Shown here: piece after piece, positions 1-40,448 of the stretch
How positions within the stretch are numbered: position 1 is the stretch's first letter
Layout of the letters: every line of letters starts with the position of its first letter
NCBI GenBank assembly: GCA_016218495.1
Contig: JACRDU010000072.1
Span: 1 to 40,448, forward strand
Direction of reading: 5' to 3'
Length of the DNA: 40,448 nucleotides
Source: Elusimicrobiota bacterium
Lineage (GTDB): Bacteria; Elusimicrobiota; Elusimicrobia; UBA1565
Notes under the pieces: model-generated
The model's database searches: none
What the model was told of the DNA's origin: nothing
What the model saw: only the letters and a program-made list of their open reading frames with translations
Made by a program: the position numbers and the translations under genes

Positions 1-47
1 CAATACCGAGACGCACGATTCTACCGCTTCAGACGTGCAATTCAACC

Positions 48-73
48 GCTCGCAGGCATGTTAGCCTGCGAGC
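48..73. repeat. Perfect inverted repeat, 10-bp arms
   Basis: The arms GCTCGCAGGC and GCCTGCGAGC flank a 6-base loop. The repeat lies downstream of the leftward ATP-grasp gene (stop at 160) and beside a second GC-only inverted repeat at 79-95. No T-run follows on either strand, so it is not a textbook intrinsic terminator. It could still end transcription of the leftward operon or be the edge of a dispersed repeat. Apart from these two hairpins I see nothing in bases 1-159. Confidence 0.5.
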
Positions 74-78
74 CCGGG

Positions 79-95
79 CCCCCCCGCGGGGGGCA
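79..95. repeat. GC-only inverted repeat, 7-bp arms
   Basis: The arms GCCCCCC and GGGGGGC flank a 3-base centre, 5 bases after the 48-73 hairpin. It may act with that hairpin as a transcription end for the leftward gene that stops at 160. There is no T-run, so the role is uncertain. Confidence 0.3.
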
Positions 96-159
96 CGTGT
101 CGTTGGGGGTACAACTCGTCAAAAGTCCGGGAACATGGAGCAAGGAAAGGGCGGGGGGG

Positions 160-1002
160 TCAGTACGAGGCGATGGCCCGGGCGAAGCGCTCGAGGGCGG
201 GCGGCGACTGCGCGAGGAACAAGGACGGCTCGACCAGCTCGAGTTCCATCAGCATCAGGCCCCCGTCTTCGGCCCGGGCCACGTCCACCCGGGCGTAGAG
301 CAGGCCCTCGCGCCGGGGGGCCAGCACGCGCTCGGCGAAGGCGCGCTCGTCGGCTTCGGGCGAGAGGGCCTGGGACACCGATTCGTCGCCCCCGGCCAGG
401 CGCGGTTGCTTGCGCACGGCATGGGTGAGCTCGCCGTCCACCCAGACCAGGGCGCGCTCGCCGTGGCCGTCCACCGAGCGCACATAGGGCTGCACGAGCA
501 TGTCGCGCGACGGGCAGGTCTCGCGCAGGTAGGCCTCGGCGGCATCGCGCCGGCCGGGCGGGAAGCGGCGCGCGCCGTAGGAGGCGGCGCCCACGCGGGG
601 CTTGACCACGAGGTCCTCCCAGGGGACCCCGTCCAGGGAGGGCCAGGCCCCGCGCTGGAAGGGGCGCGTGGGGATGATGGGCACGCCCTGCAGGGCCAGC
701 TCCATCAGGTAGGCCTTGTCGCAGTTCCAGGCCATGAGGCGGGGCGGATTGGCGAGGCGGACGGCGGCGGCGGTCCGCTCCAGCCAGGCCAGGAAGTCGG
801 GGAGGGCGTGGATGTAGTTCCAGGTCGAGCGCACCACGCAGAGGTCGTAGCGGGCCGGGTCGTCCGCCGGGTCGTCCCAGGCCAGGGTCTCGGCCTCGAC
901 GCCGAGGGCCCGCAGGGCCCCGAGCAGGCCCGCCTCGTCGTGGTCGGGCTCGGGGAGGGTGCGGCAGGTGGCCAGCGCCACGCGCCTGTTCTTGGGGGCC
1001 AT
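160..1002 (-). CDS. ATP-grasp domain protein (DcsG / RimK-type ligase-like)
   Basis: 280 residues. The N-terminus is a Rossmann-like pre-ATP-grasp region containing VVRSTWNYIH (about residues 56-65). The central part reads as ATP-grasp: a lysine-bearing strand (DLVVKPRVGAASYG), a hinge strand (MLVQPYVRSV) and a metal-binding acidic end (LMLMELELVEPSLFL). This resembles the glutathione-synthetase-fold family that includes cycloserine ligase DcsG. Such enzymes use ATP to join a carboxylate to an amine or thiol through an acyl phosphate. The substrate is not predictable here. The start lies 18 bases after the stop of the upstream gene, without a good Shine-Dalgarno; a weak TTTAGT box sits 6 bases before the ATG. 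No biosynthetic cluster surrounds it. Confidence 0.8.
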   Translation of the reverse strand: MAPKNRRVALATCRTLPEPDHDEAGLLGALRALGVEAETLAWDDPADDPARYDLCVVRSTWNYIHALPDFLAWLERTAAAVRLANPPRLMAWNCDKAYLMELALQGVPIIPTRPFQRGAWPSLDGVPWEDLVVKPRVGAASYGARRFPPGRRDAAEAYLRETCPSRDMLVQPYVRSVDGHGERALVWVDGELTHAVRKQPRLAGGDESVSQALSPEADERAFAERVLAPRREGLLYARVDVARAEDGGLMLMELELVEPSLFLAQSPPALERFARAIASY

Positions 1003-1020
1003 GGGAAGACTAAACCAAAG

Positions 1021-2640
1021 CTAGTGAGGGGGCGGGTAGGGGCGGGGAGAGGTGGGGACCGTCTCCCACTTGGAGCGGTCCATCGGGACGCGGCGGAAGT
1101 AGTCGACGAAGCCGCCGGCCGGGTCGCGGCCGAAGCGGCGGCTCGAGGGGATCTGGGGCAGGCGCACGAAGACCACGGCCTCCAGGTCCTCGGCGATGCG
1201 CTTCTCCAGCGCGGAGAGCTCGCGGCCCAGGGGGTCGGCGCCGTAGGCGCCGGCCAGGCTCAGCAGGTCGCCGCCGATGCTGTCGAAGGCGGCGCGCGGG
1301 TAGAGGTGGGTGGGCTCCTGGCGCAGCATCCGGTAGAGCTCCTCGCGGGTCTTGGGGTCGGTCCCCCCGGCCAGCCCCGCGACGAGCCGGGCGACCAGGG
1401 ACGGGGTGGGGCCCTGCGCCGGGAAGGTCCAGCCGCCCTCGCGCAGCGGGTCGACGATCTGGGCCGTGCAGGGGCTCAAGGTGCGGTCGTACTTGATGCG
1501 GTGGGCGTAGTAGTCCGCGTAGCGCCGTTTGAAGGCCTCCGAGAACTCCAGGGGGACGCGGGCGTCCTTCATCACCATCACCAGCATGTAGGTCGGGCGG
1601 TACCAGCTCTGGCCGCTGTTGAGGTCGGCCATGTACTTGTCCATCGGCACCATGCCGGCCACGATGCCCTTCTCGCTGACGGAGTCCATGTCGTAGAAGT
1701 TGTCGAACATCCAGTCGGCCATGCTCCCGCCCGGGCCGACCCTTCCGGTGAAGAGGCTGAAATGCCCGGCCAGCGACTCGTCGTCGTCGCCCTGGGCGCC
1801 GTTGAGCATGAAGCCCATCACGGGCTTGCCTTCCCAGGCCCGGCCCGCGCCGGGGCGCTCCCACAGGAGCTTGGTCTGGAACTCCCCGCGGGCGCCGCCC
1901 TTGTCGGCGGCGATGAGGCCGTCGATGCCGGACAGCGTGCCGGCGTCGGCGGCGGCCAGGCCGGACGGGTCGAGGCGGAAGTCCTCGGGCCACAGGGTGC
2001 GGGCCACCAGAGTGCGCACGCCGCGCAGCTCGACGAACTCGCCGCGGATGCGCACGGTGCGCCCGCGCAGGTAGGCGAGGCTCGAGGCGTCGAAGACGGA
2101 GCGGTTGGAGGGCAGCCGGTCGGCCAGCGCGAGGGCGACGACGGAGCCGTCCTCCAGCGTCGCCGAGCGGCCGTCGGCCGAGAGGCGTGCCCCCCGCACC
2201 AGCTCGGGGGAGCCCAGCCAGACGACGCCCTCGGGCCCGGTCTTCGGGGTGGCGATGACCTCGTCGAGGAAGTACCATTTCCCCTCGCGCGTCCCGCGGC
2301 AGGCCTCGCAGCGGCCCGTGCCCAGCTCGAAGTCCGATTCGGGGTAGAGGCCGATGAAGCCGTCGCTGACGCCTCGCGCGGGCCGGGGCGCGGAGGGGGC
2401 CGGCGTCCGGGGCGCTACCGGGGGGGCTCCGCGTTCCAGGGCGGCGGGGCCGGCCGCGCCGTCGGGCGCCTCGGCCCGGACGGGGAGGGGCGCGGCGCGT
2501 CCCGCGCGGCTGCCGTCGAAGACGGCCGGGGCCGCCGCCGGCGCGCGCGCGTCGAGCAGGGTTCCCAGCACGGCGTCGGAGGACCAGGCCGGGGCTGCGA
2601 GGGCCAGAAGGACGGTTAGGGCGCGGGTCGTCGGGCGCAC
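1021..2640 (-). CDS. Secreted protein of unknown function
   Basis: 539 residues from a GTG start. I chose this start because a TATAAT box with an upstream TG ends 10 bases before it and because a clear signal peptide follows (RPTTRALTVLLALAAPAWS). A Pro/Ala-rich linker runs to about residue 90. The folded part begins near a CEAC motif (CEACRGTREGKWYFLDE), a possible metal or disulfide site, and has many Trp/Tyr residues. I do not recognise a family. It is probably periplasmic or exported and may share a transcript with the ATP-grasp gene 18 bases downstream. A longer reading frame extends upstream to 2880 but would overlap the DUF971 gene and bury the signal peptide. Confidence 0.7.
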   Translation of the reverse strand: MRPTTRALTVLLALAAPAWSSDAVLGTLLDARAPAAAPAVFDGSRAGRAAPLPVRAEAPDGAAGPAALERGAPPVAPRTPAPSAPRPARGVSDGFIGLYPESDFELGTGRCEACRGTREGKWYFLDEVIATPKTGPEGVVWLGSPELVRGARLSADGRSATLEDGSVVALALADRLPSNRSVFDASSLAYLRGRTVRIRGEFVELRGVRTLVARTLWPEDFRLDPSGLAAADAGTLSGIDGLIAADKGGARGEFQTKLLWERPGAGRAWEGKPVMGFMLNGAQGDDDESLAGHFSLFTGRVGPGGSMADWMFDNFYDMDSVSEKGIVAGMVPMDKYMADLNSGQSWYRPTYMLVMVMKDARVPLEFSEAFKRRYADYYAHRIKYDRTLSPCTAQIVDPLREGGWTFPAQGPTPSLVARLVAGLAGGTDPKTREELYRMLRQEPTHLYPRAAFDSIGGDLLSLAGAYGADPLGRELSALEKRIAEDLEAVVFVRLPQIPSSRRFGRDPAGGFVDYFRRVPMDRSKWETVPTSPRPYPPPH

Positions 2641-2650
2641 GGAGGCCCAG

Positions 2651-2659
2651 ATTATATCA
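2651..2659 (-). promoter_or_regulatory. Extended -10 promoter (TGATATAAT)
   Basis: Consensus TATAAT preceded by TGA, ending 10 bases before the GTG of the 539-residue secreted protein. The predicted leader is only about 3 bases. No convincing -35 is visible. Confidence 0.6.
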
Positions 2660-2675
2660 CGGGCCCGAACGGGCC

Positions 2676-2987
2676 TCAGGCTTTGGGGGCGCAGCAGGGG
2701 CAGAGCGCGCGCAGGGCCTCGAAGGTGTAGATGCCCGAGCCGTGCCCGTCCGAGAACTGGAAGGCCACGGCGTAGTTCCCGACCAAGGTTGCCTTGCCGG
2801 CCTTGAGGTCGGCGGGCACGGATTCCGGGTCCAGGATGCGCCGTCCGGTGAACTCGTCGCGGCAGCCCGCGCAGCGGCATTCCTGGCGCAGGGTACGGAA
2901 GGAGTATTCGCTGACATGCCCGCCCTCCCAGCGGATGCGGAAGAACTCGTCGCGGACCTTCTCCAGCCTCTCGGGGGTGGGGAGCAT
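2676..2987 (-). CDS. DUF971 / GBBH-like N-terminal domain protein
   Basis: 103 residues, covering the whole small domain. Features match the DUF971 family (the N-terminal zinc-binding domain of gamma-butyrobetaine hydroxylase, found free in bacteria): an FRIRWEGGH start, a Cys pair in QECRCAGCRDE (about residues 35-45), a W/Y-rich beta core (GNYAVAFQFSDGHGSGIYTF) and a second Cys pair in CPCC near the end. The four cysteines probably bind one zinc or take part in Fe-S handling. Free-standing copies are often linked to Fe-S or Mrp contexts, but no such gene is next to it here. A TATAAT box ends exactly 6 bases before the ATG, predicting a leaderless transcript. Confidence 0.88.
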   Translation of the reverse strand: MLPTPERLEKVRDEFFRIRWEGGHVSEYSFRTLRQECRCAGCRDEFTGRRILDPESVPADLKAGKATLVGNYAVAFQFSDGHGSGIYTFEALRALCPCCAPKA

Positions 2988-2993
2988 GCCCCT

Positions 2994-2999
2994 ATTATA
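2994..2999 (-). promoter_or_regulatory. -10 box TATAAT, leaderless spacing
   Basis: Perfect TATAAT with a 6-base gap to the ATG of the DUF971 gene, so the A of ATG sits at the expected +1. Confidence 0.65.
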
Positions 3000-3096
3000 G
3001 GAAAGGATGTGACCACCCTAAGGCCCAGGAGGCGTTGGGCCGCTTGCCTCGGGGCGGCTGGGCCCTTCGCCCCTTCGGGCCGATCCGGTTCTCCGG

Positions 3097-3102
3097 TACC
3101 AT
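3097..3102 (+). promoter_or_regulatory. -10 box TACCAT, near-leaderless spacing
   Basis: TACCAT ends 7 bases before the ATG at 3110. It supports that start over the longer in-frame reading from 3035. Confidence 0.45.
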
Positions 3103-3109
3103 CCGAGTG

Positions 3110-6040
3110 ATGAAGGCCGCCCTCAACCGCGTCCTGGCCTTGGCCGTGGGGCTCACCACGGCCTTCCCCCCGTCGCTGTTCGCGCAGGTGGTCTCGGCGC
3201 CCGTGCGGGCCGGTAGCGTCGTCCAGGCCGTTCCGGCGCCTTTGGGCGCGCCCGCCCTGACCCCTTCGGCCGGAGCGTCCTTTTCCGCGCCGAATCTGGC
3301 CTCAGGCCTCCCGGCCGCCCCTTCCCTATTACCCTCTCCCGCCATCCAGGCTCCGTCCGCGGCCAAGGCCCTCCCCGCGGCCGTCGCCGCGGCCGGGATG
3401 CCTGTCGCCCGGACCGCCATCACCCCCGCCTCCGCGCGCGAAGGCCTGCGCACGGCGGTCAATGCGGTGGCGGGCGACGAGAAGGCGGGACGCGAGAAGC
3501 CGGGCCTCGCCGCCCTCGGCGCGGACGCCGAGGCCCCGCGTTCCGATGCTTCGGCCCAAGAGCAGAGCGCCTCGGCCGAGCGCTTCTTCAACCAGAAGGC
3601 CGGGATCCTCTTCGGCGTCTATGAGGCGGAGGACGTCTCCCCGCTGGCGGCCTTCGAGGCCGCCGCGGCGGGCAAGGGCCGCGGACGCAAGAAGGAGACC
3701 CCCCCGCCCCCGGACCCCAAGATCCCGGCGCGGACGCTGACGTTCAACGGGACCGAGTTCCCCTCGGTCGCCTTCCGTCCGGACCGTCCCGTCGGGCCCC
3801 TGATCGTCGCCGCCGTAAACGCCGCCAAGACCTCCATCGACATCGCCCTCTACGAGTTCCGCAACAAGGACATCCTGACGGCGCTGCGCGCGGCGAAGGC
3901 GCGCGGGGTGAAGATCCGGGTCATCGTGGACTTCGGGAACACCTTCCCGTCCAAGCGAGAGGGGTCGAGCTACTGGCCGAGCCGTTCCCTGGAGCTCCAG
4001 TCGATGATCTCGGAAGGCTTCGACGTCACCATCCTGCGCGGCACCGAGCGCTGGGGCATCGCCCACAACAAGCTGGCCGTCTTCGACGGCTCCTTCGGGC
4101 TCTTCGGCTCCTACAACTGGTCTTACACCTCGGAAGAGAACCACTTCGAGAACGCGGTCTTCACCGACGACAAGAGGCTCCTCGGCGGCATGCAGGCCTA
4201 CTGGGACTGGATGCGCTCGCTGAGCGTCCCGTTCGCCCAGGCGCGCGAGCGCGCCTGGCCGCAGACGGTCCCGACGCCCCCCAAGGACCCGGCCCCGTCC
4301 ATCGGGTTCAACGGCGAGGCCCTCCCGGCCTATGCGTTCTCTCCCGACGCATCCATCGAGGACCTGGTCGCGCGCGCGCTGGGCGCGGCCAAGAAGACCA
4401 TCGACGTCTCGATGTTCACGCTGACCTCGCCCAAGGTGGTGCGGGCCATCGCGGCCGCCAAGGCCCGGGGCGTGAAGGTCCGGGTGCTGGCCGACAAGTC
4501 CCAGTACGGCCAGGACTTCATGAAGAAGTTCGTCGACTGGCTGGCCTGGAACAAGATCCCGGTCAAGCTCCTGGCCGGTCCCAACGAGGACGGCCCGGAG
4601 TACGCCGAGAAGAACCATAACAAGCTGGCCATCCTCGACGGGCGCCTGGTCATGACCGGCTCGACGAACTGGACCAAGAGCGGCTTCGTGACGAACTTCG
4701 ACGGCCTCTATTTCCTGGACAACGCCAAGGACGCGGCGTCCTTCACGGCCTTCTTCGACGACATGTTCAAGGCCCGCGGCGCCGAGCGCGTCGTCCCGCC
4801 CGCCTCGGAGCCCGCGCTCCCCACCGACGAGGAGGTCCTCGAGGGCCTGCGCGGGACGCCGCAGCCCCTGCCTCCGGCCCCGACGTGGGGGCCGCTGCCC
4901 GAAGCGCGCCAGGTCGCCTTCAATGGGGAGACCCTGCCCTCGGCCGCCGTGCGGCCGGTCCACCCGGTCAAGGACATCCTGGTCAAGGCCATCGACGCCT
5001 CGAAGGAGTCCATCGAGCTGGCCCTCTACGAGTTCAACCTCGAGGACATCCTGGCGGCCCTCAAGCGCGCCAAAGCCCGGGGCGTGAAGGTCCGGGTCAT
5101 CATCGACTACAACAAGGCCTTCCCCAAGGGGCGCTACACCGACGGCGAGGAGCGCGAGCGCAACCCCAACGTCCAGGCCCTCTTCGACGAGTTCGACACG
5201 ACCGTCCTGCGCGGCACGCGCCTGCCCGGCATCATGCACAACAAGATCGCCATCTTCGACGGCAAGCTGGTCGAGTACGGCTCCTACAACTGGGCGTTCA
5301 CGGCCGAGAACCACCATTTCGAGCACATCCAGTTCACCGACGATGCCAAGCGCGTGGCCTTCTACCGCAAGGTCTGGGACTGGATGCGCACCTACTCCCA
5401 GCCGGAGAAGAAGGCCGAGGAGCACGACTGGGCCGGGGAGCGCCCGGCCGGGGCCCCGGTCGACGAGGACCTGGCCGTCGAGGTGAACGGCACGAAGCTC
5501 CCCCGGCAGGTCTTCTCGCCGCAGGGCTTGGTCGAGGACACGGTCGTCAAGGCCATCAGGGCGGCCAAGGTCTCGGTCGAGGTGGCGATGTTCAGCTTCT
5601 ACTCGGTGCGCATCGCCGAGGAGCTGCTGGCGGCCAAGCAGCGGGGCGTCAAGGTCAGCCTGGTGCTGGACCGGATGCAGTCGAAGCTCATGAAGCTCGA
5701 CGACTGGTTCGCCTACCACGACTTCGATGTGCGCATCCTGGGCGGCCCCAACCCCTACGACAACGTCTACTTCGAGAAGAACCACAACAAGTTCGTCCTG
5801 GTGGACGGCAAGGTCCTCGGCGCCGGCTCCTACAACTACACCTCCAACGCCGAGACGAACTCCTACGAGAACGTCAGCTTCACGTCCGACGCGGCCGACG
5901 TGGCGTTCTTCATGGCCTACTTCCGGATGCTCTTCGAGAACGGCTGGAAGCCGATGAAGCCCAAGGCCCCTCCGGAGGGCCTGCCCGCCGCCTCCGAGTT
6001 CTTCTCGCCCGAGCGCTTCGAAGAACTCGCCCGTCGATAA
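3110..6040 (+). CDS. Secreted protein with four phospholipase-D (HKD) domains
   Basis: 976 residues. A signal peptide (MKAALNRVLALAVGLTTAFP) is followed by an Ala/Pro-rich linker to about residue 205. Four PLD-like domains come next, each with H-x-K-x4-D: H319/K321/D326, H503/K505/D510, H710/K712/D717 and H892/K894/D899. Each is followed by a G-S-x-N-W/Y strand. All four domains keep H, K and D. Each begins with an FNG/VNG strand, and domains 1 and 3 resemble each other, as do 2 and 4. So a two-domain enzyme was duplicated. PLD enzymes need two HKD motifs per active site, so this chain may hold two. The substrate could be phospholipid, nucleic acid or another phosphodiester. The export signal favours an extracytoplasmic target. 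The start was chosen from the signal peptide and the -10 spacing. Confidence 0.9.
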   Translation: MKAALNRVLALAVGLTTAFPPSLFAQVVSAPVRAGSVVQAVPAPLGAPALTPSAGASFSAPNLASGLPAAPSLLPSPAIQAPSAAKALPAAVAAAGMPVARTAITPASAREGLRTAVNAVAGDEKAGREKPGLAALGADAEAPRSDASAQEQSASAERFFNQKAGILFGVYEAEDVSPLAAFEAAAAGKGRGRKKETPPPPDPKIPARTLTFNGTEFPSVAFRPDRPVGPLIVAAVNAAKTSIDIALYEFRNKDILTALRAAKARGVKIRVIVDFGNTFPSKREGSSYWPSRSLELQSMISEGFDVTILRGTERWGIAHNKLAVFDGSFGLFGSYNWSYTSEENHFENAVFTDDKRLLGGMQAYWDWMRSLSVPFAQARERAWPQTVPTPPKDPAPSIGFNGEALPAYAFSPDASIEDLVARALGAAKKTIDVSMFTLTSPKVVRAIAAAKARGVKVRVLADKSQYGQDFMKKFVDWLAWNKIPVKLLAGPNEDGPEYAEKNHNKLAILDGRLVMTGSTNWTKSGFVTNFDGLYFLDNAKDAASFTAFFDDMFKARGAERVVPPASEPALPTDEEVLEGLRGTPQPLPPAPTWGPLPEARQVAFNGETLPSAAVRPVHPVKDILVKAIDASKESIELALYEFNLEDILAALKRAKARGVKVRVIIDYNKAFPKGRYTDGEERERNPNVQALFDEFDTTVLRGTRLPGIMHNKIAIFDGKLVEYGSYNWAFTAENHHFEHIQFTDDAKRVAFYRKVWDWMRTYSQPEKKAEEHDWAGERPAGAPVDEDLAVEVNGTKLPRQVFSPQGLVEDTVVKAIRAAKVSVEVAMFSFYSVRIAEELLAAKQRGVKVSLVLDRMQSKLMKLDDWFAYHDFDVRILGGPNPYDNVYFEKNHNKFVLVDGKVLGAGSYNYTSNAETNSYENVSFTSDAADVAFFMAYFRMLFENGWKPMKPKAPPEGLPAASEFFSPERFEELARR

Positions 6041-6041
6041 C

Positions 6042-6050
6042 TGCTATCAT
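6042..6050 (+). promoter_or_regulatory. Extended -10 promoter (TGCTATCAT)
   Basis: TATCAT with upstream TGC, 2 bases after the preceding stop codon and 11 bases before the ATG at 6062. The predicted leader is about 5 bases. It would drive the five-gene operon 6062-9930. Confidence 0.5.
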
Positions 6051-6061
6051 CGGGTCTCAAG

Positions 6062-7192
6062 ATGTCCTGGCGGGCCCCGCTACTCCTCCCGGTCCTCTGC
6101 TCCGGTTTCTACTGGGTCCTGGTGACCGTGTGCCTGGCCTGGTTCCTGCGCCGCCGCGCGGCGCCCGCCTGGGCCAAGCCCCCCCGGGTCTCGCTGATAA
6201 AGCCGCTGTGCGGCGTGGAGCGCGGGCTCGAGGAGAACCTGGCCACGGCCCTGGCCCAGGACTACCCTGACTACGAGGTGGTCTTCTCCCTGCAAGACGA
6301 GGCCGACCCGGCGCGCGCGGTGGCCGAGCGGCTGCGGGCCCGCCGCCCCGACCTGGTGAAGGTGGTGGTCGACCCGGCCTGCGCGGGCCCCAACGGGCGC
6401 CTGTGCAACATCCTCACCGCCACCAAGCGCGCCGACGGGGAGGTGCTGGTCTACTCCGACTCCGACATGCACCTGGACCCCGGCTACCTGAGGGCCATAA
6501 CGGCCCCGCTGTCCGACGCGCAGGTGGGCGTGGCCTGCACCCTGTACCGCGCCTGGCGACCGCGGGGCTTCTTCGAGACCCTGGAACTCCTGTCCCTCAA
6601 CGCCGAGTTCGTGCCCTCGATGGTCTTCGCGACGGTCACCGGGGCCTCCGCGGCCTGCCCCGGCGCCTCCCAGGCCCTGCGCCGCGAGACCCTCGAGCGC
6701 ATCGGAGGGCTGGAGCCGATGGCCGATACCCTGGTCGAGGACTTCGAGCTGGGGACGGCGGTGCTGCGCGCCGGCCTGCGCATCGCCTTCGTCCCGCATG
6801 TGGCCCGCACCGGCATCGACCTGCGCTCGTGGCGGGATTGGTGGCGCCATCAGCTCTATTGGGACCAGAACACGCGCGCGGCCAGCCCCGCGGGATTCTT
6901 CTTCACCTGGCTCGTGCGCGGGGTCCCCTTCGCCGTGCTCTATGCGCTGCTGGGGGGCTTCTGGGGCGCGGGCATCGTCACCGTGACCCTGGCCGCGCGC
7001 CTGGCCACCGGGGCGGCCAACGCGTGGCTGCTGGAGGATGCCGACGGAATGCGTGCCCTGTGGGCGCTGCCGCTGCGCGACCTGGCGGGCCTGGCCACCT
7101 GGTTCGCCGCCCTATCCGGCCGCACGGTCCATTGGAAGGGCCGGGTCTTCACTCTGGTCGGCAACCGCATGGTCGAGGCGTCCAAGCCGTGA
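6062..7192 (+). CDS. hpnI-like: Membrane glycosyltransferase, HpnI / GT21-like
   Basis: 376 residues. The N-terminal membrane segment is about residues 5-28. A GT-A catalytic domain follows, with the family marks SLIKPLCGVERGLEENL, a DxD in VYSDSDMHLDP and the catalytic-base region ADTLVEDFELG. The usual QxxRW-type motif appears as RHQLYWDQNTR. C-terminal membrane segments follow (about 285-320 and 340-355). Known relatives are ceramide glucosyltransferase and HpnI, which adds N-acetylglucosamine to bacteriohopanetetrol. It probably transfers a sugar from a nucleotide donor to a membrane lipid on the cytoplasmic face. The stop overlaps the next gene (GTGA). No hopanoid cyclase or other hpn gene lies in the window, so the lipid acceptor is unknown. 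Confidence 0.85.
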   Translation: MSWRAPLLLPVLCSGFYWVLVTVCLAWFLRRRAAPAWAKPPRVSLIKPLCGVERGLEENLATALAQDYPDYEVVFSLQDEADPARAVAERLRARRPDLVKVVVDPACAGPNGRLCNILTATKRADGEVLVYSDSDMHLDPGYLRAITAPLSDAQVGVACTLYRAWRPRGFFETLELLSLNAEFVPSMVFATVTGASAACPGASQALRRETLERIGGLEPMADTLVEDFELGTAVLRAGLRIAFVPHVARTGIDLRSWRDWWRHQLYWDQNTRAASPAGFFFTWLVRGVPFAVLYALLGGFWGAGIVTVTLAARLATGAANAWLLEDADGMRALWALPLRDLAGLATWFAALSGRTVHWKGRVFTLVGNRMVEASKP

Positions 7193-8025
7193 CGCGCCTC
7201 GTCGTCACGGCCGACGATTTCGGGCTGAGCCCGCAGGTGAACGCGGCCGTGGCGCGGGCCCGGCGCGACGGCATCCTCACCGCGGCCAGCCTCATGGTGG
7301 GGGCACCCGCCTGGAAGGAGGCCGTGGCGCTGGCCGAGGCCGACCCGGGCCTGCGGGTCGGGCTGCACCTCGTGCTCGTACACGGGCGGCCCGTGCTGGA
7401 CCCCGGGCTCATCCCCGACCTGGTCGACGCGCGCGGCCGCCTGCGCACGGACATGGCCGCCGTCGGCGCCGCGATCTTCTTCTCCGCGCGCGTGCGCCGG
7501 CAGGCCGAGGCCGAGTGCCGCGCGCAGTTCGAGCGCTTCGCCGGGACGGGGCTGGCGTTCGACCATGTGAACGGGCACAACCACTTCCACATCCACCCCA
7601 CCGTCGCCGGCATCGTCGCGCGGCTGGCGCGGGAGTTCCGCGTCCCCGCCGTGCGGGTCCCGGCCCAGCGCTGGAGCGGCCTCCCGGCCGCCCAGGCCGG
7701 CACGGCCCTGCTGATGGCTCCCTGGACCGCCGCCGCCCGCCTGCGCTTCCACGCCGCGGGACTGGCCACCAACGACGAGCTGCACGGCCTCTTCGAGACG
7801 GGCGCGATGGACGAAACGGCCTGGCTGCGCGTCGCCGGCCGCCTGCGGCGCGGCGTCACCGAGGTGTACTGCCACCCCGCCACGGAATCCTCCGGAGTGC
7901 TGGCCGACGAGATGCCCGGCTACCGCCATGCCGACGAGCTGGCGGCCCTGCTCTCCCCGCGCGTGCGCGAGGCGCTGGAACGGGCCGGGGTCCGGCGGAT
8001 GGCGTTCGCGGAGGCGGTGCGTTGA
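7189..8025 (+). CDS. hpnK-like: YdjC / HpnK-like polysaccharide deacetylase family protein
   Basis: 278 residues from a GTG that overlaps the previous stop (GTGA). Motifs of the YdjC family are intact: TADDFGLSPQVN at the N-terminus (metal-binding Asp), the His cluster in FDHVNGHNHFHIHPTV (about residues 124-139) and EVYCHPATES (about 223-232). These enzymes are metal-dependent carbohydrate deacetylases. HpnK de-N-acetylates the GlcNAc added by HpnI. Position directly behind an HpnI-like transferase makes the same two-step reaction likely: transfer of an N-acetyl sugar, then removal of the acetyl group to give a positively charged amino-sugar lipid. The exact substrate is inferred. Confidence 0.87.
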   Translation: MTRLVVTADDFGLSPQVNAAVARARRDGILTAASLMVGAPAWKEAVALAEADPGLRVGLHLVLVHGRPVLDPGLIPDLVDARGRLRTDMAAVGAAIFFSARVRRQAEAECRAQFERFAGTGLAFDHVNGHNHFHIHPTVAGIVARLAREFRVPAVRVPAQRWSGLPAAQAGTALLMAPWTAAARLRFHAAGLATNDELHGLFETGAMDETAWLRVAGRLRRGVTEVYCHPATESSGVLADEMPGYRHADELAALLSPRVREALERAGVRRMAFAEAVR

Positions 8026-8396
8026 TCCGGGCGACCGTCGTGCTGTGGGCGGCGATGCTGGCCTCGAGCCTCTCGAACGTCCTCACCTCGCGCGGGATGC
8101 GGGCGCGCGGCCCGCTCGAGGACTATTCCCCCGGGCATCTGCTGCGCTGGGGCTGGGGGTCGGTCACCGACAAGTGGGTGCTGCTCGGCCTCGTCGCCGG
8201 CGCGGCGAACTTCCTGCTCTGGCTCGTGGTGCTGTCGTGGGCGGACGTCAGTTGGGCCCTGCCGATGAACGCCGTCGAATACGCCGTGACGGCCCTGATG
8301 GCCATGTGGTTCCTCAAGGAGCGCGTCGCGCCGCGGCGCTGGGCCGCCATCGGGCTCATCGTGGCCGGGGTGGGCTGCGTGATGGGGTCCTGGTGA
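8022..8396 (+). CDS. Half-size SMR/EamA transporter subunit A (ArnE/ArnF-like)
   Basis: 124 residues. The TTG start overlaps the previous stop (TTGA). It keeps the first membrane helix intact, whereas the next ATG (8055) would cut into it. Four membrane helices are evident, with the signature ANFLLWLVVLSWADVSWALP and a C-terminal WAAIGLIVAGVGC helix. Size and motifs fit the small multidrug resistance/EamA half-transporter family, which includes ArnE and ArnF, the heterodimer thought to flip undecaprenyl-phosphate-aminoarabinose. It is clearly paralogous to the next gene, so the two probably form a heterodimer that moves the glycolipid made by the upstream enzymes. Confidence 0.8.
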   Translation: MIRATVVLWAAMLASSLSNVLTSRGMRARGPLEDYSPGHLLRWGWGSVTDKWVLLGLVAGAANFLLWLVVLSWADVSWALPMNAVEYAVTALMAMWFLKERVAPRRWAAIGLIVAGVGCVMGSW

Positions 8397-8794
8397 GGCT
8401 GCGCTCGCTGTCGGTGATGCTGGTCGCCATCCTCGCGGCGGGGGCGGGCAACCTCTGCCTCTCGAAGGGCATGCAGCTCGTAGGATCGCTCGAGGTGTTC
8501 ACCCCCTCGGCCGTCTGGGCCTTCTTCTCGGCGGCCGTGACCAACCCCTGGGTCATCGGGGGCATCGCCCTCGAGCTGGCCAATTTCCTGCTCTGGCTGG
8601 CCGTCCTGTCCTGGTCGCAGGTGAGCTGGGCCCTGCCGCTCAACGCCCTCGAGTACATCCTGGTGGCCCTGGCGGCGCGCCTGTTCCTCGGGGAGGTGGT
8701 CGGGCCCGTGCGCTGGGTCGGCATCGGCCTGATCGCCGCGGGGGTCGTCCTCCTCTACGCCTCATGGGAACATCCCGAGACGGACGCCGCCTAG
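8393..8794 (+). CDS. Half-size SMR/EamA transporter subunit B (ArnE/ArnF-like)
   Basis: 133 residues from a GTG overlapping the previous stop (GTGA). It has four membrane helices and shares the block ANFLLWLAVLSWSQVSWALP and the ending RWVGIGLIAAGVVLLYASW with subunit A, so the pair arose by tandem duplication. Neighbouring lipid glycosyltransferase and deacetylase genes point to lipid-linked sugar translocation rather than drug efflux. This is inference from context and from the ArnE/ArnF precedent. A short hydrophilic tail (EHPETDAA) overlaps the start of the MFS gene by 31 bases. Confidence 0.8.
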   Translation: MRLRSLSVMLVAILAAGAGNLCLSKGMQLVGSLEVFTPSAVWAFFSAAVTNPWVIGGIALELANFLLWLAVLSWSQVSWALPLNALEYILVALAARLFLGEVVGPVRWVGIGLIAAGVVLLYASWEHPETDAA

Positions 8795-9930
8795 TCCTCT
8801 TCGGCGTCGCCTGCATGGTCGTGTCGTCGTTGAGCGACAGCGTCCGCGCGCCGGCCCTGCCGCTGTTGGCCCAACGCTACGGGGAAGGCTACGGGCGCCT
8901 GTCCGCCTTCCTGACTGCCGGCAGCCTGGGCTCCCTGGCCTTCAACCTGCTGGCGATGCGCTCGCTCTCCCACCTCAGCGACCGGGCCGTCGTGGCGCTG
9001 TCGGCGCTGCTGCAGGGCGGGGCGATGCTGGCGGCGGCGGCGGCCCCCGGCCTGGGGACCTTGGCGGCCGCCGGCTTTGTCTGGGGGGCGGGCAACGTCG
9101 GGCTGGGCCTGTGCGCGAACCTGCTCGTGGTGCGCGGCAGCGCCCCCGGCGCGCGGGCCCGGACGCTGAGCGCCCTGCACGTATTCTACGGCCTGAGCTG
9201 CGTGCTCCCGCCGCTCTATGTCGGCTGGGCCCACCGCGCCGGCTGGAGCGTCGGGCCGCTGCTGGCGGCGCCGGCCCTCCTGCCGCTGCTCCTGGCCGGC
9301 GCCGCGCGGGGCCTCGGCTCGGCACATTCGGCCGAGGAGGGGCCCGCGCCTTCCTTCGCGGGCGCCCCCTGGGGGTTGGGCGGCGTCATCGCCCTCTATG
9401 TGCTCGGGGAGGTCATGACCTCGATGTGGATGGTCGCGGTCCTGACCAGCGGCGGGGCGTCCCTCGACGCGGCCGGGAAGGTCCTCAGCGGCTTCTTCCT
9501 GGCCCTGGCGGCGGGGCGGGCGGCCACCGCCGCCTTCGCGCGTCCGGCGGCCGAGCGCGCGCTGGTGGCCTTCGGCCTGGGCGCCGGCGCCGTCGCCGCG
9601 GCGGCGGGGGCGTTCGGGCGTCCGTGGGGCTTCGCCGCGGCGGGAGCCTGCTTCGGGCCGGTATTCCCGCTGCTCATGACGCGCCTGTCGGTGGAGCACC
9701 CGCGCGGCCTGCGCGAGGCGATGGCCTTCGTCTACGCGGCGATGGTCGTCGCGCTGGCCCTCGGGCACCAGGCCATGGGCTGGCTGGCCGAACGGGCCTC
9801 GCCGCGCTCGGCGGCCCTGTTCCCCGTGCTCTGCGTCGCGGCCGCCCTGGGGCTCTGGCTGGCGGTCTCCCGGGAAAAAGAAGGGCGCGGGGGGGATCCC
9901 CCCGCGCCTTCGCCCGCCGGCTCCAGCTAG
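8764..9930 (+). CDS. MFS transporter
   Basis: 388 residues, about 12 hydrophobic helices in two halves separated by a short hydrophilic stretch (GSAHSAEEGPAPS, about residues 182-194). The N-terminal half has the pattern SLSDSVRAPALPLLAQRYGEG, typical of MFS helix 1 and its following loop. The C-terminal half contains HPRGLREAMAFVYA. The overall style is that of sugar or drug MFS carriers, and no substrate can be named. Its start lies within the end of SMR subunit B, so it belongs to the same operon and may export or import a precursor of the glycolipid. Its last codons contain a terminator that works for the convergent gene on the minus strand. Confidence 0.82.
   Translation: MGTSRDGRRLVLFGVACMVVSSLSDSVRAPALPLLAQRYGEGYGRLSAFLTAGSLGSLAFNLLAMRSLSHLSDRAVVALSALLQGGAMLAAAAAPGLGTLAAAGFVWGAGNVGLGLCANLLVVRGSAPGARARTLSALHVFYGLSCVLPPLYVGWAHRAGWSVGPLLAAPALLPLLLAGAARGLGSAHSAEEGPAPSFAGAPWGLGGVIALYVLGEVMTSMWMVAVLTSGGASLDAAGKVLSGFFLALAAGRAATAAFARPAAERALVAFGLGAGAVAAAAGAFGRPWGFAAAGACFGPVFPLLMTRLSVEHPRGLREAMAFVYAAMVVALALGHQAMGWLAERASPRSAALFPVLCVAAALGLWLAVSREKEGRGGDPPAPSPAGSS
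9875..9908 (-). terminator. Intrinsic terminator inside the 3' end of the MFS gene
   Basis: Read on the minus strand, an 11-bp GC stem (GGCGCGGGGGG / CCCCCCGCGCC, 9884-9908) with a 3-base loop is followed by CTTCTTTTT. It lies 18 bases past the stop of the epimerase gene. It is the clearest Rho-independent terminator in the window and is embedded in convergent coding sequence, where it encodes the EKEGRGGDPPAP part of the MFS tail. Confidence 0.8.
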
Positions 9931-10856
9931 GCCAGCGCCGGCTTCTTCTGGGCCTGGAGGTTCTCCTTGGCCCACCGGATGTAGCTGTCGGCCCCTTCGT
10001 CGAACGAGACCGTGGGCTTCCAGCCCAGTTCCTTCAGGGCCTTGCGGTTGGAGACGACCTTCGGGGCCAGGTCCCCGGCCCGCGCGTCGACGTAGCGGAT
10101 GTCGGCGTTCGGGAACGAGGCTTTGACCTTGTCGGCGATCTGCCGGACGGTGGTGCGCTCGGAGCCCTCGAGGTTGTAGGTCTGGTTCCTCGCGGCGTCC
10201 TGCAGCGCGGCGACGTTGCCGAGCGCCAGGTCCTCGACGTAGACGAAGCTGCGCCAGGCCGAACCGTCGCCCTGGATGACGATGGGCTGCCCGCGCATCG
10301 CGCGGTTGACGAAGGTCGCCAGCACCGTGCCCATGCGCGCGCGCGGCCCGTAGGGGATGCCGTAGCGCAGGATGGTGGTGTCGAGCTTGTAGAGCTTCGA
10401 GTAGGAGTGGCAGAGCATCTCGGCCGCCACCTTCGAGGCCGTGTAGACGTGGTTGACGGAGTTGACGCTCAACGGCGTCTCCTCGTCGACCTCGCTCTGC
10501 TCGGTCATCCCGTAGACCCAGGCGGTCGAGGCCAGGATGACGCGCTTGGCGCCGGTCCGGCGGGCGGCCTCCAGCACGTTGGCCACCGCCATCACGTTGG
10601 TCTGCACCGACTCGACGGGGATGTGGTAGACGTCGTTGACGTTGGCCACCGCGGCCAGCAGGTAGATGGCGTCGTATTCGCCGGCCAGCGCCAGCGTGGT
10701 CCGGCCCGGGTCGAGGATGTCGGCCACGGTGTGACGCACGTCCGGGCGGTGTGGGGACATGATGTCGAAGACCGTGACGTCGTGGCCCGCGTCCGCGAGC
10801 TTGTCCACGACGTGCGAGCCGATGAAGCCGGAGCCGCCGATGACGCCTACCTTCAT
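9927..10856 (-). CDS. NAD-dependent sugar epimerase/dehydratase (extended SDR)
   Basis: 309 residues. The glycine motif GGSGFIGS sits at residues 7-14, an Asp at the end of beta-2 (VFD, residue 31) fits NAD preference, and the catalytic residues are S110/T111, Y138 and K142 (YTASK). A substrate-side RYGIPYGPR motif follows. This is the UDP-glucose 4-epimerase-like extended SDR group. Such enzymes epimerise, dehydrate or decarboxylate nucleotide sugars. The start overlaps the stop of the DegT-type aminotransferase (ATGA), so the two probably act on the same nucleotide sugar, one adding an amino group. An intrinsic terminator follows the stop. Confidence 0.88.
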   Translation of the reverse strand: MKVGVIGGSGFIGSHVVDKLADAGHDVTVFDIMSPHRPDVRHTVADILDPGRTTLALAGEYDAIYLLAAVANVNDVYHIPVESVQTNVMAVANVLEAARRTGAKRVILASTAWVYGMTEQSEVDEETPLSVNSVNHVYTASKVAAEMLCHSYSKLYKLDTTILRYGIPYGPRARMGTVLATFVNRAMRGQPIVIQGDGSAWRSFVYVEDLALGNVAALQDAARNQTYNLEGSERTTVRQIADKVKASFPNADIRYVDARAGDLAPKVVSNRKALKELGWKPTVSFDEGADSYIRWAKENLQAQKKPALA

Positions 10857-11986
10857 GATGCCACCTTCCTGGCAGCCAGGACCTGCTCGAGACCGGTCAC
10901 GACCTGCGCGACCTGCTCGTCGCTCATGCCGGGGAAGACCGGAAGGCAGACGTGGCGGGCGCAGACGTCGTCGGCGACGGGGAACTTCCCTCGCGCGTAT
11001 TCCTGGAAAACGGGCTGCTTGTGCAGCGGGGTGTCGTAGACCTCGCCGGAGAGCGAGACCGCGAAGCGCTCCTTGAGCTCCTTCTTGACGGACGCGCGGT
11101 CGAGGCCGCGGTCGAGGAGGGCGACGACCTTGTAGTAGTTGCAGACCGAGCCGGCCGGCGGGGTCAGCAGGGTCAGGCCCTCGAGGCCCTTGAGGCGGCG
11201 CTGGTACTCGGAGGCGACGCGGTTGCGCTCGCGCATGAACTCGGCCAGGCGCTTGAGCTGGAACACCCCGACGGCGGCGTGCAGTTCGCTCATGCGCCAG
11301 TTGTAGCCCATGCGCACGTGGAAGTTGGTCAGGAAGCCTTCCTTGCCCTGGTCGCGGTACTGCAGGGCCTGCGCGGCGATGTCATCGGAGTCCGTGACGA
11401 TCATCCCGCCCTCGGCCGAGGTGATGACCTTGGTCGGGTAGAACGAGAACGAGGCGGCGGCCCCGAAGGTGCCGGCCATGCGCCCGTTGAGCGACGACCC
11501 GTGGGCGTGGGCGGCGTCCTCGAAGAAGAACAGCCCCTTGGCCTTGCAGAACTCGGCGATCTTGGGGGTCTCGGGGCTGACCAGGCCGGCGATGTGCACC
11601 ATCACGACGCCGGCGGTCTTGGGCGTCACGGCCTTCTTGACGCTCTCGAGGGTCAAGGCCAGGGTGCGGGCGTCGATGTCGGCGAATCGGGGCACGCCGC
11701 CGGCGTGGACGACGCCGGCCGCGGTGGCGAAGAAGGTGTTGGTCGGGACGACGACCTCCTTGCCGGCCACGCCCAGCACGCGCAGCGGGATCTCGATGGA
11801 GCTGGTCCCGGAGTTGACCGCGACGGCGTGCTTGGTCCCCACCAGCTTGGCGAAGTCGGCCTCGAACTCCTTGCCGTTCTTGCCCAGGGTCAGGGCGCCG
11901 GTCTTGAGGGACTCGTCGATGCGGGCCAGGATGGCCTTGCGGTCCTCTTCGGGGATGACGATCTTGGCGGCGGGGATGGGGTTCAT
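10853..11986 (-). CDS. DegT/DnrJ/EryC1/StrS-family aminotransferase
   Basis: 377 residues, a full-length PLP enzyme of the sugar aminotransferase family. Visible marks are the phosphate-binding NSGTSSIEIPLRVLG (about 58-72), the cofactor Asp in FEDAAHAHG (D157) and the Schiff-base Lys in SFYPTKVITSAEGG (K186). These enzymes transfer an amino group from Glu or Gln to a keto-sugar nucleotide. It is the first gene of a two-gene unit with the epimerase. Together they could supply an amino or N-acyl amino sugar. The HpnI/HpnK-like operon ends just across the convergent terminator, which makes a shared product possible but unproven. Confidence 0.9.
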   Translation of the reverse strand: MNPIPAAKIVIPEEDRKAILARIDESLKTGALTLGKNGKEFEADFAKLVGTKHAVAVNSGTSSIEIPLRVLGVAGKEVVVPTNTFFATAAGVVHAGGVPRFADIDARTLALTLESVKKAVTPKTAGVVMVHIAGLVSPETPKIAEFCKAKGLFFFEDAAHAHGSSLNGRMAGTFGAAASFSFYPTKVITSAEGGMIVTDSDDIAAQALQYRDQGKEGFLTNFHVRMGYNWRMSELHAAVGVFQLKRLAEFMRERNRVASEYQRRLKGLEGLTLLTPPAGSVCNYYKVVALLDRGLDRASVKKELKERFAVSLSGEVYDTPLHKQPVFQEYARGKFPVADDVCARHVCLPVFPGMSDEQVAQVVTGLEQVLAARKVAS

Positions 11987-12013
11987 GGGGCCTCGGGGAT
12001 TGGGAGCCAGGGT

Positions 12014-12019
12014 ATTATA
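12014..12019 (-). promoter_or_regulatory. -10 box TATAAT of the aminotransferase-epimerase unit
   Basis: Perfect TATAAT, 27 bases before the ATG at 11986, giving a leader of about 20 bases. No good -35 was found at 16-18 bp. Confidence 0.5.
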
Positions 12020-12062
12020 CCAAACGGTGCCGGACTTGAGGCTTCGTTCGCGCCGCGCCGGT

Positions 12063-15000
12063 TCATGCAGCCGGGGCGGGGCGTGCCCGGCGCCTGATGC
12101 GGCAGAACATCGAATAGAGGGCCGGGACCACGAGGAGGGTCAAGAGGGTCGAGGTCACGATCCCTCCGATGACCACGGTGGCCAGCGGCCTCTGCACCTC
12201 CGCGCCCCGTCCCGCGCTGACGGCCATGGGCACGAACCCCAGGCTCGCCACCAGGGCCGTCATGAGCACCGGGCGCAGTCGCTGGAGCGCGCCTTCCCGG
12301 GCGGCGTCCTCCGCGCTCCGGCCCTCGGCCTCAAGGCGGTCGAAGGAGCTCACCAGGACCATGCTGTTCAGGATGGCGATGCCGGCCAAGGCGATGAACC
12401 CGACGGAGGCGGACACGCTCATCGGGATGCCGCGCAGCGCCAGCGCGAAGATGCCGCCGGCCAAGGCGAAGGGGACGGCGCTGTAGACCACCCCGGCCTT
12501 CGTCCACGAATCGAAATGGACGAGCAGCAGCAGGAACACCCCGGCCAAGGTTGCGGGAACCACGACCAGCAGGCGCCGGCGGGCGGAATCCAGGTTGCGG
12601 AACCGTCCGCCCCAATAGAGGGAGTAGCCGGGCGGGAGCTTGAGCTGAGCGTCGACGGCGGCCTTGGCTCGCTCGACGAAGCCCGCGATGTCGGGGTCCT
12701 TGCTGAACAACGAGACGGCGGCGTAGCGCCGGGACCACTGGCGGGCGATGGTCGTCACCTGGTCCTTGCGCTCGAGGCGGGCGATCTTCGAGAGCGGCAC
12801 CGTCCCGCCTCCGGGGAGGCTCACCGGGAGCGCGGCGATCTGCTCGAAGCGGTCGCGCAGGTTCTCGTCGAGATGGACGATCACCGGATAGCGCCACGCC
12901 CCTTGGTAGAACGAGCCCACCTCCGTCCCGGACATCGCGGTCTCGACGAGGCGGTTGGCGTCGCGCAGGGACAGGCCGAGGCGGGCCAAGACCTCGTGGT
13001 CGAAGGCGATGTCCATCACCGGAGTCTTCGCCAGAGCGGTCAGGGGGTCCGTCTCCACCGAGTCGACCCCGGGGACCTTCCCGAGGATGTCGTTGGCCTG
13101 CTCCGAGAGCTCGAGCAGCCGGTCGAGGTCCGGCCCGAAGACGCGCACCGTGACGTCGGCGCGGCTTCCCTCCAGGATCTCGTTGAAGCGCATCTCGATG
13201 GGCTGGTTGGGGGACACATCCTGGGGCGGGAGACCGGCCTCGAGGCGCTCCTTCATGGCCTCGAAGAGCTGCTCCTTGGTGCGCGGGCGGCCGTCCACCT
13301 TGGTCCAGCGAGCGCGGTCCTTCTCGAGGATTACGAATGTGTCGGCCAGGTGGATCCCCATGGGGTCGGTGGCCGACTCGGGGGTCCCCATCCGGGAGAA
13401 CACGGAACTGACCTCGGGGAACGAGGCGAGGATCCTCTCGGCCTCCTCCTGCTGGCGGATTGATTCGTTGAGCGACACGCCCGTGGCGCGGCTCAGGTTG
13501 ATGACGAGGTCTCCCTCGTCGAGCTGTGGGACGAAGTCCGCCCCCAGGCGCAGGTAGACTCCGACGGCGAGGGCGCCTACGGCGACGGTTGCCCCCAGGA
13601 CGCCCAGCGGGCGGCGCAGCGCCGCCTCGAGCGTCGGGCGGTAGGCGGCCATGGCCCAACGGAAGAGGGCCGTCCCCTTCTCGGCGCGGCCGGGGCGCAG
13701 AAGGGTCGTGGCCAGGGCCGGCATGGCGGACAAGGCGACCAGCAGGCTGGCCGCCAGGGCGAGCATGACCGTCACGGCCATCGGGCGGAACATCTTCCCC
13801 TCGACGCCTTCCAGGCCCAGCACAGGGACATAGACCAGCATGATGATGGCCAGGCCGAAGGCGACCGGCCCTGCCACCTCGCGCGCGGCGTCGCCGACCA
13901 GGCGCGCGCGCGCGGAGAAGTCCATGTGTCCGTCCTTCGCCTCCCCGAAGCGGCGCAGCACGTTCTCGATGATGACGACCGAGCCGTCCACCAGCAGGCC
14001 GAAGTCCAAGGCCCCCAGGCTCATCAGGTTGGCGGAGACGCCGAGGGCGAGCATGCCCTGGAAGGCGAACAGGGTCGAGATGGGGATGGCCAGGGCGACC
14101 AGGAGCGCCGCGCGCAGTTCCCCCAGGAGCAGCAGGAGAATCAGGATGACCAGGCCGGCGCCCTCGGCCAAGCTCACGCCGACGGTCCTGATGACGGAGT
14201 CCACGAGGTAGCTGCGGCTGTAGAGCACGTCGACTTCGATGCCGTCGGGGAGGGCGAGGGACTTGAGGGTTTCCACGCAGTCGCGGGCGACTTCCCGGCT
14301 GTTGGCGCCCACGCGCATGAGGACGATGCCCAAGACGGCCTCTTCGCCGCCGCTCGTGGCGGCTCCGACCCGCAGGGTGGAGTCCACCCTCACGTTCGCC
14401 AGGTCGCGGACCCGCAAGGGCTGTCCGGAGAAGTCCAGGCCCAAAGACAGGGCCGCCAGGCGTTCGATTTCGTCGGGGCCGCCGGCGGTGCGTACGATGA
14501 CCTGGTCCTTCCCGCCCGCTCCGCCATCGACGATGTAGCCGCCTCCGGCGCTCTCGCCAACCGTCTCCAGGCGCTCGACCAGGGCCTCCACGGTCAGCCC
14601 GTGCCGGGCCAGACGCTCGGGCAGGAAATTGACATGCACCTCCTTGCGGTGCCCGCCGGTGACGTCCATGTCCGCCACGCCGGGCACGCGCTTTATCTCC
14701 GGACGGACCATGAAGTCCTGGACCTCGCGCAGGCGCAGGAGGCGCTCCTTCTCCGGCCAGCCCGCCAGCGGCGTGCCCGGCTTGGCGCGCAGGACATACA
14801 TGACGACCTCGCCGAGCCCGGTGCTCATGGGCGCCATCTCGGGCGTCAGCCCCTGCGGCAGCGATTCGCGCACGGCCACGAGCCGCTCGCTGACCTGCTG
14901 GCGCGCCCAGTAGAGGTCCGTGCCGTCCTTGAAGATGATGACGACCTGGGCCAGGCCGTACTTGGAGAGCGAGCGCACCTCCGTGACGTCGGGAAGCCCC

Positions 15001-15218
15001 GACAACTCGGTCTCCAGAGGATAGGTCACTTGGCGCTCGATGCGCAGCGGGTCCATCGCCTTGGTCTTGACGTTGACCATCACTTGGACGTTCGTGATGT
15101 CCGGCACGGCGTCGATAGGCAGCCTGAGGGCGGCCCGAACCCCCCAGGCAGTCAGGACGGCGAAGACCGCCAGGACCCAGCCGGGACGCCGGGCGGAAAA
15201 GTCGATTAAACGGTTCAT
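12063..15218 (-). CDS. czcA-like: Heavy-metal efflux RND pump, CzcA/CusA family
   Basis: 1051 residues, full length. The heavy-metal RND signature DFGLLVDGSVVIIEN lies in helix 4, with D405, D411 and E418 matching the three acidic residues needed for proton-coupled Co/Zn/Cd export in CzcA. N-terminal DAVPDITNVQVMVNV and two large periplasmic loops are present. It pumps cations across the inner membrane in a tripartite complex with a TolC-like channel. The start overlaps the stop of the channel gene (ATGA), and GAGGAGG stands 4 bases upstream. The periplasmic adaptor (CzcB-type) that such pumps need is absent from the operon. Metal specificity is by motif only. Confidence 0.93.
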   Translation of the reverse strand: MNRLIDFSARRPGWVLAVFAVLTAWGVRAALRLPIDAVPDITNVQVMVNVKTKAMDPLRIERQVTYPLETELSGLPDVTEVRSLSKYGLAQVVIIFKDGTDLYWARQQVSERLVAVRESLPQGLTPEMAPMSTGLGEVVMYVLRAKPGTPLAGWPEKERLLRLREVQDFMVRPEIKRVPGVADMDVTGGHRKEVHVNFLPERLARHGLTVEALVERLETVGESAGGGYIVDGGAGGKDQVIVRTAGGPDEIERLAALSLGLDFSGQPLRVRDLANVRVDSTLRVGAATSGGEEAVLGIVLMRVGANSREVARDCVETLKSLALPDGIEVDVLYSRSYLVDSVIRTVGVSLAEGAGLVILILLLLLGELRAALLVALAIPISTLFAFQGMLALGVSANLMSLGALDFGLLVDGSVVIIENVLRRFGEAKDGHMDFSARARLVGDAAREVAGPVAFGLAIIMLVYVPVLGLEGVEGKMFRPMAVTVMLALAASLLVALSAMPALATTLLRPGRAEKGTALFRWAMAAYRPTLEAALRRPLGVLGATVAVGALAVGVYLRLGADFVPQLDEGDLVINLSRATGVSLNESIRQQEEAERILASFPEVSSVFSRMGTPESATDPMGIHLADTFVILEKDRARWTKVDGRPRTKEQLFEAMKERLEAGLPPQDVSPNQPIEMRFNEILEGSRADVTVRVFGPDLDRLLELSEQANDILGKVPGVDSVETDPLTALAKTPVMDIAFDHEVLARLGLSLRDANRLVETAMSGTEVGSFYQGAWRYPVIVHLDENLRDRFEQIAALPVSLPGGGTVPLSKIARLERKDQVTTIARQWSRRYAAVSLFSKDPDIAGFVERAKAAVDAQLKLPPGYSLYWGGRFRNLDSARRRLLVVVPATLAGVFLLLLVHFDSWTKAGVVYSAVPFALAGGIFALALRGIPMSVSASVGFIALAGIAILNSMVLVSSFDRLEAEGRSAEDAAREGALQRLRPVLMTALVASLGFVPMAVSAGRGAEVQRPLATVVIGGIVTSTLLTLLVVPALYSMFCRIRRRARPAPAA

Positions 15219-16444
15219 GGAGCCTCCTCGCTCAAGGCGAAGCCAAGCCCGCGCAGCCGGCGCAGGCGGCTCACCGCTTCCAGGAAATCGATGCGGGCTT
15301 GGTAGACGCCCTCGATCTGCTCATGGCCGCGCGATTCCAATTCGAGGAAGGTCATGACGGGGACCAGGGCGCGCCGCAGTTCGGCCTCGGCGCCGTCGAC
15401 CTGTGCGTCGACGGTCTCGACCAGGGACATCGGCAGTCGCCCGAGCCGCCGGCGGCGCTCCTCGAGCGCGGCGCGCCAGAGCGCGTCGTCGAGGGCGGCA
15501 TCGAGCCGGGCGTCCTCGGTCCAGGCCCGAGCCGCCGAGAGCGCTTCGGCGGCGGCGGCAGCGGGCCTCCCGCTCCAGGCGGCCAGGGGGATGTCGGCCT
15601 CCAGGGCGAGCGAGGCGGACCTCTCGCGCGTCCCGGCGGACTCCTTGGAGACCCCTGCGCCCAGCAGGGGGTCGAGGCGGCCCGCGCGGCGGGTCGCCTC
15701 GAGCGAGGATTCCGCCGCCTTGGCCGCGCTCTCGGCGCGGCGCAGCGAGGGCGGCTGCGCCGGCGCGGGAGCGCCGGAAGGGGGCGGCTGGTCGAACCAG
15801 ACCAAGGCGGTTCCCGCGCCAAGAGCGAGCCCGGAGAGCAGTTCGAGCTTGCGCGTCAGGGCGGTCTCCCCGGTCTCCACGCGGTCGAATTCCGATTCGA
15901 GCTCCCGTAGGCGCACTTCGATGAGGTTGCGTTCCGCTATGGCGGCGGGCGAAAGGATGGGCCGGCTGGTCAAGAAGCCCTTCACGAGGCCCATGCGTCG
16001 GCGCCGGTCGCTCAGATGTCCCTTAGCCTTGCCAAGGGCCGCCAGACGATAGAGGTCGAGCCAGGTGTCATGCTCGAGGTCGAGCGTCTCGGCGCGAGCC
16101 TCCCAATCCGCCGCCTCGGCCCGGGCCTCCAGGACGCGGGCCTCCTCCGCCTTGCGGCCCGAGAGCGGGAGGCGCTGGCTCAGGCCGAACGCCAGGATAT
16201 GGCCGCGTCCGTCGGCCGAGTCATGTACGCCGGGGGACACGGAGACCCGGGGGCCCTCCCAGACCGTGCCCGTCCGGGCATCGGCCCGCACGGCGGCGGC
16301 GGCGTGGCGTAGCGCCTTCAGGTGCGAGGAGCGGGAGAGGACGGCCTCGACGATGGCGCGCGGGTCGGCGGCGGCCGCGGCGGGAAGGGGCTCGAGGATG
16401 AGGGCTACCAACAGAATCGGGCAAAGGCTGATTGCTTTGAGCAT
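15215..16444 (-). CDS. czcC-like: TolC-family outer-membrane efflux protein (CzcC/CusC-like)
   Basis: 409 residues with a signal peptide (LLVALILEPLPAAAAA). The body is two rounds of long Ala/Glu/Arg/Leu helices with GLSQRLPLSGRKAEEA after the first repeat, as in outer-membrane factors. The typical start region (PRAIVEAVLSRSSHLKALR) is present. It would form the trimeric channel for the CzcA-like pump next to it. An AGGAG Shine-Dalgarno lies 4 bases before the ATG, so it is translated as an internal operon gene. The upstream His-rich gene, which has a leaderless-type promoter, would be the first gene. Confidence 0.87.
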   Translation of the reverse strand: MLKAISLCPILLVALILEPLPAAAAADPRAIVEAVLSRSSHLKALRHAAAAVRADARTGTVWEGPRVSVSPGVHDSADGRGHILAFGLSQRLPLSGRKAEEARVLEARAEAADWEARAETLDLEHDTWLDLYRLAALGKAKGHLSDRRRRMGLVKGFLTSRPILSPAAIAERNLIEVRLRELESEFDRVETGETALTRKLELLSGLALGAGTALVWFDQPPPSGAPAPAQPPSLRRAESAAKAAESSLEATRRAGRLDPLLGAGVSKESAGTRERSASLALEADIPLAAWSGRPAAAAAEALSAARAWTEDARLDAALDDALWRAALEERRRRLGRLPMSLVETVDAQVDGAEAELRRALVPVMTFLELESRGHEQIEGVYQARIDFLEAVSRLRRLRGLGFALSEEAP

Positions 16445-16474
16445 AAGACTCCTGATCGTTCCTTCGGATGCCGT

Positions 16475-16930
16475 TCAACCGGAGCGGGGAGCGGCTGAGC
16501 GGGACGGCCAAAGAGGCGCCGGTCGCTCAGGTGGGAGGCGCTCGGTCGGCGAGGTCGGGGTGAGGGGAGGCGCTGGACCGATGCCGCGGCGGCCCGGTGT
16601 ATGAGGTTTCCTTGAGCGAGGCCAGCAGGGGCGCAGGGGGGGGGAGGACGCGGCACTTGGAATCTGGGAAAGGGCTTGAACAGGCGCGCCGATTCCGGGG
16701 GTGTTCGTCTTGAGGGCGGGAGCCGAATCGGCCTGCTGGATTTCGTGGTGCGGCGCGCCGTCGTCATGTCCGTGTCCGTGCGTCATGCCCCCATGTTCAT
16801 GGGAGTGGGCGTCGGCGATGGCGTGGGAGGCCGCATGCGCGAGCGCGCCGAACTGCGGACCGGTCAGGGCCAGTCCGAGAGCAAAAGCCGCGGCGAGAGG
16901 CGTTCGAATCGGACGGCGGGCCCTGAGCAC
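16475..16930 (-). CDS. Exported His-rich small protein at the head of the metal-efflux operon
   Basis: 151 residues from a GTG. A signal peptide (RTPLAAAFALGLALTGPQFG, about residues 9-28) is followed by a His cluster (HSHEHGGMTHGHGHDDGAPH, about residues 42-61). The rest is Pro/Ser/Arg-rich and could be unstructured. The His cluster suggests binding of Zn, Co, Ni or Cu in the periplasm, as a chaperone or buffer for the pump encoded 30 bases downstream. Small first genes of this kind occur in czc/cus-type operons, but I do not recognise a named family. An extended -10 (TGTTAGGAT) ends 6 bases before the GTG. The second half has unusual composition, so its exact 3' part is less certain. Confidence 0.6.
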   Translation of the reverse strand: MLRARRPIRTPLAAAFALGLALTGPQFGALAHAASHAIADAHSHEHGGMTHGHGHDDGAPHHEIQQADSAPALKTNTPGIGAPVQALSQIPSAASSPPLRPCWPRSRKPHTPGRRGIGPAPPLTPTSPTERLPPERPAPLWPSRSAAPRSG

Positions 16931-16936
16931 GCGGGA

Positions 16937-16945
16937 ATCCTAACA
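16937..16945 (-). promoter_or_regulatory. Extended -10 promoter (TGTTAGGAT), leaderless spacing
   Basis: TAGGAT preceded by TGT, 6 bases before the GTG of the His-rich gene. It overlaps the TAG stop codon of the upstream membrane-protein gene (16940-16942). It would drive the metal-efflux operon separately from the genes upstream. Confidence 0.5.
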
Positions 16946-17347
16946 GAAATGCAGCCCGCGCACCAGCACGTAGAGGCGTTCGAAAATGAGTGCCGCGCAC
17001 AGCCAGCCGGGGGCGAAATCGACCCGGATGAGGCCGTGGACGGCCCAGTTGGAACCGCCGTAATCCCATGGGCAGCGCCCCGTCAGACGGCGGAGGAGCA
17101 GGCCCGTCAGGTACTCGACGGCATAGATGCACAGCACATAGACGGCCCCGCGCCCCCACCAAGGCCAGGCCCCCACGGCCGGCCGGAGCAGGTCCAGGAA
17201 GGGCACGACCAGGGCGTAGATGGGGAACATCCAGACATAGCTCTGTCCCTTCAGCCTCCAGCCCTCGCGCACGGCGGGGGCCGTCGCCGCGGTGAAGGCC
17301 ACCTCGAGGGCCACTCCGACGCAGGCGATGATGAGGGCGGCGGTCAC
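16940..17347 (-). CDS. Small membrane protein, CmpB-like (putative ABC transporter permease family, PF06541)
   Basis: 135 residues from a GTG that overlaps the stop of the MEMO gene (GTGA). Three to four membrane helices are visible: VTAALIIACVGVALEVAFTA, SYVWMFPIYALVVPFLDLL, GAVYVLCIYAVEYLTGLLL and a last one near the C-terminus. The motif CPWDYGGSNWAVHGLIRVDF followed by APGWLCAALIFERLY resembles the family labelled putative ABC-transporter type IV or CmpB, whose function is not established. Coupling to a MEMO-family gene suggests co-expression. No partner ATPase is present. Confidence 0.7.
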   Translation of the reverse strand: MTAALIIACVGVALEVAFTAATAPAVREGWRLKGQSYVWMFPIYALVVPFLDLLRPAVGAWPWWGRGAVYVLCIYAVEYLTGLLLRRLTGRCPWDYGGSNWAVHGLIRVDFAPGWLCAALIFERLYVLVRGLHFC

Positions 17348-18570
17348 CCGAAAACCATGGATGCGAAGCTGACCGTGCCGCCCGCCGGGTCTTCGGCATG
17401 GCCCCAGTGCAGGAGGCGGCCCGAGGTCTTCGGGAACAGCGCCTTGTGCAGGCGCGAGAACGCGTAGAGGGCGCTGACCCCGCAGACGCGGCGGGCGTTG
17501 CCGTCCGCCTGGACCGAAGCGAGCCAGCCGGCGGGGTCCCGGGAGGACAGCAGGGCCAGCCCTTCCCGGTCCTGAGCCTCGACGCGGGCCAGCCACGGTC
17601 CGTCGACCGGCTTGTCGTCGCCGAAGCGCGGGCCGATGTGGGCCAGGTCGGCGCCGCATACGAGCAGGAGGCCGTCCTTGAGGGGTCCGAGGAGCTCGGC
17701 GAGCGCGTCCAGGGCCGACTCGGTCCGCGAGCCTGCGTCGGCACGGTCGAGGTCGCAGGAGGAGGCCAGGAGCGGCAGGATGGCCGTGCTGCCGCCGAGG
17801 CGGCGCCCGGCATACGCCAGCCATACGGCCTGGAACTCGGCCGAATGCTCGGAGCGGTGGACGAGCTCGTCGGCCCGGAGGTCGAAGGGCGCGGCCTCCT
17901 CCAGGTCCGCGGCCAGCCTTTCAGCCAGCGCCAGGGTCCCGAACGGGGTCTCGAAGCCCTTGGCCGCAAGGACCAAGGGCGTTCCCGGCGTGCGGTGGGC
18001 CACCCCTATGACGACGCAGAGGGGGGGCAGCGACGAACCCAGGAGGTCCCTGAACGCCCAGGCGTAGGCCGTCCCCCCGCGGTGGAAATCGATGTGGGGG
18101 GCAACTATCCCGGTCGGGCGGGCAGAGGAGCCGGGCGCGGGTGCGGGTCCGGGTCCGCCGGGACGCGTGAAGAACGCCCCCATCTCGGCCTCGAGCTCGC
18201 GCGGCTCCGCGGCATAGGAACGGCCGGCCAGCGCGGCGGGGCGTATGCGCGCCATTCGGAAGGCCGAGGCGGCGGCCCGGACCCGGCGGCGGAAACGCGG
18301 GGAGTCGAGCATCAGGGCCTCGTCGAGGCTCCGGGCGAAGGCCGCCACGCCGTCCGCGGACGCGGGGTGGCCGTGGCGGGCCAGGTCGGCCGCGACCTGG
18401 GCGGCGGTGCGCAGGCCGTCGAGGCGGGCGGCGACCTGCGCCTCGGCGGCGCTCAGCAGCACGAGCCTGTCGGTCCAGCCCTCCGGGTCGCGCAGGGCCA
18501 GCCAGGTGCGGCCGTCCTGGGCCAGCGGGAAGGCGTCGAGCGGGCGGAGCGCGGGCAGCTTCGCGGCCAC
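17344..18570 (-). CDS. MEMO-family protein (AmmeMemoRadiSam system protein B) with N-terminal extension
   Basis: 408 residues from a GTG. The C-terminal 290 residues carry the MEMO marks: GIVAPHIDFHRGG (about 154-166), HRSEHSAEFQAVWL (about 234-247), GADLAHIGPRFGD and RVCGVSALYAF. MEMO proteins share the fold of class III extradiol dioxygenases and sit in a conserved but poorly understood set with AMMECR1 and a radical-SAM enzyme. Neither partner is in this window. The first 100 residues resemble a small winged-helix PqqD-like domain (AQVAARLDGLRTAAQVAADL). A CATAAT box ends 6 bases before the GTG. The gene is divergent from mgtE with only 35 bases between start codons. Confidence 0.85.
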   Translation of the reverse strand: MAAKLPALRPLDAFPLAQDGRTWLALRDPEGWTDRLVLLSAAEAQVAARLDGLRTAAQVAADLARHGHPASADGVAAFARSLDEALMLDSPRFRRRVRAAASAFRMARIRPAALAGRSYAAEPRELEAEMGAFFTRPGGPGPAPAPGSSARPTGIVAPHIDFHRGGTAYAWAFRDLLGSSLPPLCVVIGVAHRTPGTPLVLAAKGFETPFGTLALAERLAADLEEAAPFDLRADELVHRSEHSAEFQAVWLAYAGRRLGGSTAILPLLASSCDLDRADAGSRTESALDALAELLGPLKDGLLLVCGADLAHIGPRFGDDKPVDGPWLARVEAQDREGLALLSSRDPAGWLASVQADGNARRVCGVSALYAFSRLHKALFPKTSGRLLHWGHAEDPAGGTVSFASMVFG

Positions 18571-18576
18571 GGGACG

Positions 18577-18582
18577 ATTATG
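18577..18582 (-). promoter_or_regulatory. -10 box CATAAT of the MEMO gene, leaderless spacing
   Basis: Six bases separate CATAAT from the GTG at 18570. Its -35 would have to lie at or inside the start of the divergent mgtE gene. Confidence 0.5.
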
Positions 18583-18593
18583 GCGTTTTTTCC

Positions 18594-18599
18594 TATGAT
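18594..18599 (+). promoter_or_regulatory. -10 box TATGAT of mgtE, leaderless spacing
   Basis: Six bases separate TATGAT from the ATG at 18606. No room exists for a Mg2+ riboswitch in the leader. Confidence 0.6.
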
Positions 18600-18605
18600 G
18601 TCGGC

Positions 18606-19973
18606 ATGCGGCTCATACAGATGTACCTCTCCGACCTCAAAGAGCTGCTCGCCGCCAAGGAGTTCGGCTCGGTCAAGACGGCGCTCAAGGAACTCAGCCC
18701 CGTCGACCTCGTCGACGGCTGGGGCCACTTCACGCGCGAGGAGCGCGGGGTGCTCTTCCGCCTGATGCCCCGACAGAGGGCCCTGCAGCTCTTCGAGGAG
18801 CTCGACCCTGTGCACGAGGAGGAGCTCTTGACCGCGCTGAAGGACCAGGACGTCGAGGACCTGGTGGCCGACCTCGACCCCGCCGAGACCGGGCGCCTGC
18901 TGCGAGAGCTCCCCAAGAAGACCGTCCGCCAGCTCGAGGCCATCGTCAAGAAGAGCTCGGCGGCCGGCCGCGCTGCGGAGGTGGCGTCCTACCCGGAGGA
19001 CTCGGTCGGCTCGCTGATGCGCACGCGCTACGTGACGCTGTCGGCGCGGCGGACCTGCCGCGAGGCCCTCTCGCGCATCTCGGTCTCGACGCGCCTGCGC
19101 TTCATCGAGAATACCTTCCTTGAGACCCTGTTCGTCCTCGACGAAGCGGAGCGCCTCGTCGGCACGGTGACCCTCAAGAAGCTGGTCGTGGCCCCCGCCG
19201 ATATGCCCGTCTCGGAGCTGATGGAGTCGAACCCGCGGCTGCTGCTGCCCGATGCGGACCAGGAGGAGGGCGCCAAGCTCTTTCAGCACTACCACCTTAG
19301 CTGCTGCGCCGTCGTGGACCGCGAGCGTCGCCTGCTCGGCGTCGTCATCGATCGCGATATGGACGAGGTGACGGCGGAAGAGACCGAGGAGGACATCGCG
19401 AAGATGGCCGGCACGCGGGCCGAGGATATGGACGCGACGACGGCCCTCGAATCGGCGCGCCTGAGGCTCCCCTGGCTGGCGGTGACCTGCGTCGGGCAGC
19501 TCCTCGTCTCTCTGGTCATCCACCGCTTCGAGGCGACGCTCTCGAAGCTGGTCGCGCTGGCCACCTTCATGCCGCTCATCGCCGCGATGGGCGGCAACGT
19601 GGGCTCGCAGTCGGCCATCATGGTCGTGCGCTCGCTGGCCGCCGGGGCGCTGGGCCCGAAGGACCGCGCGCGCACGGTGCTGCGCGACCTGCGCGTGGGG
19701 GGGCTCCTGGGTCTGCTCTACAGTGCGGCGATGGTCCTGGCCGCGCACGCCTTCTACGGGAACCGCTTCGGGTGGGACTTCTCGTGGGTCATCGGCCTGG
19801 GCACCCTGACGTCGATGACCATCGCGGCGACGCTGGGGGCCTTCGTGCCGTTCCTCTTCGAGAAGCTTGGCATCGACCCGGCCACCGCGACTGGGCCTCT
19901 GGTGACGACCCTGACCGACCTCATCAGCACGGCCAGCTATCTCGGCTTCGCGACCCTGCTGCTGATGCGCTAG
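18606..19973 (+). CDS. mgtE: Magnesium transporter MgtE
   Basis: 455 residues, full length. Order: an N-terminal superhelical MgtE_N domain (about 10-125) with acidic LDPVHEEELLTAL repeats, two CBS domains (about 130-255) that sense Mg2+ in the cytoplasm, a plug helix, then five membrane helices from about 285. Pore signatures PLIAAMGGNVGSQSAI and DPATATGPLVTTLTDLI are intact. It is a Mg2+ channel that closes when cytoplasmic Mg2+ is high. In some bacteria mgtE lies behind an M-box riboswitch. Here the start codon is only 7 bases from the -10 box, so any control must be at initiation or on the protein. Confidence 0.95.
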   Translation: MRLIQMYLSDLKELLAAKEFGSVKTALKELSPVDLVDGWGHFTREERGVLFRLMPRQRALQLFEELDPVHEEELLTALKDQDVEDLVADLDPAETGRLLRELPKKTVRQLEAIVKKSSAAGRAAEVASYPEDSVGSLMRTRYVTLSARRTCREALSRISVSTRLRFIENTFLETLFVLDEAERLVGTVTLKKLVVAPADMPVSELMESNPRLLLPDADQEEGAKLFQHYHLSCCAVVDRERRLLGVVIDRDMDEVTAEETEEDIAKMAGTRAEDMDATTALESARLRLPWLAVTCVGQLLVSLVIHRFEATLSKLVALATFMPLIAAMGGNVGSQSAIMVVRSLAAGALGPKDRARTVLRDLRVGGLLGLLYSAAMVLAAHAFYGNRFGWDFSWVIGLGTLTSMTIAATLGAFVPFLFEKLGIDPATATGPLVTTLTDLISTASYLGFATLLLMR

Positions 19974-19977
19974 GCGC

Positions 19978-20403
19978 TCAGGCGGCGCCGCAGCACTTCT
20001 TGTACTTCTTGCCGGACTTGCAGGGGCAGGCGTCGTTGCGGCCGACCTCGGGGTCCGTCTTCACGAAGGTGCCGGGCTTCTGTTCGGCGGACGCGGCGGA
20101 GGCGTTGAACTTCCCCGCAATGATGTCCTTCTGGTGCTTGTCGACCCAGGCCTTCACGGCGGCCTGGTCCTTGACGTTGACGCCGTCCTTCTGCATCGCG
20201 ACGGCGACGGCCTTCATCTGGGCCAGGAAGGCGGGGTTCTTCCAGTAGCGGAAGAACTTGCCCATCATCCCCGACTTCTCGAGTTCCTTCAGGTCGGGCG
20301 TGCCGCCGCCGAGCAGGGCGGCTTCGGCGGCCTTCTGAGCGTCATCGCTCTTGGGCGCGCCGGTGAGCTTCTCTTTGATCTTGGCGAAAGGGTTCCAGGA
20401 CAT
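19978..20403 (-). CDS. SEC-C motif protein
   Basis: 141 residues. A mostly helical, Lys/Ala-rich body ends in a SEC-C zinc motif, GRNDACPCKSGKKYKKCCG, very close to that at the SecA C-terminus, which binds zinc and SecB. The N-terminus (MSWNPFAKIKEKL) is amphipathic. The middle contains KELEKSGMMGKFFRYWKNP. Free-standing SEC-C proteins are widespread and may bind ribosomes or SecB-like chaperones; the role here is unknown. The start was chosen because TGCTACCCT ends 6 bases before this ATG. A longer frame upstream has no support. It is divergent from the toxin-antitoxin pair. Confidence 0.8.
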   Translation of the reverse strand: MSWNPFAKIKEKLTGAPKSDDAQKAAEAALLGGGTPDLKELEKSGMMGKFFRYWKNPAFLAQMKAVAVAMQKDGVNVKDQAAVKAWVDKHQKDIIAGKFNASAASAEQKPGTFVKTDPEVGRNDACPCKSGKKYKKCCGAA

Positions 20404-20409
20404 GGTCAA

Positions 20410-20418
20410 AGGGTAGCA
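20410..20418 (-). promoter_or_regulatory. Extended -10 promoter (TGCTACCCT), leaderless spacing
   Basis: TACCCT with upstream TGC, 6 bases before the ATG of the SEC-C gene. Confidence 0.45.
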
Positions 20419-20461
20419 AACTGAACGGGGACTAAAGGCGGGCGGGGCTCGATGCGTCGTG

Positions 20462-20507
20462 AAGTGGGAAATCCCACCTTGACAAAAATCCCACTTTCGT
20501 CTATACT
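20462..20507 (+). promoter_or_regulatory. Toxin-antitoxin promoter with operator repeats
   Basis: This is the strongest sigma70 promoter seen: TTGACA (20479-20484), 17-base spacer, TATACT (20502-20507), then 5 bases to the ATG. A palindrome GTGGGA-AA-TCCCAC (20464-20477) abuts the -35. AAATCCCAC occurs twice as a direct repeat (20469 and 20486), 17 bp apart, the second copy inside the -35/-10 spacer. AAGTGGGA and TCCCACTT also form an outer inverted repeat. The placement fits repression by the antitoxin or the toxin-antitoxin complex. Confidence 0.75.
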
Positions 20508-20512
20508 GGGGT

Positions 20513-20815
20513 ATGCCCGGAGAGAGCATCGTGCGCGACGGCGCGTTCGCGGAGGTCGCCGACGTCCGGGCGGACAGCAAGAAGCGCATCGTCCTGAAGC
20601 GGGTGCGCAACCCGGGGAAGGCCTACCGCATCTACCAGAATGCGCTCGGGCAGATCCTGCTGGACCCTTTGGTCACAATCCCGGCGGCCGAGGCGTGGCT
20701 CTACAAGAATGCGAACGCCTTGGACTCGGTCCGGCGGGGCCTCCAGGACTCCGCGGACGGGAAGCTTGTGAAGAAGCCCAGTCTGGCGAAATACTCCGAC
20801 GACGACGCGGGGTAG
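20513..20815 (+). CDS. Antitoxin, AbrB/SpoVT-like
   Basis: 100 residues. The N-terminal half (VRADSKKRIVLKRV, then YRIYQNALGQILLDP) looks like a swapped-hairpin AbrB DNA-binding domain, whose usual pattern is VDSKGRI-L-P followed by G-I-L-P. The C-terminal part (ALDSVRRGLQDSADGKLVK and KYSDDD) is the extended segment that commonly wraps the toxin in RelB/Phd-type antitoxins. It lies 3 bases before the toxin gene and directly downstream of a consensus promoter with GTGGGA operator repeats, which it probably binds. The family is assigned by pattern only. Confidence 0.75.
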   Translation: MPGESIVRDGAFAEVADVRADSKKRIVLKRVRNPGKAYRIYQNALGQILLDPLVTIPAAEAWLYKNANALDSVRRGLQDSADGKLVKKPSLAKYSDDDAG

Positions 20816-20818
20816 CCG

Positions 20819-21115
20819 TTGCGCTTCGAGCTCGTATACACCGAAACGGCCGGTCTGCAGCGGGACGCGCTGGAGAAGAGCGCGAACCTAGCCAAACGTT
20901 GGAAGGCCGTCCGAAAGACCCTGGCCCTGATGGAGAAGGACCTCCGTCATCCGGGTCTGAGCACGCACAAGTTCGATTCCCTGACCGGCCCGAGGGGGGA
21001 GGACGTCTTCGAGGCCTACGCGGAGAACAAGACCCCCGCCGCCTACCGCGTCTTCTGGCACTACGGCCCGAAGAAGGGTCAGATCACCATCGTCGCGATT
21101 ACCGCCCATCCTTGA
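20819..21115 (+). CDS. RelE/ParE-family toxin
   Basis: 98 residues from a TTG, 3 bases after the antitoxin stop. The C-terminal strands (AYRVFWHYGPKKGQITIVAI) and the preceding KFDSLTGPRGEDVFEAYAEN match the RelE/ParE fold, a small ribonuclease or gyrase inhibitor. The N-terminus starts with a beta strand (RFELVYTETA) and continues with two basic helices. It would be neutralised by the upstream antitoxin. The weak TTG start and close coupling would keep toxin below antitoxin. I cannot tell mRNA cleavage from gyrase inhibition by sequence alone. A 15-bp inverted repeat (21116-21130) follows the stop. Confidence 0.8.
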   Translation: MRFELVYTETAGLQRDALEKSANLAKRWKAVRKTLALMEKDLRHPGLSTHKFDSLTGPRGEDVFEAYAENKTPAAYRVFWHYGPKKGQITIVAITAHP

Positions 21116-21130
21116 GCTGAAGCCTTCAGC
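21116..21130. repeat. Short inverted repeat between toxin and tRNA
   Basis: GCTGAAG-C-CTTCAGC lies directly after the toxin stop and 9 bases from the 3' end of the convergent tRNA gene. It may help end transcription from both sides. No T-run is present. Confidence 0.35.
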
Positions 21131-21139
21131 GTAGAAATC

Positions 21140-21229
21140 TGGCGGAAGGGGTGGGATTCGAACCCACGAGGGACTTTCATCCCTGACGCTTTTCGAGAGC
21201 GTTCGTTTCAACCGCTCACGCACCCTTCC
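21140..21229 (-). tRNA. serU-like: tRNA-Ser (anticodon CGA)
   Basis: 90 bases on the minus strand. Acceptor stem GGAAGGG pairs with CCCTTCC. The discriminator base is G and CCA is encoded. The anticodon stem ACGCT/AGCGT holds loop CTCGAAA, giving anticodon CGA for the serine codon UCG. The T arm contains GGTTCGAATCC, and a long variable arm of the serine type is present. UCG-reading tRNA fits a high-GC genome. A TTGAAC-17-TATAAT promoter stands immediately upstream. Confidence 0.95.
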
Positions 21230-21238
21230 TTCTCGGGG

Positions 21239-21267
21239 ATTATACCTTCCCCCGGGGGGCCGTTCAA
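21239..21267 (-). promoter_or_regulatory. tRNA-Ser promoter TTGAAC-17-TATAAT
   Basis: The -10 is TATAAT (21239-21244), the spacer is 17 bases and the -35 is TTGAAC (21262-21267). The -10 ends 9 bases before the mature tRNA 5' end, so the primary transcript has only about 2-3 extra bases. Confidence 0.75.
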
Positions 21268-21299
21268 TTCGGACGACATCCGGGCCCGGGTTATTGTTC

Positions 21300-21305
21300 T
21301 AGAAT
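21300..21305 (+). promoter_or_regulatory. -10 box TAGAAT of the metallopeptidase gene
   Basis: TAGAAT ends 16 bases before the ATG at 21322. The predicted leader is about 10 bases and includes GGGGGA, a possible weak Shine-Dalgarno. Confidence 0.4.
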
Positions 21306-21321
21306 CCGGGCCGGGGGACAC

Positions 21322-23373
21322 ATGAAAACACCTTTCCGTTTGGCTCTGGCGGCGTGCCTTGCGGCGGGGGTCTCCCTGCCTTCCTGGTCGGCCCCGTCCG
21401 ATGCGTCCCCGGCCCTATTGGACGCCCTGCGCGCGGACCATCCCGGACAGGACGCCCGCCTCGAGCGTGGCCTGCGCCAGGCCGCCGCGTTCTGGCGGGC
21501 GGAAGACGGGGACGCCGAGGCCTTCGCGGCCTTCGTGCGCGCCAACTTCGCCCCCGAGGGCCCCGCGCTCGACGCCCTGTTCGAGCGCTTCGAGCGCGTC
21601 TTCGAGCAGGTGGACGGGCACATGGCCCAGATGGGCCTGGAGTTGCGCCGCCAGGCCGACCTCGACATCGGGCCGGTCATCCCCTTAGACGAGGCCTTCG
21701 CCGCCTACGAGCCCTCGGCCCACCTCAACGACGACTTCTTCAAGAACAAGATAGCCTTCACCGTCCTGCTCAACTTCCCGCTGACGACCCTGGCGGAGCG
21801 CCTGCAGCACGGAGGGGGGTGGTCGCGGCGCCGGTGGGCCGAGGCCCGTCTGGCCGCGCGCTTCGGCAAGCGCGTCCCCGCCGAGGTCCGCCAGGCCGAG
21901 GCGGCCGCCGTCTCGGAGGCCGAGGTCTACATCGCCGGCTACAACATCTGGATGCACCATGTCCTCGACGGAGCAGGCGACCGGCTGTTCCCGCCCAAGC
22001 TGCGCCTGCTCTCGCATTGGAACCTGCGCGACGAGATCAAGGCCGCCTACAGCGAGCCGGGGACCGCCCTCCCCAAGCAGCGGGCCATCGCCGCGGTCTT
22101 GGGCCGCATCGTCGACCAGACCATCCCGGCCGCCGTGGTCGACAACCCCGGCGTCGACTGGGACCCGGTGAGCAACGAGGTCAGACCGGCCGCGGTCATC
22201 GACGGCGACGCCAAGGCCGGGCCCGCCCCTTCAGGGCGCGAGCCGGACACCCGCTACGAGAGGCTGCTCGGGATCTTCCGCTCTGAGACGAAGCTCGACC
22301 CTTACTCGCCCGCCGCGCCGACCCTCATCGCCCGCCGCTTCGACGAGAACCGCGAGATCCCGGAGGCGCGCGTCCAGGCGATGCTCGAGGCCGTCCTCTC
22401 CAGCCCGCTGGTCGCGAAGACGGCCAGGCTCATCGGCGCGCGCCTGGGACGGCCACTCGAACCGTTCGACATCTGGTACAACGGCTTCCGCGACCGGGGC
22501 AGCTCCACCGAGGCCCAGCTCGACGAGCTCGTCGCCAAGCGTTATCCCAGCGCCGAGGCCTTCAAGAACGACATGCCGAACCTGCTCGCGCAGATGGGCT
22601 TCAGCCCCGAGCGGGCCCGGATGCTGGCCGACAACATCGTCGTGGACCCGGCGCGCGGCTCGGGGCATGCCTGGGGCCCCTCGATGCGCTCGGAGAAGCC
22701 CCATCTGCGCACCCGCGTCGAGGCGGGGGGGATGAACTACAAGGGCTTCAACATCGCCGTCCACGAGATGGGCCACAACGTCGAGCAGACCTTCTCGCTC
22801 AACCAAGTGGACCACACTTTGCTCGGCGGCGTTCCCAACACGGCCTTCACCGAAGCGCTGGCCTTCGTCTTCCAGGGGCACGACCTCGAGCTCCTGGGGC
22901 TCTCCCGGCCGGACGCCAAATCGGCGGCGCTCAAGGCCCTCAACGACTTCTGGGCCACCTATGAGATAGCGGGCGTGGCCCTGGTGGACATGGGGGTCTG
23001 GCACTGGATGTACGCCCATCCCGCCGCCACCCCCGCCCAGCTGCGCGAGGCGACCCTCGCCATCGCCAAGGACGTCTGGAACCGCTACTACGCCCCGGTG
23101 CTCGGGAAGAGGGATTCCACCCTGCTGGCGGTGTATTCCCACATGATCAACAGCGTGCTCTATCTGCCCGACTACCCCATCGGCCATATGATCGCCTTCC
23201 AGGTGGAAGAGAAGATGGGGGACATCAAGAAGATCGGGCCGGAATTCGAAAGGATGGCGACCTTCGGCAGCCTGGCGCCGGATTTGTGGATGAAGAACGC
23301 CACCGGCGCTCCCGTCGGGCCGGAGGCCCTGCTCGCGGCGGCGAAGAAGGCCTTGGGCGAGGTCAAGCCCTGA
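21322..23373 (+). CDS. Secreted zinc metallopeptidase (gluzincin type, HEMGH)
   Basis: 683 residues with a signal peptide (MKTPFRLALAACLAAGVSLP and on to SWSA). The zinc site is HEMGH (H481, E482, H485) with a probable third ligand, Glu511, in NTAFTEALAF 26 residues later. This arrangement is found in M3/M2-like gluzincin peptidases. The long helical N-terminal part (30-440) would form the channel lobe, as in oligopeptidases. It is probably a periplasmic or extracellular peptidase acting on peptides. I could not match it to a named subfamily. Its stop overlaps the likely start of the next membrane-protein gene, so the two are probably co-transcribed, and the OPT peptide transporter lies just beyond on the other strand. 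Confidence 0.82.
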   Translation: MKTPFRLALAACLAAGVSLPSWSAPSDASPALLDALRADHPGQDARLERGLRQAAAFWRAEDGDAEAFAAFVRANFAPEGPALDALFERFERVFEQVDGHMAQMGLELRRQADLDIGPVIPLDEAFAAYEPSAHLNDDFFKNKIAFTVLLNFPLTTLAERLQHGGGWSRRRWAEARLAARFGKRVPAEVRQAEAAAVSEAEVYIAGYNIWMHHVLDGAGDRLFPPKLRLLSHWNLRDEIKAAYSEPGTALPKQRAIAAVLGRIVDQTIPAAVVDNPGVDWDPVSNEVRPAAVIDGDAKAGPAPSGREPDTRYERLLGIFRSETKLDPYSPAAPTLIARRFDENREIPEARVQAMLEAVLSSPLVAKTARLIGARLGRPLEPFDIWYNGFRDRGSSTEAQLDELVAKRYPSAEAFKNDMPNLLAQMGFSPERARMLADNIVVDPARGSGHAWGPSMRSEKPHLRTRVEAGGMNYKGFNIAVHEMGHNVEQTFSLNQVDHTLLGGVPNTAFTEALAFVFQGHDLELLGLSRPDAKSAALKALNDFWATYEIAGVALVDMGVWHWMYAHPAATPAQLREATLAIAKDVWNRYYAPVLGKRDSTLLAVYSHMINSVLYLPDYPIGHMIAFQVEEKMGDIKKIGPEFERMATFGSLAPDLWMKNATGAPVGPEALLAAAKKALGEVKP

Positions 23374-24026
23374 GGGACCTGACCCAGCCCCGCGTCATCG
23401 AGGGCGCCGCGGCGGCCGCGGCCTTCACGGCCTTCGTCTCCTATTCCCGCATGGCCCTGTGGCTGGGCCGGCCCGGGCAGGTCTGGGTGATGGAGGCCGC
23501 CGTCTTCACGACGGCCTTCTTCCTGTGGGCCTTCGTGTTCGCCTGGCACGGGCGATATACGGGCCGGCCGGCGTTCGTCGCCCCCCGCCTCGCGCCTTGG
23601 GCGGCCGTGACGGTCGCCGCCGTATTCGGCGCGGCCCTGGCCTCGGCGTTCCTGGACCCGGTGCTGCGCCCGCTGACGCCCGAGGTCTATCCGGGCAGCG
23701 CGCGGGAATGGGCCGCCATGGCCCTGTTCGACGCGGGATTCGTGCAGCTGTTCCTGTGCTTCGCGCCGATGGCATATTTCGCGCGGGTCTCGTCCAACCC
23801 GTTCCTCGCCGGGGCCGCCACGGTGGGCTTCGGGCTGCTCGTCGCCGCCCTGAGGCTCAAGGGCCTGCCGGCCCCCGTCCCCTTCCTGACGGCGGCCGCC
23901 GTCCTGGCCGTGCGGGGCGTATCGGCTGCCTGCTGCGTCTGGGCGTACCGGGAGGGCGGCGTCCTGCTGACGCTGTGGTGGACGCTGCTCCTGGACCTGC
24001 GCCTGCTGGCCGCCCTCGCTACTTGA
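23370..24026 (+). CDS. Integral membrane protein, CPBP-like but without clear catalytic motifs
   Basis: About 218 residues if it starts at a CTG overlapping the metallopeptidase stop (CTGA). No ATG, GTG or TTG exists in frame between there and an ATG at 23450, and a farther ATG (23286) would overlap the peptidase. Six to seven hydrophobic helices are visible, for example VIEGAAAAAAFTAFVSY, FTTAFFLWAFVFAW and VLLTLWWTLLLDLRLLAAL. Layout and the final helix recall CPBP (Abi) membrane proteases, yet the EExxxR motif is missing, so any protease function is doubtful. It overlaps the OPT gene end by 8 bases. Confidence 0.5.
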   Translation: MRDLTQPRVIEGAAAAAAFTAFVSYSRMALWLGRPGQVWVMEAAVFTTAFFLWAFVFAWHGRYTGRPAFVAPRLAPWAAVTVAAVFGAALASAFLDPVLRPLTPEVYPGSAREWAAMALFDAGFVQLFLCFAPMAYFARVSSNPFLAGAATVGFGLLVAALRLKGLPAPVPFLTAAAVLAVRGVSAACCVWAYREGGVLLTLWWTLLLDLRLLAALAT

Positions 24027-25893
24027 GGACGGCGGTCTCCAGGATGATGAGCACCAGGCCCACGATGGAGCCGCCGGCTATGGCCCCCGCGCAGACCGTT
24101 TCCTGGTTGTCCACGAAGGCGCGGTAGCCCAGGCTCTTGGGGTCTTTGAGCCAGCGCCCCAGCGCCCAGAAGAAGACCGAGCCCAGCGCCATGGCCAGGG
24201 CGTCCGAGAAGTTCAGGACGAAGGCCAGGCCGAAGCCCACCCCGGAGATCGGGAACTTGCCGTGCGAACGCTGGTTGAGGACCTCGAGGACGACGCCGAG
24301 GATGGCCCCGACCAGGACGGCCAGCTGGGCGGTGGGGTGCAGGAAGCTCAGGCCCTTGGTGAGGACTTCGGCGACGGCACGCCAGATCTGGGCGGCCGGC
24401 ATCGGCAGCTTGTCCGACATCAGCACGCCGACGTCCCCGTTCATCATCACATAGAAGACCGGGACCGAGACCGCGGCCCCCGCCAGGATGCCCAGGGTGT
24501 GGCCGACGGCCTGGTGGCGCGGCTTGCCGCCCAGCATGTAGCCGGGCTTGATGTCCATGAGCAGGTTCGCGGCGCTCGAGGCCACCTCGCCGGTGATGCC
24601 GGCCGTCATCAGGTTCGTGGTGATGTTCCCCGGGGCGATCACGCTGTAGGTGAGCTGGGTGAGCTTGCCCAGCGCCCCGGTCGGCGTGATGGAGGTGAGG
24701 CCTGTGGCGTTGACGGCGATCAGGGTGAAGACGAAGACCATCGGCACGGCGATGAGGCCCATCCACCAGGTCACGTCGAAGAAGGCATGCCCCGCCCAGA
24801 CCGTGATCAGCCCCACCACCGGGATGCCGACGACGAAGACGTTCATCGGCAACTCGATGTCGGCCAGCACGTCGGACTTGCGGTCCGAGCGCCCGAACAT
24901 CCCGCGGATGGAGTCGAGGATGACCTTGGGCTTGGAGAGGAAGGAGTAGATCGACGAGGTCGTCATCAGGGCCACGCCGCCCCACAGCGCCCACATCGTG
25001 ATGTTCTTGAAGCCGGGGCCCTTGATGACGCCCTGCGAGATGAGGACGGGGGCGAGCAGGAGGTAGTTGATGGCCGCGCCGAGCAGCAGCGACATCCCGG
25101 TCTTGACCCCCATGAGCCCTCCCGCGGCCACCATCACGATGGAGGAGTCGAAGCGCACGGTCAGGTCCTTGAGCGGGGTGCCGAGGATGGAGGGGGTGAA
25201 CCACTTGTAGACCAGGTCGTCCCAGAACTCGGGCAGGACGAGGAAGGGCAGGCGCAGGGCCTCCATGACCTTGGCGTTGCGCAGCGTCTCGATGGCGGCC
25301 GAGATGAGCCCCCCGCAGGCCAGGAGCTTGGCCTTGAACACCCCTTCGGCGCCCTCGCCGCTGTGCAGGTTGTCCATGACGACTCCGGCGGCGAAGCCCT
25401 CGGGGAACGGGAGCTGCTCGTCGTTGATGAAGCGGCGCTTGAGCGGGAAGGCGAAGAGCACGCCCAGGATTCCGAGGACGATCAGCCAGACCATCGTGTG
25501 CTGCCAGGGTATGACCTTCCCGGTCACGGCCATGTAGGCGGCCAAGGAGGAGATCAGGGGCGCGGTCATGTAGCCGGCGCTGGTGGCGATGGACTGCATC
25601 GCGTTGTTCTCGAGCACGGTCATCTCGCTGCCCAGCGACATCTTCGAGAGGGCCTTGAAGATGGCGAAGGAGAGGATGACGGAGGTGATGCCCACGCCCA
25701 AGGTCCAGCCGGTGCGGATGCCCACATAGAGGTTGGTCAGGCTCAGCACGCCGCCCAGGATCATGCCGGTCAGGGCCGAGCGCAGGGTCAGCTGGGGCAT
25801 GTCTCCTCTATAGACGTTTTCCAGCCACCACCGGTCCTTCTCCTCCAAAGACATCGTGCGGACCTGTTCCGGGGTGAGTTCCTTGATGGCCAT
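24019..25893 (-). CDS. OPT-family oligopeptide transporter
   Basis: 624 residues with about 14-16 hydrophobic helices. The N-terminal cytoplasmic region (LTPEQVRTMSLEEKDRWWLE) is followed by the OPT start pattern LTLRSALTGMILGGVLSLTN and LYVGIRTGWTLGVGITSVIL. Other marks are NNAMQSIATSAGYMTAPLIS and a LPFPEGFAAGVV motif (about residues 160-171). Bacterial OPT proteins are proton-driven importers of small peptides or metal-peptide chelates. A peptidase gene lies on the other side, so peptide scavenging is a reasonable inference. Unlike most first genes here, it has a real leader with GGAG 5 bases before the ATG and TATACT/TATAGT boxes at 25919-25932. Confidence 0.9.
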   Translation of the reverse strand: MAIKELTPEQVRTMSLEEKDRWWLENVYRGDMPQLTLRSALTGMILGGVLSLTNLYVGIRTGWTLGVGITSVILSFAIFKALSKMSLGSEMTVLENNAMQSIATSAGYMTAPLISSLAAYMAVTGKVIPWQHTMVWLIVLGILGVLFAFPLKRRFINDEQLPFPEGFAAGVVMDNLHSGEGAEGVFKAKLLACGGLISAAIETLRNAKVMEALRLPFLVLPEFWDDLVYKWFTPSILGTPLKDLTVRFDSSIVMVAAGGLMGVKTGMSLLLGAAINYLLLAPVLISQGVIKGPGFKNITMWALWGGVALMTTSSIYSFLSKPKVILDSIRGMFGRSDRKSDVLADIELPMNVFVVGIPVVGLITVWAGHAFFDVTWWMGLIAVPMVFVFTLIAVNATGLTSITPTGALGKLTQLTYSVIAPGNITTNLMTAGITGEVASSAANLLMDIKPGYMLGGKPRHQAVGHTLGILAGAAVSVPVFYVMMNGDVGVLMSDKLPMPAAQIWRAVAEVLTKGLSFLHPTAQLAVLVGAILGVVLEVLNQRSHGKFPISGVGFGLAFVLNFSDALAMALGSVFFWALGRWLKDPKSLGYRAFVDNQETVCAGAIAGGSIVGLVLIILETAVLK

Positions 25894-25918
25894 GGGTTCT
25901 CCGTGAGGCGCGGCGCCG

Positions 25919-25932
25919 AGTATAAGACTATA
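25919..25932 (-). promoter_or_regulatory. Two overlapping -10 candidates for the OPT gene
   Basis: TATAGT (25927-25932) and TATACT (25919-25924) on the minus strand give leaders of about 27 and 19 bases to the ATG at 25893. Confidence 0.45.
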
Positions 25933-25961
25933 GCGACGTTCTTGCCGCCCTCATTCTATCC

Positions 25962-25967
25962 TATCCT
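25962..25967 (+). promoter_or_regulatory. -10 box TATCCT, leaderless spacing
   Basis: Six bases separate TATCCT from the ATG at 25974. It faces away from the OPT promoter in an 80-base divergent region. Confidence 0.55.
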
Positions 25968-25973
25968 CTACCC

Positions 25974-26417
25974 ATGCCCCGCAAGCTGACGGCCCTGCTC
26001 ATTGGCTACCTCCTCGCCATGCTCCCCCAGATGGTGCTGGGCACCGTCTTCGGCGAGACGCTGGGCATCGTGCGCGACCTCACGCCAGCGCCGGACCTGG
26101 TCCTGACGGCGGCCGCGGCCCTGGGCGGGCTTCTCATCGTCGCGGCTTCGGGGTTCGTGATGGGCTTCTCGTTCTGGGCGGGGACGGCGGAGAGCTGGAA
26201 GGCCTCGGGCGTCTGGGCGCTGGCGGGCGGCCTCGCGGCCTCCATCCTGGAGAACCCCCGGCTGCCCGCCTCCCCGCTCCTCTTCGTCCTGGGGACCGCC
26301 GTCCGGGGAGCCGGGGCGTTCTGGGGCGCGTGGTGGGGGGACCGTCACAAGGACGACCAGAGGGTCGAGGCGGTCCAGGGCTTCATCTTCGGCGTCATCC
26401 CGTTCCCGCTGGCCTGA
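25974..26417 (+). CDS. Small integral membrane protein of unknown function
   Basis: 147 residues with four membrane helices: KLTALLIGYLLAMLPQMVLG, LVLTAAAALGGLLIVAASGF with VMGFSFWAG, WALAGGLAASILEN and LLFVLGTAVRGAGAFWGAWW, followed by a charged DRHKDDQ segment and a hydrophobic end (FIFGVIPFPLA). I do not recognise a family. It is transcribed away from the OPT transporter and has its own leaderless-type promoter. No partner gene follows on the same strand, because the next gene is convergent. Confidence 0.7.
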   Translation: MPRKLTALLIGYLLAMLPQMVLGTVFGETLGIVRDLTPAPDLVLTAAAALGGLLIVAASGFVMGFSFWAGTAESWKASGVWALAGGLAASILENPRLPASPLLFVLGTAVRGAGAFWGAWWGDRHKDDQRVEAVQGFIFGVIPFPLA

Positions 26418-26435
26418 GCGGGCGGGGCCGGGTAT

Positions 26436-26578
26436 TCAGTCCGAACAGCTCAGCGTGAGGTCGCAGGACCAGCGGCGGGACCCGCTCAGCGTCTCCTGGC
26501 TGCTGCAAGCCTCGCTATGGATGACGACCCCGGAGCGCCCCCGGCGTTTGCAGAGCCGGTCGAAGCGGGCCAGACCCG
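26436..26578 (-). pseudogene. Out-of-frame 3' part of the Cys-repeat protein (second repeat)
   Basis: In the -1 frame relative to the intact 5' part, this stretch encodes LARFDRLCKRRGRSG through to WSCDLTLSCSD and a TGA at 26436. Its cysteines are spaced C-x14-C-x13-C-x5-C, exactly as in the first repeat of the in-frame protein (C111, C126, C140, C146), and both have R-[KR]-W before the third Cys. The original gene therefore almost certainly ran from 27094 to 26436, and a one-base loss (or sequencing error, or -1 recoding) near 26565-26600 separates the halves. Confidence 0.7.
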
Positions 26579-27094
26579 CGCCAGGAGCTCCGACTTGGAC
26601 TCCCAGGTCTCCCCGTCGACGCTGATGCGGGAGAGGTCTCCGCGCACCGGCTTGGAGCAGGACGAATAGACGTCGCATTCCCACTTGCGAGAGGCGATTC
26701 CGACCGGCCGCTCCTCGCAGGCCATGTCTTCGACCTCGGCGCCGGCCCAGCCTGCGCGCAGGCAGAGCCGCGCCAGGTAGGCTTGGGCGGCCGCGCGGGT
26801 CTGGTCGCGATAGTTCCCCTTGAGGATGTTCCACGCCGACCCGTCCTCGGCGGGCTCGCTGACCCAGACGGTGAGCTGGCGCGGCGAGCGGAGGCTGGAA
26901 TCGTCCCGGCCGGGTTCGGCGGCGGGGGGCGGGGCGGGGAACTCGGGGCGGCTGACCAGGTAATAGTCCGTCAAAGGCCGTTCGATCCGCGCCGACGGGC
27001 CTATGGCGGGCACCGGAAGGTCAAGGGCTCCGGCCGAGGCGGCGGGGCCGGCGAGGAGCAGCAGCAGGGAAAGCGCGGGGGGAATCTGGACCAT
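26486..27094 (-). CDS. Secreted Cys-rich repeat protein, apparently frameshifted near its C-terminus
   Basis: 202 residues as it now reads. A signal peptide (MVQIPPALSLLLLLAGPAAS) precedes a Pro-rich linker to about residue 70. A first repeat follows (about 98-147) with C111, C126, C140 and C146 and the block SRKWECDVYSSCS. From about residue 174 the frame turns into low-complexity Ala/Ser/Gly/Arg and stops at 26486, while a matching second repeat continues in another frame to 26436. So the annotated end is probably an artefact or a real inactivating indel. The start is fixed by TATCAT ending 6 bases before the ATG. The function is unknown; the cysteines probably form disulfides in the periplasm or outside the cell. 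Confidence 0.7.
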   Translation of the reverse strand: MVQIPPALSLLLLLAGPAASAGALDLPVPAIGPSARIERPLTDYYLVSRPEFPAPPPAAEPGRDDSSLRSPRQLTVWVSEPAEDGSAWNILKGNYRDQTRAAAQAYLARLCLRAGWAGAEVEDMACEERPVGIASRKWECDVYSSCSKPVRGDLSRISVDGETWESKSELLARVWPASTGSANAGGAPGSSSIARLAAARRR

Positions 27095-27100
27095 GTCTCC

Positions 27101-27106
27101 ATGATA
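27101..27106 (-). promoter_or_regulatory. -10 box TATCAT, leaderless spacing
   Basis: Six bases separate TATCAT from the ATG at 27094. It supports that start over upstream in-frame ATGs. Confidence 0.55.
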
Positions 27107-27240
27107 CAGGGAGGGCGCCCCCATCATTGAGGCCCGAAGGGAGGGGCGGGCGTTCGGTCGATGGGCCCACGACGATTCCATGCCTTCGGACCCAGATTCT
27201 CCGGGGCCGGTAGGGGATGGCGATGCGGGGCCCGCGAGCG

Positions 27241-27246
27241 CATCCT
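27241..27246 (+). promoter_or_regulatory. -10-like box CATCCT, leaderless spacing
   Basis: CATCCT ends 6 bases before the ATG at 27253. It is a weaker match to the -10 pattern (first T absent), but the position is the usual one in this window. Confidence 0.35.
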
Positions 27247-27252
27247 AGCGGC

Positions 27253-28293
27253 ATGAAGACCTCGATCGCCCTGCTGTCGGTCGCCTTGGCCGTCCCCGGC
27301 GCGGCTGTGGAGAATCCCTCGGCGCTGTCGGCCCTCAGGTCTGCCGCCGGCGTCCATGCCCCGGCCGCCGTCCCAGGGTTGGGCGGCGGGGGACCCATCG
27401 CCGCCCCCGCCGGCGCGCCGGGCGGGGGAGTGGACCTGTCGGGGCAGTTCCCCACGGGCTCGCGCGACCAGGGCAACGTGGGGGCCTGCCATGCCTTCGC
27501 GTCCATCGGGCTCCTTGAAGCGGCCTATTTCAGGAAGTACGGCGAGCACGCCGTCTTCTCGGACGCCGACCTCTTCCTGCGCAACACCGTCCTCAACGGC
27601 AACATCTACAGCGGCAGCCTGTTCGAGCCCGGCTACGCGTGGACCGGGAGGCCGGAGCTAAAGGAGGGCGGCTCGCCGAGCACCCTGCTGGCCATCGGCG
27701 ACATGGAGTTCGCCATCAAGAACGGCGTGGCCACGACCCCGCAGTACTCCGCCTTCGTCGACCGCTATCGGCAGTTCCGGGAGGCCGAGCAGCGCACGCT
27801 GGAGGACATCGAACGGCAGCGCAGGCGCGACCCCTGGTACGTCCGCCTCCTCTATAACCCGCGCACGCACTGGGCGCGGATGCAGCGCAGCCCCCTCAAT
27901 CAGCGGATCCTGCAGAACTACCTGATGGGCAACGACCAGACCCTCGACGCCCAGCGCGAGGAGAGCCGCCGCAAGCTGTCCGGGTTCAAGGTGGCCAAGA
28001 GCCTCTACATCACCCTGCCGTCCTCGTTCAGCCGGCCGGAGAAAGAATGCCGCCGGGACGGGGCCGCGAGGACGGCCGCCGTCCTATCCGAGCTGAACGC
28101 CGGGCGGTCGGTGGGGCTGAGCTACTTCACCGACGGCAACTGGGGCAGCCATGTGCTGCTCATCACGGGCTACCGGCCCGACGGCGACGACATCGTCTTC
28201 AAGACCCGCAACTCCTGGGGCGCCGGCGGCAACTTCGACATGTCCCCGAAGGACATGTGCAAGGTGCACGGCATCTTCAGCGTCCGCGAGTAG
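27253..28293 (+). CDS. Secreted papain-like (C1) cysteine peptidase
   Basis: 346 residues. The signal peptide is MKTSIALLSVALAVPGAAV, followed by an Ala/Pro/Gly linker to about residue 60. The peptidase domain shows the oxyanion Gln and nucleophile in RDQGNVGACHAFAS (Q73, C79), the catalytic His in NWGSHVLLITGY (H300) and the Asn in TRNSWG (N320). The Trp that normally follows the catalytic Cys is His here. A long charged helical insert (about 165-245) separates the two halves of the domain. No propeptide of the usual kind is seen. It is probably exported and active on proteins. The start at 27253 was chosen for the signal peptide; an ATG at 27217 adds only a charged extension. Confidence 0.83.
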   Translation: MKTSIALLSVALAVPGAAVENPSALSALRSAAGVHAPAAVPGLGGGGPIAAPAGAPGGGVDLSGQFPTGSRDQGNVGACHAFASIGLLEAAYFRKYGEHAVFSDADLFLRNTVLNGNIYSGSLFEPGYAWTGRPELKEGGSPSTLLAIGDMEFAIKNGVATTPQYSAFVDRYRQFREAEQRTLEDIERQRRRDPWYVRLLYNPRTHWARMQRSPLNQRILQNYLMGNDQTLDAQREESRRKLSGFKVAKSLYITLPSSFSRPEKECRRDGAARTAAVLSELNAGRSVGLSYFTDGNWGSHVLLITGYRPDGDDIVFKTRNSWGAGGNFDMSPKDMCKVHGIFSVRE

Positions 28294-28302
28294 ACGGGGC
28301 CG

Positions 28303-29022
28303 CTAGGGCGCAAGATACTGGATCTGGTAGACGCAGTACGGCGTGCCCCAGACCGGGAAGACGCCCCAGGCCAGCACGACCTTGCCGCTGCGGCGCAGCG
28401 AGTAGATGGCCAGGTTCATGTCGCGCAGGGCGACGGCCGAGTAGGCCTGCAGGTAATAGCCGCTGGTGATGAGCCGGGGGCGGCGCATCGGCGTCTGCCG
28501 GCCGCGGACATAGTCGACCTGGTAGACCCAGCGCCCGGTCCGGGGGAGGACCTGGGTGCGCAAGACGGCATAGCCCGAGCCGACCAGGCTGTCGACGCTG
28601 GCTGCGAGGCCCGACTGCGCGGCGGACATGGAAGGGTATTCGGCGCTCGAGTATATCTCGACCGTGCGCGGTGCGCCGCCGGGAGGGTTGGCGCCGTCCT
28701 GGTAGTCCACGCGGAAGGCGTAGCCCGCGCGTTCGGCGGCGGGAGGGAGGACGCTGGCGCCGACGACGGCGAGCCCCGACTGGCGCAGGCCGTAGACCGC
28801 GCCATCGAGGGCGCGCCGCGCCTCGGCGGCGCTGCGGTATTCGCCCGCCTCGTAGGCGGAGATCTGTGCCGCGTGCCCGATTTCGGGCGTCGGGGCGCTC
28901 GTGCGAATCGAAGAAGGCAGGGAGCCGGCCTTCAGCGCCTCGATGGAGGTCTGGGCGAGAGAAGAGCCCGAGGCCAGGAGAAGCAACGCCAGTCCCGCCG
29001 CCGCCGACAAGAAACGATCCAT
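28303..29022 (-). CDS. Secreted protein of three ~55-residue repeats, unknown function
   Basis: 239 residues with a signal peptide (MDRFLSAAAGLALLLLASGS, SLAQ). From about residue 55 three related units follow. Each has an Ala-rich helix (SAAEARRALDGAVYGLRQSG), a V/A-V strand ending in VLP or VFP, and a closing strand such as YAFRVDYQD, VYQVDYV or VYQIQYL. I do not recognise the fold. I chose the ATG at 29022 rather than the GTG at 29028 because GGAGGT stands 5 bases before the ATG. A TACCCT box at 29055-29060 is a possible promoter. The gene converges with the papain-like protease, 9 bases apart. Confidence 0.7.
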   Translation of the reverse strand: MDRFLSAAAGLALLLLASGSSLAQTSIEALKAGSLPSSIRTSAPTPEIGHAAQISAYEAGEYRSAAEARRALDGAVYGLRQSGLAVVGASVLPPAAERAGYAFRVDYQDGANPPGGAPRTVEIYSSAEYPSMSAAQSGLAASVDSLVGSGYAVLRTQVLPRTGRWVYQVDYVRGRQTPMRRPRLITSGYYLQAYSAVALRDMNLAIYSLRRSGKVVLAWGVFPVWGTPYCVYQIQYLAP

Positions 29023-29136
29023 GCCCACCTCCGTGCGACCCTATGCGACGCGAAAGGGTAGCGGAGTAGGGCCGCGCAATTTAACCGCCCCGATGGGCCC
29101 GCGAGGGGGATGGGCCGGGAGACCCAGGGTTCTTCT

Positions 29137-29145
29137 TGCTAGACT
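29137..29145 (+). promoter_or_regulatory. Extended -10 promoter (TGCTAGACT), leaderless spacing
   Basis: TAGACT with upstream TGC ends 6 bases before the ATG at 29152. It drives the two glycoside hydrolase genes. Confidence 0.55.
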
Positions 29146-29151
29146 CCCGGG

Positions 29152-31200
29152 ATGAGAATCCCTCTTCTCCTCGCCTTCCTTCTCGCTTCCTTACCGGCCT
29201 TCGCCGCCATGCCCAAGGCGGAGGTGGAGCGCCGCGTCCAAGACCTCCTCGGCAAGATGACCCTGGAAGAGAAGCTGGGGCAGCTCCAGCAGCTCGACGG
29301 CTCGGCCGCGGGCGACCACTCGCCCGAGCTCCTCGAGCTGGCGCGCAAGGGCCGCCTAGGCTCGACCTTGAACGTGCGCGGGGCCAAGCGCGTCAACGAG
29401 CTCCAGCGCGCCGCCCTGCAGTCGCGCCTCAAGATCCCCGTCCTCTTCGCCTTCGACGTCATCCACGGCTACCGGACCATCTTCCCGATCCCCTTGGGCG
29501 AGGCGGCGGCCTGGGACCCGGCGGGGGCGGAGCGCACGGCCGCCATCGCCGCGGCCGAGGCCGCGGCGGCGGGCGTCCGGTGGACCTTCGCCCCGATGGT
29601 GGACATCGCGCGCGACCCGCGCTGGGGCCGCGTGGCCGAGGGAGCGGGCGAGGACGTCCACCTGGGGTCGGTCCTGGCGGCGGCCAGGGTCAGGGGCTTC
29701 CAGGGCGCCGACCCCTCGGCTCCCGACAAGGTCCTGGCCTGCGCGAAGCACTGGGTGGGTTACGGAGCCGCCGAAGGAGGCCGCGACTACAACACCACCG
29801 ACATCTCCGAGGAGCGCCTGCGCGGCGTCTACCTGCCGCCCTTCAAGGCCGCGGTGGACGCGGGCGTGGAGACCTTCATGAGCGCCTTCAACGACTTGAA
29901 CGGCGTGCCGTCGTCGGCCAACCGCCGGACCCTGACCGGCATCCTGCGCGGCGAATGGGGCTTCGACGGCCTGGTGGTCAGCGACTACACCTCTGTGGCC
30001 GAGCTGGTCAACCACGGCTACGCCGCCGACGGGGGCGACGCGGCGCGCAAGGCGCTGTCGGCCGGGGTCGACATGGAGATGGTCAGCCGGCTCTACAACG
30101 AGCACGGGAAGACCCTGGCCTCCGCCGAGGTGGACGAGGCCGTGCGCCGCGTCCTGCGCGTGAAGCTGCGGGCGGGCATCTTCGAGCGTCCCTTCGCCGA
30201 CGAGAAGGCCGAGACGGTCCTGCTCTCCGCCCCCTTCCGCGATGAAGCCCGCCTCTCGGCAGCCCGCTCGATGGTCCTCTTGGAGAACCGCGGCGTGCTC
30301 CCGTTCTCCAAGGACATGGAGTCCCTCGCCGTCCTGGGAGCCTTGGCCGACTCGAGGGCCGACCTGCTCGGTTCCTGGACCGGCGACGGCCGTGCGCAGG
30401 ACGCCGCGACCATCCGCGAAGCCTTGAGGGAGGCCCTGCCGAAGACCCGCCTGACGGATTCGCTCGACGACGCGGCCGCGGCGGTCGTGGTCGTCGGGGA
30501 GACCTTCGATGTGAGCGGCGAGGCCGCCTCGCGCAGCGACATCGGCCTGCCGTCCGGCCAGCTGGAGCTCGTGCGCAGGGCGCATGAGTCCGGCAAGCCC
30601 TACGCCGTCGTCCTCATCACCGGCCGGCCGCTGGCCGTCCCCTGGCTGGCGGAGAACGCCCGGGCCCTGCTCCTGGCCTGGCAGCCCGGCACCGAGGGCG
30701 CCCGCGCCGTCGCCGACATCCTCTTGGGCGACGCCGTCCCCGGGGGGAAGCTCCCCGCCAGCTTCCCGCGCTCCGTGGGCCAGGTGCCGGTCTACTACGC
30801 GCACAAGAACTCCGGGCGGCCCTACGACGCCGCCAGCAAGTACACGACCAAGTACCTGGACCTGCCGAACACGCCGCTGTATCCGTTCGGCTACGGGCTG
30901 AGCTACTCCTCCTTCGAGCTCTCCGGCCTCGCGGCCTCGGACGCGGCGGTCTCGGTCGATGTGAAGAACACGGGCGCGCGCGCCGGCGACGAGGTGGTGC
31001 AGGTCTATGTCCGGGGTCCGGCGGGGGGCGCCCTCACCCGGCCGGTGCGCGAGCTCCAGGGCTTCCAGCGCGTCACCCTCGCCCCGGGAGAGAAGCGCCG
31101 CCTGGACTTCGCGCTGCGCCCCGACGCGCCGGGCCCGTGGCAGGTCTTCGTGGGGACGAGCTCCGTGGGCGGCCTGACGGGCTCCTTCGTGCACAAGTGA
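29152..31200 (+). CDS. bglX-like: GH3 beta-glucosidase, exported
   Basis: 682 residues with a signal peptide (MRIPLLLAFLLASLPAFAA). The GH3 barrel shows LGQLQQLDG, FDVIHGYRTIFPIPLG, DIARDPRWGR, AKHWVGYGAAEGGRDYN and the catalytic nucleophile Asp278 in GFDGLVVSDYTS. A GH3 C-terminal sandwich domain (about 370-560) and a fibronectin-III-like domain (about 595-680) follow. The layout matches periplasmic BglX, which removes terminal beta-linked glucose. Its stop overlaps the start of a GH144-like gene (GTGA). If that partner is an endo-beta-1,2-glucanase, this enzyme would finish the sophoro-oligosaccharides. Confidence 0.93.
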   Translation: MRIPLLLAFLLASLPAFAAMPKAEVERRVQDLLGKMTLEEKLGQLQQLDGSAAGDHSPELLELARKGRLGSTLNVRGAKRVNELQRAALQSRLKIPVLFAFDVIHGYRTIFPIPLGEAAAWDPAGAERTAAIAAAEAAAAGVRWTFAPMVDIARDPRWGRVAEGAGEDVHLGSVLAAARVRGFQGADPSAPDKVLACAKHWVGYGAAEGGRDYNTTDISEERLRGVYLPPFKAAVDAGVETFMSAFNDLNGVPSSANRRTLTGILRGEWGFDGLVVSDYTSVAELVNHGYAADGGDAARKALSAGVDMEMVSRLYNEHGKTLASAEVDEAVRRVLRVKLRAGIFERPFADEKAETVLLSAPFRDEARLSAARSMVLLENRGVLPFSKDMESLAVLGALADSRADLLGSWTGDGRAQDAATIREALREALPKTRLTDSLDDAAAAVVVVGETFDVSGEAASRSDIGLPSGQLELVRRAHESGKPYAVVLITGRPLAVPWLAENARALLLAWQPGTEGARAVADILLGDAVPGGKLPASFPRSVGQVPVYYAHKNSGRPYDAASKYTTKYLDLPNTPLYPFGYGLSYSSFELSGLAASDAAVSVDVKNTGARAGDEVVQVYVRGPAGGALTRPVRELQGFQRVTLAPGEKRRLDFALRPDAPGPWQVFVGTSSVGGLTGSFVHK

Positions 31201-32432
31201 GGGCGCTGCTAGCCCTCCTCCTCCTCGCCTCGCCCGCCGCGGCGGGGCTCTCCGCGCCGGACGAGGCCTTCCTGGAGGAGCTCTCGCGCCGTTCCTTCCG
31301 CTACTTCTGGGACCATGCGGACCCGCAGACCGGCCTGGTCCTCGACCGGGCGCGCGCCGACGGCTCGGGCCCCGACGCGGAACACCGGCATGTGACCAGC
31401 GCGGCGACGACGGGCTTCGGCCTGAGCGCGCTGTGCATCGGGGCCGAGCGCGGCTGGGTGACCCGTCCCGCCGCGCTGGCCCGCGCCCTCAAGACCCTGC
31501 GCTTCCTGGCGCGCAAGGCCCCGCGCGAGCGCGGCTGGTTCTACCACTGGATGGACGGCCGCGACGGCAAGCGGGTCTGGAACAGCGAGCTCTCCTCCAT
31601 CGACACCGCCCTGCTGCTGGCCGGGGTGCTGACGGCGAAGGGCTGCTTCAAGGACAAGGAGGTGACGCGCCTGGCCGATTCCATCTACGGGGCGGTGGAC
31701 TTCCCGTGGATGCTGGCCGGGGACGCGGGGCTCCTCTCGATGGGCTGGTATCCCGACAAGGGCTTCATCCCCAGCCGCTGGGACACCTACAGCGAGGGGC
31801 CGCTGCTCTACATCCTGGGCGTTGCGGCGAAGAAGGGCCTGCCGCCTGCTGCATGGAAATCCTGGAAGCGCGACTGGATGACCTACGCCGGCATCCGCTA
31901 CCTCAATCCCGGCACCCCGCTCTTCACCCACCAGTACCCGCAGGCCTGGGCGGACCTGCGAGGGCGCAAGGACGAAGACGGTACGGACTACTTCGAGAAC
32001 TCGGTGCTGGCCACGCGCGCCCACAAGCGCTTCTGCCTCGACAACGGCTACGCCGAGGACCTCTGGGGCGTGACGGCCTCCGACGGCCCGAAGGGCTATG
32101 TGGCCTGGGGCGGCCCGCCCAAGCACCCCGACATCGACGGGACGGTGGTGCCGGCGGCGGCGGGCGGGTCCTTGATGTTCGCTCCGGGAATAACGGTGCC
32201 CGTCCTCGAGGCGATGAAAGAGCGCTTCGGCGCCCGGGTCTGGGGGCCCTACGGCTTCGTCGACGCCTTCCACCCCGCCACGGGCTGGACGGGGAAGGAC
32301 GTGCTCGGCATCGACGTGGGCATCACGTTGCTCAGCACGGAGAACCTGCGCTCGGGAGCCGTCTGGCGCTGGTTCATGGCCAATCCCGAGGTCCCGGCCG
32401 CGCTCGACGCGATGGGCGTGAAGAAGGACTAG
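31197..32432 (+). CDS. Glycoamylase-like / GH144-type glucanase, exported
   Basis: 411 residues from a GTG overlapping the GH3 stop. A short signal peptide (RALLALLLLASPAAAGLS) is followed by an alpha/alpha-barrel-like protein with FLEELSRRSFRYFWDHADPQ, VTSAATTGFGLSALCIGAERG, GWFYHWMDGRDGKRVWNSEL and YSEGPLLYILG. This is the Glycoamylase domain family (PF10091), whose characterised members are GH144 endo-beta-1,2-glucanases. Position behind a GH3 enzyme supports beta-glucan breakdown in the periplasm or outside. The beta-1,2 specificity is inferred from the family. It is translationally coupled to the GH3 gene. Confidence 0.85.
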   Translation: MRALLALLLLASPAAAGLSAPDEAFLEELSRRSFRYFWDHADPQTGLVLDRARADGSGPDAEHRHVTSAATTGFGLSALCIGAERGWVTRPAALARALKTLRFLARKAPRERGWFYHWMDGRDGKRVWNSELSSIDTALLLAGVLTAKGCFKDKEVTRLADSIYGAVDFPWMLAGDAGLLSMGWYPDKGFIPSRWDTYSEGPLLYILGVAAKKGLPPAAWKSWKRDWMTYAGIRYLNPGTPLFTHQYPQAWADLRGRKDEDGTDYFENSVLATRAHKRFCLDNGYAEDLWGVTASDGPKGYVAWGGPPKHPDIDGTVVPAAAGGSLMFAPGITVPVLEAMKERFGARVWGPYGFVDAFHPATGWTGKDVLGIDVGITLLSTENLRSGAVWRWFMANPEVPAALDAMGVKKD

Positions 32433-32477
32433 CGTCCGCCCGGGCGCGTGTCCAGCCAGACGGCCGACAAAGCCTCC

Positions 32478-33653
32478 CTAGCCTCGCGTCGAGCGGACCA
32501 GATAGTCGGCGAGCCCTGGGAAGAATCCGACCGTGCGGAGGGCGGGCCCGCAGGTCCTGGGGTTGAGCAGGAGACTCTGTATCCGCCTGCCCAGGCGCAG
32601 CCTGGACCCGAACTCCGTCTCCCAATCTTCGCGCCACTGCTGCGCCACGGCGTGGAGCCCGGGGGTCTTCGAGAGCCGCTCGGCGAGCAGGACGGCCGAG
32701 CGCAGGGCCATGGCCTGGCCGTCGCCGCATAGGGGAGGGATCATCGCCGCCGCGTCGCCGATGAAGAGGACGGGTCCGGAGGCGGCCCCCTTCGGCGCGA
32801 AAGAGACGTGGGCAACGGCAAGCGTCGCTTCCGGACAGGGGGAGAGGGCCCCCAGGCGCGTCCCCAGGCTGGGGCTGGCCGAAGAGAGCGCCCGGCGCAC
32901 GCTCTCCCAGTCGGCGGCCGGTACGCCCTTGAGGAACCGGGCCTCGAGCAGCATGCAGACGTTCACGAAGCCCCCCTCGATGAAGCTCAGGCCGCAATAG
33001 CCTCCATCGAAGAGATGGATCTCGACGGATTGCGCGAGCTCGAGCGCCAGGCGGCGGCCCGCGGGGGTGCCCAGCGGGCGATGGTGACGCTTGAGCCCCA
33101 CGAATCGGGATTCCTCCACGCGGACGGACCGTTCGGGATGGAGGGGGCTCGAACGACCGAAGGCCCCGATGACGAGGGCCGCTTCCAGATTCCGGGCGGT
33201 CCCGGGACCACCGTGCTCGAATCGCACCGTGGCCCCGAGGTCCGAAGGGGTGATGCCTGTGACCCGCGCCTCTTCGATCGCCGCGGCTCCAGCCGCCCGG
33301 GCATGCTGGAAAAGGACTTCGTCGAGCGCGCGCCGGCTGACCCCCCAAGCCTCCCCCGGAAGGTCAAAGGCCGCCGGAGGGCCCGAAGGCGGGAAGAAGC
33401 GGCTCTTGGTGATGCGGGCGGGCCCGCGCGCCTCCAGCGCCTCCCAGCAGCCGATCCGTTCCAGCAGTCCGCGGCTCTCGGTGGAGAGGAATTCGCCGCA
33501 GAGCTTGTCGCGGGGAAAGGCCTCCTTCTCAAGGAGCACGACCTGCCGCCCCGCGCGGGACAGCAGGCAGGCCGCCGCGCTGCCGGCCGGCCCGCCGCCC
33601 ACGACGGCCACCTCGCAGCGCTCGGGGACTGCCGTCGGCCCCGGGGCGCTCAC
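32478..33653 (-). CDS. FAD-dependent oxidoreductase, geranylgeranyl-reductase-like
   Basis: 391 residues from a GTG overlapping the methyltransferase stop (GTGA). An alternative ATG upstream (MADGHPQ) would overlap by 23 bases. FAD motifs are clear: VAVVGGGPAGSAAACLLSRA, LLEKEAFPRDKLCGEFLS and the late GD motif VLFIGDAAAMIPPLCGDG. This is the group that includes geranylgeranyl reductases and halogenase-like monooxygenases. In type III PKS operons such an enzyme is a common third gene and probably hydroxylates or oxidises the polyketide ring. The order PKS, methyltransferase, oxidoreductase is preserved here. Confidence 0.87.
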   Translation of the reverse strand: MSAPGPTAVPERCEVAVVGGGPAGSAAACLLSRAGRQVVLLEKEAFPRDKLCGEFLSTESRGLLERIGCWEALEARGPARITKSRFFPPSGPPAAFDLPGEAWGVSRRALDEVLFQHARAAGAAAIEEARVTGITPSDLGATVRFEHGGPGTARNLEAALVIGAFGRSSPLHPERSVRVEESRFVGLKRHHRPLGTPAGRRLALELAQSVEIHLFDGGYCGLSFIEGGFVNVCMLLEARFLKGVPAADWESVRRALSSASPSLGTRLGALSPCPEATLAVAHVSFAPKGAASGPVLFIGDAAAMIPPLCGDGQAMALRSAVLLAERLSKTPGLHAVAQQWREDWETEFGSRLRLGRRIQSLLLNPRTCGPALRTVGFFPGLADYLVRSTRG

Positions 33654-34375
33654 TTGCGGATGACCATCTGCCATCGGAAGGCCCAGCGCCAGGAGATCTG
33701 TGGACGGGGCAAGCCGGTCCGGCGGACGAGGTCTTCCAGGTCCGCGCGGCTGAAGGCCCTCAGGACCGAGGCCGGAGCGTCGTGCCGGATCAGGCGGTTG
33801 CGCGAGAGCGCCCCGGTGACGGCCTTGACCCCCCAGTAGGCGGCGGGATGGCGGTGGAGGTCGTTGACCACCAGGCCCCAGCGGCACAGCGCGAACATCT
33901 TCTTGAGGGCCGTCGCGGCGCTCTCCCTCGGACAGTGGTGGAGCAGGAGCGCGGCATGGACGATGTCGTAGGACTCGGTCTGGGGCATCGCGAAGAGGTC
34001 ATGGACGGAGAAGCGCAGGTTCTTAAGCCCGCGCGAGCCGTCGCGCGCGAAATCCACGGCGGCGGGAGAAAGGTCGATCCCGTGCGCCCGCAAGGAGAGC
34101 CCCCGCTCGCGCGCCCAGGCGGCGATGACGCGCACCGTGTCCCCGCCGCCCGCTCCGACATCGAGCAGGCTCAGGTTCCGGCGGCCCCGGGGGATGAGGA
34201 CCTCTACGCCCGCCAGGCTGGGGGGGTAGCCCCCTAGCGCGCGGTTCAGCCCGGCGAGCTCGCGCAGGGTCCGGCGCAGCTCGCCGGGCTTGACGGCCGG
34301 GTCGTCCATCAGCTCGGAGACGGCGCTTCGCCTGGTGAAATCGGGCCAGAAGACGGGGGGCTCAGCCTGCGGCAA
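33650..34375 (-). CDS. Class I SAM-dependent methyltransferase of the type III PKS operon
   Basis: 241 residues. The SAM-binding motif LSLLDVGAGGGDTVRVIAAW (about 68-87) is followed by acidic HGIDLSPAAVDFA and the post-motif YDIVHAALLLHHCP. The region before the motif is a helical cap (RRTLRELAGLNRALGGYPPS). It overlaps the PKS gene by 14 bases and the oxidoreductase by 4. It probably O- or C-methylates the product of the polyketide synthase. The substrate is inferred from context only. Confidence 0.85.
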   Translation of the reverse strand: MPQAEPPVFWPDFTRRSAVSELMDDPAVKPGELRRTLRELAGLNRALGGYPPSLAGVEVLIPRGRRNLSLLDVGAGGGDTVRVIAAWARERGLSLRAHGIDLSPAAVDFARDGSRGLKNLRFSVHDLFAMPQTESYDIVHAALLLHHCPRESAATALKKMFALCRWGLVVNDLHRHPAAYWGVKAVTGALSRNRLIRHDAPASVLRAFSRADLEDLVRRTGLPRPQISWRWAFRWQMVIRK

Positions 34376-35528
34376 GGACCGCCCCCTCCATCGTCAGCCC
34401 CGGGCCGAAACCCAGCGCCGCCACCGGGCCGCGCGAGCGGAGCAAGGCGCGCTCGAGCACGAAGAAGATCGTCGCGCTCGACATGTTGCCGTAGCCGCGC
34501 AGGACCTCGAGCGAGGCGGAGACCTGAGAGTCGTCTAATCCCAAGGCTTTCTGGACGCCCGCCACGATCCCGTGCCCTCCGGGATGCACGGCCCATCCCG
34601 CCGCCTCCGAGCGCTGCAGGCCGGCGGCCTCGAGGAGCTCCGAGGCGAACGGGGCGGCGGCCTTGCTCAGGGAAGCGGGGATGCGGCGGTCGAGGCGCAT
34701 CTCGAATCCCGAATCCCCGATGCGCCAGGACATCTGCTCGAGGCTGTCCGGGCTGACGCGGCAGTGCGTGGCGGCGAGGTCGGCGATGCCTCCGTCCCGG
34801 CTGGCGCGGCCGGCGTATACCGCCGCGGCGGCGCCGTCGGAGAAGAGCGCGTTGGCGAACTGGAGCCCGGGCGACGCGCCCTTCTGGAAGTGCAGGGTGC
34901 ACAGCTCCACCGAGACCTGGAGGACGACGGCCTCCGGCCAGGCGCGCACGATGTCGTCGGCCGCCCTCAGGCCGTTGATGCCCGCGTAGCAGCCCATGAA
35001 GCCGATGAGCGTGCGCTTGACGGTGGGCGGCAGGCCGAGCCGTCCCATGAGCAGGATTTCCGGGCCGGGCGCGAAGAACCCCGTACAGGTCGTTATCAGC
35101 AGGTGCGTGACCTCCGCGGGCGACACTCCCGATGCCGCCAGTGCGCGGCGGGCCGCCGCTTCGGCCAAGGCGACGCTCTCGGCCTCATAGGCCTTCATGC
35201 GCGCGGCGGTGCCGGGGAACGGGTCCAGGGCCCAGTTCTTCGGGAAGAAGGAGAAGTCCGCAGGGTCCTCTTGGCAGAAATCCGGCAGGACGCTGTGGCG
35301 GGTCTCGATCCGGCTGGCCTTGTAGATCCGTTCGAGGCGGCCCAGGGTTTCCTCAAGGGCGGGGTCACCGGCGTTGGCCCGGGCGACGCGGCTCGTGAAG
35401 CCGAGAGCCCGGGACTGGGTGAGGCGATGCCGGCCGACGGCGGTTCCGATTCCGTAGAGGCGCGTCGCGGGCGGCCTGGAGCGCCTGCGTGCGGGAGCGG
35501 GCAAGAGGGTCGGAGAATCGAGGCTCAT
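34362..35528 (-). CDS. Type III polyketide synthase (chalcone/stilbene synthase family)
   Basis: 388 residues, full length. The catalytic triad is intact: C180 in IGFMGCYAGINGLRAA, H315 in WAVHPGGHGIV and N348 in LRGYGNMSSAT. The C-terminal GFGPGLTMEGAVL motif is also typical. Such homodimers extend a starter acyl-CoA with malonyl-CoA and cyclise it, giving alkylresorcinols, alkylpyrones or similar phenolic lipids in bacteria. The two downstream genes (methyltransferase, FAD enzyme) would tailor it. The first 20 residues are Pro/Arg-rich and may be a poorly conserved extension. TGCTATGAT ends 8 bases before the ATG. Confidence 0.94.
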   Translation of the reverse strand: MSLDSPTLLPAPARRRSRPPATRLYGIGTAVGRHRLTQSRALGFTSRVARANAGDPALEETLGRLERIYKASRIETRHSVLPDFCQEDPADFSFFPKNWALDPFPGTAARMKAYEAESVALAEAAARRALAASGVSPAEVTHLLITTCTGFFAPGPEILLMGRLGLPPTVKRTLIGFMGCYAGINGLRAADDIVRAWPEAVVLQVSVELCTLHFQKGASPGLQFANALFSDGAAAAVYAGRASRDGGIADLAATHCRVSPDSLEQMSWRIGDSGFEMRLDRRIPASLSKAAAPFASELLEAAGLQRSEAAGWAVHPGGHGIVAGVQKALGLDDSQVSASLEVLRGYGNMSSATIFFVLERALLRSRGPVAALGFGPGLTMEGAVLAAG

Positions 35529-35536
35529 GCGTGAGA

Positions 35537-35545
35537 ATCATAGCA
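35537..35545 (-). promoter_or_regulatory. Extended -10 promoter (TGCTATGAT)
   Basis: TATGAT with upstream TGC ends 8 bases before the ATG of the type III PKS gene, predicting a leader of 0-1 base. Confidence 0.55.
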
Positions 35546-35670
35546 GGGCGGAGCCGCGGGGTGACGTCCGTCATGATAATGTTGCCCTGGGGCGAAGGAA
35601 CGGCGATGGCTTGGAACCGCTGTCGAGGCTATCGTGGGTCCGGTGGCCGGCGGCCGCGGAGGGAGGGACG

Positions 35671-35787
35671 ATGGCGAGAAAGACGGATTGGGGGCGATAT
35701 TTCGCGCAGCGCTCGGGCTCGAAGGCGAAGGCCCCTCCCCGCGCGCCCCGCAAACAGACGAAGGGACGCTCGTCCCGAAGGGACTGA
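35671..35787 (+). CDS. Possible small basic protein (38 residues)
   Basis: An ATG with GGAGG 4 bases upstream opens a 38-residue reading frame, MARKTDWGRYFAQRSG followed by a Lys/Arg/Pro-rich tail ending RSSRRD. It is the only gene candidate in the 296-base gap between the PKS operon and the GNAT gene. The rest of the gap shows no RNA gene, no clear promoter and no repeat. The composition would suit a nucleic-acid-binding peptide, but chance in GC-rich DNA is quite possible. Confidence 0.35.
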   Translation: MARKTDWGRYFAQRSGSKAKAPPRAPRKQTKGRSSRRD

Positions 35788-35824
35788 ACCGGCCGCGATG
35801 GGCGTGAAGCGTCCCTAGCCCCCC

Positions 35825-36316
35825 TCAGGCGGGGCGGAGGCGGGCCATGACGAGGATGTCGTCATAAGCCCCATCCAGGAGGCGCGCGTTCTTCTTGCGG
35901 CCTTCTTCGACGAATCCCGAACGGAGGTAGAGCCGGATGGCCGGCTCGTTGGAGGCGAAGACCTCCAGCTCGACGCGCTCGATCCCCTTGGAGAAGGCGT
36001 CCATCACCGCGGCCTCGAGCAGGCGGCGCCCGATGCCGCGGCCGCGGTGGCCGGCGACCACGGCCATCCCCAGCTGCCCCGAGTGCCTCAGACCGGGGCG
36101 GTCCTTGCGGATGACGTCGCACCAGCCGAGGACCCGTCCCTCTTCGACGGCGAAGAGCTGGCTCTCACCCCTCTCGACCAGGCCCTGGACGAACGCCGAG
36201 ACGCTCTCCAGGGGCGGAGCCTCGGTGAAGAGCAGGTACCGGCGCTCGCGGGCGACGGAGTCCAGGGCATCCCGGAAGGCCCCTGCCAGGTCGGCCGACG
36301 AAGGCAGGATCTCCAC
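35825..36316 (-). CDS. GNAT-family N-acetyltransferase
   Basis: 163 residues from a GTG, one base after the permease stop. The acetyl-CoA pyrophosphate-binding loop is HRGRGIGRRLLEAAV (about 90-104). Beta-4/5 follow with VELEVFASNEPAIRLYLRSGF, the usual GNAT motif B. The N-terminus is less conserved, as expected. It transfers an acetyl group to an amine of unknown identity. Co-transcription with a sugar ABC importer could mean an amino-sugar or sugar-derived substrate, or it could be a passenger gene. No Shine-Dalgarno is obvious, so coupling to the permease stop is likely. Confidence 0.85.
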   Translation of the reverse strand: MEILPSSADLAGAFRDALDSVARERRYLLFTEAPPLESVSAFVQGLVERGESQLFAVEEGRVLGWCDVIRKDRPGLRHSGQLGMAVVAGHRGRGIGRRLLEAAVMDAFSKGIERVELEVFASNEPAIRLYLRSGFVEEGRKKNARLLDGAYDDILVMARLRPA

Positions 36317-36317
36317 G

Positions 36318-37418
36318 CTACCTGCCGCCCAGCCTCGTGTCGAGCCAGACGGCCAGGGCCAGGACCAGCCCGCGCACGACGAGCTTGTACTCGGGGCTGA
36401 CCGCCAGCAGGGTCATCCCGTTGAGCAGCAGGGTCATGATGAGGGCGCCCGAGAGCACCCCCAGGGCCGTGCCCCGGCCGCCCTTGAGGCTGGTGCCGCC
36501 GATGACGCAGGCGGCCACGGCGTCGAGCTCCAGCAGGTCTCCCACCGTCGTGGTCGAGGCTCCGGCATAGGCCGTCTGCAGGAAGCCCGTAAGGGCCGTG
36601 AAGGCGCCCATCAGCGTGAACGCGCCCAGCACCACCTTGGCGACGGGGACGCCGGAGAGGACGGCGGCCTCTTCGTTGCCGCCGATGGCGTAGAGCCAGC
36701 GCCCGAAGGGCGTCAGCTCGGTGAGCACGACGACGAAGAGCGTGGCGGCCGCCAGGATGAGGACGGGCAGGGGCACGCCGCGGAACGCGTTGGCGACGAG
36801 CAGCCCCAGGAGCAGGGCCTGGGAGGCGACGAGCCGGGGGAGGACGCGCGGCTCCAGGTCACCTTTCGCCTTGAAGCCGTCCCAGGCCAGCAGCGCCCAG
36901 GCCGCCAGGAGCAGGGCCCAGCCGGCGGCCTTCGGCAGGTACCAGGTGGTCAGCGCGGCGTAGAGGTTGGTCTGGCCTCCCGGGGCCACGGGGACGGTGG
37001 AATTGTGGATGACCAGCCAGAAGAGGCCCTTGAAGACGAGCAGCCCGCCCAGCGTGATGATGAAGGCGGGCACCCGCTCGCGGACGATCAGCCAGCCCAT
37101 GGAGCGCCAGAGCAGCAGGCCCACGGCCAGGGCCAGCAGCAGGGCCGCGGGGGCCGGCCAGCCGTGCTTGAAGACGAGCACGCTGGCGATGCCTCCCAGG
37201 AGGCCCGCCCCGCTGCCGGCCGAGAGGTCGATGTGGCCGGGCAGGATGACCAGCAGCATGCCCAGGGCCAGCAGGGCGGTGGTCGAGAGCTCGATGGCCA
37301 GCATCGAGAGGTTGCGCGGGCTCAGGAACTGCGGCGAGAGCGCGGAGAAGACCGCGACCAGGGCTATGAGGGCCGCCGCCGAGGAGACGGCGCGAGGAGA
37401 GAGTCGTTGTTGGTCCAT
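36318..37418 (-). CDS. xylH-like: ABC sugar transporter permease (XylH/RbsC family)
   Basis: 366 residues with about ten membrane helices. Family marks include LVILPGHIDLSAGSG, the cytoplasmic coupling-loop region ELTPFGRWLYAIGGNEEAAVLSG and CVIGGTSLKGGRGTALGVLSGALIM. The start overlaps the ATPase stop by one base (TAATG). The chain length and extra helices suit the longer xylose-type (XylH) permeases rather than RbsC. It forms the membrane channel for the ATPase and binding protein encoded upstream. The exact sugar is inferred from the XylF-like binding protein. Confidence 0.9.
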   Translation of the reverse strand: MDQQRLSPRAVSSAAALIALVAVFSALSPQFLSPRNLSMLAIELSTTALLALGMLLVILPGHIDLSAGSGAGLLGGIASVLVFKHGWPAPAALLLALAVGLLLWRSMGWLIVRERVPAFIITLGGLLVFKGLFWLVIHNSTVPVAPGGQTNLYAALTTWYLPKAAGWALLLAAWALLAWDGFKAKGDLEPRVLPRLVASQALLLGLLVANAFRGVPLPVLILAAATLFVVVLTELTPFGRWLYAIGGNEEAAVLSGVPVAKVVLGAFTLMGAFTALTGFLQTAYAGASTTTVGDLLELDAVAACVIGGTSLKGGRGTALGVLSGALIMTLLLNGMTLLAVSPEYKLVVRGLVLALAVWLDTRLGGR

Positions 37419-38923
37419 TATTTCCCCATGGCGGCGGTCAGCAGGTCTTCCTGCGAGGCCCCGCGCCCGAATTCGCCGGTCAGACGCCCTTCGCGCATCA
37501 TAAGGATCCGGTCGGACATGCCGATGAGCTCGGGCAGCTCGCTGGAGACGAGCAGCACGGCCTTGCCGTCGGCGCTCAGGCGGTTGATGACCTCGTAGAT
37601 CTCGACCTTCGCCCCGACGTCCACGCCGCGCGTGGGCTCGTCGAGGAGGACGACGCCGGGGCCGGTCATCAGCACGCGGCCCAGGACGACCTTCTGCTGG
37701 TTCCCGCCCGAGAGCCCGCCCACGCGCGCCGAGAGGCCGGGGGCCTTCACCCGCAGGGAGCCGAACTGGGCCGCGTTGTCCTCGGCCTCGGCGGCGAGGT
37801 CCAGCAGGGCGCGCCCGCTCAGGCGCGAGAGGCTCGAGAGCGAAAGGTTGAAGCCGACGGCCTGGTCGAGGAAGAGCCCGAACCGCCGCCTGTCCTCGCT
37901 GACCAGGGCCAGGCCCTTGGCCAGCCGCTCGGGCGGCGCCCCGGGAGGCAGGGGGGCGCCGTCGAGGAGGACTTCGCCGCCGACGCGCACGCCCCAGGCG
38001 CCGAAGAGGTGCATCAGGAGCTCGGTGCGCCCCGCGCCCATCAGCCCGCCCAGGCCGACGACCTCGCCGGCGCGCACGCTCAGCGAGACGTCCTTGAGGA
38101 AGGGGGGGCGGCCGGGCGCGGGGGCGACGGAGAGGGAGCGGAACTCCAGCCGGGGACGGCCCGGGTGGGCGGCGCGGCGCGGGAAGAGCTCGGTCAGCGC
38201 GCGGCCGACCATGTGGCGGATGACCGTCTCGGGGCCGGCCTCGGCGGCCGTCAGCGTGGCGACGCTGGCCCCGTCGCGCAGGACGGTGACGCGGTCGGCC
38301 AGGGCGAAGACCTCCTCGAGGCGATGGGAGATGTAGACCAGCCCCATCCCCCGCTGGCGCAGGTCCCGGAGGATGTCCATGAGGCGGCCGGCTTCCGAAG
38401 CGGTCAGCGCCGCCGTCGGCTCGTCGAGTATGAGGACCTTGGACTCCTTGCGCAGGGCCTTGAGGATCTCCAGGAGCTGCTTGACCCCCGTGCCGAGCTC
38501 CCGTACCGGCAGGTCCGGGTCTATCGACAGGGAGAAGCGCCCGAGCAGGGCCTTCGCCGCCGAGCGCATGGAGGGGTAGTCGATCAGCGGGCCGCGGCGG
38601 GGCTCGTCCCCCAGGAAGAGGTTCTCCGCCACGCTCATCTCGGGGACCAGGGCCAGCTCCTGGCAGATGGCCGCCACGCCGGCGCGCTCGGCCGCGCGCA
38701 CGCTGGCGAAGGAGGCCGGCCGCCCGCCGACGAGGAGCTCGCCCTCGTAGGACCCGGCCGGATGCACCCCCGAGAGGACCTTGATGAGGGTGGACTTGCC
38801 GGCCCCGTTCTCGCCGCACAGCGCATGAAGCTCGCCGGCGCGCAGGTCGAAGCTGACCCCCGAGAGGGCGACGACCCCCGGGAAGCGCTTGACGACGCCG
38901 CGCGCCTCGAGCAGCGGCGTCAC
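37418..38923 (-). CDS. xylG-like: ABC sugar transporter ATPase with two nucleotide-binding domains (XylG/RbsA family)
   Basis: 501 residues with a duplicated ATPase. Domain 1 has Walker A GENGAGKST and Walker B ILDEPTAAL, but its signature is LGTGVKQLLE rather than the usual GxQQ form. Domain 2 has a degenerate Walker A (GLMGAGRTE), a perfect signature LSGGNQQKV and Walker B LLDEPTRGVD. This asymmetry is normal for carbohydrate-uptake (CUT2) ATPases. It energises the XylH-like permease. The GTG start overlaps the stop of the binding-protein gene (GTGA). Confidence 0.93.
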   Translation of the reverse strand: MTPLLEARGVVKRFPGVVALSGVSFDLRAGELHALCGENGAGKSTLIKVLSGVHPAGSYEGELLVGGRPASFASVRAAERAGVAAICQELALVPEMSVAENLFLGDEPRRGPLIDYPSMRSAAKALLGRFSLSIDPDLPVRELGTGVKQLLEILKALRKESKVLILDEPTAALTASEAGRLMDILRDLRQRGMGLVYISHRLEEVFALADRVTVLRDGASVATLTAAEAGPETVIRHMVGRALTELFPRRAAHPGRPRLEFRSLSVAPAPGRPPFLKDVSLSVRAGEVVGLGGLMGAGRTELLMHLFGAWGVRVGGEVLLDGAPLPPGAPPERLAKGLALVSEDRRRFGLFLDQAVGFNLSLSSLSRLSGRALLDLAAEAEDNAAQFGSLRVKAPGLSARVGGLSGGNQQKVVLGRVLMTGPGVVLLDEPTRGVDVGAKVEIYEVINRLSADGKAVLLVSSELPELIGMSDRILMMREGRLTGEFGRGASQEDLLTAAMGK

Positions 38924-39984
38924 TTGCGCTTGGGGCGGCGCGACTCGGGCACGCCGCGGTAGACCTCGTCGAAGGGGTGGTAGCCGTCGGCGACCACGGT
39001 GTCGAGCAGGTTGCCGGAGTCGACGGCCGTGACCGCCAGCAGCACCGCGGGGACCTTGCCGGCCCCGTTGTCCACCTCGGCCTTCGCCACCACGGGGCGG
39101 CGCCGGGCCAGGCGCACGGCGGCGTCGGCGGCCGCGCCGGCCTCGAGCGGGAGCGGCTTGTAGATGGTGGCGGCCTGCAGCCCGGCGGCGATGCGCTGGC
39201 AGGCGGCCAGCTCCGCGTCCTGGCCTATGACGGTCACCTTCCCGGCCAGCCCCTCCTCGCTCAGGGCCTGGATGGCGCCGCCGGCGGTGCCGTCGTTGGC
39301 GGCCAGCACGGCGTCGATGGTCGGCCCCAGGCGGGTCAGGGCGGCGTTCATGATCTTCTTGGCGTTCTCGGGCTTCCAGTTCTCGGCCCAGTCCTCGTGG
39401 ACGAGCTCGAGCCGGCCGGCCTTGATGAGGGGGGCCAGCACCTTGTCCTGGCCCTCCTTGAGGAAGAAGGAGTTGTTGTCGGTCTTGGCGCCGTGGATGC
39501 GCACGACGCGCGCGCGCCTGGAGCCGAGGCGCTCCACCAGGGCCTTGGCCTGCATCTCCCCGATGGCCACGGCGTCGAAGGCCACGTATAGGTCGAGCTC
39601 GACCCCCGTGATGAGGCGGTCGTAGGAGATGACCGGGACGCCGGCGTCGTGGGCCAGGCGCACGGCCTTGGCCATGGCCGCCCCGTTGTGCGGCACGATG
39701 ACGAGGGAGTCCACCCCGCGGCTCAGCAGCGCCTCCACGTCCTGGATCTGGCGGGTGTCGTCGGAGTTGGCGGCCTGCACCAGGACGTCGGCGCCCAGGC
39801 CTTCGGCCGCCTTCACGAAGAGGTCGCGGTCGTGCTGCCAGCGCTCCTCCTTCAAGGTGTCCAGGGAGAGGCCGACCAAGGGGCGCTTGCGGGCCGCCGA
39901 GGCGGTCCCGGAGCGGGAGAGGGTGAGTCCGATGCCGATGCTGAGCGCGAGGGAGGCGAAGACGAGGGCGAGTCTCTGGGTCAT
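38920..39984 (-). CDS. xylF-like: Periplasmic sugar-binding protein (XylF-like)
   Basis: 354 residues with a signal peptide (LALVFASLALSIGIGLTLS). It is a periplasmic-binding-protein type I fold of the D-xylose type: VGLSLDTLKEERWQHDRD, QAANSDDTRQIQDVEALLSR, GAKTDNNSFFLKEGQD, NDGTAGGAIQAL and GQDAELAACQRI all match XylF-style patterns. It delivers an aldopentose or related sugar to the XylG/XylH-like transporter. It is the first gene of the operon, with TGCTAGAAT ending 7 bases before the ATG. No sugar-metabolism or regulator gene of the xylose pathway lies nearby, so the sugar is not certain. Confidence 0.9.
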   Translation of the reverse strand: MTQRLALVFASLALSIGIGLTLSRSGTASAARKRPLVGLSLDTLKEERWQHDRDLFVKAAEGLGADVLVQAANSDDTRQIQDVEALLSRGVDSLVIVPHNGAAMAKAVRLAHDAGVPVISYDRLITGVELDLYVAFDAVAIGEMQAKALVERLGSRRARVVRIHGAKTDNNSFFLKEGQDKVLAPLIKAGRLELVHEDWAENWKPENAKKIMNAALTRLGPTIDAVLAANDGTAGGAIQALSEEGLAGKVTVIGQDAELAACQRIAAGLQAATIYKPLPLEAGAAADAAVRLARRRPVVAKAEVDNGAGKVPAVLLAVTAVDSGNLLDTVVADGYHPFDEVYRGVPESRRPKRK

Positions 39985-39991
39985 TGCTCCG

Positions 39992-40000
39992 ATTCTAGCA
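39992..40000 (-). promoter_or_regulatory. Extended -10 promoter (TGCTAGAAT)
   Basis: TAGAAT with upstream TGC ends 7 bases before the ATG of the sugar-binding-protein gene. Confidence 0.55.
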
Positions 40001-40023
40001 CGGAGCGGCCCGGGGGCCTAGCG

Positions 40024-40448
40024 TCAGACTTCGGGAGGCCTTTCGTCGGCCGGCAGCTCGCGGGGCGCGGGAGCCTCGGAAGGGGCCGCTTCGTCCTGAG
40101 CGCCCTGAGGCGCCTCGACCCCGTCCTGCGGGGCCTCGGCGAGGGTGTCCGTCGCGGCGGCCGCGGGGCCGGCTTCGGGACGCCCGCGCCCGCCCCGGCG
40201 TCCGCGGCGGCGGCGGCCGCGGCCCGTGCCGGAGGCGCCGGCGGGAGGCGCCCCGGCGGCGGGAGCCGCGGCGTCCCCGGCGGGGCGGCGGAAGAAGGCC
40301 TTGAGCTGGTCGCGCAGCTTCAGGTTGTCGGTCCCGACCGCGGAACTGTACTTCTCGAGGTCGGCGGGACCCCCTATGGAGATGGAGCCGTCCTCGGCCA
40401 GCTTCGGCGTGAGCCCGAAGGAGGCGAGCAGCTTCTCGGTGGAGCGCC
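40024..40448 (-). CDS. C-terminal part of an unidentified protein with an Arg/Gly-rich tail (cut by window edge)
   Basis: An open frame enters from the right edge and ends at a TGA at 40024, giving about 141 residues. The first part (STEKLLASFGLTPKLAEDGS, DLEKYSSAVGTDNLKLRDQL) looks folded. It is followed by an Ala/Pro linker, a strongly basic block GRGRRRRGRRGGRGRP and an acidic Ala/Pro/Glu tail ending ADERPPEV. Basic RG-rich tails are common on RNA-binding proteins such as helicases and RNases, but no domain that would name this one is in the window. Confidence 0.65.
   Translation of the reverse strand, partial: RSTEKLLASFGLTPKLAEDGSISIGGPADLEKYSSAVGTDNLKLRDQLKAFFRRPAGDAAAPAAGAPPAGASGTGRGRRRRGRRGGRGRPEAGPAAAATDTLAEAPQDGVEAPQGAQDEAAPSEAPAPRELPADERPPEV

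What the first reader, a model, noticed from the sequence alone, without database searches (positions are those of the whole stretch)
2987..39984. Widespread leaderless-type promoters: -10 box ending 5-8 bases before the start codon
At 2987, 3110, 16930, 18570, 18606, 20403, 20513, 25974, 27094, 27253, 29152, 35528 and 39984 a -10-like box ends 5-8 bases before ATG or GTG, most often exactly 6. That places +1 on the first base of the start codon. Genes inside operons lack this and use overlaps or a Shine-Dalgarno (15218, 16444). Leaderless genes of this type are well known in Deinococcus-Thermus and Actinobacteria. A dense occurrence in what looks like another Gram-negative-type lineage would be notable.
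Basis: partly seen in the sequence, partly recalled or inferred. Interest (0 to 1): 0.7.

Follow-up and report, generated by a model that had tools for sequence, protein, structure and literature searches.

The report
Leaderless promoters across an Elusimicrobiota class
In this uncultured bacterium, about a quarter of the genes that head a transcript carry their promoter so close to the start codon that the messenger RNA should begin at the first letter of the gene; this way of starting genes is known from other bacteria, and here it appears to mark one class of the phylum Elusimicrobiota and to be missing from the others that were sampled.

Summary
Eleven of 13 listed sites carry TANNNT 5-8 bases before the start, two carry CANNNT; nine of 13 have a gap of exactly 6. 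One site (16930) heads a doubtful ORF. In 943 kb of the same genome, with starts chosen by codon usage alone, 74 of 316 transcript-heading genes have TANNNT at gap 5-8, against 9.7 in shuffles, with a sharp peak at 6. Unsupervised motif search recovers TATAAT there, with TG and a weak TTG -35. Boxed genes rarely have Shine-Dalgarno motifs and none starts with TTG. MgtE keeps the box in 16 of 18 genomes, the own one included. The organism is an Elusimicrobiota (nearest named relative GWA2_69_24). Whole-genome counts show the signature in its order and in 40 of 49 genomes of other orders of its class, but in 0 of 63 genomes of other classes, Endomicrobium proavitum included. Best explanation: sigma-70-type promoters giving leaderless mRNAs, beside Shine-Dalgarno genes. 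This is a known kind of system in a phylum for which my searches found no report. A by-product: divergent genes 20-42 bp apart with back-to-back leaderless promoters, such as 18570/18606. No transcript ends were measured.

The parts
2994..2999 (-). -10 box TATAAT, gap 6 to ATG at 2987 (GBBH-like N-terminal domain protein)
3097..3102 (+). -10 box TACCAT, gap 7 to ATG at 3110 (PLD-like domain protein)
16937..16942 (-). -10-like box TAGGAT, gap 6 to GTG at 16930; the ORF is doubtful
   Evidence: coding score -45.5, signal-peptide-like N terminus
18571..18605 (.). 35-bp divergent leaderless promoter pair between GTG 18570 (Memo-like) and ATG 18606 (MgtE)
   Evidence: the pair is kept in G002, G003 and G006, not in G001
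18577..18582 (-). -10 box CATAAT, gap 6 to GTG at 18570
18594..18599 (+). -10 box TATGAT, gap 6 to ATG at 18606; TANNNT at gap 5-8 in 16 of 18 MgtE loci, this one included
20410..20415 (-). -10 box TACCCT, gap 6 to ATG at 20403 (SEC-C motif protein)
20502..20507 (+). -10 box TATACT, gap 5 to ATG at 20513, with TTGACA upstream at a 17-bp spacer
25962..25967 (+). -10 box TATCCT, gap 6 to ATG at 25974
27101..27106 (-). -10 box TATCAT, gap 6 to ATG at 27094
27241..27246 (+). weak -10-like box CATCCT, gap 6 to ATG at 27253
29140..29145 (+). -10 box TAGACT, gap 6 to ATG at 29152 (glycosyl hydrolase family 3 with signal-peptide-like N terminus)
35537..35542 (-). -10 box TATGAT, gap 8 to ATG at 35528 (chalcone/stilbene synthase-like, type III polyketide synthase)
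39992..39997 (-). -10 box TAGAAT, gap 7 to ATG at 39984 (periplasmic binding protein ahead of transporter permease genes)

Best explanation
The boxes are the -10 elements of ordinary sigma-70-type promoters (TGnTAtaaT with a weak TTG -35 at a 17-bp spacer). RNA polymerase starts about 7 bases downstream of the last T, which is the first base of the ATG or GTG. The mRNA then has no leader, and the ribosome recognises the 5'-terminal start codon without Shine-Dalgarno pairing. Genes further down an operon, and the remaining first genes, use Shine-Dalgarno or other initiation. Shown by sequence: the box, its spacing, its concentration on first genes, the scarcity of Shine-Dalgarno words and absence of TTG starts among boxed genes, conservation of the box at MgtE, an intact anti-Shine-Dalgarno in four family relatives, and the taxonomic range. 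Inferred: the transcription start and leaderless translation. About 23% of first genes have the strict box; the motif model suggests about 30%. The mode is shared by the order and by most sampled genomes of the class, but not by the other sampled classes of the phylum.
For: Peak at gap 6 with codon-only starts. Unsupervised motif search finds TATAAT with 28% of its position weight at gap 6. Extended -10 TG and weak TTG at a 17-bp spacer. Pooled over eight genomes of the order: Shine-Dalgarno words in 6 of 126 boxed against 112 of 410 unboxed first genes, p 6e-9; TTG starts 0 of 126 against 39 of 410. MgtE: 16 of 18 loci at gap 5-8, 13 of 18 at exactly 6. Order relatives 52 of 220 first genes against a baseline of 10.8; Proteobacteria 5 of 206 against 6.0. 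Whole-genome TATAATN6ATG over the N20-29 mean: medians 5.28 (7 order genomes), 2.67 (49 in other orders of the class), 0.96 (63 in other classes); still peaked against N9-13 in families f1, f2, f5, f6. Anti-Shine-Dalgarno GGATCACCTCC in 4 of 4 family relatives with a full-length 16S match.
Against: No 5' ends mapped and no expression data. In the gene-level sample of four genomes from other orders of the class there is no overall excess at gap 5-8 (16 of 152 against 18.0), although gap 6 alone has 9; the class-wide claim therefore rests on pattern counts. Family f8, and genera g32 and g34 of f6, lack the signal, and f10 is not significant. Among first-gene orthologue pairs within the order, boxed own genes have a box in 7 of 14 relatives' genes and unboxed ones in 6 of 30, p 0.07, so single-gene conservation beyond MgtE is weak. 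The named-Actinobacteria positive control was uninformative (1 of 19 first genes; 0 and 1 pattern matches for L139 and L143). The 16S 3' end of the window's own genome is missing.
Confidence: 0.9

Rival explanations
1. The box is an AT-rich, weakly structured translation-initiation signal near the start codon (non-Shine-Dalgarno initiation), not a promoter; transcription starts further upstream.
For: Some bacteria use AT-rich non-Shine-Dalgarno signals (passage in PMC9581028). Boxed genes rarely have Shine-Dalgarno words.
Against: The motif is a specific TATAAT with TG and a weak TTG at a 17-bp spacer. It has a preferred spacing of 6 and is rare upstream of operon-internal genes (16 of 328), which would also need translation signals.
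Confidence: 0.04
2. Very short leaders (1-10 bases) rather than exactly none: the start site varies around the start codon.
For: Gaps of 5, 7, 8 and 9 also occur (10, 16, 9 and 7 of 316).
Against: Gap 6 dominates (41 of 316), and a Shine-Dalgarno site with its usual spacing would hardly fit in such a leader. Functionally this is still leaderless-type initiation.
Confidence: 0.2
3. Chance or artefact of start-codon choice in a GC-rich genome.
For: One of the 13 listed sites is a doubtful ORF, and two boxes are not TANNNT.
Against: Shuffles and 4339 internal ATGs (0-6 per position) show no such peak, nor do Proteobacteria; operon-internal genes show only a small one (11 of 328 at gap 6). MgtE loci keep box and spacing. 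Starts were chosen without upstream sequence.
Confidence: 0.01

Closest known systems
Leaderless (TA-led) genes of Deinococcus-Thermus: the -10 motif adjacent to ORFs (PMC12340547; sections 7 and 11 and passages read)
   Same: TANNNT about 6-7 bp before the ORF in nearly a third of D. radiodurans genes, beside a GGAG ribosome-binding class; conserved between species.
   Different: There it is backed by transcriptome and reporter data and found in all analysed species of the phylum; here it is sequence only, in one class of a phylum, with a TAtaaT consensus where TACACT is the commonest form in D. radiodurans.
TA-led genes in the survey of 953 bacterial genomes (PMC3160421; abstract, section 7 and passages read)
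   Same: Same TANNNT signal at the same place, mixed with SD-led genes; in high-GC groups the middle positions are little conserved.
   Different: Elusimicrobiota is not among the named groups and the word does not occur in the text; one genome there is 'unclassified', which I could not identify.
Bidirectional promoters of E. coli (PMC12825309; start of the abstract and passages read)
   Same: Two opposed promoters in a few tens of base pairs, so that one polymerase excludes the other.
   Different: There the commonest distances between start sites are 18, 10 and 23 bp, with a shared -10. Here both predicted start sites coincide with start codons 20-42 bp apart, and in six of nine two-sided pairs the -10s lie side by side.

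Membership tests
Bacterial leaderless (TA-led) gene architecture | -10-type TANNNT about 10-12 bp before the start codon, above background | tested here: met
   74 of 316 against 9.7 shuffled; order relatives 52 of 220 against 10.8
Bacterial leaderless (TA-led) gene architecture | Concentrated on genes that head a transcription unit | tested here: met
   74 of 316 first genes against 16 of 328 operon-internal genes
Bacterial leaderless (TA-led) gene architecture | No Shine-Dalgarno enrichment in boxed genes | tested here: met
   6 of 126, below the upstream control of 16 of 126
Bacterial leaderless (TA-led) gene architecture | Mapped 5' end at the start codon | not testable with these tools
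   No RNA data; uncultured organism
Bacterial leaderless (TA-led) gene architecture | Evolutionary conservation of box and spacing | tested here: inconclusive
   Clear for MgtE, 16 of 18; weak for other pairs, 7 of 14 against 6 of 30, p 0.07
Shine-Dalgarno-led initiation for the remaining genes | Intact anti-Shine-Dalgarno in 16S rRNA | tested here: met
   GGATCACCTCC in L264-L267, 4 of 4; 3' end missing in the own genome
Shine-Dalgarno-led initiation for the remaining genes | Shine-Dalgarno words enriched upstream of unboxed and operon-internal genes | tested here: met
   112 of 410 (control 49) and 226 of 533 (control 72), pooled over the order
Bidirectional promoter (E. coli type) | Opposed promoters within a few tens of bp | tested here: met
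   9 of 16 close divergent pairs in the order carry boxes on both sides, two of the 18 boxes being looser variants; sequence only
Bidirectional promoter (E. coli type) | Shared symmetrical -10 element with start sites usually 18, 10 or 23 bp apart | tested here: not met
   Six of the nine two-sided pairs have side-by-side -10s with 33-42 bp between start codons; L188, L190 (G001) and L199 (G005) come near, at 20-26 bp

The most novel reading that the evidence does not exclude
Leaderless transcription is a class-level trait of Elusimicrobiota, present in most sampled families of one class and missing from Endomicrobia and the other sampled classes. In this lineage it has also produced leaderless bidirectional promoters: 20-42 bp between two divergent start codons holds both promoters, both start sites and both translation starts, so that one bound polymerase must exclude the other and no room is left for leaders or separate operators.
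Probability: 0.45. Interest if true: 0.55.

Novelty: new member of a known kind. Interest (0 to 1): 0.42.

Why it matters
Leaderless initiation has been argued to be ancestral (PMC3160421). A sharp presence/absence boundary inside one phylum that has cultured members would let gain or loss be tested. In practice, gene finders that assume Shine-Dalgarno sites will misplace starts in these genomes, and the boxes can be used to correct them. The divergent pairs are a compact natural test of promoter exclusion.

Tried and rejected
GC content as the sole cause: high-GC order members have the signal, but so do genomes of family f5 by pattern counts (its one sampled member, G063, has 46% GC), while Proteobacteria pools of 57 and 63% GC do not. 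G012 (50% GC) and its congener G008 are weak (ratio about 2), so a GC influence is not fully excluded.

Loss of IF3 as a correlate: the IF3 C-terminal domain was found in 117 of 119 genomes of the phylum, with and without the signal. No link.

The reversed-pattern control built into the search tool was set aside because promoters and start codons are both enriched near gene starts; I used other spacings (N20-29, N9-13) instead. The N9-13 ratio was computed for the class and for f11 and f12 only.

Named outgroups (24 genomes): most lie near or below 1 or have too few matches. Highest: GWA2_69_24 20 against 44 (ratio 4.5), the record labelled Actinomycetota Ch49 28 against 101 (2.8), an Acidobacteria record 10 against 47 (2.1), a Fuerstiella record 15 against 86 (1.7). 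G188 (2 against 6) is too small to read.

In the comparison of close divergent pairs (16 of 156 in the order against 1 of 80, p 0.007) I left out the Actinobacteria control (1 of 5 pairs), since that phylum is known for leaderless genes. L150-L167 are 18 of the 30 MgtE loci; the other 12 are fragments or distant paralogues. From, whose output was cut in the middle, I used the tallies at its end.

Searches that gave nothing used: (leaderless with divergent promoters; leaderless in candidate phyla).
Full report
What was checked. Each of the 13 listed sites was read in the window (box coordinates verified). Eleven carry TANNNT ending 5-8 bases before the start, two (18570, 27253) carry CANNNT, and nine of the 13 have a gap of exactly 6. 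A home-made gene finder that scores codons only, and sees nothing upstream of the start, was trained on the window plus 58 other stretches of the same genome (943,385 bases, 780 genes). It chose 11 of the 13 starts by itself. At 16930 it found no gene: the ORF scores -45.5, though its N terminus looks like a signal peptide.

Is it more than chance? I called 'first' those genes whose upstream neighbour is divergent or at least 60 bases away; 714 genes with a known neighbour and 60 bases of upstream sequence were classed. Of 316 first genes, 74 have TANNNT at gap 5-8; 100 dinucleotide shuffles gave 9.7 +- 2.6, maximum 16. At gaps 5, 6, 7 and 8 the counts are 10, 41, 16 and 9. Operon-internal genes have 16 of 328 (11 at gap 6) and intermediate ones 17 of 70. 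Upstream of 4339 internal in-frame ATGs no position exceeds 6. An expectation-maximisation search without any preset motif found T-A-T-A-A-T upstream of first genes, with 57% of genes carrying the motif somewhere in 40 bases and about 55% of its position weight at gaps 5-9, that is about 30% of first genes; operon-internal genes instead gave a purine-rich, GGAGG-like motif.

Anatomy. Aligned on the box, the 74 boxed genes show T 0.51 and G 0.66 at the extended -10 positions and a weak TTG (0.38, 0.36, 0.42) at a 17-bp spacer. A last T of the -10 six bases before the start codon puts the usual start site on the first base of that codon; this step is established knowledge of sigma-70 promoters applied here, not a measurement. 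Over eight genomes of the order, Shine-Dalgarno words occur in 6 of 126 boxed first genes (16 in a control stretch further up), 112 of 410 unboxed first genes (control 49) and 226 of 533 operon-internal genes (control 72); TTG starts in 0 of 126 and 39 of 410. In the own genome alone TTG is 0 of 74 against 23 of 242, Fisher p 0.003. All four family relatives with a full-length 16S match have an intact anti-Shine-Dalgarno at the 3' end; the own 16S gene is cut off at a contig edge. So two modes coexist.

Which organism. CarB of this genome is 74% identical to that of Elusimicrobia bacterium GWA2_69_24, and the next hit has 62%. The window is contig 36 of a 4.15-Mb, 165-contig assembly of about 70% G+C.

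Conservation. MgtE (start 18606) was followed into relatives: in 18 loci from 18 genomes, the own one included, spanning 38-100% protein identity, the alignments begin at residue 1, and 16 of 18 have TANNNT at gap 5-8, 13 at exactly 6; the other two are at 9 and 10. Letter shuffles gave a mean of 1.1, maximum 4. Of the four other family genomes with an MgtE match, three keep the Memo-like gene divergent beside it: G003 with 33 bp between start codons and boxes at gap 6 on both sides; G002 with 32 bp and boxes at 7 and 6, read by eye; G006 with 22-26 bp depending on the Memo start, a good box on the MgtE side and only a loose one on the other, read by eye. In G001 no Memo-like match was found in the 20-kb stretch that holds MgtE. 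For other genes conservation is weak: within the order, boxed first genes have a boxed orthologue in 7 of 14 pairs and unboxed ones in 6 of 30, Fisher p 0.07; one of the seven misses (MgtE in G001) is a start-choice error.

Range. Gene-level samples: order relatives 52 of 220 first genes against a baseline of 10.8; four genomes of other orders of the class 16 of 152 against 18.0; four genomes of other classes 14 of 157 against 21.6; Proteobacteria 5 of 206 against 6.0. Whole-genome counts are more powerful: TATAATN6ATG against the mean per spacing of N20-29 in 119 genomes gives a median of 5.28 in 7 order genomes, 2.67 in 49 genomes of other orders of the class and 0.96 in 63 genomes of other classes (Mann-Whitney p 3e-18). 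After correction for 119 tests, 5 of 7, 40 of 49 and 0 of 63 are significant. The excess is a peak and not a shoulder: against N9-13, f1 5.65, f2 2.95, f5 3.01, f6 1.93, but f8 0.74, f11 1.02, f12 0.89. G079, in f11, has a single contig of 1,588,979 bases, the published length of Endomicrobium proavitum (PMC4505116, whole text read), so f11 is its family. Genomes of one family are not independent (33 of the 49 are f5), so the per-family ratios are the fairer reading: f1, f2, f5, f6 and f9 clearly positive, f7 weaker (one genome, p 0.003), f10 not significant, f8 negative, two genera of f6 near 1, and 13 families of other classes all between 0.64 and 1.31.

Divergent pairs. In the order, 16 of 156 divergent gene pairs have start codons 0-45 bp apart, against 1 of 80 in the other genomes compared (p 0.007). 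Nine of the 16 carry -10 boxes at the right gap on both sides, two of the 18 boxes being looser variants, and 14 on at least one side; the nine have 20-42 bp between start codons. In G001 one pair has 25 bp between start codons around a near-palindrome of two overlapping TATAAT boxes. If the boxes act as proposed, one bound polymerase blocks the other; that is inference, by analogy with E. coli bidirectional promoters (PMC12825309, start of the abstract and passages).

Relation to what is known. The same architecture is described and tested in Deinococcus-Thermus (PMC12340547) and catalogued in many bacterial groups (PMC3160421). My searches for Elusimicrobiota with leaderless genes or mapped start sites found no paper on the subject in the open-access library: the two hits do not appear to treat it (passages of PMC10783764, which lists the phylum in a table of anti-Shine-Dalgarno types, were read; the other was seen in the listing only), the three were seen in the listing only, and one search had none. 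So this is a new member of a known kind; the class boundary and the compact divergent promoters are the parts worth following.

Noticed in passing
window 20464-20477: An inverted repeat GTGGGA-AA-TCCCAC lies just upstream of the TTGACA of the 20513 promoter, with a further ATCCCAC inside the spacer at 20488; it looks like an operator for the 100-residue protein of 20513 and the small gene at 20819.
   Followed up: no
window 16445-16939: A 495-base stretch without predicted gene; the ORF starting at GTG 16930 begins like a secreted histidine-rich protein and then turns into non-coding-like sequence, which suggests a frameshift, a pseudogene or an assembly error ahead of the RND efflux genes.
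   Followed up: partly
L188 15051-15077 and L190 625-652 (G001): Divergent genes with 25 and 26 bp between start codons, whose two -10 boxes overlap or lie one base apart as near-palindromes.
   Followed up: partly
L016 upstream of 10976, L049 upstream of 19700, L023 upstream of 9194: Three of the 74 boxed promoters carry the word TATATTG at the identical place, 27 to 21 bases before the -10 box, so that its TTG is the -35; a possible shared regulator site.
   Followed up: partly
G109 and G153 (family f8): Family f8 lies in the signal-positive class but shows no excess at gap 6, a candidate secondary loss.
   Followed up: no

Follow-up and report, generated by a model that had tools for sequence, protein, structure and literature searches.

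The window (the whole 40,448-nucleotide stretch of DNA that was analysed) contains five open reading frames (ORFs) between positions 6062 and 9930 of the forward strand, the coordinates and overlaps of which were verified on the sequence. These genes and their conserved neighbours, with the evidence for each assignment in brackets, are as follows.

3107..6040, forward strand: secreted PLD-like protein with four domains, separated by 21 bp from the downstream glycosyltransferase (GT) gene (domain search; same position in the congener G211)
6062..7192, forward strand: GT21-like membrane glycosyltransferase, placed in the sister clade of HpnI (TIGR03472, Pfam Glyco_transf_21, tree, motif, AlphaFold)
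7189..8025, forward strand: predicted HpnK-family (YdjC) sugar deacetylase, GTG start (TIGR03473, tree)
8022..8396, forward strand: SMR subunit 1 (SMR1), ArnE-like, TTG start, K/R distribution strongly biased (NCBIfam, K/R counts)
8393..8794, forward strand: SMR subunit 2 (SMR2), ArnE-like, GTG start, K/R near-neutral (NCBIfam, K/R counts, AlphaFold)
8764..9930, forward strand: MFS transporter, window's genus only, role in the module uncertain (Pfam MFS_1)
9927..10856, reverse strand: SDR (epimerase-type NAD-dependent), convergent, conserved part of the module (linkage, motif)
10853..11986, reverse strand: DegT/ArnB-class PLP aminotransferase, convergent, conserved but optional partner (closest solved sequences, linkage)

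The overlaps between consecutive genes are GTGA (GT and HpnK), TTGA (HpnK and SMR1), GTGA (SMR1 and SMR2) and 31 bases (SMR2 and MFS), the last being kept at 31 to 34 bases in both congeners of the window's genus. A codon-based gene caller gave the same genes, except for a later MFS start at 8815. The dN/dS values of the six genes tested between the window and the congener G211 were 0.19 to 0.40; therefore, these are expressed proteins under purifying selection and not chance frames. The five-gene overlapping operon described in the earlier note was thus found with all of its frames and overlaps, and its extent needed correction only because the conserved neighbourhood is larger, including the convergent SDR and aminotransferase genes (9927-11986) that had been missed. 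In the window's genus, the transcription unit may begin with the PLD-like gene; a promoter scan gave no signal above chance.

The conservation of the module was evaluated from HpnK matches in 295 Elusimicrobiota genomes and from a scan for HpnK relatives with one genome per species, the genome collections being samples that include several fragmented genomes. It was found that the order GT-HpnK-SMR1-SMR2 is present in six Elusimicrobiota genomes of two families, namely the window's genus (the window genome G000, G211 and G273) and a second family (G127, G237 and the locus L033, the genome of which, G310, is apparently identical with the G301 assembly, as indicated by a matching contig number). 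The same order was found in a genome labelled Deltaproteobacteria, and in this second phylum adjacent SMR pairs were present in 5 of 46 genomes. In the four genomes with a readable neighbourhood around the GT gene, the order was GT-HpnK-SMR1-SMR2-aminotransferase-SDR on one strand; G345 has two other ORFs between GT and HpnK, and the contig of G344 stops at SMR1, leaving only a contig-end fragment of the module. An HpnA-like SDR adjoins the module or lies a few genes beyond it in most second-phylum carriers, G343 being an exception, and the one such HpnA that was scored reached 432.7 bits (cut-off 367.65). The locus L037 has the same gene row without the SMRs. Conservation beyond close relatives, which the earlier note had proposed as a check, was therefore observed in two phyla, and the core of the module consists of the four genes encoding the GT, the HpnK deacetylase, SMR1 and SMR2.

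The scan also recovered some 70 HpnK loci, proteobacterial and other, at which HpnI was mostly present and the SMR pair absent; in most of them, the space between HpnI and HpnK would hold a single gene, which we take to be HpnJ. Single SMR relatives elsewhere in Elusimicrobiota (G165, G275, G085, G210, G278 and G292) were considered as further modules and rejected, as they are singletons among unrelated genes, and no SMR relatives were found on viral contigs.

The genes that follow SMR2 differ in their linkage to this core. The MFS protein matches only the general model Pfam MFS_1 (36.6 bits) and lies at the module in G000, G211 and G273 alone; it was therefore rejected as a core component, and the earlier proposal that it shares in a single function of the operon does not hold for a gene confined to one genus. 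The SDR gene is linked to and convergent with the operon in all three genomes of the window's genus, in G127 and at L033. The aminotransferase gene is adjacent and convergent in G000, in G127 and at L033, and no ortholog was found in G211 or G237; as some carriers lack it, the enzyme may be an elaboration of the module. The SDR keeps the YxxxK motif, and its STxWVY motif is not followed by the Asp or Glu that dehydratases and decarboxylases carry, which makes a 4,6-dehydratase or decarboxylase unlikely. The closest solved sequence to the aminotransferase is perosamine synthetase, with ArnB among the near matches. Together, these two sequences suggest the formation of an amino-sugar nucleotide.

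The deacetylase of the window scored 333.9 bits against TIGR03473, above the cut-off of 232.6, and in a FastTree phylogeny with other YdjC proteins as the outgroup the module HpnKs nested inside the hopanoid HpnK clade. On this profile and tree evidence, the second gene is a true member of the HpnK family, as the earlier reading had it.

The designation of the first gene as HpnI-like requires a qualification. The window GT, which matches Pfam Glyco_transf_21, scored 309.6 bits against the HpnI model TIGR03472 and just missed the cut-off of 310, and the other module GTs scored 293 to 308 bits. A module-GT profile gave 554 to 716 bits with complete module members, as opposed to 157 to 244 bits with canonical HpnIs. 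An IQ-TREE phylogeny placed the module GTs in a distinct clade (bootstrap 99) next to the canonical HpnI clade (75 to 79), and the two together were split from most other paralogues at 100. The fourth motif in all eight module GTs is HQxYW(D/K)QNTR, with K for D in one of them, whereas the aligned canonical HpnIs have HxxRWxRTxR, that is, RW in place of YW. The closest solved sequence is a ceramide glucosyltransferase (GT21), and the AlphaFold model (pLDDT 93.9) has a GT-A membrane fold matching PcManGT and hyaluronan synthase. As judged from the tree, the module GT belongs to a sister clade of HpnI and lies outside the canonical HpnI clade, so that the kinship with HpnI was upheld and the unreserved label was not. 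Because the HpnI cut-off is missed and RW is changed to YW, the acceptor or the donor may differ from that of HpnI.

The best NCBIfam match of both SMR subunits was ArnE (32.0 bits for SMR1 and 30.9 for SMR2), below the cut-off of 92, and the ArnF model gave 18.2 and 18.3 bits, below its cut-off of 99. When a profile of the SMR pair was compared with E. coli proteins, the scores were 36.7 bits for ArnE, 11.3 for EmrE, 10.0 for Gdx, 7.1 for ArnF, 5.7 for MdtJ and 5.1 for MdtI. An acidic residue in TM1 was found in none of the 22 module SMR subunits, in contrast to the Qac/Gdx exporters, in which a TM1 glutamate (Glu14 of EmrE) is essential; ArnE/ArnF-type SMRs, which are glycolipid flippases, often lack this central glutamate (PMC9574504). 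A Glu in TM2 is conserved in all SMR2 subunits. The single-chain AlphaFold model of SMR2 (pLDDT 88.7) has the four-helix EmrE/Gdx fold of the SMR superfamily, whose members have about 110 to 130 residues, with TMt values of 0.73 to 0.77 to EmrE and Gdx-Clo and a probability of 1.00, although the Foldseek E values were only 0.03 to 0.3. Taken together, the predicted fold and the profile scores indicate an SMR pair of the EmrE fold that is closer to the lipid flippase ArnE than to the drug or guanidinium exporters. A better match to such exporters, which the earlier note had named as a result that would count against its proposal, was thus not obtained, and the pair as a drug or guanidinium exporter was rejected on the scores, with ArnE best, and on the lack of a TM1 acid.

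The distribution of K/R residues is asymmetric between the two subunits. The window SMR1 has 1 on the N+L2+C side and 9 on the L1+L3 side, and across the module SMR1 has 7 to 10 on one side and 0 to 2 on the other, whereas SMR2 is near neutral (2 to 4 and 1 to 4). Adjacent SMR pairs are mostly oppositely biased, and in a genome survey the lipid-type SMRs were all singletons (PMC9574504), so the conserved pair is unusual.

Hopanoids are the bacterial counterpart of cholesterol. HpnI, HpnK and HpnJ act in turn to convert BHT to BHT-GlcNAc, BHT-GlcN and a cyclitol ether, a species lacking hpnJ has BHT-glucosamine as the sole product, and HpnA and HpnL are listed with function unknown (PMC12583986). 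The earlier note had seen no hopanoid synthesis gene, which is correct within the window and incorrect for the genome: contig C87 encodes squalene-hopene cyclase (SHC) at 31148-33049, HpnH directly after it, and then HpnA (356 bits, slightly below the cut-off of 367.65, from a called ORF that lacks its beginning), HpnG (76 bits, under its cut-off), farnesyl diphosphate synthase, and Dxs and IspH, the last two named by eye from sequence. The suggestion that the lipid could be something other than a hopanoid, made on the absence of such genes, thereby loses its basis. No HpnJ was found at cut-off in the window genome (best 206 bits, cut-off 577.6) and no canonical HpnI; in the window's genus, both are missing and the module is present. 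HpnL is found elsewhere in the window genome; therefore, the SMR pair is not a simple replacement of HpnL, and this candidate role was rejected.

In most relatives in the order, a divergent HpnK lies next to HpnJ-HpnI-HpnL. Among the 34 genomes searched in which HpnJ exceeded its cut-off, 31 have an HpnK homologue that is not part of the module (counted by hand), the exceptions being G127, G237 and G293, which is 86% complete. G127 and G237 keep the canonical HpnJ-HpnI-HpnL genes, and their sole HpnK is that of the module; because canonical HpnI is retained there, a different role for the module GT is possible. SHC was found in all five module genomes of the searched Elusimicrobiota set. As SHC is near-universal in the order and present in 42 of 46 genomes of the second phylum, its co-occurrence with the module is weak evidence, and as a test in the second phylum it was uninformative. 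No SHC was found in the module carrier G343, a possibly incomplete genome.

Our interpretation, to which we give a probability of about 0.52, is that the module makes and flips a glycolipid with a free amine, the lipid most likely being a hopanoid. From the gene families, their order and conservation, and the hopanoid genes present and absent, we infer the reactions, the donor sugar, the flipping and, as likely, a hopanoid acceptor. In the cytoplasmic leaflet, the GT would take an N-acetylated amino sugar from a nucleotide donor and attach it to a hydroxyl group of the lipid; the sugar would be either GlcNAc or a version modified by the SDR and the aminotransferase. HpnK would then strip the acetyl group to give the free amine, and SMR1 and SMR2, as an antiparallel heterodimer, would carry the resulting aminosugar lipid into the outer leaflet. 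In the window genome, the lipid would most likely be a bacteriohopanepolyol, with SHC, HpnH and HpnG as the enzymes of its synthesis. The proposal of a glucosamine-type hopanoid follows from the HpnI/HpnK/HpnJ order and the hpnJ-less species with BHT-glucosamine (PMC12583986), and without HpnJ, the product would be expected to remain of this type and not to be contracted to a cyclitol ether. A changed surface charge is a possible effect of such a putative lipid.

The hopanoid acceptor is favoured by the position of HpnK in the hopanoid clade, the sister relationship of the GT to HpnI, the SHC cluster in the genome, the second-phylum module that runs into HpnA, the module HpnK being the only one in G127 and G237, the presence of the module in a genus without HpnJ and canonical HpnI, and the SHC of all five module genomes in the Elusimicrobiota set. 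The same reading is weakened by the GT score below the HpnI cut-off, the YW motif, the canonical HpnI in G127 and G237, and G343, in which no SHC was found. Similarly, flipping is favoured by the ArnE-like SMRs with the EmrE fold, no TM1 Glu and K/R asymmetry between the subunits, and flipping by a heterodimer is weakened by the near-neutral SMR2, which does not have a charge bias opposite to that of SMR1. Relative to the known HpnI-HpnK-HpnJ branch, the module shares transfer followed by deacetylation and the SHC and HpnH of the genome, and differs in the GT, in the absence of HpnJ and in the added SMR pair, SDR and aminotransferase.

The resemblance to the Arn (L-Ara4N) lipid A pathway of E. 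coli and Salmonella is one of function, as both have an SDR, a DegT aminotransferase, a GT, a deacylase and two overlapping ArnE-like SMR genes. This functional set, with ArnE as the nearest known relative of the module SMRs, would also fit a free hexosamine linked to undecaprenyl phosphate, flipped by the SMRs before its transfer onto LPS, lipid A or a different surface glycan. NaxD, which deacetylates GalNAc on undecaprenyl phosphate in the lipid A galactosamine pathway (PMC10927774), is a precedent for the deacetylation of a lipid-linked N-acetylhexosamine before export, likened here by description, and it differs in acceptor lipid, GT family and genomic company. Canonical HpnI coexisting with the module in G127 and G237 also fits this explanation, which is kept alive by the altered GT motif and by the lack of a detected SHC in the carrier G343. 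In comparison with the E. coli operon, however, no homologues of ArnA, ArnC, ArnD or ArnT were found in the window operon, the genes of which belong to other families: the GT is GT21/HpnI-like and not ArnC-like, the deacetylase is YdjC and not ArnD, the SDR lacks the decarboxylase-type acid, and the module has no formyltransferase and no ArnT-like GT-C transferase. To our knowledge, the GT21 enzymes characterised so far act on uncharged lipid hydroxyls. With the HpnA of the second-phylum operon and the hopanoid clade of HpnK also against it, we regard an undecaprenyl phosphate carrier as rather unlikely, if the strongest of the alternatives.

The ceramide glucosyltransferase that is closest to the GT among solved sequences, and the signature motif unlike that of HpnI, could instead point to a ceramide-like lipid or a glycerolipid as the membrane lipid that bears the aminosugar and that the SMRs would flip. 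The HpnK clade, the HpnA linkage and the pattern of HpnK replacement favour hopanoids over such a lipid, which we consider improbable. Finally, the GT and HpnK might make ordinary BHT-glucosamine, with the SMR pair and the MFS protein being adjacent, unrelated exporters of drugs, guanidinium or polyamines, as EmrE and Gdx have the same SMR fold and the MFS gene occurs in one genus only. However, the SMR pair adjoins the GT and HpnK in both phyla, matches ArnE better than EmrE, Gdx or MdtI/MdtJ and lacks the TM1 glutamate, and this explanation appears very unlikely.

Returning to the synthesis and flipping of a free-amine hopanoid, a more specific version is that the SMR heterodimer is a dedicated inner-membrane flippase for aminosugar hopanoids and that the GT clade makes an undescribed hopanoid glycoside, possibly with a 4-amino sugar from the SDR and aminotransferase, in two phyla; this we put forward only tentatively. 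HpnL and HpnN are likewise membrane proteins tied to hopanoids, but HpnN serves in hopanoid transport to the outer membrane (PMC12583986), and HpnL coexists with the SMR pair in the window genome. In the open papers searched, no inner-membrane translocation step was described for polar glycosylated hopanoids, and no dedicated hopanoid study of Elusimicrobiota was found. The earlier comparison with Arn logic (glycosyl transfer, deacylation and SMR flipping by other enzyme families) gains strength from the SDR and the ArnB-like aminotransferase, so that the arrangement of aminosugar formation, transfer, deacylation and SMR flipping appears to be built here from different families, an indication that SMR pairs can be reused as lipid flippases. 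The module would thus provide a small, expressible candidate pair, together with matching enzymes, for the missing step of hopanoid flipping.

In the order to which the window's genome belongs, the canonical hopanoid genes HpnJ-HpnI-HpnL (loci L166, L167, L168, L170, L171, L172 and L173) adjoin type-II-secretion/pilin genes and are usually accompanied by a divergent HpnK, which in most genomes scores below the cut-off of the HpnK family model TIGR03473.

At the window's operon, the convergent MFS and SDR genes have overlapping stop codons in a shared palindromic CTAG (9927-9930). In L033, a module locus of a second Elusimicrobiota family, and in L034, it is the convergent SMR2 and SDR that share 46 bases at their 3′ ends.

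Other genes in the window are:

3107-6040, + strand, secreted protein containing four PLDc_2 domains; its gene stops 21 bp ahead of the operon
16940-19973, CmpB-like (PF06541), Memo-like (PF01875) and MgtE genes
29152-32432 and 36318-39984, GH3 enzyme, putative glucoamylase and BPD_transp_2-type ABC transporter

MgtE is close to the module in the congener loci L115 and L036, as are the CmpB-like and Memo-like genes in L036. The gene for the PLDc_2 protein is equivalently placed in congener G211 (L115, 10634-13630), and it may be co-transcribed with the operon.
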